The notes below the pieces were generated by a model, which did not search any database, was not told where the DNA came from, and worked only from the letters and a program-made list of their open reading frames with translations. A DNA stretch of 64,000 nucleotides from Ulva prolifera (lineage: Eukaryota; Chlorophyta; Ulvophyceae; Ulvales; Ulvaceae), in assembly GCA_023078555.1 (NCBI GenBank), contig CM041199.1, positions 1 to 64,000 of the forward strand. The letters run 5' to 3'. How positions within the stretch are numbered: position 1 is the first letter of the stretch; every line of letters starts with the position of its first letter. The position numbers and the translations under genes were made by a program. Shown piece by piece: positions 1-64,000 of this stretch.

Positions 1-607
1 AATCAAGTAAATGAAAGACGTGACGAACGGCATAGTGAAATAGAGGGTGTCTCAGGTGGCCGACAGAATGCTCGCACGCTGTAAATGGTGGAGTACAGGC
101 TCTTGCACAGCCGAGTGACCGGCCTAGTGATAAAGGCACTCGAGCAACCTGTGGCATACCGCACTCAATTCCGACTGCAACAGCTATCTGCAAACTATAT
201 TTATAGACTTTACGCCGTGCTGGCGGGGGCGGCGAGGCGTGCACGCCAGCGACGCTACGTTGCAGGTACGGAGACGTGTACCGGCGAGCTCGAGTCAGGT
301 GATGTCTTGGTGTGTCAGCTACATGTCCCCAAAGAATCAAGGCCATAACTGTTGCAGTGAACCTAGAGGTGCAGCCACAGTGTGCTCCTGTCATGGGGGG
401 TGGGGGCTGCAGAGTCAGCCACACGACCACCACAGCAAAAAAGCTGAATAGTGCGATCACCAGCTCCACTCCGGAATTGCTCACACAGCATGCACATTTG
501 GTTATCAAGGACGTGAACTGGGTTATCCGTATTGAATTCTGCTTAGCGGTTTCAGTGACGTGTAGTGTTTTCGAAATTTGAAAGTGCCCATTTCTGTGAA
601 AGCTGAC
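1..607 (+). mobile_element. E element, 3' part, cut by window start
   Basis: This is the right-hand 607 bp of the 753-bp E module. It ends in GCTGAC followed by CG at 608-609, then core sequence. It contains a perfect 12-bp palindrome, GGCGTGCACGCC, at 236-247, inside a GC-rich stretch that can form a longer stem (GCTGGCG pairing with CGCCAGC). Confidence 0.85.
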
Positions 608-1741
608 CGTGTGCACACCTGACTCAGTGTGTGCATGTGCGCCGCGCTGCTGTCTCAAATGTGAGGAATACACACAGCACACATGATCAAGGGCACACGT
701 ATGTGTAGCATACACCCTTCTCATCATGCATAAGCTGTCTCAGCTCTCAAGCTCCAAGGAGCTGTGCATGCTGCTCATTCCAGCAAGAGGACACACAAAG
801 ACATAAGTGTCAGGACAGCACACGCAGGCGGGCAATAGCCAATGGTAAACTATCGCGTGCCACCTCGAGTGTACTGTGGCAGCGAGCTGGCTGCATATGT
901 GACCTTGCAGTGGTCGGGGCTGTACCATATTGCTGGCGCGTGCTCCATGAGCCACTCATGCAGCATGCTGGAGGTGAAAACTGATGCTTTGTGAGTCGCT
1001 GAACACATGAAAGACTTGTATGTGCTCTGATGTGTTAAGGAGCTGCAGCTGTGGTTAACTGGAGCCCGATAGCATTGTCAGCTCAGGCCTTCAGCAACGA
1101 GACCTGTGTGCAATCCTTTCAGCACTTCCGACCCGGAGAGCACGATTGCGAGCGACCATGTAGTAAATACGGGAATTAAATTTGGATGTAGCTGCGGACT
1201 GGGCCGATCGTGCGGCCATGCAAACACTGCTCGCTGATGAAGCGCTTGCATGCCACGGACAGCACCGGGTCGCGCTTGCAGGCCCTTGCGAACTCGGGCA
1301 GACCGCACTAGCCAGAGACGATCCACGAGAAGCAACAGAAGCATTCATGTTGCAACTACGCGCATGATCACACACATGTGAAGAATCATCAACTATTGCG
1401 AGCAGGTCATGTGCGACAGGCGCAACGGATACAGCGATAGCCTGCGCGACAACATCCCAGCGTGCATGGAACATACAACTGCCGCTCTCTCGTCATGAAC
1501 ATATCCGTCAATCGCTGTCTAGTACGCCAATGCCGGACAGGGAGCCGAAACTATGTACAAATGTGGCTGAGGTGACACGCCTCCAACAGGCGCGGGCGCG
1601 GGGTTGGCCGTGCGGCCGGGTTTGCGCCGGGTGCGGCGCCACCTGATCACCAAATTGTGCAATGCACAGCATCCCTGATGTGCCTGAAGAGGCGGCGGCT
1701 GCAACGGACGCTTAATACGGAATTTAGAAAATGAGAATACG

Positions 1742-2494
1742 GTCAGCACATGCACAAACCGGCACTTCATGCACAATGCCATATAAACATATCAAAACAT
1801 GAGAGAGGGGCCTGACCGAGCCATGCACAGCGCATAGGGAGCAGTTTTGTGGCAATGCATGGGCTACGATGCCCTAGCAGGCGAGCAAATCAAGTAAATG
1901 AAAGACGTGACGAACGGCATAGTGAAATAGAGGGTGTCTCAGGTGGCCGACAGAATGCTCGCACGCTGTAAATGGTGGAGTACAGGCTCTTGCACAGCCG
2001 AGTGACCGGCCTAGTGATAAAGGCACTCGAGCAACCTGTGGCATACCGCACTCAATTCCGACTGCAACAGCTATCTGCAAACTATATTTATAGACTTTAC
2101 GCCGTGCTGGCGGGGGCGGCGAGGCGTGCACGCCAGCGACGCTACGTTGCAGGTACGGAGACGTGTACCGGCGAGCTCGAGTCAGGTGATGTCTTGGTGT
2201 GTCAGCTACATGTCCCCAAAGAATCAAGGCCATAACTGTTGCAGTGAACCTAGAGGTGCAGCCACAGTGTGCTCCTGTCATGGGGGGTGGGGGCTGCAGA
2301 GTCAGCCACACGACCACCACAGCAAAAAAGCTGAATAGTGCGATCACCAGCTCCACTCCGGAATTGCTCACACAGCATGCACATTTGGTTATCAAGGACG
2401 TGAACTGGGTTATCCGTATTGAATTCTGCTTAGCGGTTTCAGTGACGTGTAGTGTTTTCGAAATTTGAAAGTGCCCATTTCTGTGAAAGCTGAC
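1742..2494 (+). mobile_element. E element: 753-bp TIR transposon, CG duplication (representative copy)
   Basis: The left end reads GTCAGC and the right end GCTGAC, a perfect inverted repeat. The match continues imperfectly for about 28 bp: after GTCAGC both ends (read inward) share CACA, GGCACTT and a following CA. CG flanks the element on both sides (1740-1741 and 2495-2496). Units without E carry a single CG at the same place, so the 755-bp length difference equals 753 + 2 and fits insertion with a 2-bp duplication. No transposase is encoded; the long reverse-strand ORF crosses out of E into the core. It is therefore a non-autonomous, MITE-like DNA element. A CG target with GTCAGC ends does not match a superfamily I can name, so it is left unclassified. 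Confidence 0.75.
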
Positions 2495-3626
2495 CGTGTG
2501 CACACCTGACTCAGTGTGTGCATGTGCGCCGCGCTGCTGTCTCAAATGTGAGGAATACACACAGCACACATGATCAAGGGCACACGTATGTGTAGCATAC
2601 ACCCTTCTCATCATGCATAAGCTGTCTCAGCTCTCAAGCTCCAAGGAGCTGTGCATGCTGCTCATTCCAGCAAGAGGACACACAAAGACATAAGTGTCAG
2701 GACAGCACACGCAGGCGGGCAATAGCCAATGGTAAACTATCGCGTGCCACCTCGAGTGTACTGTGGCAGCGAGCTGGCTGCATATGTGACCTTGCAGTGG
2801 TCGGGGCTGTACCATATTGCTGGCGCGTGCTCCATGAGCCACTCATGCAGCATGCTGGAGGTGAAAACTGATGCTTTGTGAGTCGCTGAACACATGAAAG
2901 ACTTGTATGTGCTCTGATGTGTTAAGGAGCTGCAGCTGTGGTTAACTGGAGCCCGATAGCATTGTCAGCTCAGGCCTTCAGCAACGAGACCTGTGTGCAA
3001 TCCTTTCAGCACTTCCGACCCGGAGAGCACGATTGCGAGCGACCATGTAGTAAATACGGGAATTAAATTTGGATGTAGCTGCGGACTGGGCCGATCGTGC
3101 GGCCATGCAAACACTGCTCGCTGATGAAGCGCTTGCATGCCACGGACAGCACCGGGTCGCGCTTGCAGGCCCTTGCGAACTCGGGCAGACCGCACTAGCC
3201 AGAGACGATCCACGAGAAGCAACAGAAGCATTCATGTTGCAACTACGCGCATGATCACACACATGTGAAGAATCATCAACTATTGCGAGCAGGTCATGTG
3301 CGACAGGCGCAACGGATACAGCGATAGCCTGCGCGACAACATCCCAGCGTGCATGGAACATACAACTGCCGCTCTCTCGTCATGAACATATCCGTCAATC
3401 GCTGTCTAGTACGCCAATGCCGGACAGGGAGCCGAAACTATGTACAAATGTGGCTGAGGTGACACGCCTCCAACAGGCGCGGGCGCGGGGTTGGCCGTGC
3501 GGCCGGGTTTGCGCCGGGTGCGGCGCCACCTGATCACCAAATTGTGCAATGCACAGCATCCCTGATGTGCCTGAAGAGGCGGCGGCTGCAACGGACGCTT
3601 AATACGGAATTTAGAAAATGAGAATA
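2495..3626 (+). repeat. Core module C of the satellite (1130 bp + CG), representative copy
   Basis: This is the non-E half of each unit, beginning after E with CG and the 10-bp palindrome GTGTGCACAC (which shares its first G with the CG) and ending in ...AGAATA before the next CG. It is present 13 times in array 1 and 20 times in array 2. It has no recognisable gene: the ORFs are short, overlap on both strands and lack domains. A GC-rich stretch near its 3' end (about 3477-3532) contains short inverted repeats such as GGCCG/CGGCC. Where two cores abut, the unit length is 1132 bp. Confidence 0.9.
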
Positions 3627-6600
3627 CGGTCAGCACATGCACAAACCGGCACTTCATGCACAATGCCATATAAACATATCAAAACATGAGAGAGGGGCCT
3701 GACCGAGCCATGCACAGCGCATAGGGAGCAGTTTTGTGGCAATGCATGGGCTACGATGCCCTAGCAGGCGAGCAAATCAAGTAAATGAAAGACGTGACGA
3801 ACGGCATAGTGAAATAGAGGGTGTCTCAGGTGGCCGACAGAATGCTCGCACGCTGTAAATGGTGGAGTACAGGCTCTTGCACAGCCGAGTGACCGGCCTA
3901 GTGATAAAGGCACTCGAGCAACCTGTGGCATACCGCACTCAATTCCGACTGCAACAGCTATCTGCAAACTATATTTATAGACTTTACGCCGTGCTGGCGG
4001 GGGCGGCGAGGCGTGCACGCCAGCGACGCTACGTTGCAGGTACGGAGACGTGTACCGGCGAGCTCGAGTCAGGTGATGTCTTGGTGTGTCAGCTACATGT
4101 CCCCAAAGAATCAAGGCCATAACTGTTGCAGTGAACCTAGAGGTGCAGCCACAGTGTGCTCCTGTCATGGGGGGTGGGGGCTGCAGAGTCAGCCACACGA
4201 CCACCACAGCAAAAAAGCTGAATAGTGCGATCACCAGCTCCACTCCGGAATTGCTCACACAGCATGCACATTTGGTTATCAAGGACGTGAACTGGGTTAT
4301 CCGTATTGAATTCTGCTTAGCGGTTTCAGTGACGTGTAGTGTTTTCGAAATTTGAAAGTGCCCATTTCTGTGAAAGCTGACCGTGTGCACACCTGACTCA
4401 GTGTGTGCATGTGCGCCGCGCTGCTGTCTCAAATGTGAGGAATACACACAGCACACATGATCAAGGGCACACGTATGTGTAGCATACACCCTTCTCATCA
4501 TGCATAAGCTGTCTCAGCTCTCAAGCTCCAAGGAGCTGTGCATGCTGCTCATTCCAGCAAGAGGACACACAAAGACATAAGTGTCAGGACAGCACACGCA
4601 GGCGGGCAATAGCCAATGGTAAACTATCGCGTGCCACCTCGAGTGTACTGTGGCAGCGAGCTGGCTGCATATGTGACCTTGCAGTGGTCGGGGCTGTACC
4701 ATATTGCTGGCGCGTGCTCCATGAGCCACTCATGCAGCATGCTGGAGGTGAAAACTGATGCTTTGTGAGTCGCTGAACACATGAAAGACTTGTATGTGCT
4801 CTGATGTGTTAAGGAGCTGCAGCTGTGGTTAACTGGAGCCCGATAGCATTGTCAGCTCAGGCCTTCAGCAACGAGACCTGTGTGCAATCCTTTCAGCACT
4901 TCCGACCCGGAGAGCACGATTGCGAGCGACCATGTAGTAAATACGGGAATTAAATTTGGATGTAGCTGCGGACTGGGCCGATCGTGCGGCCATGCAAACA
5001 CTGCTCGCTGATGAAGCGCTTGCATGCCACGGACAGCACCGGGTCGCGCTTGCAGGCCCTTGCGAACTCGGGCAGACCGCACTAGCCAGAGACGATCCAC
5101 GAGAAGCAACAGAAGCATTCATGTTGCAACTACGCGCATGATCACACACATGTGAAGAATCATCAACTATTGCGAGCAGGTCATGTGCGACAGGCGCAAC
5201 GGATACAGCGATAGCCTGCGCGACAACATCCCAGCGTGCATGGAACATACAACTGCCGCTCTCTCGTCATGAACATATCCGTCAATCGCTGTCTAGTACG
5301 CCAATGCCGGACAGGGAGCCGAAACTATGTACAAATGTGGCTGAGGTGACACGCCTCCAACAGGCGCGGGCGCGGGGTTGGCCGTGCGGCCGGGTTTGCG
5401 CCGGGTGCGGCGCCACCTGATCACCAAATTGTGCAATGCACAGCATCCCTGATGTGCCTGAAGAGGCGGCGGCTGCAACGGACGCTTAATACGGAATTTA
5501 GAAAATGAGAATACGGTCAGCACATGCACAAACCGGCACTTCATGCACAATGCCATATAAACATATCAAAACATGAGAGAGGGGCCTGACCGAGCCATGC
5601 ACAGCGCATAGGGAGCAGTTTTGTGGCAATGCATGGGCTACGATGCCCTAGCAGGCGAGCAAATCAAGTAAATGAAAGACGTGACGAACGGCATAGTGAA
5701 ATAGAGGGTGTCTCAGGTGGCCGACAGAATGCTCGCACGCTGTAAATGGTGGAGTACAGGCTCTTGCACAGCCGAGTGACCGGCCTAGTGATAAAGGCAC
5801 TCGAGCAACCTGTGGCATACCGCACTCAATTCCGACTGCAACAGCTATCTGCAAACTATATTTATAGACTTTACGCCGTGCTGGCGGGGGCGGCGAGGCG
5901 TGCACGCCAGCGACGCTACGTTGCAGGTACGGAGACGTGTACCGGCGAGCTCGAGTCAGGTGATGTCTTGGTGTGTCAGCTACATGTCCCCAAAGAATCA
6001 AGGCCATAACTGTTGCAGTGAACCTAGAGGTGCAGCCACAGTGTGCTCCTGTCATGGGGGGTGGGGGCTGCAGAGTCAGCCACACGACCACCACAGCAAA
6101 AAAGCTGAATAGTGCGATCACCAGCTCCACTCCGGAATTGCTCACACAGCATGCACATTTGGTTATCAAGGACGTGAACTGGGTTATCCGTATTGAATTC
6201 TGCTTAGCGGTTTCAGTGACGTGTAGTGTTTTCGAAATTTGAAAGTGCCCATTTCTGTGAAAGCTGACCGTGTGCACACCTGACTCAGTGTGTGCATGTG
6301 CGCCGCGCTGCTGTCTCAAATGTGAGGAATACACACAGCACACATGATCAAGGGCACACGTATGTGTAGCATACACCCTTCTCATCATGCATAAGCTGTC
6401 TCAGCTCTCAAGCTCCAAGGAGCTGTGCATGCTGCTCATTCCAGCAAGAGGACACACAAAGACATAAGTGTCAGGACAGCACACGCAGGCGGGCAATAGC
6501 CAATGGTAAACTATCGCGTGCCACCTCGAGTGTACTGTGGCAGCGAGCTGGCTGCATATGTGACCTTGCAGTGGTCGGGGCTGTACCATATTGCTGGCGC

Positions 6601-9600
6601 GTGCTCCATGAGCCACTCATGCAGCATGCTGGAGGTGAAAACTGATGCTTTGTGAGTCGCTGAACACATGAAAGACTTGTATGTGCTCTGATGTGTTAAG
6701 GAGCTGCAGCTGTGGTTAACTGGAGCCCGATAGCATTGTCAGCTCAGGCCTTCAGCAACGAGACCTGTGTGCAATCCTTTCAGCACTTCCGACCCGGAGA
6801 GCACGATTGCGAGCGACCATGTAGTAAATACGGGAATTAAATTTGGATGTAGCTGCGGACTGGGCCGATCGTGCGGCCATGCAAACACTGCTCGCTGATG
6901 AAGCGCTTGCATGCCACGGACAGCACCGGGTCGCGCTTGCAGGCCCTTGCGAACTCGGGCAGACCGCACTAGCCAGAGACGATCCACGAGAAGCAACAGA
7001 AGCATTCATGTTGCAACTACGCGCATGATCACACACATGTGAAGAATCATCAACTATTGCGAGCAGGTCATGTGCGACAGGCGCAACGGATACAGCGATA
7101 GCCTGCGCGACAACATCCCAGCGTGCATGGAACATACAACTGCCGCTCTCTCGTCATGAACATATCCGTCAATCGCTGTCTAGTACGCCAATGCCGGACA
7201 GGGAGCCGAAACTATGTACAAATGTGGCTGAGGTGACACGCCTCCAACAGGCGCGGGCGCGGGGTTGGCCGTGCGGCCGGGTTTGCGCCGGGTGCGGCGC
7301 CACCTGATCACCAAATTGTGCAATGCACAGCATCCCTGATGTGCCTGAAGAGGCGGCGGCTGCAACGGACGCTTAATACGGAATTTAGAAAATGAGAATA
7401 CGGTCAGCACATGCACAAACCGGCACTTCATGCACAATGCCATATAAACATATCAAAACATGAGAGAGGGGCCTGACCGAGCCATGCACAGCGCATAGGG
7501 AGCAGTTTTGTGGCAATGCATGGGCTACGATGCCCTAGCAGGCGAGCAAATCAAGTAAATGAAAGACGTGACGAACGGCATAGTGAAATAGAGGGTGTCT
7601 CAGGTGGCCGACAGAATGCTCGCACGCTGTAAATGGTGGAGTACAGGCTCTTGCACAGCCGAGTGACCGGCCTAGTGATAAAGGCACTCGAGCAACCTGT
7701 GGCATACCGCACTCAATTCCGACTGCAACAGCTATCTGCAAACTATATTTATAGACTTTACGCCGTGCTGGCGGGGGCGGCGAGGCGTGCACGCCAGCGA
7801 CGCTACGTTGCAGGTACGGAGACGTGTACCGGCGAGCTCGAGTCAGGTGATGTCTTGGTGTGTCAGCTACATGTCCCCAAAGAATCAAGGCCATAACTGT
7901 TGCAGTGAACCTAGAGGTGCAGCCACAGTGTGCTCCTGTCATGGGGGGTGGGGGCTGCAGAGTCAGCCACACGACCACCACAGCAAAAAAGCTGAATAGT
8001 GCGATCACCAGCTCCACTCCGGAATTGCTCACACAGCATGCACATTTGGTTATCAAGGACGTGAACTGGGTTATCCGTATTGAATTCTGCTTAGCGGTTT
8101 CAGTGACGTGTAGTGTTTTCGAAATTTGAAAGTGCCCATTTCTGTGAAAGCTGACCGTGTGCACACCTGACTCAGTGTGTGCATGTGCGCCGCGCTGCTG
8201 TCTCAAATGTGAGGAATACACACAGCACACATGATCAAGGGCACACGTATGTGTAGCATACACCCTTCTCATCATGCATAAGCTGTCTCAGCTCTCAAGC
8301 TCCAAGGAGCTGTGCATGCTGCTCATTCCAGCAAGAGGACACACAAAGACATAAGTGTCAGGACAGCACACGCAGGCGGGCAATAGCCAATGGTAAACTA
8401 TCGCGTGCCACCTCGAGTGTACTGTGGCAGCGAGCTGGCTGCATATGTGACCTTGCAGTGGTCGGGGCTGTACCATATTGCTGGCGCGTGCTCCATGAGC
8501 CACTCATGCAGCATGCTGGAGGTGAAAACTGATGCTTTGTGAGTCGCTGAACACATGAAAGACTTGTATGTGCTCTGATGTGTTAAGGAGCTGCAGCTGT
8601 GGTTAACTGGAGCCCGATAGCATTGTCAGCTCAGGCCTTCAGCAACGAGACCTGTGTGCAATCCTTTCAGCACTTCCGACCCGGAGAGCACGATTGCGAG
8701 CGACCATGTAGTAAATACGGGAATTAAATTTGGATGTAGCTGCGGACTGGGCCGATCGTGCGGCCATGCAAACACTGCTCGCTGATGAAGCGCTTGCATG
8801 CCACGGACAGCACCGGGTCGCGCTTGCAGGCCCTTGCGAACTCGGGCAGACCGCACTAGCCAGAGACGATCCACGAGAAGCAACAGAAGCATTCATGTTG
8901 CAACTACGCGCATGATCACACACATGTGAAGAATCATCAACTATTGCGAGCAGGTCATGTGCGACAGGCGCAACGGATACAGCGATAGCCTGCGCGACAA
9001 CATCCCAGCGTGCATGGAACATACAACTGCCGCTCTCTCGTCATGAACATATCCGTCAATCGCTGTCTAGTACGCCAATGCCGGACAGGGAGCCGAAACT
9101 ATGTACAAATGTGGCTGAGGTGACACGCCTCCAACAGGCGCGGGCGCGGGGTTGGCCGTGCGGCCGGGTTTGCGCCGGGTGCGGCGCCACCTGATCACCA
9201 AATTGTGCAATGCACAGCATCCCTGATGTGCCTGAAGAGGCGGCGGCTGCAACGGACGCTTAATACGGAATTTAGAAAATGAGAATACGGTCAGCACATG
9301 CACAAACCGGCACTTCATGCACAATGCCATATAAACATATCAAAACATGAGAGAGGGGCCTGACCGAGCCATGCACAGCGCATAGGGAGCAGTTTTGTGG
9401 CAATGCATGGGCTACGATGCCCTAGCAGGCGAGCAAATCAAGTAAATGAAAGACGTGACGAACGGCATAGTGAAATAGAGGGTGTCTCAGGTGGCCGACA
9501 GAATGCTCGCACGCTGTAAATGGTGGAGTACAGGCTCTTGCACAGCCGAGTGACCGGCCTAGTGATAAAGGCACTCGAGCAACCTGTGGCATACCGCACT

Positions 9601-12600
9601 CAATTCCGACTGCAACAGCTATCTGCAAACTATATTTATAGACTTTACGCCGTGCTGGCGGGGGCGGCGAGGCGTGCACGCCAGCGACGCTACGTTGCAG
9701 GTACGGAGACGTGTACCGGCGAGCTCGAGTCAGGTGATGTCTTGGTGTGTCAGCTACATGTCCCCAAAGAATCAAGGCCATAACTGTTGCAGTGAACCTA
9801 GAGGTGCAGCCACAGTGTGCTCCTGTCATGGGGGGTGGGGGCTGCAGAGTCAGCCACACGACCACCACAGCAAAAAAGCTGAATAGTGCGATCACCAGCT
9901 CCACTCCGGAATTGCTCACACAGCATGCACATTTGGTTATCAAGGACGTGAACTGGGTTATCCGTATTGAATTCTGCTTAGCGGTTTCAGTGACGTGTAG
10001 TGTTTTCGAAATTTGAAAGTGCCCATTTCTGTGAAAGCTGACCGTGTGCACACCTGACTCAGTGTGTGCATGTGCGCCGCGCTGCTGTCTCAAATGTGAG
10101 GAATACACACAGCACACATGATCAAGGGCACACGTATGTGTAGCATACACCCTTCTCATCATGCATAAGCTGTCTCAGCTCTCAAGCTCCAAGGAGCTGT
10201 GCATGCTGCTCATTCCAGCAAGAGGACACACAAAGACATAAGTGTCAGGACAGCACACGCAGGCGGGCAATAGCCAATGGTAAACTATCGCGTGCCACCT
10301 CGAGTGTACTGTGGCAGCGAGCTGGCTGCATATGTGACCTTGCAGTGGTCGGGGCTGTACCATATTGCTGGCGCGTGCTCCATGAGCCACTCATGCAGCA
10401 TGCTGGAGGTGAAAACTGATGCTTTGTGAGTCGCTGAACACATGAAAGACTTGTATGTGCTCTGATGTGTTAAGGAGCTGCAGCTGTGGTTAACTGGAGC
10501 CCGATAGCATTGTCAGCTCAGGCCTTCAGCAACGAGACCTGTGTGCAATCCTTTCAGCACTTCCGACCCGGAGAGCACGATTGCGAGCGACCATGTAGTA
10601 AATACGGGAATTAAATTTGGATGTAGCTGCGGACTGGGCCGATCGTGCGGCCATGCAAACACTGCTCGCTGATGAAGCGCTTGCATGCCACGGACAGCAC
10701 CGGGTCGCGCTTGCAGGCCCTTGCGAACTCGGGCAGACCGCACTAGCCAGAGACGATCCACGAGAAGCAACAGAAGCATTCATGTTGCAACTACGCGCAT
10801 GATCACACACATGTGAAGAATCATCAACTATTGCGAGCAGGTCATGTGCGACAGGCGCAACGGATACAGCGATAGCCTGCGCGACAACATCCCAGCGTGC
10901 ATGGAACATACAACTGCCGCTCTCTCGTCATGAACATATCCGTCAATCGCTGTCTAGTACGCCAATGCCGGACAGGGAGCCGAAACTATGTACAAATGTG
11001 GCTGAGGTGACACGCCTCCAACAGGCGCGGGCGCGGGGTTGGCCGTGCGGCCGGGTTTGCGCCGGGTGCGGCGCCACCTGATCACCAAATTGTGCAATGC
11101 ACAGCATCCCTGATGTGCCTGAAGAGGCGGCGGCTGCAACGGACGCTTAATACGGAATTTAGAAAATGAGAATACGGTCAGCACATGCACAAACCGGCAC
11201 TTCATGCACAATGCCATATAAACATATCAAAACATGAGAGAGGGGCCTGACCGAGCCATGCACAGCGCATAGGGAGCAGTTTTGTGGCAATGCATGGGCT
11301 ACGATGCCCTAGCAGGCGAGCAAATCAAGTAAATGAAAGACGTGACGAACGGCATAGTGAAATAGAGGGTGTCTCAGGTGGCCGACAGAATGCTCGCACG
11401 CTGTAAATGGTGGAGTACAGGCTCTTGCACAGCCGAGTGACCGGCCTAGTGATAAAGGCACTCGAGCAACCTGTGGCATACCGCACTCAATTCCGACTGC
11501 AACAGCTATCTGCAAACTATATTTATAGACTTTACGCCGTGCTGGCGGGGGCGGCGAGGCGTGCACGCCAGCGACGCTACGTTGCAGGTACGGAGACGTG
11601 TACCGGCGAGCTCGAGTCAGGTGATGTCTTGGTGTGTCAGCTACATGTCCCCAAAGAATCAAGGCCATAACTGTTGCAGTGAACCTAGAGGTGCAGCCAC
11701 AGTGTGCTCCTGTCATGGGGGGTGGGGGCTGCAGAGTCAGCCACACGACCACCACAGCAAAAAAGCTGAATAGTGCGATCACCAGCTCCACTCCGGAATT
11801 GCTCACACAGCATGCACATTTGGTTATCAAGGACGTGAACTGGGTTATCCGTATTGAATTCTGCTTAGCGGTTTCAGTGACGTGTAGTGTTTTCGAAATT
11901 TGAAAGTGCCCATTTCTGTGAAAGCTGACCGTGTGCACACCTGACTCAGTGTGTGCATGTGCGCCGCGCTGCTGTCTCAAATGTGAGGAATACACACAGC
12001 ACACATGATCAAGGGCACACGTATGTGTAGCATACACCCTTCTCATCATGCATAAGCTGTCTCAGCTCTCAAGCTCCAAGGAGCTGTGCATGCTGCTCAT
12101 TCCAGCAAGAGGACACACAAAGACATAAGTGTCAGGACAGCACACGCAGGCGGGCAATAGCCAATGGTAAACTATCGCGTGCCACCTCGAGTGTACTGTG
12201 GCAGCGAGCTGGCTGCATATGTGACCTTGCAGTGGTCGGGGCTGTACCATATTGCTGGCGCGTGCTCCATGAGCCACTCATGCAGCATGCTGGAGGTGAA
12301 AACTGATGCTTTGTGAGTCGCTGAACACATGAAAGACTTGTATGTGCTCTGATGTGTTAAGGAGCTGCAGCTGTGGTTAACTGGAGCCCGATAGCATTGT
12401 CAGCTCAGGCCTTCAGCAACGAGACCTGTGTGCAATCCTTTCAGCACTTCCGACCCGGAGAGCACGATTGCGAGCGACCATGTAGTAAATACGGGAATTA
12501 AATTTGGATGTAGCTGCGGACTGGGCCGATCGTGCGGCCATGCAAACACTGCTCGCTGATGAAGCGCTTGCATGCCACGGACAGCACCGGGTCGCGCTTG

Positions 12601-13816
12601 CAGGCCCTTGCGAACTCGGGCAGACCGCACTAGCCAGAGACGATCCACGAGAAGCAACAGAAGCATTCATGTTGCAACTACGCGCATGATCACACACATG
12701 TGAAGAATCATCAACTATTGCGAGCAGGTCATGTGCGACAGGCGCAACGGATACAGCGATAGCCTGCGCGACAACATCCCAGCGTGCATGGAACATACAA
12801 CTGCCGCTCTCTCGTCATGAACATATCCGTCAATCGCTGTCTAGTACGCCAATGCCGGACAGGGAGCCGAAACTATGTACAAATGTGGCTGAGGTGACAC
12901 GCCTCCAACAGGCGCGGGCGCGGGGTTGGCCGTGCGGCCGGGTTTGCGCCGGGTGCGGCGCCACCTGATCACCAAATTGTGCAATGCACAGCATCCCTGA
13001 TGTGCCTGAAGAGGCGGCGGCTGCAACGGACGCTTAATACGGAATTTAGAAAATGAGAATACGGTCAGCACATGCACAAACCGGCACTTCATGCACAATG
13101 CCATATAAACATATCAAAACATGAGAGAGGGGCCTGACCGAGCCATGCACAGCGCATAGGGAGCAGTTTTGTGGCAATGCATGGGCTACGATGCCCTAGC
13201 AGGCGAGCAAATCAAGTAAATGAAAGACGTGACGAACGGCATAGTGAAATAGAGGGTGTCTCAGGTGGCCGACAGAATGCTCGCACGCTGTAAATGGTGG
13301 AGTACAGGCTCTTGCACAGCCGAGTGACCGGCCTAGTGATAAAGGCACTCGAGCAACCTGTGGCATACCGCACTCAATTCCGACTGCAACAGCTATCTGC
13401 AAACTATATTTATAGACTTTACGCCGTGCTGGCGGGGGCGGCGAGGCGTGCACGCCAGCGACGCTACGTTGCAGGTACGGAGACGTGTACCGGCGAGCTC
13501 GAGTCAGGTGATGTCTTGGTGTGTCAGCTACATGTCCCCAAAGAATCAAGGCCATAACTGTTGCAGTGAACCTAGAGGTGCAGCCACAGTGTGCTCCTGT
13601 CATGGGGGGTGGGGGCTGCAGAGTCAGCCACACGACCACCACAGCAAAAAAGCTGAATAGTGCGATCACCAGCTCCACTCCGGAATTGCTCACACAGCAT
13701 GCACATTTGGTTATCAAGGACGTGAACTGGGTTATCCGTATTGAATTCTGCTTAGCGGTTTCAGTGACGTGTAGTGTTTTCGAAATTTGAAAGTGCCCAT
13801 TTCTGTGAAAGCTGAC

Positions 13817-16082
13817 CGTGTGCACACCTGACTCAGTGTGTGCATGTGCGCCGCGCTGCTGTCTCAAATGTGAGGAATACACACAGCACACATGATCAAG
13901 GGCACACGTATGTGTAGCATACACCCTTCTCATCATGCATAAGCTGTCTCAGCTCTCAAGCTCCAAGGAGCTGTGCATGCTGCTCATTCCAGCAAGAGGA
14001 CACACAAAGACATAAGTGTCAGGACAGCACACGCAGGCGGGCAATAGCCAATGGTAAACTATCGCGTGCCACCTCGAGTGTACTGTGGCAGCGAGCTGGC
14101 TGCATATGTGACCTTGCAGTGGTCGGGGCTGTACCATATTGCTGGCGCGTGCTCCATGAGCCACTCATGCAGCATGCTGGAGGTGAAAACTGATGCTTTG
14201 TGAGTCGCTGAACACATGAAAGACTTGTATGTGCTCTGATGTGTTAAGGAGCTGCAGCTGTGGTTAACTGGAGCCCGATAGCATTGTCAGCTCAGGCCTT
14301 CAGCAACGAGACCTGTGTGCAATCCTTTCAGCACTTCCGACCCGGAGAGCACGATTGCGAGCGACCATGTAGTAAATACGGGAATTAAATTTGGATGTAG
14401 CTGCGGACTGGGCCGATCGTGCGGCCATGCAAACACTGCTCGCTGATGAAGCGCTTGCATGCCACGGACAGCACCGGGTCGCGCTTGCAGGCCCTTGCGA
14501 ACTCGGGCAGACCGCACTAGCCAGAGACGATCCACGAGAAGCAACAGAAGCATTCATGTTGCAACTACGCGCATGATCACACACATGTGAAGAATCATCA
14601 ACTATTGCGAGCAGGTCATGTGCGACAGGCGCAACGGATACAGCGATAGCCTGCGCGACAACATCCCAGCGTGCATGGAACATACAACTGCCGCTCTCTC
14701 GTCATGAACATATCCGTCAATCGCTGTCTAGTACGCCAATGCCGGACAGGGAGCCGAAACTATGTACAAATGTGGCTGAGGTGACACGCCTCCAACAGGC
14801 GCGGGCGCGGGGTTGGCCGTGCGGCCGGGTTTGCGCCGGGTGCGGCGCCACCTGATCACCAAATTGTGCAATGCACAGCATCCCTGATGTGCCTGAAGAG
14901 GCGGCGGCTGCAACGGACGCTTAATACGGAATTTAGAAAATGAGAATACGTGTGCACACCTGACTCAGTGTGTGCATGTGCGCCGCGCTGCTGTCTCAAA
15001 TGTGAGGAATACACACAGCACACATGATCAAGGGCACACGTATGTGTAGCATACACCCTTCTCATCATGCATAAGCTGTCTCAGCTCTCAAGCTCCAAGG
15101 AGCTGTGCATGCTGCTCATTCCAGCAAGAGGACACACAAAGACATAAGTGTCAGGACAGCACACGCAGGCGGGCAATAGCCAATGGTAAACTATCGCGTG
15201 CCACCTCGAGTGTACTGTGGCAGCGAGCTGGCTGCATATGTGACCTTGCAGTGGTCGGGGCTGTACCATATTGCTGGCGCGTGCTCCATGAGCCACTCAT
15301 GCAGCATGCTGGAGGTGAAAACTGATGCTTTGTGAGTCGCTGAACACATGAAAGACTTGTATGTGCTCTGATGTGTTAAGGAGCTGCAGCTGTGGTTAAC
15401 TGGAGCCCGATAGCATTGTCAGCTCAGGCCTTCAGCAACGAGACCTGTGTGCAATCCTTTCAGCACTTCCGACCCGGAGAGCACGATTGCGAGCGACCAT
15501 GTAGTAAATACGGGAATTAAATTTGGATGTAGCTGCGGACTGGGCCGATCGTGCGGCCATGCAAACACTGCTCGCTGATGAAGCGCTTGCATGCCACGGA
15601 CAGCACCGGGTCGCGCTTGCAGGCCCTTGCGAACTCGGGCAGACCGCACTAGCCAGAGACGATCCACGAGAAGCAACAGAAGCATTCATGTTGCAACTAC
15701 GCGCATGATCACACACATGTGAAGAATCATCAACTATTGCGAGCAGGTCATGTGCGACAGGCGCAACGGATACAGCGATAGCCTGCGCGACAACATCCCA
15801 GCGTGCATGGAACATACAACTGCCGCTCTCTCGTCATGAACATATCCGTCAATCGCTGTCTAGTACGCCAATGCCGGACAGGGAGCCGAAACTATGTACA
15901 AATGTGGCTGAGGTGACACGCCTCCAACAGGCGCGGGCGCGGGGTTGGCCGTGCGGCCGGGTTTGCGCCGGGTGCGGCGCCACCTGATCACCAAATTGTG
16001 CAATGCACAGCATCCCTGATGTGCCTGAAGAGGCGGCGGCTGCAACGGACGCTTAATACGGAATTTAGAAAATGAGAATACG
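13817..16082 (+). repeat. Double core with an empty E site (array 1)
   Basis: Two cores lie between the E copies ending at 13816 and starting at 16083. They meet at a single CG (14949-14950) in the context AGAATA-CG-TGTGCACACC. This is exactly the sequence expected at an unoccupied E target, or after precise excision. It is the only C-C junction in array 1, and it explains the one 3019-bp step (1887 + 1132) in an otherwise 1887-bp rhythm. Confidence 0.9.
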
Positions 16083-19000
16083 GTCAGCACATGCACAAAC
16101 CGGCACTTCATGCACAATGCCATATAAACATATCAAAACATGAGAGAGGGGCCTGACCGAGCCATGCACAGCGCATAGGGAGCAGTTTTGTGGCAATGCA
16201 TGGGCTACGATGCCCTAGCAGGCGAGCAAATCAAGTAAATGAAAGACGTGACGAACGGCATAGTGAAATAGAGGGTGTCTCAGGTGGCCGACAGAATGCT
16301 CGCACGCTGTAAATGGTGGAGTACAGGCTCTTGCACAGCCGAGTGACCGGCCTAGTGATAAAGGCACTCGAGCAACCTGTGGCATACCGCACTCAATTCC
16401 GACTGCAACAGCTATCTGCAAACTATATTTATAGACTTTACGCCGTGCTGGCGGGGGCGGCGAGGCGTGCACGCCAGCGACGCTACGTTGCAGGTACGGA
16501 GACGTGTACCGGCGAGCTCGAGTCAGGTGATGTCTTGGTGTGTCAGCTACATGTCCCCAAAGAATCAAGGCCATAACTGTTGCAGTGAACCTAGAGGTGC
16601 AGCCACAGTGTGCTCCTGTCATGGGGGGTGGGGGCTGCAGAGTCAGCCACACGACCACCACAGCAAAAAAGCTGAATAGTGCGATCACCAGCTCCACTCC
16701 GGAATTGCTCACACAGCATGCACATTTGGTTATCAAGGACGTGAACTGGGTTATCCGTATTGAATTCTGCTTAGCGGTTTCAGTGACGTGTAGTGTTTTC
16801 GAAATTTGAAAGTGCCCATTTCTGTGAAAGCTGACCGTGTGCACACCTGACTCAGTGTGTGCATGTGCGCCGCGCTGCTGTCTCAAATGTGAGGAATACA
16901 CACAGCACACATGATCAAGGGCACACGTATGTGTAGCATACACCCTTCTCATCATGCATAAGCTGTCTCAGCTCTCAAGCTCCAAGGAGCTGTGCATGCT
17001 GCTCATTCCAGCAAGAGGACACACAAAGACATAAGTGTCAGGACAGCACACGCAGGCGGGCAATAGCCAATGGTAAACTATCGCGTGCCACCTCGAGTGT
17101 ACTGTGGCAGCGAGCTGGCTGCATATGTGACCTTGCAGTGGTCGGGGCTGTACCATATTGCTGGCGCGTGCTCCATGAGCCACTCATGCAGCATGCTGGA
17201 GGTGAAAACTGATGCTTTGTGAGTCGCTGAACACATGAAAGACTTGTATGTGCTCTGATGTGTTAAGGAGCTGCAGCTGTGGTTAACTGGAGCCCGATAG
17301 CATTGTCAGCTCAGGCCTTCAGCAACGAGACCTGTGTGCAATCCTTTCAGCACTTCCGACCCGGAGAGCACGATTGCGAGCGACCATGTAGTAAATACGG
17401 GAATTAAATTTGGATGTAGCTGCGGACTGGGCCGATCGTGCGGCCATGCAAACACTGCTCGCTGATGAAGCGCTTGCATGCCACGGACAGCACCGGGTCG
17501 CGCTTGCAGGCCCTTGCGAACTCGGGCAGACCGCACTAGCCAGAGACGATCCACGAGAAGCAACAGAAGCATTCATGTTGCAACTACGCGCATGATCACA
17601 CACATGTGAAGAATCATCAACTATTGCGAGCAGGTCATGTGCGACAGGCGCAACGGATACAGCGATAGCCTGCGCGACAACATCCCAGCGTGCATGGAAC
17701 ATACAACTGCCGCTCTCTCGTCATGAACATATCCGTCAATCGCTGTCTAGTACGCCAATGCCGGACAGGGAGCCGAAACTATGTACAAATGTGGCTGAGG
17801 TGACACGCCTCCAACAGGCGCGGGCGCGGGGTTGGCCGTGCGGCCGGGTTTGCGCCGGGTGCGGCGCCACCTGATCACCAAATTGTGCAATGCACAGCAT
17901 CCCTGATGTGCCTGAAGAGGCGGCGGCTGCAACGGACGCTTAATACGGAATTTAGAAAATGAGAATACGGTCAGCACATGCACAAACCGGCACTTCATGC
18001 ACAATGCCATATAAACATATCAAAACATGAGAGAGGGGCCTGACCGAGCCATGCACAGCGCATAGGGAGCAGTTTTGTGGCAATGCATGGGCTACGATGC
18101 CCTAGCAGGCGAGCAAATCAAGTAAATGAAAGACGTGACGAACGGCATAGTGAAATAGAGGGTGTCTCAGGTGGCCGACAGAATGCTCGCACGCTGTAAA
18201 TGGTGGAGTACAGGCTCTTGCACAGCCGAGTGACCGGCCTAGTGATAAAGGCACTCGAGCAACCTGTGGCATACCGCACTCAATTCCGACTGCAACAGCT
18301 ATCTGCAAACTATATTTATAGACTTTACGCCGTGCTGGCGGGGGCGGCGAGGCGTGCACGCCAGCGACGCTACGTTGCAGGTACGGAGACGTGTACCGGC
18401 GAGCTCGAGTCAGGTGATGTCTTGGTGTGTCAGCTACATGTCCCCAAAGAATCAAGGCCATAACTGTTGCAGTGAACCTAGAGGTGCAGCCACAGTGTGC
18501 TCCTGTCATGGGGGGTGGGGGCTGCAGAGTCAGCCACACGACCACCACAGCAAAAAAGCTGAATAGTGCGATCACCAGCTCCACTCCGGAATTGCTCACA
18601 CAGCATGCACATTTGGTTATCAAGGACGTGAACTGGGTTATCCGTATTGAATTCTGCTTAGCGGTTTCAGTGACGTGTAGTGTTTTCGAAATTTGAAAGT
18701 GCCCATTTCTGTGAAAGCTGACCGTGTGCACACCTGACTCAGTGTGTGCATGTGCGCCGCGCTGCTGTCTCAAATGTGAGGAATACACACAGCACACATG
18801 ATCAAGGGCACACGTATGTGTAGCATACACCCTTCTCATCATGCATAAGCTGTCTCAGCTCTCAAGCTCCAAGGAGCTGTGCATGCTGCTCATTCCAGCA
18901 AGAGGACACACAAAGACATAAGTGTCAGGACAGCACACGCAGGCGGGCAATAGCCAATGGTAAACTATCGCGTGCCACCTCGAGTGTACTGTGGCAGCGA

Positions 19001-22000
19001 GCTGGCTGCATATGTGACCTTGCAGTGGTCGGGGCTGTACCATATTGCTGGCGCGTGCTCCATGAGCCACTCATGCAGCATGCTGGAGGTGAAAACTGAT
19101 GCTTTGTGAGTCGCTGAACACATGAAAGACTTGTATGTGCTCTGATGTGTTAAGGAGCTGCAGCTGTGGTTAACTGGAGCCCGATAGCATTGTCAGCTCA
19201 GGCCTTCAGCAACGAGACCTGTGTGCAATCCTTTCAGCACTTCCGACCCGGAGAGCACGATTGCGAGCGACCATGTAGTAAATACGGGAATTAAATTTGG
19301 ATGTAGCTGCGGACTGGGCCGATCGTGCGGCCATGCAAACACTGCTCGCTGATGAAGCGCTTGCATGCCACGGACAGCACCGGGTCGCGCTTGCAGGCCC
19401 TTGCGAACTCGGGCAGACCGCACTAGCCAGAGACGATCCACGAGAAGCAACAGAAGCATTCATGTTGCAACTACGCGCATGATCACACACATGTGAAGAA
19501 TCATCAACTATTGCGAGCAGGTCATGTGCGACAGGCGCAACGGATACAGCGATAGCCTGCGCGACAACATCCCAGCGTGCATGGAACATACAACTGCCGC
19601 TCTCTCGTCATGAACATATCCGTCAATCGCTGTCTAGTACGCCAATGCCGGACAGGGAGCCGAAACTATGTACAAATGTGGCTGAGGTGACACGCCTCCA
19701 ACAGGCGCGGGCGCGGGGTTGGCCGTGCGGCCGGGTTTGCGCCGGGTGCGGCGCCACCTGATCACCAAATTGTGCAATGCACAGCATCCCTGATGTGCCT
19801 GAAGAGGCGGCGGCTGCAACGGACGCTTAATACGGAATTTAGAAAATGAGAATACGGTCAGCACATGCACAAACCGGCACTTCATGCACAATGCCATATA
19901 AACATATCAAAACATGAGAGAGGGGCCTGACCGAGCCATGCACAGCGCATAGGGAGCAGTTTTGTGGCAATGCATGGGCTACGATGCCCTAGCAGGCGAG
20001 CAAATCAAGTAAATGAAAGACGTGACGAACGGCATAGTGAAATAGAGGGTGTCTCAGGTGGCCGACAGAATGCTCGCACGCTGTAAATGGTGGAGTACAG
20101 GCTCTTGCACAGCCGAGTGACCGGCCTAGTGATAAAGGCACTCGAGCAACCTGTGGCATACCGCACTCAATTCCGACTGCAACAGCTATCTGCAAACTAT
20201 ATTTATAGACTTTACGCCGTGCTGGCGGGGGCGGCGAGGCGTGCACGCCAGCGACGCTACGTTGCAGGTACGGAGACGTGTACCGGCGAGCTCGAGTCAG
20301 GTGATGTCTTGGTGTGTCAGCTACATGTCCCCAAAGAATCAAGGCCATAACTGTTGCAGTGAACCTAGAGGTGCAGCCACAGTGTGCTCCTGTCATGGGG
20401 GGTGGGGGCTGCAGAGTCAGCCACACGACCACCACAGCAAAAAAGCTGAATAGTGCGATCACCAGCTCCACTCCGGAATTGCTCACACAGCATGCACATT
20501 TGGTTATCAAGGACGTGAACTGGGTTATCCGTATTGAATTCTGCTTAGCGGTTTCAGTGACGTGTAGTGTTTTCGAAATTTGAAAGTGCCCATTTCTGTG
20601 AAAGCTGACCGTGTGCACACCTGACTCAGTGTGTGCATGTGCGCCGCGCTGCTGTCTCAAATGTGAGGAATACACACAGCACACATGATCAAGGGCACAC
20701 GTATGTGTAGCATACACCCTTCTCATCATGCATAAGCTGTCTCAGCTCTCAAGCTCCAAGGAGCTGTGCATGCTGCTCATTCCAGCAAGAGGACACACAA
20801 AGACATAAGTGTCAGGACAGCACACGCAGGCGGGCAATAGCCAATGGTAAACTATCGCGTGCCACCTCGAGTGTACTGTGGCAGCGAGCTGGCTGCATAT
20901 GTGACCTTGCAGTGGTCGGGGCTGTACCATATTGCTGGCGCGTGCTCCATGAGCCACTCATGCAGCATGCTGGAGGTGAAAACTGATGCTTTGTGAGTCG
21001 CTGAACACATGAAAGACTTGTATGTGCTCTGATGTGTTAAGGAGCTGCAGCTGTGGTTAACTGGAGCCCGATAGCATTGTCAGCTCAGGCCTTCAGCAAC
21101 GAGACCTGTGTGCAATCCTTTCAGCACTTCCGACCCGGAGAGCACGATTGCGAGCGACCATGTAGTAAATACGGGAATTAAATTTGGATGTAGCTGCGGA
21201 CTGGGCCGATCGTGCGGCCATGCAAACACTGCTCGCTGATGAAGCGCTTGCATGCCACGGACAGCACCGGGTCGCGCTTGCAGGCCCTTGCGAACTCGGG
21301 CAGACCGCACTAGCCAGAGACGATCCACGAGAAGCAACAGAAGCATTCATGTTGCAACTACGCGCATGATCACACACATGTGAAGAATCATCAACTATTG
21401 CGAGCAGGTCATGTGCGACAGGCGCAACGGATACAGCGATAGCCTGCGCGACAACATCCCAGCGTGCATGGAACATACAACTGCCGCTCTCTCGTCATGA
21501 ACATATCCGTCAATCGCTGTCTAGTACGCCAATGCCGGACAGGGAGCCGAAACTATGTACAAATGTGGCTGAGGTGACACGCCTCCAACAGGCGCGGGCG
21601 CGGGGTTGGCCGTGCGGCCGGGTTTGCGCCGGGTGCGGCGCCACCTGATCACCAAATTGTGCAATGCACAGCATCCCTGATGTGCCTGAAGAGGCGGCGG
21701 CTGCAACGGACGCTTAATACGGAATTTAGAAAATGAGAATACGGTCAGCACATGCACAAACCGGCACTTCATGCACAATGCCATATAAACATATCAAAAC
21801 ATGAGAGAGGGGCCTGACCGAGCCATGCACAGCGCATAGGGAGCAGTTTTGTGGCAATGCATGGGCTACGATGCCCTAGCAGGCGAGCAAATCAAGTAAA
21901 TGAAAGACGTGACGAACGGCATAGTGAAATAGAGGGTGTCTCAGGTGGCCGACAGAATGCTCGCACGCTGTAAATGGTGGAGTACAGGCTCTTGCACAGC

Positions 22001-22671
22001 CGAGTGACCGGCCTAGTGATAAAGGCACTCGAGCAACCTGTGGCATACCGCACTCAATTCCGACTGCAACAGCTATCTGCAAACTATATTTATAGACTTT
22101 ACGCCGTGCTGGCGGGGGCGGCGAGGCGTGCACGCCAGCGACGCTACGTTGCAGGTACGGAGACGTGTACCGGCGAGCTCGAGTCAGGTGATGTCTTGGT
22201 GTGTCAGCTACATGTCCCCAAAGAATCAAGGCCATAACTGTTGCAGTGAACCTAGAGGTGCAGCCACAGTGTGCTCCTGTCATGGGGGGTGGGGGCTGCA
22301 GAGTCAGCCACACGACCACCACAGCAAAAAAGCTGAATAGTGCGATCACCAGCTCCACTCCGGAATTGCTCACACAGCATGCACATTTGGTTATCAAGGA
22401 CGTGAACTGGGTTATCCGTATTGAATTCTGCTTAGCGGTTTCAGTGACGTGTAGTGTTTTCGAAATTTGAAAGTGCCCATTTCTGTGAAAGCTGACCGTG
22501 TGCACACCTGACTCAGTGTGTGCATGTGCGCCGCGCTGCTGTCTCAAATGTGAGGAATACACACAGCACACATGATCAAGGGCACACGTATGTGTAGCAT
22601 ACACCCTTCTCATCATGCATAAGCTGTCTCAGCTCTCAAGCTCCAAGGAGCTGTGCATGCTGCTCATTCCA

Positions 22672-23719
22672 GCAAGAGGACACCACAAAGACATAAGTGT
22701 CAGGACAGCACACGCAGGCGGGCAATAGCCAATGGTAAACTATCGCGTGCCACCTCGAGTGTACTGTGGCAGCGAGCTGGCTGCATATGTGACCTTGCAG
22801 TGGTAGGGGGCTGTACCATATTGCTGGCGCGTGCTCCATGAGCCACTCATGCAGCATGCTGGAGGTGAAAACTGATGCTTTGTGAGTCGCTGAACACATG
22901 AAAGACTTGTATGTGCTCTGATGTGTTAAGGAGCTGCAGCTGTGGTTAACTGGAGCCCGATAGCATTGTCAGCTCAGGCCTTCAGCAACGAGACCTGGTG
23001 CAATCCTTTCAGCACTTCCGACCCGGAGAGCACGATTGCGAGCGACCATGTAGTAAATACGGGAATTAAATTTGGATGTAGCTGCGGACTGGGCCGATCG
23101 TGCGGCCATGCAAACACTGCTCGCTGATGAAGCGCTTGCATGCCACGGACAGCACCGGGTCGCGCTTGCAGGCCCTTGCGAACTCGGGCAGACCGCACTA
23201 GCCGAGACGATCCACGAGAAGCAACAGAAGCATTCACTGTTGCAACTACGCGCATGCTCACACACTGGAAGAATCATCAACTATTGCGAGCAGGTTGTGC
23301 GACAGGCGAAAACGATACGCGAAGCCTGCTCGACAACATCCCAGCCGTGCATGGAACAACAACTGCCGCTCTCTCGTCATGAACAATCCGTCAATCGCTG
23401 TTCTAGTACGCCAATGCCGGACAGGGAGCCGAAACTATGTACAAATGTGGCTGAGGTGGACACGCCTCCACACAGGCGCGGGTAGCGTGTTGGCCGTGCG
23501 GCCGGGTTTTGCGCCGGGTGCGGCGCCACCTGATCACCAAATTGTTGCATGCACAGCATCCCTGATGGCCTGAAGAGGCGGCGGCTGCAACGGACGATTA
23601 TACGGAATTTAGAAAATGAGGAATACGGTCAGCACATGCACAAAACCGGACTTCATGCACCATGCCATATAAACATATCCAAAACATGAGAGAGGGGCCT
23701 GACCGAGCCATGCACAGCG
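22672..23719 (+). repeat. Last unit of array 1, rich in small indels
   Basis: The final core and the start of the next E differ from the otherwise invariant A consensus by roughly 25-30 small changes, mostly single-base insertions and deletions, becoming denser towards 23719. The preceding copies show none. The start of the next E (23628-23719, 92 bp) is recognisable before the N. The pattern is that of an unpolished consensus at a contig edge rather than biological decay, although a genuinely decayed edge unit cannot be excluded. Confidence 0.8.
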
Positions 23720-23720
23720 N
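23720..23720. other. Single ambiguous base (N): probable contig join
   Basis: One N lies inside a partial E element (after its first 92 bp), with unrelated unique sequence immediately after it. The distance across the N is therefore unknown, and both the number of missing repeat units and the true junction between array 1 and the unique DNA are undetermined. Confidence 0.9.
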
Positions 23721-23763
23721 CTACGCCATTGTCAGCTAGAGTGCATCTAGCATCTGCTGCGAC

Positions 23764-24130
23764 ATGAGACCGGGGTCTGCCAGCGCTGCCTTGGTTTTTT
23801 TTGTGGTATCGCTGGCTTGCTTCATCAAGCACAGGCGCAGGAAGCACAATGTGGACTGGGGCCTTACATTCGCCCAGTCATCCTCATAGGTGGATTTCGT
23901 GCTAGCCCATTGTTCAATAGCTCCAACGATTTCTCCTTGGAATGGGTGAATCCGGCGGACATGGTGCCCGGGAAGGACAAAGAAGCAAGCGCTGATCTGA
24001 AGCTACCACTCACATGGAATGCCGCCAATCTCACACAAGATTGAACCGATGTCGGCCCTGAAGCATTCCAGGCGATGACACCCCAAGTCTGCAGCTGCCG
24101 AACGGCGACCTCGTGCCCATCCTTGTACCA
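23764..24130 (+). CDS. 5' exon(s) of the LCAT-like gene, disrupted reading frame
   Basis: The ATG at 23764 begins MRPGSASAALVFF, a good signal-peptide start, but the frame that continues as GPYIRPVILIGGF is reached only if the T run at 23795-23802 is one base longer. An alternative start, MLHQAQ, lies at 23817. The family-like stretch LKLPLTWNAANLTQD is followed at 24042-24044 by TGA, and the next in-frame residues TDVGPEAFQ still look like the family. A further change of frame near 24071 leads to DDTPSLQLPNGDLVPILVP, which ends at a GTGCGC donor at 24131 in the phase required by the next exon. Splicing 23889 to 24072 would keep the frame open but would remove the conserved block. Because this stretch begins only 44 bp after the N, assembly error is the simplest explanation; a decaying gene is the alternative. 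Confidence 0.5.
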
Positions 24131-27100
24131 GTGCGCTGCTTAACAATCTGCGCAACCGAGCAATCACGGAGCATCACTGACATAATTCTTGCTACAATAT
24201 CGCTTGCTACGCATGTCTTGCCTACATGACACTCTGTTGTCGATCATCGAACAGCTAGCGTGCAGCAAACGATCACGGAAGAACAGATCGCTGCTGCCCG
24301 ACGGCGTGCTCTCCATCGTACAAGAAGCTTCGTCTCATCTCAGCTACATAACGCATCATATGATCTTTCGGGCTACATACCGATGGCAGATGTCCGTCGC
24401 AGGGGCTGAATGCAGTCTCTCAATGCTTTCGCTTCAGTCCAACTTTCAGTCCTTTCATCACCTTGCCTCCAAGTCACACACATGCAGGTATATGGGGACA
24501 TCGTGTCCATCGTCAAGGGCTGGGAAGAGTCACCCGAAGCCAATGGAACGCAGCTGCTGTACTCTGTCTCGTATGACTGGAGAAGAGACCTCTGGGAGCA
24601 GGCTGAGTACGTGGCTGCAGTCGTAGACAAAGTCCTCAACGACACCGGATGCAAACCCATCATTGTGGGACATAGCTTCGGGGGCCTGCTGACCTACACC
24701 ACAATCGCACGCTTTGGCAAGGCGACAGCTGACAACATCCAAGGCGTCCTGTACGGGGGAGCCCCGGTGCAGCCATCCGCTATAGCTCTGTCAGGTGTGC
24801 ATTCCCAATCACCACCTGCATCTCGCATTGTTCGTGTCTCGTCCATGCTCTGAGGCCAGAGCCCCTGGCGTCACTATCTCTCTCCCTGTTGAATAAAGGC
24901 CGCATTCTCTGCTCAGGTGTGCATTCCCAATCAACACCTGCACATGATAACAGGTAACGCAAGGTATCTCGCGTTGTTCGTGTCTCGTCCATGCCGTGAG
25001 GCTCGAACAGCTGGCGTCACTGTCTCTCTCCCTGTCGAATCAAGGCCGCATTCTCTGCTCACGTGTCTTCAGGTGAATGTGCACCGACAGCTGCCCCGAC
25101 GAATGAGCGCAACATGCGACTGCAGCATCCTCCACATCGCAGGGCCTTGGGTCGGCACCTCTACTGCATCCCTCTGTCGTCACGCGAGCGGCCAGAAAAC
25201 GGCACGAATGCATCCGTCCGTTCCTCCATCCACCTCAGCACAGTCCATCCGCCAACACCCAGCAACTGCCCGCAGCGCGGTAGACCTGCTGCAGCTGGAG
25301 TGTAAGTAACGTGAATCTGAATGTACGAAGCCGTATCCTGAGGACGACATTGAGAGTGTACGTTTTTTTTCGTACATATTGCTGCTGTTGTTCAGTTCTT
25401 CCGCCCTCCTCCTGAGGTGCGCCGTGCCTCCTCGCCAGCGTTGGATCGCTTTCCATCATATTCAGGCCTGCCACCCAGAAACTATACCTGAATATTCGGA
25501 GTTGTTACAAATGATCGGGCCCGATGACCCAACACTACTCCTCGCGCCCTTGTCATCATAACACATACCTATCATACAAATACCAAACATCAGCATGTGA
25601 TCATTGCATCACAACGCAATTGGCGTGTGCAGCCTTCATCATCGGCCAAACTGATTCTGGCGCCTTTGGCGACCCCGAGCTCCTCTTCACGTACCCCTCC
25701 CTGCACGGCCTCATCCCCGCGCCCGCCGACACATGCACCAACGGCCCCCCTCTCATCCCCGACCCCACCGCCCCCGCCGCCGCCCCCGCCGCCGCCGACG
25801 ACATCACCGAGTGCGCCCCGGGGGAGCTCCGCACCGGCATCACGTGCAACAACGCCACGTGCGGCCGCCCCGCCGACTGGCCGGCCGGGGAGCCCTTCTT
25901 CCTTGGCCTCGACCTCCACAACCCGCTGACGTGGCAGCTGTTTGGCCTCGGCCTGCCGATCGCACGCCTCCTCGACGGTGGCATGGGCGCCGACGTGCTG
26001 TACTCGCCGGAGGAACTTGCACACATCGGGGTGCGACCTCCCGCCGCGAACACCCCCGGCGGACAGAACCTCAGCACATGCTCTGGCGCTCTGCCATGCA
26101 ATGCCTGATTACGTTCAATTGAATTATGTTGAATTATGTTGAGTTGGATTGTGTTGAATTGAATTACGTTGAATTGAATGATGTTTGCACACCCCGCGTG
26201 CACCGCAGCACTATGCTGGACGCTACATGCTGGACGCGTACAATCAACATGTGCGGGCCCCCGGCCGATGCGGCCGTTGTTCTCCGTGATGGCCGCAGCC
26301 ATGGGAGCATGCACGGGAGGGCAGGCATGCGCGTCAGCAGCGGCAGCAGACCGTGTGGTATGTGCAGTTTGCGACGGCTGCGGGCGCGCGCATGATGGAC
26401 GCGATGGTCGGAGCGTCCGCGGAGGACGTCGCGGCGATCCACCCGCCCGCCGTGCAGCTCGCGCTCTCCCTCGGCAACGTCTCGGTGCCGGGGCAGCCGC
26501 AGCCGGTCGACTTCACCGCGGCGACGTCCCTCGAGTGCGTGCCGACGCCTGCGTTTGGCACCATCGGCGAGGTGTGCGATTCGCCCCGGCCTGCCGCCGG
26601 CCCGCCGGCCTGCCTGGCTCCGACGCTGCTGCGGTGTCCCGTGTCTGAAGACGCCTTGGGATGAATATGTTAGATGAGTTGTAGACTGGAACTTATCGGG
26701 CCACAGGCTTGACAACAAGCAGCATCGGCCGATGGCTGCTGCTGTCAGCGCGCAGGCATCGGGCGCTTCTGTGCATTCACGCAACAGATTGTACTGTGCA
26801 TGCTGTGTGGCCAGAGGTCGGTGTCGCTGCCGCGTCAGGCTCCATCTTGGCACCGTGGCTGAGGCCGCATGCATCACCAGGGCGACACAGCCATTGCTGC
26901 GTCGTTGGGCCATCCAAAAGTCACACCGAACAGTCTCGCATATTTGGGTCTACGTCCTGCATGGCAGTCCTCGAATTGCCGCGTGCGGACCCGACCGTGG
27001 CCTCCGAATGGTGCACTGCATCCACCCGGTGCTGCGCCGGTGGCTGCCGCCATTCGTAACACCAGCCGCTCCTGTGCCAAAGTGTCTGCTGCGGCGTGGG

Positions 27101-28403
27101 GCTGGGGTCAGTGTTGACGGCCGCTGCGAGGTCTGCAGGTGCAGTGCGCGAATTTCGTGCCCGACGTGTTCGCCCCCTCTGACGGCCTCCTGCCGAGCGA
27201 GGCGACCATATTCCATCACGCTGACTCCTTCGGAGACAAGCTACAGGTGCGGCATCCCCTCCCCCTCCCCCTTTTGAGTAGTCGTCTGGCCTGATCACAG
27301 AGAACAATTCCATGTATGTACGGCCAAATTGTTGATGGCAGTCCTGAAACTGCTGCCACGTGACTCAACCCTGCCGCTGCTCCCCCCACTCTCTGAACTG
27401 CACAGGTCCTCAGCAGCATCAGCATTGAGATCCTGTGCCGGGTAGCAGAGTTCACCTCACCGCTCTTGCACTCCACGCCGGCGCCAGCATCCGCGGATTC
27501 GTACATCTGCGTGTGTGCATCTGTCGACCAGAGGGGGCTGCCGAGGCATAACGTATGCATGCATGAGGCTGTAGCCACATCCATGGGAACATTGACAAAC
27601 CCAAGGCACGGGATCGAACGTGGCGTGTAAATCAAATGCTACCGCAGTCGTTGGGTGACGCAGCCGCGTGTGAGTGCAGGTTGCAAACGTAACCGTGCCC
27701 TCGGACTTCTGGTTCGCTGCGGTGCAGGAGGGGCAGGAAGGCAGCCCCCACTTACTCATCCTGCAGGTGCGCCACGAAACTCCCTCCCCCTGTTGATCTC
27801 ATCTCAATGCGACGGCACGGCAGCTGATCCTGTGACACTGCTGTGCCCTGGGGGCCCTTGCGCGCTTGCTTTGTGATCACCCATACGTCGACGTCTGGTC
27901 TCTCACGATTTGCTGGCAGACGTCGACCTGTGGGACGCACTGAGACCACGGGAAGAGTGGGCAAAATGATGTGGATGTGGCCTCGACCAGGTGGGGAGTG
28001 CAGTGCGGCGCCTGCGGTGCGATCGTGGTGCACCGTGGCCTCACGAGCGGCATGCATGTAGGCGCGCGAGACCCCACCGGACGAGTTTGTGGACTGCGCA
28101 AACTTCACGGCGAAGCTGGAGGTGACGCCGGGGGAGCACCCGTCACTGGAGGCGATGGTGTGCGCGCTCGTGCTGCAGGACGCCGGCGCGGCGCCCGCAG
28201 CGGCGGCCGCGCCGGCGCCGGCCGCCGCGCCGGCACCGGCACCCGCCGGCGCCGCGGCAGGCGGCGCCGCCGCACCCACGGAGGCGGGTGCAGAGGAGGG
28301 GGAGGTTGTCGAGGGTGACGCCGCGGCGGCGGCGCGGTCCGGCGTGCTGCCGCTTGCGGCGGCTGCGGTCGCCGCAGCCGTGTGGGGAGCCGTGTGGCCG
28401 TGA
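23764..28403 (+). CDS. LCAT-like lipase/acyltransferase, split gene, probably GPI-anchored
   Basis: Proposed exons: a disrupted 5' part (23764-24130), 24488-24794, 25633-26030, 26368-26571, 27139-27246, 27406-27510, 27680-27766 and about 28062-28403; phases agree at every junction from 24488 to 27766. Family evidence: a beta-strand RPVILIGGF near the N-terminus, LPLTW followed by a Q..D.GP block, YDWRRD, the nucleophile elbow GHSFGG, and GGAP. A FGDKLQVLSS segment may carry the catalytic Asp and SPHLLIL the His; these two are inference. LCAT-family enzymes are serine hydrolases that move or release acyl chains of phospholipids. A signal-peptide-like start, NLT/NAT/NGT sequons and a GPI-like tail place it on the secretory route or cell surface. 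The exact substrate cannot be read from the sequence. The total is about 640 residues, longer than typical LCATs because of the stalk. It is the only gene between the two arrays. Confidence 0.72.
24488..24794 (+). CDS. LCAT-like gene, nucleophile exon (GHSFGG)
   Basis: The exon follows CATGCAG and ends before GTGTGC, reading in phase 0 for 102 codons plus one base. It contains VYGDIVSIVKGW, then YDWRRDLW (the YDWR block typical of LCAT-family proteins), and IIVGHSFGGLLTY, with the predicted nucleophile Ser codon at 24674-24676. It ends with LYGGAPVQPSAIALS. The leftover G joins the CC at 25633 to make an Ala codon, so the two exons splice without a frame change. Confidence 0.8.
24795..25061 (+). 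repeat. Tandem duplication inside the intron after the nucleophile exon
   Basis: Copy 1 (24795-24916) and copy 2 (24917-25061) share GTGTGCATTCCCAATC, TTCGTGTCTCGTCCATGC, GGCGTCACT, CTCTCTCCCTG and GCATTCTCTGCTCA. Copy 2 carries about 20 extra bases near its start. Both copies are preceded by TCAG, so the duplication copied the exon edge and the 5' splice site and created a second donor-like GTGTGC at 24917. The full intron would be 24795-25632. The ORFs at 25063-25305 lie inside it and show no family similarity. Confidence 0.7.
25633..26030 (+). CDS. LCAT-like gene, exon with PS..GLIP block
   Basis: The acceptor is GTGTGCAG and the donor GTGCGA at 26031. The exon reads AFIIGQTDSGAFGDPELLF, then TYPSLHGLIPAP, matching the 'FRSFPS..WLLP' region that follows the nucleophile in LCAT-family proteins. 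A low-complexity Pro/Ala stretch (PDPTAPAAAPAAADD) comes next, then a Cys-containing loop (TECAPG, ITCNNATCGRP) with an NAT sequon, and WQLFGLGLPIARLL. The frame is open for 132 codons and ends in phase 0. The reverse-strand Gly-rich ORF over the same bases is a compositional shadow. Confidence 0.75.
26110..26183 (+). repeat. AT-rich intronic minisatellite
   Basis: Degenerate tandem copies of GTTGAATTGAATTAC and GTTGAATTATG lie in the intron 26031-26367. The block is strikingly AT-rich and T/G-biased on the + strand compared with the GC-rich exons on either side. Confidence 0.7.
26368..26571 (+). CDS. LCAT-like gene, internal exon
   Basis: The exon is bounded by TATGTGCAG and the donor GTGTGC at 26572-26577, has exactly 68 codons, and is phase 0 at both ends. 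It begins FATAAGARMMDAMVG and continues with IHPPAVQLALSLGNVSVPG (an NVS sequon) and TSLECVPTPAFGTIGE. The last segment may correspond to the strand before the catalytic Asp in LCAT proteins, but the match is weak. Codon use is strongly GC3-biased, as in the other exons. Confidence 0.65.
27139..27246 (+). CDS. LCAT-like gene, short exon with possible Asp region
   Basis: The exon has 36 codons in phase 0, from GTCTGCAG to the donor GTGCGG. It reads VQCANFVPDVFAPSDGLL and ends HHADSFGDKLQ. Joined to the next exon, the FGDKLQVLSS string resembles the YGDGTVPL.S segment that carries the catalytic Asp in LCAT-family enzymes. That assignment is inference. The upstream intron (26572-27138, 567 bp) shows no further exon that I can support. 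Confidence 0.6.
27406..27510 (+). CDS. LCAT-like gene, short exon
   Basis: The exon has 35 codons in phase 0, between CTGCACAG and the donor GTGTGT. It reads VLSSISIEILCRVAEFTSPLL and ends APASADSYIC. The clean phase and the pyrimidine-rich CTCCCCCCACTCTCTG before the acceptor support it. The flanking introns are 159 and 169 bp, typical of this gene. Confidence 0.6.
27680..27766 (+). CDS. LCAT-like gene, short exon with possible catalytic His
   Basis: The exon has 29 codons in phase 0, from GAGTGCAG to CTGCAG before GTGCGC. It reads VANVTVPSDFWFAAVQEGQE (an NVT sequon), then GSPHLLILQ. The His in this C-terminal position, followed by a hydrophobic run, could be the third member of the catalytic triad; this is inference from position only. 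Confidence 0.6.
28062..28403 (+). CDS. LCAT-like gene, last exon: Cys pair, Ala/Pro stalk, GPI-type tail
   Basis: The start is uncertain: 28062 (after TAG) or 28071 (after GAG). The exon reads TPPDEFVDCANFTAKLEVTP (NFT sequon), then LEAMVCALVLQDAG, followed by about 45 residues rich in Ala, Pro and Gly, an acidic patch EEGEVVEGD, and a hydrophobic end LPLAAAAVAAAVWGAVWP with TGA at 28401-28403. A small-residue site before a short C-terminal hydrophobic stretch with no charged tail is the usual GPI-attachment layout. A further exon around 27919-27965 (VDLWDALRPREEW) is possible but does not fit in phase. Confidence 0.6.
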   Translation, partial: ARETPPDEFVDCANFTAKLEVTPGEHPSLEAMVCALVLQDAGAAPAAAAAPAPAAAPAPAPAGAAAGGAAAPTEAGAEEGEVVEGDAAAAARSGVLPLAAAAVAAAVWGAVWP

Positions 28404-29475
28404 GCGGACATACGAGTGCCCCCTCGTCTGGTGGAGCGTGGGGCTACCCCAGGAGTGGGGTGTTGAATAAGCTACATATGTGTTTCTGAACATATGTACG
28501 CAGGGTTACATACGACACATATGATTCCGATATGCGCCGGGATGCCGAGCGGTATCCAAAGGGAAAATGACATCTCTGGATGCCTTCACATTTACGATGT
28601 CATCCATATATACATGTATGTATGGACGAGGTGTGCCGGGGTGCAAGGCTGCTTGGCCGGGCTGCCGTATGCTGTCTGCTGCCGCCAGGAACACGCAGGG
28701 TCAGCCACAGGGGTGCCCGAACGTGCAGTGCTTTTCACGGCTCTGCGCCGTCGCGTTTTCACACGGACTGCGGTGCTTCCATTTGCGGGATCAGACTTTT
28801 ATATCTGTCGTCTTTCATGCCTTTCCCTTTCAATTCCTTCGCGCCTGACGACGCATTGCGTCGCGTCAGCTGTAGTCCTGTGGTTGGAGATCTGGCTTTC
28901 CGCAGCATGCACATGAATGTGGAACTGTGGTGTTGATGGTGGCCGTCGAGCATGTGGATGCCGGTTGTGAGGGCCATGTAAGCTACCGTTTCCTGCTGAG
29001 TCAGCTCGCCGGGTCACGCATGCATGGTCCGCCTGTGGGCTTGGGTTTGAACGGTATACCTGCCGGCCAGCTGCGGGGTGGTTCTGTATCGCAGCGCGAT
29101 TTGCCGCAGTATCGCACAAACAAGGCCCACCGTGCTGCTCCGGTGATGCAGCCGAGGAGGACCTCTTGCGAGTGTATCAAGCATGCACGATCACATGTGC
29201 ACTGATGTTGTCACAACACAGTTGAATGCGTGAAGTGGCACAGTGCAACTGTTCATGATCATCATCAAGGGCACATTTGAACCTTTTCCCTGCAGGCCAC
29301 GATCCTATGCCGCCACTAGGTAGTGCCCTTACCATCACTGGCAAGCCTGCTGTCTCCAATTATCTATGTGTGTGCTGCTGCATGTCACGGCAGAGCTCTG
29401 ACGCGGGATCCACTTGGGAAATAGATGGCGTCGATGTGAAAGCGTAGGTAGCCCTGCTGAGCGCTGAGATCTCGG
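28404..29475. other. Intergenic stretch between the LCAT-like gene and array 2
   Basis: No gene is supported here. The first few hundred bases are presumably 3' untranslated sequence, and a TGTAA, the polyadenylation signal used by many green algae, occurs at 28977-28981. ORFs on either strand are short and lack domains. The stretch ends in GATCTCGG just before the CG that borders array 2. Confidence 0.5.
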
Positions 29476-29477
29476 CG

Positions 29478-30230
29478 GTCAGCACATGCACAAACCGGCA
29501 CTTCATGCACAATGCCATATAAACATATCAAAACATGAGAGAGAGGCCTGACCGAGCCATGCACAGCGCATAGGGAGCAGTTTTGTGGCAATGCATGGGC
29601 TGCGATGCCCTAGCAGGCGAGCAAATCAAGTAAATGAAAGACGTGACGAACGGCATAGTGAAATAGAGGGTGTCTCCGGTGGCCGACAGAATGCCCGCAC
29701 TCTGTAAATGGTGGAGTACAGGCTCTTGCACAGCCGAATGACCGGCCTAGTGATACAGGCACTCGAGCAACCTGTGGCACACCGCACTCGATTCCGACTG
29801 CAACAGCTATCTGCAAGCTATATTTATAGACTTTACGCCGTGCTGGCGGGGGCGGCGAGGCGTGCACGCCAGCGACGCTACGTTGCAGGTACGGAGACGT
29901 GTACCGGCGAGCTCGAGTCAGGTGATGTCTTGGTGTGTCAGCTACATGTCCCCAAAGAATCAAGGCCATAACTGTTGCAGTGAACCTAGAGGTGCAGCCA
30001 CAGTGTTCTCCTGTCATGGGGGGTGGGGGCTGCAGAGTCAGCCACACGACCACCACAGCAAAAAAGCTGAATAGTGCGATCACCAGCTCCACTCCGGAAT
30101 TGCTCACACAGCATGCACATTTGGTTATCAAGGACGTGAACTGGGTTATCCGTATTGAATTCTGCTTAGCGGTTTCAGTGACGTGCAGTGTTTTCGAAAT
30201 TTGAAAGTGCCCATTTCTGTGAAAGCTGAC
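29478..30230 (+). mobile_element. Left-border E element of array 2 (subfamily B)
   Basis: A full-length 753-bp E. The outer side is unique DNA ending in CG (29476-29477); the inner side is CG (30231-30232) and core. It differs from the array 1 E at roughly a dozen positions by my count. Confidence 0.85.
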
Positions 30231-33200
30231 CGTGTGCACACCTGACTCAGTGTGTGCATATGCGCCGCGCTGCTGGCTCAAATGTGAGGAATACACACAG
30301 CACACATGATCAAGGTCACACATATGTGTAGCATACACCCTTCTCATCATGCACAAGCTGTCTCAGCTCTCAAGCTCCAAGGAGCTGTGCATGCTGCTCA
30401 TTCCAGCAAGAGGACACACAAAGACAAAAGTGTCAGGACAGCACACGCAGGCGGGCAATAGCCAATGGTAAAATATCGCATGCCACCTCGAGTGTACTGT
30501 GGCAGCGAGCTGGCTGCACATGTGACCTTGCAGTGGTCGGGGCTGTACCATATTGCTGGCACGTGCTCCATGAGCCACTCATGCAGCATGCTGGAGGTGA
30601 AAACTGATGCTTTGTGAGTCGCTAAACACATGAAATACTTGTATGTGCTCTGATGTGTTAAACAGCTGCAGCTGTGGTTAACTGGAGCCCGATAGCACTG
30701 TCAGCTCAGGCCTTCAGCAACGAGACCTGTGTGCAATCCTTTCAGCACTTCCGACCCGGAGAGCACGAGTGCGAGCGACCATGTAGTAAATACGGGAATT
30801 AAATTTGGATGTAGCTGCGGACTGGGCCGATCGTGCGGCCATCCAGACACTGCTCCCTGATGAAGCGCTTGCATGCCACGGACAGCACCGGGTCGCGCTT
30901 GCAGGCCCTTGCGAACTCGGGCAGACCGCACTAGCCAGAGACGATCCACGAGAAGCAACAGAAGCATTCATGTTGCAACTACGCGCATGATCACACACAT
31001 GTGAAGAATCATCAACTATTGCGAGCAGGTCATGTGCGACAGGCGCAACGGATACAGTGATAGCCTGCGCGACATCATCCCAGCGTGCATAGAGCATACA
31101 ACTGCTGCTCTCTCGTCATTAACATATCCGTCAATCGCTGCCTAGTACGCCAATGCCGGACAGGGAGCCGAAACTATGTACGAATGTGGCTGAGGTGACA
31201 CGCCTCCAACAGGCGCGGGCGCGGGGTTGGCCGTGCGGCCGGGTTTGCGCCGGGTGCGGCGCCACCTGATCACCGAATTGTGCAATGCACAGCATCCCTG
31301 ATGTGCCTGAAGAGGCGGCGGCTGCAACGGACGCTTAATACGGAATTTAGAAAATGAGAATACGTGTGCACACCTGACTCAGTGTGTGCATATGCGCCGC
31401 GCTGCTGGCTCAAATGTGAGGAATACACACAGCACACATGATCAAGGTCACACATATGTGTAGCATACACCCTTCTCATCATGCACAAGCTGTCTCAGCT
31501 CTCAAGCTCCAAGGAGCTGTGCATGCTGCTCATTCCAGCAAGAGGACACACAAAGACAAAAGTGTCAGGACAGCACACGCAGGCGGGCAATAGCCAATGG
31601 TAAAATATCGCATGCCACCTCGAGTGTACTGTGGCAGCGAGCTGGCTGCACATGTGACCTTGCAGTGGTCGGGGCTGTACCATATTGCTGGCACGTGCTC
31701 CATGAGCCACTCATGCAGCATGCTGGAGGTGAAAACTGATGCTTTGTGAGTCGCTAAACACATGAAATACTTGTATGTGCTCTGATGTGTTAAACAGCTG
31801 CAGCTGTGGTTAACTGGAGCCCGATAGCACTGTCAGCTCAGGCCTTCAGCAACGAGACCTGTGTGCAATCCTTTCAGCACTTCCGACCCGGAGAGCACGA
31901 GTGCGAGCGACCATGTAGTAAATACGGGAATTAAATTTGGATGTAGCTGCGGACTGGGCCGATCGTGCGGCCATCCAGACACTGCTCCCTGATGAAGCGC
32001 TTGCATGCCACGGACAGCACCGGGTCGCGCTTGCAGGCCCTTGCGAACTCGGGCAGACCGCACTAGCCAGAGACGATCCACGAGAAGCAACAGAAGCATT
32101 CATGTTGCAACTACGCGCATGATCACACACATGTGAAGAATCATCAACTATTGCGAGCAGGTCATGTGCGACAGGCGCAACGGATACAGTGATAGCCTGC
32201 GCGACATCATCCCAGCGTGCATAGAGCATACAACTGCTGCTCTCTCGTCATTAACATATCCGTCAATCGCTGCCTAGTACGCCAATGCCGGACAGGGAGC
32301 CGAAACTATGTACGAATGTGGCTGAGGTGACACGCCTCCAACAGGCGCGGGCGCGGGGTTGGCCGTGCGGCCGGGTTTGCGCCGGGTGCGGCGCCACCTG
32401 ATCACCGAATTGTGCAATGCACAGCATCCCTGATGTGCCTGAAGAGGCGGCGGCTGCAACGGACGCTTAATACGGAATTTAGAAAATGAGAATACGTGTG
32501 CACACCTGACTCAGTGTGTGCATATGCGCCGCGCTGCTGGCTCAAATGTGAGGAATACACACAGCACACATGATCAAGGTCACACATATGTGTAGCATAC
32601 ACCCTTCTCATCATGCACAAGCTGTCTCAGCTCTCAAGCTCCAAGGAGCTGTGCATGCTGCTCATTCCAGCAAGAGGACACACAAAGACAAAAGTGTCAG
32701 GACAGCACACGCAGGCGGGCAATAGCCAATGGTAAAATATCGCATGCCACCTCGAGTGTACTGTGGCAGCGAGCTGGCTGCACATGTGACCTTGCAGTGG
32801 TCGGGGCTGTACCATATTGCTGGCACGTGCTCCATGAGCCACTCATGCAGCATGCTGGAGGTGAAAACTGATGCTTTGTGAGTCGCTAAACACATGAAAT
32901 ACTTGTATGTGCTCTGATGTGTTAAACAGCTGCAGCTGTGGTTAACTGGAGCCCGATAGCACTGTCAGCTCAGGCCTTCAGCAACGAGACCTGTGTGCAA
33001 TCCTTTCAGCACTTCCGACCCGGAGAGCACGAGTGCGAGCGACCATGTAGTAAATACGGGAATTAAATTTGGATGTAGCTGCGGACTGGGCCGATCGTGC
33101 GGCCATCCAGACACTGCTCCCTGATGAAGCGCTTGCATGCCACGGACAGCACCGGGTCGCGCTTGCAGGCCCTTGCGAACTCGGGCAGACCGCACTAGCC

Positions 33201-36200
33201 AGAGACGATCCACGAGAAGCAACAGAAGCATTCATGTTGCAACTACGCGCATGATCACACACATGTGAAGAATCATCAACTATTGCGAGCAGGTCATGTG
33301 CGACAGGCGCAACGGATACAGTGATAGCCTGCGCGACATCATCCCAGCGTGCATAGAGCATACAACTGCTGCTCTCTCGTCATTAACATATCCGTCAATC
33401 GCTGCCTAGTACGCCAATGCCGGACAGGGAGCCGAAACTATGTACGAATGTGGCTGAGGTGACACGCCTCCAACAGGCGCGGGCGCGGGGTTGGCCGTGC
33501 GGCCGGGTTTGCGCCGGGTGCGGCGCCACCTGATCACCGAATTGTGCAATGCACAGCATCCCTGATGTGCCTGAAGAGGCGGCGGCTGCAACGGACGCTT
33601 AATACGGAATTTAGAAAATGAGAATACGTGTGCACACCTGACTCAGTGTGTGCATATGCGCCGCGCTGCTGGCTCAAATGTGAGGAATACACACAGCACA
33701 CATGATCAAGGTCACACATATGTGTAGCATACACCCTTCTCATCATGCACAAGCTGTCTCAGCTCTCAAGCTCCAAGGAGCTGTGCATGCTGCTCATTCC
33801 AGCAAGAGGACACACAAAGACAAAAGTGTCAGGACAGCACACGCAGGCGGGCAATAGCCAATGGTAAAATATCGCATGCCACCTCGAGTGTACTGTGGCA
33901 GCGAGCTGGCTGCACATGTGACCTTGCAGTGGTCGGGGCTGTACCATATTGCTGGCACGTGCTCCATGAGCCACTCATGCAGCATGCTGGAGGTGAAAAC
34001 TGATGCTTTGTGAGTCGCTAAACACATGAAATACTTGTATGTGCTCTGATGTGTTAAACAGCTGCAGCTGTGGTTAACTGGAGCCCGATAGCACTGTCAG
34101 CTCAGGCCTTCAGCAACGAGACCTGTGTGCAATCCTTTCAGCACTTCCGACCCGGAGAGCACGAGTGCGAGCGACCATGTAGTAAATACGGGAATTAAAT
34201 TTGGATGTAGCTGCGGACTGGGCCGATCGTGCGGCCATCCAGACACTGCTCCCTGATGAAGCGCTTGCATGCCACGGACAGCACCGGGTCGCGCTTGCAG
34301 GCCCTTGCGAACTCGGGCAGACCGCACTAGCCAGAGACGATCCACGAGAAGCAACAGAAGCATTCATGTTGCAACTACGCGCATGATCACACACATGTGA
34401 AGAATCATCAACTATTGCGAGCAGGTCATGTGCGACAGGCGCAACGGATACAGTGATAGCCTGCGCGACATCATCCCAGCGTGCATAGAGCATACAACTG
34501 CTGCTCTCTCGTCATTAACATATCCGTCAATCGCTGCCTAGTACGCCAATGCCGGACAGGGAGCCGAAACTATGTACGAATGTGGCTGAGGTGACACGCC
34601 TCCAACAGGCGCGGGCGCGGGGTTGGCCGTGCGGCCGGGTTTGCGCCGGGTGCGGCGCCACCTGATCACCGAATTGTGCAATGCACAGCATCCCTGATGT
34701 GCCTGAAGAGGCGGCGGCTGCAACGGACGCTTAATACGGAATTTAGAAAATGAGAATACGTGTGCACACCTGACTCAGTGTGTGCATATGCGCCGCGCTG
34801 CTGGCTCAAATGTGAGGAATACACACAGCACACATGATCAAGGTCACACATATGTGTAGCATACACCCTTCTCATCATGCACAAGCTGTCTCAGCTCTCA
34901 AGCTCCAAGGAGCTGTGCATGCTGCTCATTCCAGCAAGAGGACACACAAAGACAAAAGTGTCAGGACAGCACACGCAGGCGGGCAATAGCCAATGGTAAA
35001 ATATCGCATGCCACCTCGAGTGTACTGTGGCAGCGAGCTGGCTGCACATGTGACCTTGCAGTGGTCGGGGCTGTACCATATTGCTGGCACGTGCTCCATG
35101 AGCCACTCATGCAGCATGCTGGAGGTGAAAACTGATGCTTTGTGAGTCGCTAAACACATGAAATACTTGTATGTGCTCTGATGTGTTAAACAGCTGCAGC
35201 TGTGGTTAACTGGAGCCCGATAGCACTGTCAGCTCAGGCCTTCAGCAACGAGACCTGTGTGCAATCCTTTCAGCACTTCCGACCCGGAGAGCACGAGTGC
35301 GAGCGACCATGTAGTAAATACGGGAATTAAATTTGGATGTAGCTGCGGACTGGGCCGATCGTGCGGCCATCCAGACACTGCTCCCTGATGAAGCGCTTGC
35401 ATGCCACGGACAGCACCGGGTCGCGCTTGCAGGCCCTTGCGAACTCGGGCAGACCGCACTAGCCAGAGACGATCCACGAGAAGCAACAGAAGCATTCATG
35501 TTGCAACTACGCGCATGATCACACACATGTGAAGAATCATCAACTATTGCGAGCAGGTCATGTGCGACAGGCGCAACGGATACAGTGATAGCCTGCGCGA
35601 CATCATCCCAGCGTGCATAGAGCATACAACTGCTGCTCTCTCGTCATTAACATATCCGTCAATCGCTGCCTAGTACGCCAATGCCGGACAGGGAGCCGAA
35701 ACTATGTACGAATGTGGCTGAGGTGACACGCCTCCAACAGGCGCGGGCGCGGGGTTGGCCGTGCGGCCGGGTTTGCGCCGGGTGCGGCGCCACCTGATCA
35801 CCGAATTGTGCAATGCACAGCATCCCTGATGTGCCTGAAGAGGCGGCGGCTGCAACGGACGCTTAATACGGAATTTAGAAAATGAGAATACGTGTGCACA
35901 CCTGACTCAGTGTGTGCATATGCGCCGCGCTGCTGGCTCAAATGTGAGGAATACACACAGCACACATGATCAAGGTCACACATATGTGTAGCATACACCC
36001 TTCTCATCATGCACAAGCTGTCTCAGCTCTCAAGCTCCAAGGAGCTGTGCATGCTGCTCATTCCAGCAAGAGGACACACAAAGACAAAAGTGTCAGGACA
36101 GCACACGCAGGCGGGCAATAGCCAATGGTAAAATATCGCATGCCACCTCGAGTGTACTGTGGCAGCGAGCTGGCTGCACATGTGACCTTGCAGTGGTCGG

Positions 36201-37024
36201 GGCTGTACCATATTGCTGGCACGTGCTCCATGAGCCACTCATGCAGCATGCTGGAGGTGAAAACTGATGCTTTGTGAGTCGCTAAACACATGAAATACTT
36301 GTATGTGCTCTGATGTGTTAAACAGCTGCAGCTGTGGTTAACTGGAGCCCGATAGCACTGTCAGCTCAGGCCTTCAGCAACGAGACCTGTGTGCAATCCT
36401 TTCAGCACTTCCGACCCGGAGAGCACGAGTGCGAGCGACCATGTAGTAAATACGGGAATTAAATTTGGATGTAGCTGCGGACTGGGCCGATCGTGCGGCC
36501 ATCCAGACACTGCTCCCTGATGAAGCGCTTGCATGCCACGGACAGCACCGGGTCGCGCTTGCAGGCCCTTGCGAACTCGGGCAGACCGCACTAGCCAGAG
36601 ACGATCCACGAGAAGCAACAGAAGCATTCATGTTGCAACTACGCGCATGATCACACACATGTGAAGAATCATCAACTATTGCGAGCAGGTCATGTGCGAC
36701 AGGCGCAACGGATACAGTGATAGCCTGCGCGACATCATCCCAGCGTGCATAGAGCATACAACTGCTGCTCTCTCGTCATTAACATATCCGTCAATCGCTG
36801 CCTAGTACGCCAATGCCGGACAGGGAGCCGAAACTATGTACGAATGTGGCTGAGGTGACACGCCTCCAACAGGCGCGGGCGCGGGGTTGGCCGTGCGGCC
36901 GGGTTTGCGCCGGGTGCGGCGCCACCTGATCACCGAATTGTGCAATGCACAGCATCCCTGATGTGCCTGAAGAGGCGGCGGCTGCAACGGACGCTTAATA
37001 CGGAATTTAGAAAATGAGAATACG
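29478..37024 (+). repeat. Higher-order unit 1: E plus six cores (7547 bp)
   Basis: One E is followed by six subfamily-B cores joined at single CG sites. Its length, 753 + 6 x 1132 + 2, equals the distance between the corresponding points of this block and the next. Confidence 0.9.
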
Positions 37025-40000
37025 GTCAGCACATGCACAAACCGGCACTTCATGCACAATGCCATATAAACATATCAAAACATGAGAGAGAGGCCTGACC
37101 GAGCCATGCACAGCGCATAGGGAGCAGTTTTGTGGCAATGCATGGGCTGCGATGCCCTAGCAGGCGAGCAAATCAAGTAAATGAAAGACGTGACGAACGG
37201 CATAGTGAAATAGAGGGTGTCTCCGGTGGCCGACAGAATGCCCGCACTCTGTAAATGGTGGAGTACAGGCTCTTGCACAGCCGAATGACCGGCCTAGTGA
37301 TACAGGCACTCGAGCAACCTGTGGCACACCGCACTCGATTCCGACTGCAACAGCTATCTGCAAGCTATATTTATAGACTTTACGCCGTGCTGGCGGGGGC
37401 GGCGAGGCGTGCACGCCAGCGACGCTACGTTGCAGGTACGGAGACGTGTACCGGCGAGCTCGAGTCAGGTGATGTCTTGGTGTGTCAGCTACATGTCCCC
37501 AAAGAATCAAGGCCATAACTGTTGCAGTGAACCTAGAGGTGCAGCCACAGTGTTCTCCTGTCATGGGGGGTGGGGGCTGCAGAGTCAGCCACACGACCAC
37601 CACAGCAAAAAAGCTGAATAGTGCGATCACCAGCTCCACTCCGGAATTGCTCACACAGCATGCACATTTGGTTATCAAGGACGTGAACTGGGTTATCCGT
37701 ATTGAATTCTGCTTAGCGGTTTCAGTGACGTGCAGTGTTTTCGAAATTTGAAAGTGCCCATTTCTGTGAAAGCTGACCGTGTGCACACCTGACTCAGTGT
37801 GTGCATATGCGCCGCGCTGCTGGCTCAAATGTGAGGAATACACACAGCACACATGATCAAGGTCACACATATGTGTAGCATACACCCTTCTCATCATGCA
37901 CAAGCTGTCTCAGCTCTCAAGCTCCAAGGAGCTGTGCATGCTGCTCATTCCAGCAAGAGGACACACAAAGACAAAAGTGTCAGGACAGCACACGCAGGCG
38001 GGCAATAGCCAATGGTAAAATATCGCATGCCACCTCGAGTGTACTGTGGCAGCGAGCTGGCTGCACATGTGACCTTGCAGTGGTCGGGGCTGTACCATAT
38101 TGCTGGCACGTGCTCCATGAGCCACTCATGCAGCATGCTGGAGGTGAAAACTGATGCTTTGTGAGTCGCTAAACACATGAAATACTTGTATGTGCTCTGA
38201 TGTGTTAAACAGCTGCAGCTGTGGTTAACTGGAGCCCGATAGCACTGTCAGCTCAGGCCTTCAGCAACGAGACCTGTGTGCAATCCTTTCAGCACTTCCG
38301 ACCCGGAGAGCACGAGTGCGAGCGACCATGTAGTAAATACGGGAATTAAATTTGGATGTAGCTGCGGACTGGGCCGATCGTGCGGCCATCCAGACACTGC
38401 TCCCTGATGAAGCGCTTGCATGCCACGGACAGCACCGGGTCGCGCTTGCAGGCCCTTGCGAACTCGGGCAGACCGCACTAGCCAGAGACGATCCACGAGA
38501 AGCAACAGAAGCATTCATGTTGCAACTACGCGCATGATCACACACATGTGAAGAATCATCAACTATTGCGAGCAGGTCATGTGCGACAGGCGCAACGGAT
38601 ACAGTGATAGCCTGCGCGACATCATCCCAGCGTGCATAGAGCATACAACTGCTGCTCTCTCGTCATTAACATATCCGTCAATCGCTGCCTAGTACGCCAA
38701 TGCCGGACAGGGAGCCGAAACTATGTACGAATGTGGCTGAGGTGACACGCCTCCAACAGGCGCGGGCGCGGGGTTGGCCGTGCGGCCGGGTTTGCGCCGG
38801 GTGCGGCGCCACCTGATCACCGAATTGTGCAATGCACAGCATCCCTGATGTGCCTGAAGAGGCGGCGGCTGCAACGGACGCTTAATACGGAATTTAGAAA
38901 ATGAGAATACGTGTGCACACCTGACTCAGTGTGTGCATATGCGCCGCGCTGCTGGCTCAAATGTGAGGAATACACACAGCACACATGATCAAGGTCACAC
39001 ATATGTGTAGCATACACCCTTCTCATCATGCACAAGCTGTCTCAGCTCTCAAGCTCCAAGGAGCTGTGCATGCTGCTCATTCCAGCAAGAGGACACACAA
39101 AGACAAAAGTGTCAGGACAGCACACGCAGGCGGGCAATAGCCAATGGTAAAATATCGCATGCCACCTCGAGTGTACTGTGGCAGCGAGCTGGCTGCACAT
39201 GTGACCTTGCAGTGGTCGGGGCTGTACCATATTGCTGGCACGTGCTCCATGAGCCACTCATGCAGCATGCTGGAGGTGAAAACTGATGCTTTGTGAGTCG
39301 CTAAACACATGAAATACTTGTATGTGCTCTGATGTGTTAAACAGCTGCAGCTGTGGTTAACTGGAGCCCGATAGCACTGTCAGCTCAGGCCTTCAGCAAC
39401 GAGACCTGTGTGCAATCCTTTCAGCACTTCCGACCCGGAGAGCACGAGTGCGAGCGACCATGTAGTAAATACGGGAATTAAATTTGGATGTAGCTGCGGA
39501 CTGGGCCGATCGTGCGGCCATCCAGACACTGCTCCCTGATGAAGCGCTTGCATGCCACGGACAGCACCGGGTCGCGCTTGCAGGCCCTTGCGAACTCGGG
39601 CAGACCGCACTAGCCAGAGACGATCCACGAGAAGCAACAGAAGCATTCATGTTGCAACTACGCGCATGATCACACACATGTGAAGAATCATCAACTATTG
39701 CGAGCAGGTCATGTGCGACAGGCGCAACGGATACAGTGATAGCCTGCGCGACATCATCCCAGCGTGCATAGAGCATACAACTGCTGCTCTCTCGTCATTA
39801 ACATATCCGTCAATCGCTGCCTAGTACGCCAATGCCGGACAGGGAGCCGAAACTATGTACGAATGTGGCTGAGGTGACACGCCTCCAACAGGCGCGGGCG
39901 CGGGGTTGGCCGTGCGGCCGGGTTTGCGCCGGGTGCGGCGCCACCTGATCACCGAATTGTGCAATGCACAGCATCCCTGATGTGCCTGAAGAGGCGGCGG

Positions 40001-43000
40001 CTGCAACGGACGCTTAATACGGAATTTAGAAAATGAGAATACGTGTGCACACCTGACTCAGTGTGTGCATATGCGCCGCGCTGCTGGCTCAAATGTGAGG
40101 AATACACACAGCACACATGATCAAGGTCACACATATGTGTAGCATACACCCTTCTCATCATGCACAAGCTGTCTCAGCTCTCAAGCTCCAAGGAGCTGTG
40201 CATGCTGCTCATTCCAGCAAGAGGACACACAAAGACAAAAGTGTCAGGACAGCACACGCAGGCGGGCAATAGCCAATGGTAAAATATCGCATGCCACCTC
40301 GAGTGTACTGTGGCAGCGAGCTGGCTGCACATGTGACCTTGCAGTGGTCGGGGCTGTACCATATTGCTGGCACGTGCTCCATGAGCCACTCATGCAGCAT
40401 GCTGGAGGTGAAAACTGATGCTTTGTGAGTCGCTAAACACATGAAATACTTGTATGTGCTCTGATGTGTTAAACAGCTGCAGCTGTGGTTAACTGGAGCC
40501 CGATAGCACTGTCAGCTCAGGCCTTCAGCAACGAGACCTGTGTGCAATCCTTTCAGCACTTCCGACCCGGAGAGCACGAGTGCGAGCGACCATGTAGTAA
40601 ATACGGGAATTAAATTTGGATGTAGCTGCGGACTGGGCCGATCGTGCGGCCATCCAGACACTGCTCCCTGATGAAGCGCTTGCATGCCACGGACAGCACC
40701 GGGTCGCGCTTGCAGGCCCTTGCGAACTCGGGCAGACCGCACTAGCCAGAGACGATCCACGAGAAGCAACAGAAGCATTCATGTTGCAACTACGCGCATG
40801 ATCACACACATGTGAAGAATCATCAACTATTGCGAGCAGGTCATGTGCGACAGGCGCAACGGATACAGTGATAGCCTGCGCGACATCATCCCAGCGTGCA
40901 TAGAGCATACAACTGCTGCTCTCTCGTCATTAACATATCCGTCAATCGCTGCCTAGTACGCCAATGCCGGACAGGGAGCCGAAACTATGTACGAATGTGG
41001 CTGAGGTGACACGCCTCCAACAGGCGCGGGCGCGGGGTTGGCCGTGCGGCCGGGTTTGCGCCGGGTGCGGCGCCACCTGATCACCGAATTGTGCAATGCA
41101 CAGCATCCCTGATGTGCCTGAAGAGGCGGCGGCTGCAACGGACGCTTAATACGGAATTTAGAAAATGAGAATACGTGTGCACACCTGACTCAGTGTGTGC
41201 ATATGCGCCGCGCTGCTGGCTCAAATGTGAGGAATACACACAGCACACATGATCAAGGTCACACATATGTGTAGCATACACCCTTCTCATCATGCACAAG
41301 CTGTCTCAGCTCTCAAGCTCCAAGGAGCTGTGCATGCTGCTCATTCCAGCAAGAGGACACACAAAGACAAAAGTGTCAGGACAGCACACGCAGGCGGGCA
41401 ATAGCCAATGGTAAAATATCGCATGCCACCTCGAGTGTACTGTGGCAGCGAGCTGGCTGCACATGTGACCTTGCAGTGGTCGGGGCTGTACCATATTGCT
41501 GGCACGTGCTCCATGAGCCACTCATGCAGCATGCTGGAGGTGAAAACTGATGCTTTGTGAGTCGCTAAACACATGAAATACTTGTATGTGCTCTGATGTG
41601 TTAAACAGCTGCAGCTGTGGTTAACTGGAGCCCGATAGCACTGTCAGCTCAGGCCTTCAGCAACGAGACCTGTGTGCAATCCTTTCAGCACTTCCGACCC
41701 GGAGAGCACGAGTGCGAGCGACCATGTAGTAAATACGGGAATTAAATTTGGATGTAGCTGCGGACTGGGCCGATCGTGCGGCCATCCAGACACTGCTCCC
41801 TGATGAAGCGCTTGCATGCCACGGACAGCACCGGGTCGCGCTTGCAGGCCCTTGCGAACTCGGGCAGACCGCACTAGCCAGAGACGATCCACGAGAAGCA
41901 ACAGAAGCATTCATGTTGCAACTACGCGCATGATCACACACATGTGAAGAATCATCAACTATTGCGAGCAGGTCATGTGCGACAGGCGCAACGGATACAG
42001 TGATAGCCTGCGCGACATCATCCCAGCGTGCATAGAGCATACAACTGCTGCTCTCTCGTCATTAACATATCCGTCAATCGCTGCCTAGTACGCCAATGCC
42101 GGACAGGGAGCCGAAACTATGTACGAATGTGGCTGAGGTGACACGCCTCCAACAGGCGCGGGCGCGGGGTTGGCCGTGCGGCCGGGTTTGCGCCGGGTGC
42201 GGCGCCACCTGATCACCGAATTGTGCAATGCACAGCATCCCTGATGTGCCTGAAGAGGCGGCGGCTGCAACGGACGCTTAATACGGAATTTAGAAAATGA
42301 GAATACGTGTGCACACCTGACTCAGTGTGTGCATATGCGCCGCGCTGCTGGCTCAAATGTGAGGAATACACACAGCACACATGATCAAGGTCACACATAT
42401 GTGTAGCATACACCCTTCTCATCATGCACAAGCTGTCTCAGCTCTCAAGCTCCAAGGAGCTGTGCATGCTGCTCATTCCAGCAAGAGGACACACAAAGAC
42501 AAAAGTGTCAGGACAGCACACGCAGGCGGGCAATAGCCAATGGTAAAATATCGCATGCCACCTCGAGTGTACTGTGGCAGCGAGCTGGCTGCACATGTGA
42601 CCTTGCAGTGGTCGGGGCTGTACCATATTGCTGGCACGTGCTCCATGAGCCACTCATGCAGCATGCTGGAGGTGAAAACTGATGCTTTGTGAGTCGCTAA
42701 ACACATGAAATACTTGTATGTGCTCTGATGTGTTAAACAGCTGCAGCTGTGGTTAACTGGAGCCCGATAGCACTGTCAGCTCAGGCCTTCAGCAACGAGA
42801 CCTGTGTGCAATCCTTTCAGCACTTCCGACCCGGAGAGCACGAGTGCGAGCGACCATGTAGTAAATACGGGAATTAAATTTGGATGTAGCTGCGGACTGG
42901 GCCGATCGTGCGGCCATCCAGACACTGCTCCCTGATGAAGCGCTTGCATGCCACGGACAGCACCGGGTCGCGCTTGCAGGCCCTTGCGAACTCGGGCAGA

Positions 43001-44573
43001 CCGCACTAGCCAGAGACGATCCACGAGAAGCAACAGAAGCATTCATGTTGCAACTACGCGCATGATCACACACATGTGAAGAATCATCAACTATTGCGAG
43101 CAGGTCATGTGCGACAGGCGCAACGGATACAGTGATAGCCTGCGCGACATCATCCCAGCGTGCATAGAGCATACAACTGCTGCTCTCTCGTCATTAACAT
43201 ATCCGTCAATCGCTGCCTAGTACGCCAATGCCGGACAGGGAGCCGAAACTATGTACGAATGTGGCTGAGGTGACACGCCTCCAACAGGCGCGGGCGCGGG
43301 GTTGGCCGTGCGGCCGGGTTTGCGCCGGGTGCGGCGCCACCTGATCACCGAATTGTGCAATGCACAGCATCCCTGATGTGCCTGAAGAGGCGGCGGCTGC
43401 AACGGACGCTTAATACGGAATTTAGAAAATGAGAATACGTGTGCACACCTGACTCAGTGTGTGCATATGCGCCGCGCTGCTGGCTCAAATGTGAGGAATA
43501 CACACAGCACACATGATCAAGGTCACACATATGTGTAGCATACACCCTTCTCATCATGCACAAGCTGTCTCAGCTCTCAAGCTCCAAGGAGCTGTGCATG
43601 CTGCTCATTCCAGCAAGAGGACACACAAAGACAAAAGTGTCAGGACAGCACACGCAGGCGGGCAATAGCCAATGGTAAAATATCGCATGCCACCTCGAGT
43701 GTACTGTGGCAGCGAGCTGGCTGCACATGTGACCTTGCAGTGGTCGGGGCTGTACCATATTGCTGGCACGTGCTCCATGAGCCACTCATGCAGCATGCTG
43801 GAGGTGAAAACTGATGCTTTGTGAGTCGCTAAACACATGAAATACTTGTATGTGCTCTGATGTGTTAAACAGCTGCAGCTGTGGTTAACTGGAGCCCGAT
43901 AGCATTGTCAGCTCAGGCCTTCAGCAACGAGACCTGTGTGCAATCCTTTCAGCACTTCCGACCCGGAGAGCACGATTGCGAGCGACCATGTAGTAAATAC
44001 GGGAATTAAATTTGGATGTAGCTGCGGACTGGGCCGATCGTGCGGCCATCCAGACACTGCTCCCTGATGAAGCGCTTGCATGCCACGGACAGCACCGGGT
44101 CGCGCTTGCAGGCCCTTGCGAACTCGGGCAGACCGCACTAGCCAGAGACGATCCACGAGAAGCAACAGAAGCATTCATGTTGCAACTACGCGCATGATCA
44201 CACACATGTGAAGAATCATCAACTAATTGCGAGCAGGTCATGTGCGACAGGCGCAACGGATACAGTGATAGCCTGCGCGACATCATCCCAGCGTGCATAG
44301 AACATACAACTGCTGCTCTCTCGTCATTAACATATCCGTCAATCGCTGTCTAGTACGCCAATGCCGGACAGGGAGCCGAAACTATGTACGAATGTGGCTG
44401 AGGTGACACGCCTCCAACAGGCGCGGGCGCGGGGTTGGCCGTGCGGCCGGGTTTGCGCCGGGTGCGGCGCCACCTGATGCACCGAATTGTGCAATGCACA
44501 GCATCCCTGATGTGCCTGAAGAGGCGGCGGCTGCAACGGACGCTTAATACGGAATTTAGAAAATGAGAATACG
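37025..44573 (+). repeat. Higher-order unit 2: E plus six cores (7549 bp), sixth core chimeric
   Basis: A near-exact copy of the preceding block: E at 37025-37777, then six cores. The sixth core (43440-44571) begins with B-specific bases (ACTCAGTG at its start, GCACATGTG near 43722) and from about 43904 carries C/A-type bases (AGCATTG, CGATTG). It also has two single-base insertions (near 44225 and 44480), which give the 2-bp excess. Confidence 0.9.
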
Positions 44574-47500
44574 GTCAGCACATGCACAAACCGGCACTTC
44601 ATGCACAATGCCATATAAACATATCAAAACATGAGAGAGAGGCCTGACCGAGCCATGCACAGCGCATAGGGAGCAGTTTTGTGGCAATGCATGGGCTACG
44701 ATGCCCTAGCAGGCGAGCAAATCAAGTAAATGAAAGACGAGACGAACGGCATAGTGAAATAGAGGGTGTCTCCGGTGGCCGACAGAATGCCCGCACTCTG
44801 TAAATGGTGGAGTACAGGCTCTTGCACAGCCGAGTGACCGGCCTAGTGATACAGGCACTCGAGCAACCTGTGGCACACCGCACTCAATTCCGACTGCAAC
44901 AGCTATCTGCAAACTATATTTATAGACTTTACGCCGTGCTGGCGGGGGCGGCGAGGCGTGCACGCCAGCGACGCTACGTTGCAGGTACGGAGACGTGTAC
45001 CGGCGAGCTCGAGTCAGGTGATGTCTTGGTGTGTCAGCTACATGTCCCCAAAGAATCAAGGCCATAACTGTTGCAGTGAACCTAGAGGTGCAGCCACAGT
45101 GTTCTCCTGTCATGGGGGGTGGGGGCTGCAGAGTCAGCCACACGACCACCACAGCAAAAAAGCTGAATAGTGCGATCACCAGCTCCACTCCGGAACTGCT
45201 CACACAGCATGCACATTTGGTTATCAAGGACGTGAACTGGGTTATCCGTATTGAATTCTGCTTAGCGGTTTCAGTGACGTGCAGTGTTTTCGAAATTTGA
45301 AAGTGCCCATTTCTGTGAAAGCTGACCGTGTGCACACCTGACTCGGTGTGTGCATATGCGCCGCGCTGCTGGCTCAAATGTGAGGAATACACACAGCACA
45401 CATGATCAAGGTCACACATATGTGTAGCATACACCCTTCTCATCATGCACAAGCTGTCTCAGCTCTCAAGCTCCAAGGAGCTGTGCATGCTGCTCATTCC
45501 AGCAAGAGGACACACAAAGACAAAAGTGTCAGGACAGCACACGCAGGCGGGCAATAGCCAATGGTAAAATATCGCATGCCACCTCGAGTGTACTGTGGCA
45601 GCGAGCTGGCTGCATATGTGACCTTGCAGTGGTCGGGGCTGTACCATATTGCTGGCACGTGCTCCATGAGCCACTCATGCAGCATGCTGGAGGTGAAAAC
45701 TGATGCTTTGTGAGTCGCTAAACACATGAAATACTTGTATGTGCTCTGATGTGTTAAACAGCTGCAGCTGTGGTTAACTGGAGCCCGATAGCATTGTCAG
45801 CTCAGGCCTTCAGCAACGAGACCTGTGTGCAATCCTTTCAGCACTTCCGACCCGGAGAGCACGATTGCGAGCGACCATGTAGTAAATACGGGAATTAAAT
45901 TTGGATGTAGCTGCGGACTGGGCCGATCGTGCGGCCATCCAGACACTGCTCCCTGATGAAGCGCTTGCATGCCACGGACAGCACCGGGTCGCGCTTGCAG
46001 GCCCTTGCGAACTCGGGCAGACCGCACTAGCCAGAGACGATCCACGAGAAGCAACAGAAGCATTCATGTTGCAACTACGCGCATGATCACACACATGTGA
46101 AGAATCATCAACAATTGCGAGCAGGTCATGTGCGACAGGCGCAACGGATACAGTGATAGCCTGCGCGACATCATCCCAGCGTGCATAGAACATACAACTG
46201 CTGCTCTCTCGTCATTAACATATCCGTCAATCGCTGTCTAGTACGCCAATGCCGGACAGGGAGCCGAAACTATGTACGAATGTGGCTGAGGTGACACGCC
46301 TCCAACAGGCGCGGGCGCGGGGTTGGCCGTGCGGCCGGGTTTGCGCCGGGTGCGGCGCCACCTGATCACCGAATTGTGCAATGCACAGCATCCCTGATGT
46401 GCCTGAAGAGGCGGCGGCTGCAACGGACGCTTAATACGGAATTTAGAAAATGAGAATACGTGTGCACACCTGACTCGGTGTGTGCATATGCGCCGCGCTG
46501 CTGGCTCAAATGTGAGGAATACACACAGCACACATGATCAAGGTCACACATATGTGTAGCATACACCCTTCTCATCATGCACAAGCTGTCTCAGCTCTCA
46601 AGCTCCAAGGAGCTGTGCATGCTGCTCATTCCAGCAAGAGGACACACAAAGACAAAAGTGTCAGGACAGCACACGCAGGCGGGCAATAGCCAATGGTAAA
46701 ATATCGCATGCCACCTCGAGTGTACTGTGGCAGCGAGCTGGCTGCATATGTGACCTTGCAGTGGTCGGGGCTGTACCATATTGCTGGCACGTGCTCCATG
46801 AGCCACTCATGCAGCATGCTGGAGGTGAAAACTGATGCTTTGTGAGTCGCTAAACACATGAAATACTTGTATGTGCTCTGATGTGTTAAACAGCTGCAGC
46901 TGTGGTTAACTGGAGCCCGATAGCATTGTCAGCTCAGGCCTTCAGCAACGAGACCTGTGTGCAATCCTTTCAGCACTTCCGACCCGGAGAGCACGATTGC
47001 GAGCGACCATGTAGTAAATACGGGAATTAAATTTGGATGTAGCTGCGGACTGGGCCGATCGTGCGGCCATCCAGACACTGCTCCCTGATGAAGCGCTTGC
47101 ATGCCACGGACAGCACCGGGTCGCGCTTGCAGGCCCTTGCGAACTCGGGCAGACCGCACTAGCCAGAGACGATCCACGAGAAGCAACAGAAGCATTCATG
47201 TTGCAACTACGCGCATGATCACACACATGTGAAGAATCATCAACAATTGCGAGCAGGTCATGTGCGACAGGCGCAACGGATACAGTGATAGCCTGCGCGA
47301 CATCATCCCAGCGTGCATAGAACATACAACTGCTGCTCTCTCGTCATTAACATATCCGTCAATCGCTGTCTAGTACGCCAATGCCGGACAGGGAGCCGAA
47401 ACTATGTACGAATGTGGCTGAGGTGACACGCCTCCAACAGGCGCGGGCGCGGGGTTGGCCGTGCGGCCGGGTTTGCGCCGGGTGCGGCGCCACCTGATCA

Positions 47501-50500
47501 CCGAATTGTGCAATGCACAGCATCCCTGATGTGCCTGAAGAGGCGGCGGCTGCAACGGACGCTTAATACGGAATTTAGAAAATGAGAATACGGTCAGCAC
47601 ATGCACAAACCGGCACTTCATGCACAATGCCATATAAACATATCAAAACATGAGAGAGAGGCCTGACCGAGCCATGCACAGCGCATAGGGAGCAGTTTTG
47701 TGGCAATGCATGGGCTACGATGCCCTAGCAGGCGAGCAAATCAAGTAAATGAAAGACGAGACGAACGGCATAGTGAAATAGAGGGTGTCTCCGGTGGCCG
47801 ACAGAATGCCCGCACTCTGTAAATGGTGGAGTACAGGCTCTTGCACAGCCGAGTGACCGGCCTAGTGATACAGGCACTCGAGCAACCTGTGGCACACCGC
47901 ACTCAATTCCGACTGCAACAGCTATCTGCAAACTATATTTATAGACTTTACGCCGTGCTGGCGGGGGCGGCGAGGCGTGCACGCCAGCGACGCTACGTTG
48001 CAGGTACGGAGACGTGTACCGGCGAGCTCGAGTCAGGTGATGTCTTGGTGTGTCAGCTACATGTCCCCAAAGAATCAAGGCCATAACTGTTGCAGTGAAC
48101 CTAGAGGTGCAGCCACAGTGTTCTCCTGTCATGGGGGGTGGGGGCTGCAGAGTCAGCCACACGACCACCACAGCAAAAAAGCTGAATAGTGCGATCACCA
48201 GCTCCACTCCGGAACTGCTCACACAGCATGCACATTTGGTTATCAAGGACGTGAACTGGGTTATCCGTATTGAATTCTGCTTAGCGGTTTCAGTGACGTG
48301 CAGTGTTTTCGAAATTTGAAAGTGCCCATTTCTGTGAAAGCTGACCGTGTGCACACCTGACTCGGTGTGTGCATATGCGCCGCGCTGCTGGCTCAAATGT
48401 GAGGAATACACACAGCACACATGATCAAGGTCACACATATGTGTAGCATACACCCTTCTCATCATGCACAAGCTGTCTCAGCTCTCAAGCTCCAAGGAGC
48501 TGTGCATGCTGCTCATTCCAGCAAGAGGACACACAAAGACAAAAGTGTCAGGACAGCACACGCAGGCGGGCAATAGCCAATGGTAAAATATCGCATGCCA
48601 CCTCGAGTGTACTGTGGCAGCGAGCTGGCTGCATATGTGACCTTGCAGTGGTCGGGGCTGTACCATATTGCTGGCACGTGCTCCATGAGCCACTCATGCA
48701 GCATGCTGGAGGTGAAAACTGATGCTTTGTGAGTCGCTAAACACATGAAATACTTGTATGTGCTCTGATGTGTTAAACAGCTGCAGCTGTGGTTAACTGG
48801 AGCCCGATAGCATTGTCAGCTCAGGCCTTCAGCAACGAGACCTGTGTGCAATCCTTTCAGCACTTCCGACCCGGAGAGCACGATTGCGAGCGACCATGTA
48901 GTAAATACGGGAATTAAATTTGGATGTAGCTGCGGACTGGGCCGATCGTGCGGCCATCCAGACACTGCTCCCTGATGAAGCGCTTGCATGCCACGGACAG
49001 CACCGGGTCGCGCTTGCAGGCCCTTGCGAACTCGGGCAGACCGCACTAGCCAGAGACGATCCACGAGAAGCAACAGAAGCATTCATGTTGCAACTACGCG
49101 CATGATCACACACATGTGAAGAATCATCAACAATTGCGAGCAGGTCATGTGCGACAGGCGCAACGGATACAGTGATAGCCTGCGCGACATCATCCCAGCG
49201 TGCATAGAACATACAACTGCTGCTCTCTCGTCATTAACATATCCGTCAATCGCTGTCTAGTACGCCAATGCCGGACAGGGAGCCGAAACTATGTACGAAT
49301 GTGGCTGAGGTGACACGCCTCCAACAGGCGCGGGCGCGGGGTTGGCCGTGCGGCCGGGTTTGCGCCGGGTGCGGCGCCACCTGATCACCGAATTGTGCAA
49401 TGCACAGCATCCCTGATGTGCCTGAAGAGGCGGCGGCTGCAACGGACGCTTAATACGGAATTTAGAAAATGAGAATACGTGTGCACACCTGACTCGGTGT
49501 GTGCATATGCGCCGCGCTGCTGGCTCAAATGTGAGGAATACACACAGCACACATGATCAAGGTCACACATATGTGTAGCATACACCCTTCTCATCATGCA
49601 CAAGCTGTCTCAGCTCTCAAGCTCCAAGGAGCTGTGCATGCTGCTCATTCCAGCAAGAGGACACACAAAGACAAAAGTGTCAGGACAGCACACGCAGGCG
49701 GGCAATAGCCAATGGTAAAATATCGCATGCCACCTCGAGTGTACTGTGGCAGCGAGCTGGCTGCATATGTGACCTTGCAGTGGTCGGGGCTGTACCATAT
49801 TGCTGGCACGTGCTCCATGAGCCACTCATGCAGCATGCTGGAGGTGAAAACTGATGCTTTGTGAGTCGCTAAACACATGAAATACTTGTATGTGCTCTGA
49901 TGTGTTAAACAGCTGCAGCTGTGGTTAACTGGAGCCCGATAGCATTGTCAGCTCAGGCCTTCAGCAACGAGACCTGTGTGCAATCCTTTCAGCACTTCCG
50001 ACCCGGAGAGCACGATTGCGAGCGACCATGTAGTAAATACGGGAATTAAATTTGGATGTAGCTGCGGACTGGGCCGATCGTGCGGCCATCCAGACACTGC
50101 TCCCTGATGAAGCGCTTGCATGCCACGGACAGCACCGGGTCGCGCTTGCAGGCCCTTGCGAACTCGGGCAGACCGCACTAGCCAGAGACGATCCACGAGA
50201 AGCAACAGAAGCATTCATGTTGCAACTACGCGCATGATCACACACATGTGAAGAATCATCAACAATTGCGAGCAGGTCATGTGCGACAGGCGCAACGGAT
50301 ACAGTGATAGCCTGCGCGACATCATCCCAGCGTGCATAGAACATACAACTGCTGCTCTCTCGTCATTAACATATCCGTCAATCGCTGTCTAGTACGCCAA
50401 TGCCGGACAGGGAGCCGAAACTATGTACGAATGTGGCTGAGGTGACACGCCTCCAACAGGCGCGGGCGCGGGGTTGGCCGTGCGGCCGGGTTTGCGCCGG

Positions 50501-50611
50501 GTGCGGCGCCACCTGATCACCGAATTGTGCAATGCACAGCATCCCTGATGTGCCTGAAGAGGCGGCGGCTGCAACGGACGCTTAATACGGAATTTAGAAA
50601 ATGAGAATACG
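44574..50611 (+). repeat. Two E-core-core blocks (2 x 3019 bp), subfamily C
   Basis: E at 44574-45326 with two cores, then E at 47593-48345 with two cores. Subfamily C markers are GACGAGACG instead of GACGTGACG, GGAACTGC instead of GGAATTGC, ACTCGGTG and CAACAATTG. At several sites where B differs from A, C carries the A base, so those bases are probably ancestral and B is derived. Confidence 0.9.
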
Positions 50612-53600
50612 GTCAGCACATGCACAAACCGGCACTTCATGCACAATGCCATATAAACATATCAAAACATGAGAGAGAGGCCTGACCGAGCCATGCACAG
50701 CGCATAGGGAGCAGTTTTGTGGCAATGCATGGGCTACGATGCCCTAGCAGGCGAGCAAATCAAGTAAATGAAAGACGAGACGAACGGCATAGTGAAATAG
50801 AGGGTGTCTCCGGTGGCCGACAGAATGCCCGCACTCTGTAAATGGTGGAGTACAGGCTCTTGCACAGCCGAGTGACCGGCCTAGTGATACAGGCACTCGA
50901 GCAACCTGTGGCACACCGCACTCAATTCCGACTGCAACAGCTATCTGCAAACTATATTTATAGACTTTACGCCGTGCTGGCGGGGGCGGCGAGGCGTGCA
51001 CGCCAGCGACGCTACGTTGCAGGTACGGAGACGTGTACCGGCGAGCTCGAGTCAGGTGATGTCTTGGTGTGTCAGCTACATGTCCCCAAAGAATCAAGGC
51101 CATAACTGTTGCAGTGAACCTAGAGGTGCAGCCACAGTGTTCTCCTGTCATGGGGGGTGGGGGCTGCAGAGTCAGCCACACGACCACCACAGCAAAAAAG
51201 CTGAATAGTGCGATCACCAGCTCCACTCCGGAACTGCTCACACAGCATGCACATTTGGTTATCAAGGACGTGAACTGGGTTATCCGTATTGAATTCTGCT
51301 TAGCGGTTTCAGTGACGTGCAGTGTTTTCGAAATTTGAAAGTGCCCATTTCTGTGAAAGCTGACCGTGTGCACACCTGACTCGGTGTGTGCATATGCGCC
51401 GCGCTGCTGGCTCAAATGTGAGGAATACACACAGCACACATGATCAAGGTCACACATATGTGTAGCATACACCCTTCTCATCATGCACAAGCTGTCTCAG
51501 CTCTCAAGCTCCAAGGAGCTGTGCATGCTGCTCATTCCAGCAAGAGGACACACAAAGACAAAAGTGTCAGGACAGCACACGCAGGCGGGCAATAGCCAAT
51601 GGTAAAATATCGCATGCCACCTCGAGTGTACTGTGGCAGCGAGCTGGCTGCATATGTGACCTTGCAGTGGTCGGGGCTGTACCATATTGCTGGCACGTGC
51701 TCCATGAGCCACTCATGCAGCATGCTGGAGGTGAAAACTGATGCTTTGTGAGTCGCTAAACACATGAAATACTTGTATGTGCTCTGATGTGTTAAACAGC
51801 TGCAGCTGTGGTTAACTGGAGCCCGATAGCATTGTCAGCTCAGGCCTTCAGCAACGAGACCTGTGTGCAATCCTTTCAGCACTTCCGACCCGGAGAGCAC
51901 GATTGCGAGCGACCATGTAGTAAATACGGGAGTTAAATTTGGATGTAGCTGCGGACTGGGCCGATCGTGCGGCCATCCAGACACTGCTCCCTGATGAAGC
52001 GCTTGCATGCCACGGACAGCACCGGGTCGCGCTTGCAGGCCCTTGCGAACTCGGGCAGACCGCACTAGCCAGAGACGATCCACGAGAAGCAACAGAAGCA
52101 TTCATGTTGCAACTACGCGCATGATCACACACATGTGAAGAATCATCAACAATTGCGAGCAGGTCATGTGCGACAGGCGCAACGGATACAGTGATAGCCT
52201 GCGCGACATCATCCCAGCGTGCATAGAACATACAACTGCTGCTCTCTCGTCATTAACATATCCGTCAATCGCTGTCTAGTACGCCAATGCCGGACAGGGA
52301 GCCGAAACTATGTACGAATGTGGCTGAGGTGACACGCCTCCAACAGGCGCGGGCGCGGGGTTGGCCGTGCGGCCGGGTTTGCGCCGGGTGCGGCGCCACC
52401 TGATCACCGAATTGTGCAATGCACAGCATCCCTGATGTGCCTGAAGAGGCGGCGGCTGCAACGGACGCTTAATACGGAATTTAGAAAATGAGAATACGGT
52501 CAGCACATGCACAAACCGGCACTTCATGCACAATGCCATATAAACATATCAAAACATGAGAGAGAGGCCTGACCGAGCCATGCACAGCGCATAGGGAGCA
52601 GTTTTGTGGCAATGCATGGGCTACGATGCCCTAGCAGGCGAGCAAATCAAGTAAATGAAAGACGAGACGAACGGCATAGTGAAATAGAGGGTGTCTCCGG
52701 TGGCCGACAGAATGCCCGCACTCTGTAAATGGTGGAGTACAGGCTCTTGCACAGCCGAGTGACCGGCCTAGTGATACAGGCACTCGAGCAACCTGTGGCA
52801 CACCGCACTCAATTCCGACTGCAACAGCTATCTGCAAACTATATTTATAGACTTTACGCCGTGCTGGCGGGGGCGGCGAGGCGTGCACGCCAGCGACGCT
52901 ACGTTGCAGGTACGGAGACGTGTACCGGCGAGCTCGAGTCAGGTGATGTCTTGGTGTGTCAGCTACATGTCCCCAAAGAATCAAGGCCATAACTGTTGCA
53001 GTGAACCTAGAGGTGCAGCCACAGTGTTCTCCTGTCATGGGGGGTGGGGGCTGCAGAGTCAGCCACACGACCACCACAGCAAAAAAGCTGAATAGTGCGA
53101 TCACCAGCTCCACTCCGGAACTGCTCACACAGCATGCACATTTGGTTATCAAGGACGTGAACTGGGTTATCCGTATTGAATTCTGCTTAGCGGTTTCAGT
53201 GACGTGCAGTGTTTTCGAAATTTGAAAGTGCCCATTTCTGTGAAAGCTGACCGTGTGCACACCTGACTCGGTGTGTGCATATGCGCCGCGCTGCTGGCTC
53301 AAATGTGAGGAATACACACAGCACACATGATCAAGGTCACACATATGTGTAGCATACACCCTTCTCATCATGCACAAGCTGTCTCAGCTCTCAAGCTCCA
53401 AGGAGCTGTGCATGCTGCTCATTCCAGCAAGAGGACACACAAAGACAAAAGTGTCAGGACAGCACACGCAGGCGGGCAATAGCCAATGGTAAAATATCGC
53501 ATGCCACCTCGAGTGTACTGTGGCAGCGAGCTGGCTGCATATGTGACCTTGCAGTGGTCGGGGCTGTACCATATTGCTGGCACGTGCTCCATGAGCCACT

Positions 53601-56600
53601 CATGCAGCATGCTGGAGGTGAAAACTGATGCTTTGTGAGTCGCTAAACACATGAAATACTTGTATGTGCTCTGATGTGTTAAACAGCTGCAGCTGTGGTT
53701 AACTGGAGCCCGATAGCATTGTCAGCTCAGGCCTTCAGCAACGAGACCTGTGTGCAATCCTTTCAGCACTTCCGACCCGGAGAGCACGATTGCGAGCGAC
53801 CATGTAGTAAATACGGGAATTAAATTTGGATGTAGCTGCGGACTGGGCCGATCGTGCGGCCATCCAGACACTGCTCCCTGATGAAGCGCTTGCATGCCAC
53901 GGACAGCACCGGGTCGCGCTTGCAGGCCCTTGCGAACTCGGGCAGACCGCACTAGCCAGAGACGATCCACGAGAAGCAACAGAAGCATTCATGTTGCAAC
54001 TACGCGCATGATCACACACATGTGAAGAATCATCAACAATTGCGAGCAGGTCATGTGCGACAGGCGCAACGGATACAGTGATAGCCTGCGCGACATCATC
54101 CCAGCGTGCATAGAACATACAACTGCTGCTCTCTCGTCATTAACATATCCGTCAATCGCTGTCTAGTACGCCAATGCCGGACAGGGAGCCGAAACTATGT
54201 ACGAATGTGGCTGAGGTGACACGCCTCCAACAGGCGCGGGCGCGGGGTTGGCCGTGCGGCCGGGTTTGCGCCGGGTGCGGCGCCACCTGATCACCGAATT
54301 GTGCAATGCACAGCATCCCTGATGTGCCTGAAGAGGCGGCGGCTGCAACGGACGCTTAATACGGAATTTAGAAAATGAGAATACGGTCAGCACATGCACA
54401 AACCGGCACTTCATGCACAATGCCATATAAACATATCAAAACATGAGAGAGAGGCCTGACCGAGCCATGCACAGCGCATAGGGAGCAGTTTTGTGGCAAT
54501 GCATGGGCTACGATGCCCTAGCAGGCGAGCAAATCAAGTAAATGAAAGACGAGACGAACGGCATAGTGAAATAGAGGGTGTCTCCGGTGGCCGACAGAAT
54601 GCCCGCACTCTGTAAATGGTGGAGTACAGGCTCTTGCACAGCCGAGTGACCGGCCTAGTGATACAGGCACTCGAGCAACCTGTGGCACACCGCACTCAAT
54701 TCCGACTGCAACAGCTATCTGCAAACTATATTTATAGACTTTACGCCGTGCTGGCGGGGGCGGCGAGGCGTGCACGCCAGCGACGCTACGTTGCAGGTAC
54801 GGAGACGTGTACCGGCGAGCTCGAGTCAGGTGATGTCTTGGTGTGTCAGCTACATGTCCCCAAAGAATCAAGGCCATAACTGTTGCAGTGAACCTAGAGG
54901 TGCAGCCACAGTGTTCTCCTGTCATGGGGGGTGGGGGCTGCAGAGTCAGCCACACGACCACCACAGCAAAAAAGCTGAATAGTGCGATCACCAGCTCCAC
55001 TCCGGAACTGCTCACACAGCATGCACATTTGGTTATCAAGGACGTGAACTGGGTTATCCGTATTGAATTCTGCTTAGCGGTTTCAGTGACGTGCAGTGTT
55101 TTCGAAATTTGAAAGTGCCCATTTCTGTGAAAGCTGACCGTGTGCACACCTGACTCGGTGTGTGCATATGCGCCGCGCTGCTGGCTCAAATGTGAGGAAT
55201 ACACACAGCACACATGATCAAGGTCACACATATGTGTAGCATACACCCTTCTCATCATGCACAAGCTGTCTCAGCTCTCAAGCTCCAAGGAGCTGTGCAT
55301 GCTGCTCATTCCAGCAAGAGGACACACAAAGACAAAAGTGTCAGGACAGCACACGCAGGCGGGCAATAGCCAATGGTAAAATATCGCATGCCACCTCGAG
55401 TGTACTGTGGCAGCGAGCTGGCTGCATATGTGACCTTGCAGTGGTCGGGGCTGTACCATATTGCTGGCACGTGCTCCATGAGCCACTCATGCAGCATGCT
55501 GGAGGTGAAAACTGATGCTTTGTGAGTCGCTAAACACATGAAATACTTGTATGTGCTCTGATGTGTTAAACAGCTGCAGCTGTGGTTAACTGGAGCCCGA
55601 TAGCATTGTCAGCTCAGGCCTTCAGCAACGAGACCTGTGTGCAATCCTTTCAGCACTTCCGACCCGGAGAGCACGATTGCGAGCGACCATGTAGTAAATA
55701 CGGGAATTAAATTTGGATGTAGCTGCGGACTGGGCCGATCGTGCGGCCATCCAGACACTGCTCCCTGATGAAGCGCTTGCATGCCACGGACAGCACCGGG
55801 TCGCGCTTGCAGGCCCTTGCGAACTCGGGCAGACCGCACTAGCCAGAGACGATCCACGAGAAGCAACAGAAGCATTCATGTTGCAACTACGCGCATGATC
55901 ACACACATGTGAAGAATCATCAACAATTGCGAGCAGGTCATGTGCGACAGGCGCAACGGATACAGTGATAGCCTGCGCGACATCATCCCAGCGTGCATAG
56001 AACATACAACTGCTGCTCTCTCGTCATTAACATATCCGTCAATCGCTGTCTAGTACGCCAATGCCGGACAGGGAGCCGAAACTATGTACGAATGTGGCTG
56101 AGGTGACACGCCTCCAACAGGCGCGGGCGCGGGGTTGGCCGTGCGGCCGGGTTTGCGCCGGGTGCGGCGCCACCTGATCACCGAATTGTGCAATGCACAG
56201 CATCCCTGATGTGCCTGAAGAGGCGGCGGCTGCAACGGACGCTTAATACGGAATTTAGAAAATGAGAATACGGTCAGCACATGCACAAACCGGCACTTCA
56301 TGCACAATGCCATATAAACATATCAAAACATGAGAGAGAGGCCTGACCGAGCCATGCACAGCGCATAGGGAGCAGTTTTGTGGCAATGCATGGGCTACGA
56401 TGCCCTAGCAGGCGAGCAAATCAAGTAAATGAAAGACGAGACGAACGGCATAGTGAAATAGAGGGTGTCTCCGGTGGCCGACAGAATGCCCGCACTCTGT
56501 AAATGGTGGAGTACAGGCTCTTGCACAGCCGAGTGACCGGCCTAGTGATACAGGCACTCGAGCAACCTGTGGCACACCGCACTCAATTCCGACTGCAACA

Positions 56601-58159
56601 GCTATCTGCAAACTATATTTATAGACTTTACGCCGTGCTGGCGGGGGCGGCGAGGCGTGCACGCCAGCGACGCTACGTTGCAGGTACGGAGACGTGTACC
56701 GGCGAGCTCGAGTCAGGTGATGTCTTGGTGTGTCAGCTACATGTCCCCAAAGAATCAAGGCCATAACTGTTGCAGTGAACCTAGAGGTGCAGCCACAGTG
56801 TTCTCCTGTCATGGGGGGTGGGGGCTGCAGAGTCAGCCACACGACCACCACAGCAAAAAAGCTGAATAGTGCGATCACCAGCTCCACTCCGGAACTGCTC
56901 ACACAGCATGCACATTTGGTTATCAAGGACGTGAACTGGGTTATCCGTATTGAATTCTGCTTAGCGGTTTCAGTGACGTGCAGTGTTTTCGAAATTTGAA
57001 AGTGCCCATTTCTGTGAAAGCTGACCGTGTGCACACCTGACTCGGTGTGTGCATATGCGCCGCGCTGCTGGCTCAAATGTGAGGAATACACACAGCACAC
57101 ATGATCAAGGTCACACATATGTGTAGCATACACCCTTCTCATCATGCACAAGCTGTCTCAGCTCTCAAGCTCCAAGGAGCTGTGCATGCTGCTCATTCCA
57201 GCAAGAGGACACACAAAGACAAAAGTGTCAGGACAGCACACGCAGGCGGGCAATAGCCAATGGTAAAATATCGCATGCCACCTCGAGTGTACTGTGGCAG
57301 CGAGCTGGCTGCATATGTGACCTTGCAGTGGTCGGGGCTGTACCATATTGCTGGCACGTGCTCCATGAGCCACTCATGCAGCATGCTGGAGGTGAAAACT
57401 GATGCTTTGTGAGTCGCTAAACACATGAAATACTTGTATGTGCTCTGATGTGTTAAACAGCTGCAGCTGTGGTTAACTGGAGCCCGATAGCATTGTCAGC
57501 TCAGGCCTTCAGCAACGAGACCTGTGTGCAATCCTTTCAGCACTTCCGACCCGGAGAGCACGATTGCGAGCGACCATGTAGTAAATACGGGAATTAAATT
57601 TGGATGTAGCTGCGGACTGGGCCGATCGTGCGGCCATCCAGACACTGCTCCCTGATGAAGCGCTTGCATGCCACGGACAGCACCGGGTCGCGCTTGCAGG
57701 CCCTTGCGAACTCGGGCAGACCGCACTAGCCAGAGACGATCCACGAGAAGCAACAGAAGCATTCATGTTGCAACTACGCGCATGATCACACACATGTGAA
57801 GAATCATCAACAATTGCGAGCAGGTCATGTGCGACAGGCGCAACGGATACAGTGATAGCCTGCGCGACATCATCCCAGCGTGCATAGAACATACAACTGC
57901 TGCTCTCTCGTCATTAACATATCCGTCAATCGCTGTCTAGTACGCCAATGCCGGACAGGGAGCCGAAACTATGTACGAATGTGGCTGAGGTGACACGCCT
58001 CCAACAGGCGCGGGCGCGGGGTTGGCCGTGCGGCCGGGTTTGCGCCGGGTGCGGCGCCACCTGATCACCGAATTGTGCAATGCACAGCATCCCTGATGTG
58101 CCTGAAGAGGCGGCGGCTGCAACGGACGCTTAATACGGAATTTAGAAAATGAGAATACG
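50612..58159 (+). repeat. Four E-core units (4 x 1887 bp), subfamily C
   Basis: E copies begin at 50612, 52499, 54386 and 56273, each followed by one core. They are identical except for one private change in the first core (GGGAGTTAAA for GGGAATTAAA near 51932). Confidence 0.9.
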
Positions 58160-58912
58160 GTCAGCACATGCACAAACCGGCACTTCATGCACAATGCCAT
58201 ATAAACATATCAAAACATGAGAGAGAGGCCTGACCGAGCCATGCACAGCGCATAGGGAGCAGTTTTGTGGCAATGCATGGGCTACGATGCCCTAGCAGGC
58301 GGGCAAATCAAGTAAATGAAAGACGAGACGAACGGCATAGTGAAATAGAGGGTGTCTCCGGTGGCCGACAGAATGCCCGCACTCTGTAAATGGTGGAGTA
58401 CAGGCTCTTGCACAGCCGAGTGACCGGCCTAGTGATACAGGCACTCGAGCAACCTGTGGCACACCGCACTCAATTCCGACTGCAACAGCTATCTGCAAAC
58501 TATATTTATAGACTTTACGCCGTGCTGGCGGGGGCGGCGAGGCGTGCACGCCAGCGACGCTACGTTGCAGGTACGGAGACGTGTACCGGCGAGCTCGAGT
58601 CAGGTGATGTCTTGGTGTGTCAGCTACATGTCCCCAAAGAATCAAGGCCATAACTGTTGCAGTGAACCTAGAGGTGCAGCCACAGTGTTCTCCTGTCATG
58701 GGGGGTGGGGGCTGCAGAGTCAGCCACACGACCACCACAGCAAAAAAGCTGAATAGTGCGATCACCAGCTCCACTCCGGAACTGCTCACACAGCATGCAC
58801 ATTTGGTTATCAAGGACGTGAACTGGGTTATCCGTATTGAATTCTGCTTAGCGGTTTCAGTGACGTGCAGTGTTTTCGAAATTTGAAAGTGCCCATTTCT
58901 GTGAAAGCTGAC
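58160..58912 (+). mobile_element. Right-border E element of array 2 (subfamily C)
   Basis: A full-length E with one private change (GCGGGCAAATC near 58301). Its right end GCTGAC is followed by CG (58913-58914) and then by unique CTTGAGCAGCC instead of core, marking the precise end of the satellite. Confidence 0.85.
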
Positions 58913-58930
58913 CGCTTGAGCAGCCAGGCT

Positions 58931-59754
58931 CATGCATTGCTCGCATACAGAATGGTTGGTGAGGCACCGACCATTCCACGAAGGTGCTGACTGGGCACAC
59001 AGGCGCTGCCCTGGAAGGGGCACATGCATTGCTCGCATACAGAATGGTTGGTGAGGCACCGACCATTCCACGAAGGTGCTGACTGGGCACACAGGCGCTG
59101 CCCTGGAAGGGGCACATGCATTGCTCGCATACAGAATGGTTGGTGAGGCACCGACCATTCCACGAAGGTGCTGACTGGGCACACAGGCGCTGCCCTGGAA
59201 GGGGCACATGCATTGCTCGCATACAGAATGGTTGGTGAGGCACCGACCATTCCACGAAGGTGCTGACTGGGCACACAGGCGCTGCCCTGGAAGGGGCACA
59301 TGCATTGCTCGCATACAGAATGGTTGGTGAGGCACCGACCATTCCACGAAGGTGCTGACTGGGCACACAGGCGCTGCCCTGGAAGGGGCACATGCATTGC
59401 TCGCATACAGAATGGTTGGTGAGGCACCGACCATTCCACGAAGGTGCTGACTGGGCACACAGGCGCTGCCCTGGAAGGGGCACATGCATTGCTCGCATAC
59501 AGAATGGTTGGTGAGGCACCGACCATTCCACGAAGGTGCTGACTGGGCACACAGGCGCTGCCCTGGAAGGGGCACATGCATTGCTCGCATACAGAATGGT
59601 TGGTGAGGCACCGACCATTCCACGAAGGTGCTGACTGGGCACACAGGCGCTGCCCTGGAAGGGGCACATGCATTGCTCGCATACAGAATGGTTGGTGAGG
59701 CACCGACCATTCCACGAAGGTGCTGACTGGGCACACAGGCGCTGCCCTGGAAGG
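58931..59754 (+). repeat. 92-bp minisatellite, nine copies
   Basis: Units start at 58931 and every 92 bp to 59667 with CATGCATTGCTCGCATACAG. I saw no differences between them. Each contains a near-perfect hairpin, GAATGGTTGGTG / CACCGACCATTC with AGG as the loop and one G-T pair. Because 92 is not a multiple of 3 and the unit has no stop in any reverse-strand frame, long reverse ORFs (up to 480 codons when joined to E) run through it. They are a by-product of the repeat. A fragment CACCGACCATT recurs at 59760-59770 just beyond the last unit. Confidence 0.95.
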
Positions 59755-60074
59755 TGCCACACCGACCATTAGCAGGCCAGATCCAAATTACGAATGAGGT
59801 CCATATCTTACCCAGACAATCCAGCGTTGCACCAGCCTATAAGGCGAATCCTAGACGCATATGTGCGTCGCAATTATATCCTGCTGTGCTCCTTTCCAAC
59901 ATAATGTGTCCACACATTTCCAAGCTCGGTCTGCCGGACCTGCATGTGCGCTGTAGCTTTCGCAACAGCTTGCAATGGCTTTCCAGTGTTCTTCATCTGC
60001 GGAGACTGCTTGGCCTGGTCTCGCGCTATGGAAGAGCAAACGCGTACGTTCCGGTCAGCGCTGTTGCCCAGGAT

Positions 60075-60183
60075 GCCATAGGACATTCCGCGGCTACCAA
60101 GGAAGCCATAGGACATTCCGCGGCCACCAAGGAAGCCATCGGACATTCCGCGGCCACCGAGGAAGCCATAGGACATTCCGCCA
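60075..60183 (+). repeat. 30-bp tandem repeat, about 3.5 copies
   Basis: Units beginning GCCATAGGACATTCCGCGG start at 60075, 60105, 60135 and 60165, with a few substitutions between them. The period is a multiple of three, so it encodes a 10-residue repeat on either strand (AIGHSAATKE on +, a Gly-rich GMSYGFLGGR on -). Which strand, if either, is coding is not decided. Confidence 0.8.
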
Positions 60184-60609
60184 CCATCGTTCCTTGTGAA
60201 GCATACGCACGCGGGCGGATGGTCAAGAGCCTCGTAGGAACGTTCCTCTGTCAGCGGAACGCCTTCGGTTCCGCCCCGGAATGTCACCATTCTCCTAGTG
60301 GATGGCGATTGCCTTGAGGGCGGGAGCAAAGGTTGTGCCATACAAGCGTTCATGACAAGCATGGTGGCTACCCAAAGAATGCTTGGGGTTCAGGCGGAGC
60401 CTATCAGGTCAGGCGCATTAGACTGCTGCAGCTTCAAGAAAGTTTCTGTGGATCCTCTGGAGGCCTCCGGAGGCCATGCCTGCTGTCGTTTTCAATCATG
60501 TCATCAGAGCTGCCACTGCAAGGCCATGGAGGTAGAAAGCCAACACATATCGCAGAGTATTGCTCAGCAGCACCTGTTGCCGATTCAGCAGAGTCGCCAA
60601 GTGCCGAGC

Positions 60610-60655
60610 CAAGTGCCGAACTTCGAGAGCAGCACTCCTCGAAGTTCGGCACTTG
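60610..60655. other. Perfect 18-bp inverted repeat with 10-nt loop
   Basis: The left arm 60610-60627 (CAAGTGCCGAACTTCGAG) is exactly complementary to the right arm 60638-60655, around the loop AGCAGCACTC. The same CAAGTGCCGA motif also occurs once just upstream (60599-60608). It could fold in RNA or extrude as a cruciform; no T run follows in either direction. Confidence 0.85.
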
Positions 60656-60720
60656 AACGCGGTTCTTATGTGAACGCCGTTCAGGCGCCTGGACCTGCCA
60701 CCGAATGATCATATAGATCA

Positions 60721-61946
60721 ACGCTTATCTGTTTCCTGTGGCGCAGTGGGGGCATGCGTGGCGTCAAGCGCGCTTCCCGAGGCAAGCCCTGTGCTCCGGA
60801 GCTGGTCAATGCGTCCTTCTTCATCTCTCCATGCACCACTCGCATCAACGATGGCACCACAGATACTGAGGTACATTCTGACACCATTGGGAGAAGTCGG
60901 ATCTTGAGCGAGGTGCAGTGAGGGGCTTCTGCAGAGGGCTGTCAGGTTCCCACCCACTTCCCTGCAGAGCAGCTGCAGCTATGGGCGTCCTATACGCGGG
61001 CGCCGCGGGTGTTCAAGGCTCACAGCTGCCTCCTCAACGTGATGGCTGTGCTTGAGATAGGCCCTCGATATGAATAGGATGCACACGCTGAAGCCTAGAC
61101 CATCGCCACCTTTGCTGCCCAGAGTCTTGAATCCAGACATAGCTGTGAAGGCGCTGGCGCACCCGTTGAGCAAGCAGCTGCGTGTAGCGTGATGCAGGTG
61201 TAGGGCCACGAAACATGATCAGTTTATGCAGCTCTTCAGGGAAAGCCTGGAGTGCACCTGCACGCAGCGCCCTTAGCACTCCAGCCGATCGCGAGCATAT
61301 CAGCCCATGCAAAGTCACTCCGTGTACCCATTGCCACCTCGCAGCCCGTGTTGAACTCTGCTGTCCCAATCCGCGTTGCTGTGCAGCAAAGCCGCCCTTG
61401 TCCTAGCTGCATGTGACACATCGTGCAGCGGGCCACCAGGATGCACGTGGTGGGTGTGGGGGAGGGGGTCTGAATGCAGGGGCAGAGGGGTGGGGGGGGT
61501 GATCGTTATGTGGGGTGTCCGGCAGCGGCCAGGTGGTGATGTGTGTTCCTCACGGGCCATGCATGCGGTGGGTTTGCGGGGACGGTGCCACGGAGTGAGC
61601 TCCGCATGGGGTGAGTACGCGTGCAGGCACCGCAGGGGGGTCCGGGTGGGAGAACGCGTGTGTACGGATGTGAGTGTCGGAGTGTGTTGGTACCGGTATG
61701 CGCGACTGATTTTGGCGGACAGCGGCGCCCGAGCGATGTTCTGTGTGGACTGCCGGGGGTGGCGCGCGTGGGTGTGGTGGTCACGTTTAAGAAATAAAAA
61801 TGTGGTTTGCGAACGCGTGCACTCTGATTCGGCGGCGCTACCTACCTCTCCGAGGTTGTTCTGGTCACACAGACTGCAGTGCCACACGCACAGCTTTTCA
61901 CTGCAATCAGCAGCAGCAAGTCGGCAGCTTTGGCCGCTGCTTGCAG
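60721..61946. other. Region without a confident gene; possible reverse-strand exon fragments
   Basis: On the reverse strand, stretches such as NLTALCRSPSLHLAQDPTSP followed by MYLSICGAIVDASG (about 60800-60957) and AFPEELHKLIMFRGPTPASR (about 61170-61230) look codon-like. I recognise no family, however, and cannot join them with splice sites. 61376-61946 is G-rich on the + strand and probably intronic or intergenic. It is recorded as unresolved. Confidence 0.3.
61448..61500 (+). other. G-rich tract with quadruplex potential
   Basis: Runs of three to eight G (GGG, GGGGG, GGGGG, GGGG, GGGG, GGGGGGGG) lie within about 50 bp on the + strand. More than four runs of three or more G at short spacing fit a G-quadruplex motif. 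Confidence 0.55.
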
Positions 61947-62247
61947 GTGGCGGACTGGCTAGATGACGTGAAGTCCCTGGATGCCCTCTCCAACATGCTC
62001 GCGAGCGACTACGTGGATCAATACTTGTACGCAGCCCTGCCCCAAGCCTCTCGAGATTCCTTATCCCAGTTTGGCCGTCTCTTCTCCTCACAGATATGCC
62101 CCAGACCACGGGCTGCGGGGCCTGCTAGCCACGTCCGGGGCGGCCCGCCCAACCTCCACCGCGGCCACACCCGCAGCGGCCGCCACACGCACGGGCAGAG
62201 ACAAGCCCCCTCCGCCGAGCCTGAAAATTCCTGCCGCCAACCTCTGA
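61947..62247 (+). CDS. Possible upstream exon(s) of the LRR gene, frame inconsistent
   Basis: After CTGCTTGCAG the sequence reads VADWLDDVKSLDALSNMLAS and YVDQYLYAALPQASRDSLSQ, which looks coding. From about 62096 the better-looking frame is one base off (YAPDHGLRGLLATSG, then a Pro/Ala/Thr-rich run and SLKIPAANL), and it meets TGA at 62245-62247. The following codons stay open in the same frame into the next exon. The candidates are a missed intron, a base error or decay of the gene. I recognise no domain. Confidence 0.35.
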
Positions 62248-62457
62248 GGCGCAGGGTACACCCTAGCCGATGCCTTGAGGGCCGTCAGCCCTGCGGAGGT
62301 GGATAAGTGGCCACAGGGGGCTTCGGCCTTCGGTGCGGCAGAACCGCCACCAGAACAAGCGCACTCCGGCCCATCAGCTCCGGCCGCCAGCTCAACGGGT
62401 GGCTGCGTGGCCGAGTTTCGGGTGTGCTGGCCGCGGTCCGCGGCAGCTGTGAGGCAG
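62248..62457 (+). CDS. Exon upstream of the F-box-like/LRR exon
   Basis: The open stretch reads GAGYTLADALRAVSPAEVDK, then a Pro/Ala/Ser linker and FRVCWPRSAAAVRQ, ending at CAG before GTGCGTGC (62458). It ends in phase 0, and the next exon begins in phase 0 after TGCAG at 62878-62882, giving a 425-bp intron. The left edge is uncertain: either an acceptor at GCGCAG (62249-62254) or continuation from upstream across the TGA at 62245-62247. The linker composition suggests an unstructured N-terminal region ahead of the F-box-like segment. Confidence 0.45.
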
Positions 62458-62882
62458 GTGCGTGCTGGGCTCGGCAGCCATATCGCGGGCATGCATGTGT
62501 GCCGCCTCGTTGAGGTGTGCTGTGGCGGCATGCATGCGCCATGTGTCACACCACACGCATTTGTGTTTCTGTTCGGTGTGTCAGTTTGGTGCCACTGGTA
62601 ATGCATGCACCGCCTGCTCAACACAGTCCTGAGTCAGGACTCCTGACGCCTTCCAGTAGCTGGTGCCACGGACGGGCGTTGGGCGCTGCCTCTCAACATC
62701 GGCGCTGAATGCTTTGTGTGCGCGCCATCAGCATCGATGCGCGCCGTACAGCCCTCACCTGGTGTTCTCACCGCGCGCTGCGCACCGGGTGGTCAGGGCG
62801 CCTGTAATCACAAGATCCAGCTGCATGCATACGCATATGCCAACACCAATGCCAGGGCGCAACCTGCCGCCCGCGCCTGCAG

Positions 62883-64000
62883 GCCCTCGCTGTCCTCCCA
62901 GAGCACCTCCTGCTGCGCGTGCTGCGCTGCTGGCCCTCCCCTGAGGCCACCCAGCTCGCCGTGCTGCCGCGCGGCACGCATGCGGCCATCCTCTGTGCGG
63001 CACAGCCCGACATTGACAGCGCGCGCTTTGCCGCGCTCACCTGGCCATGTGGCTTCCGCGCTGCGCTGCGTGCTGTGGCCGTGCTTTCCAGCATGCGCCG
63101 CATCGACAGCGTCTCCCTCTGGCCTTGCTACAATTACTGTCGGGATGAGATGGAAGATAATGGAGACCTTGAAAATTCCCAATCGGTCACCGCACCCAAG
63201 TCTGCGGCGCTGCGAGCCATAGCACGCCACCTACGCCACCTCTCGGCCGTCACCGCGCTCCCCCTCGGCAACTTCGCACTGACGAGGCACGGACGCATCG
63301 ACACGCATGGGCTTTCATGCATTGCGGCGGTGCCGAACCTCTGCTCCATTCGGTTTTGCGCCATGCAGCTGCGCTCGCTCCCGACGCTCGTAGGCACATT
63401 GGCATGCATGCCGCAGCTGCAGGAGCTGCACCTAGGTCTCCGCTCAGTGCTGCTGCTGGTGCATGGTGGCTGGGGCGGCGCCGCCGCGGTGCGCCACCTC
63501 ACCGCGCTGACCACCCTCGAGGCCGTGAACCTGCGGCTAAATTACCGCGAGGCGCACTTCCGAGGCGAGGTTTGCACGGCGGCGCGCGCCGCGCCGCTGC
63601 TGCGTGGTCTGGAAGACAAGGAGGTGGACATTTTTGGCAAGACATTCCGGTTTCAGGGCACGCGCCGCGCCGCGGCTGTGCTGGGCGCGCTGCGCGCCGC
63701 GGCGCCGGCGCTGGACTTCTGCAGGTGTTCAGTGGAAGAGGCGGGGAGCGGCAGCCTGGGGGGGCTCCCGGCGGCCGAGGTGGAGGCGCTGTGGTGGGGG
63801 CTGGTGGCCAAAGGGCCGGGGGCGGACGTGGGGGTATCCCTGGCGAGTGCGGCACTGTGCCGCGGTGGCGTGTTGCAGCAGAGTGGAGACCATAGCCTCT
63901 CAGTGCCGGTGGCTCTTCTCGGGGGGCTGCCGGGACTGCACAAACTGACTCTGAAGCCCCTCCAGCCACAGGAGATCGACGGGGCTGCTATGGATGCATT
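62883..64000 (+). CDS. F-box-like / leucine-rich-repeat protein, partial, runs off the window
   Basis: The frame is open for 372 codons with no stop, starting not at ATG but after CCCGCGCCTGCAG, a splice acceptor. Residues about 3-45 (VLPEHLLLRVLRCW...) resemble the start of an F-box (LP..LL..IL). From about residue 85 there are repeated hydrophobic segments of leucine-rich-repeat type: LRHLSAVTALPLGNF, LSCIAAVPNLCSIRF, MPQLQELHLGL, VRHLTALTTLEAVNLRL and LLGGLPGLHKLTLKPL. F-box/LRR proteins usually select substrates for SCF ubiquitin ligases, and in green algae such LRR families are large and mostly unstudied. The F-box call is tentative because the segment is short and no Skp1-contact set can be checked. 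The reverse-strand and other-frame ORFs here are shadows. Confidence 0.7.

Follow-up and report, generated by a model that had tools for sequence, protein, structure and literature searches.

Satellite DNAs that are framed by mobile elements, or born from them, are already known, and MITEs, Helitrons, tandem LTR elements and transposable element dimers have all been implicated. How satellite arrays come to arise at new places in a genome is not settled, and their borders mostly lack a mark that can be read. According to the available text of PMC4270019, the ends of two separate Ac/Ds elements of maize can act together, and the composite insertions of this system, in which transposon termini surround copied DNA, can carry a target-site duplication. 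For P elements, an en-bloc 'macrotransposition' of two nearby copies is named in the text available (PMC1562414). Arrays of tandem LTR-retrotransposons are described as flanked by target-site duplications (PMC11899658). Among the satellites examined in PMC5139131, only one had junctions that mapped non-randomly, which makes exact borders the exception there. One search of an open-access library found no paper naming both a macrotransposon and satellite DNA, and a search there on CG duplications in Chlamydomonas gave no match.

We analysed a window of 64,000 nucleotides from Ulva prolifera (contig CM041199.1, positions 1 to 64,000), in which two arrays belong to a single repeat family. Its parts are an element of 755 bp, here called E, and a core unit of 1132 bp, here called C, and both are always in the same orientation in both arrays. 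Array 2 (29477–58913) is composed of nine complete E and 20 C with no other DNA inside, in the order E-C6-E-C6-E-C2-E-C2-E-C-E-C-E-C-E-C-E and in a single orientation. On the left it opens with base 1 of an E (29477), and on the right it closes with the final base of another E (58913); a C at 29476 and a G at 58914 lie just outside, placing a CG at each outer edge. The direct repeat common to the two outer edges is this 2 bp CG, and lengths of 3 to 11 mismatch. An earlier note on this DNA had described the array as bounded by the exact outer termini of E with CG outside, and this is confirmed; of the positions that it gave, 29476 is the C of the left outer CG and 58914 the G of the right one. 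The coordinates of the principal features are shown in Table 1.

Table 1. Features of the two arrays and of the DNA beside array 2 (window coordinates).
Feature	Position	Strand	Description
Array 1	1–23719	+	same E and C, third sub-family; extends beyond the left edge of the window
Single N	23720		array 1 stops here inside E; probable scaffold seam
Left flank	29417–29476		ends ...GAGATCTCGG followed by the C of the outer CG
Leftmost E	29477–30231	+	755 bp, begins exactly at the border; sub-family 2L; no difference from the E at 37024
Left 27 bases of E	29477–29503	+	imperfect terminal inverted repeat; 19/27 match the reverse complement of the other end
First core unit C	30232–31363	+	1132 bp
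Sub-array 2L	29477–43438	+	E-C6-E then five more C of 2L type; both E identical, as are all 11 C
Hybrid C	43439–44572	+	2L to position 288 (43726), 2R from position 467 (43905); extra bases at 44224 and 44479
Sub-array 2R	44573–58913	+	E-C2-E-C2-E-C-E-C-E-C-E-C-E; 7 E, 8 C
Rightmost E	58159–58913	+	ends exactly at the border; one difference from the E at 47592
Right flank start	58914–58926		G of the outer CG and 12 bases before a 92-bp tandem repeat

Array 1 opens with a partial E (1–608), holds 11 complete E and 13 C, and closes with 93 bases of another E (23627–23719). The 11 complete E are all identical, as are 12 of the C; the thirteenth C (22498–23626) is error-rich, with 6 differences in its first 750 bases and 42 in its last 475, and is followed by the truncated E and the N. 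The right end of array 1, where errors rise over ∼475 bases before the N, is thus probably a contig end and not a scorable border. Since array 1 also leaves the window at its left edge, the window holds only two scorable borders, those of array 2. With just two such borders, an accident of unequal crossing-over might be supposed to have placed an E terminus at each; for uniform phase, the chance of two exact E-terminus borders is ∼3e-7 when any of the 1887 phases is counted, and ∼1e-6 when two special phases are admitted at each border. The exact borders are therefore real and beyond chance, and accident is an extremely improbable explanation for them. A CG at both outer edges would arise by chance alone with a probability of ∼0.006, the product given by a flank CG frequency of 0.079.

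The ends of E are inverted repeats. E begins GGTCAGC and ends GCTGACC, such that all seven outermost positions match, and the 27-base terminal repeat reads as GGTCAGC, 13 loosely matching bases and GGCACTT. None of 403,860 control pairs of internal segments reaches 19 matches in 27, and 18 of them match the exact first seven bases. The E end motif together with CG, allowing up to 3 mismatches, occurs 42 times where 2.9 occurrences are expected, and every one of these is an E end within the two arrays. No solo E was found in the ∼10.8 kb of non-array DNA in the window. Ten of the 38 pieces of at least 45 aa, of the longest type and taken from one E-C-E stretch, were compared with Pfam, and neither a transposase nor a remnant of one was found in these pieces of E and C; matches to TMTC_DUF1736, Glyco_hydro_36C and DUF3693 each fell below the curated cut-off and were taken as chance. 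By its sequence E looks like a TIR DNA transposon; the pieces tested from E and C gave no coding match, and E would be non-autonomous.

A minus-strand open reading frame runs across the E-C junction (29610–30356 and 1874–2614, with equivalents in other repeats), and is 246 aa long in array 1 (11 copies) and 248 aa in array 2 (8 copies). A coding role for these frames was considered and set aside, as the two tested gave no Pfam match. No Rfam family was found across the window at gathering thresholds. Searches with exact patterns (the E end and C in viral contigs, the E end in prokaryote contigs) gave no match, a eukaryotic element being unexpected there. E-C likewise had no match by blastn among plasmids, a collection without eukaryotic genomes and so uninformative on relatives of the host.

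Two other classes of element were considered for E and rejected. LTRs end in TG...CA, and LTR-retrotransposons make target-site duplications of 4–6 bp. The ends of E are GGTCAGC and GCTGACC rather than TG...CA, the repeat at the edges of array 2 is 2 bp only, and there are 13 C-C junctions; E is therefore not taken as an LTR. Helitrons insert between A and T and have 5' TC and 3' CTRR ends. The inverted ends of E, and borders in which C precedes GGTCAGC and G follows GCTGACC, without Helitron termini, led us to reject a Helitron or other rolling-circle element.

Junctions within the window comprise 20 C-E, 20 E-C and 13 C-C, together with one between the left flank and E and one between E and the right flank; there are no E-E junctions. 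CG is present at every one of them, which bears out the claim of the earlier note that CG flanks every internal E. The site lacking E reads AATA-CG-TGTG, with one CG, in 13 of 13 C-C junctions, and the same site with E reads AATA-CG-GTCAGC...GCTGAC-CG-TGTG, with two CGs across C-E-C. Because the E-less core junctions hold a single CG, the insertion of E would fit either a 2-bp duplication of CG or entry between C and G without duplication. Each C starts (e.g. at 31363–31373) with a perfect palindrome, GTGTGCACAC, right at the insertion point of E. The palindrome beside the C-C junction folds strongly, in that none of 200 shuffles equals it, and the fold sits on one side of the junction, with just 2 pairs spanning it; as only these 2 pairs cross, we make no claim for a target hairpin.

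Variation among the copies was tabulated for 20 complete E and 31 C, leaving out the partial and truncated E and the error-rich C of array 1, and the hybrid C of array 2. The copies sort into three types at 15 variable sites in E and 31 in C. Array 1 is separated from 2L by 12 sites in E and by 28 in C, and 2L from 2R by 6 sites in E and 7 in C. The E positions that separate 2L from 2R are 126, 168, 262, 314, 341 and 624, and at all six the leftmost E of array 2 is wholly 2L and the rightmost E wholly 2R. In 2R, six E are identical and the last has one change, at position 144; one of its eight C carries one change. Copies are near-identical within each sub-array type, and each sub-array has thus undergone recent, local homogenisation or amplification.

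Array 2 is therefore a mosaic whose sub-families switch once, between 43726 and 43905, inside the hybrid C, a feature that the earlier note does not mention, as it does not mention the N at the end of array 1. Two 1-bp insertions are confined to this unit, whereas the 31 other C units aligned are free of indels, and the extra base at 44224 brings the T found in one type next to the A found in the other (44224–44225). Either a genuine crossover or a false join in the assembly may lie behind the hybrid C. Because of these signs of a seam, the two borders of array 2 may belong to different molecules, and array 2 could be an assembly product in which two arrays, or two haplotypes, were joined within a C unit. 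Beyond the single switch and the insertions, the right end of array 1, with its rising errors followed by an N, shows that this assembly has such ends. Nonetheless, a true crossover between sub-arrays would account for the hybrid C equally well, the rest of array 2 is error-free, and each border, still an E terminus at a CG, would need its own explanation; the weak hairpin over the joined flanks described below also leans to continuity. We consider a false join improbable.

The history that we tentatively favour, and which we regard as possible rather than probable, is that a segment E-(C)n-E moved by composite transposition and then expanded. The non-autonomous TIR transposon E would once have inserted at a CG within the 1132-bp satellite unit C, and C units with and without E would then have been amplified together; we infer this order because all arrays seen share one insertion point. 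A transposase supplied from elsewhere would have acted on the left end of one E together with the right end of a second, like-oriented E, and would have moved the segment that they enclose to the CG lying between the present flanks. Unequal exchange, or a similar form of copying, would subsequently have enlarged the segment inward, the outermost E termini being kept as borders. No giant jump is needed, because the minimal segment, E-C-E, is 2642 bp.

The copies at the edges fit such a history. The leftmost E is the same as the next E, the rightmost E is one base off its neighbours, and neither edge shows signs of an older, diverged E. Against it, the E and C pieces compared with Pfam gave no transposase, the non-array DNA of the window holds no solo E, only one target is known besides C, and the halves of array 2 are different sub-families with a switch that is possibly an assembly seam; the continuity of the two halves is presumed in the favoured history. 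The macro-transposon proposed in the earlier note survives in part. Both scorable borders are exact E termini beside CG, E has inverted ends of TIR type, and the E copies at the edges show no greater divergence than those inside, which is compatible with a move of E-(C)n-E as a unit. What does not follow is that the outermost ends acted as one transposon, since recombination into a single resident E predicts identical borders, and the mosaic of 2L and 2R, with its seam-like switch, means that the borders may come from separate molecules.

Such a resident E would be a solo copy that had transposed to this CG. E-C repeats, as a circle or as a length of copied DNA, would later have come in through homologous recombination or gap repair within it and turned it into E-(C)n-E, so that the outer parts of the terminal E copies should derive from the resident E. 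The borders would then be E termini because the resident E was itself a transposon insertion, and the same borders, outer CG and inverted ends are expected. A single switch from 2L to 2R inside one C would likewise result if two donor arrays had served in a two-ended repair, and a recombination origin is discussed for tandem LTR-retrotransposon arrays, which border at element ends, in the text available of PMC11899658. The six separating positions speak against it, with the leftmost E all 2L and the rightmost all 2R: had one resident E been split between the two borders, exchange must have occurred before position 126 or after position 624, about one third of E, barring later homogenisation. 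This confinement to roughly the outer third of E, unless the copies were homogenised, lends mild support to composite transposition. There is also no solo E in the window. On balance we judge seeding at a resident E, the main rival, to be somewhat unlikely.

A further possibility is that a larger E-C array was cut back by deletions arising from transposition at E ends, in which case the flanks were never joined at one CG. Trimming of this kind yields E termini beside CG at both borders, and maize offers established cases of alternative transposition in which separate elements contribute the ends (PMC4270019). Two independent events would be required, however, and the flanks hold no remnant of C; by blastn against the window they show no match to E or C. 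When the flanks are joined at one CG, an imperfect hairpin spans the join, and 6 of 200 shuffles are as good. Among controls from this window, hairpins at least as good in energy and crossing pairs together arise in 35 and 24 of 1710 swapped flanks, in 56 of 852 natural CG sites and in 207 of 5000 joins made at random. Energy alone is equalled in 190 and 185 of 1710 swapped flanks, 125 of 852 CG sites and 746 of 5000 random joins, and crossing pairs alone in 279 and 198 of 1710 swapped flanks, 174 of 852 CG sites and 989 of 5000 joins. The hairpin is a weak sign that the flanks were once continuous; as such it counts weakly for composite transposition and leans away from trimming, which we regard as very unlikely.

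Starting 13 bp past the right border of array 2 is a 92-bp tandem repeat (58927–59754) of 9.0 copies that are 99% alike, the first unit being one base off the others. It does not extend across the joined flanks, where 3000 of 3000 controls equal the joined score, and it therefore adds nothing on flank continuity; the score of the left flank alone against this repeat is equalled by 1918 of 2000 controls. A 30-bp tandem repeat of 3.7 copies lies at 60070–60181. The sole clear gene match in the window is an exon resembling LCAT-like lipases/acyltransferases at 24491–24796 (PF02450, E-value 8.3e-9), which also has a weak match to the monoacylglycerol lipase 6qe2_A.

In array 2, both readable borders are marked. 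Should E termini beside CG prove to bound further arrays of the family as well, the step that seeds an array becomes testable by comparison of strains, where an empty site, a solo E, an E-C-E and a long array at the same CG would place the events in order. A broader proposal is that the satellite travels as the cargo of a composite transposon, seeding arrays at CG sites across the genome whose borders would regularly be element termini. Because E sits in the repeats in one orientation, any two of its copies could serve as the outer ends of such a cargo. We hold this genome-wide version to be doubtful.

The resemblance to maize Ac/Ds lies in the outer borders of array 2, which are the outward ends of two element copies (29477 and 58913). 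The maize events (PMC4270019) were caught as they happened, their transposase is known and their duplications are 8 bp long, whereas in array 2 E recurs inside and the cargo is a satellite. Tandem LTR-retrotransposons that share LTRs form arrays that start and end with a repeated terminal module, as array 2 does (PMC11899658, text available). Array 2 is unlike them in that E lacks TG...CA, the flank repeat is 2 bp, and 13 C-C junctions are without E. In the Helitron and Helentron satellites of molluscs, too, a mobile element carries the arrays and forms their borders (PMC7492417, PMC5139131), and E differs from a Helitron in its inverted ends. Transposable element dimers formed by double insertion (McGurk and Barbash, as related in the available text of PMC12628747) similarly make transposon copies the source of a tandem array, although array 2 has no E-E junction. 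The Xenopus MITEs Xstir and miDNA4 are cases of tandem repeats that are framed by a non-autonomous TIR element and able to grow into a satellite (PMC12628747). There the repeats sit between the two ends of one element, while array 2 is framed and interspersed by E. What sets this locus apart is that complete, direct-oriented copies of a TIR element serve as both the frame and an interior component of the satellite.
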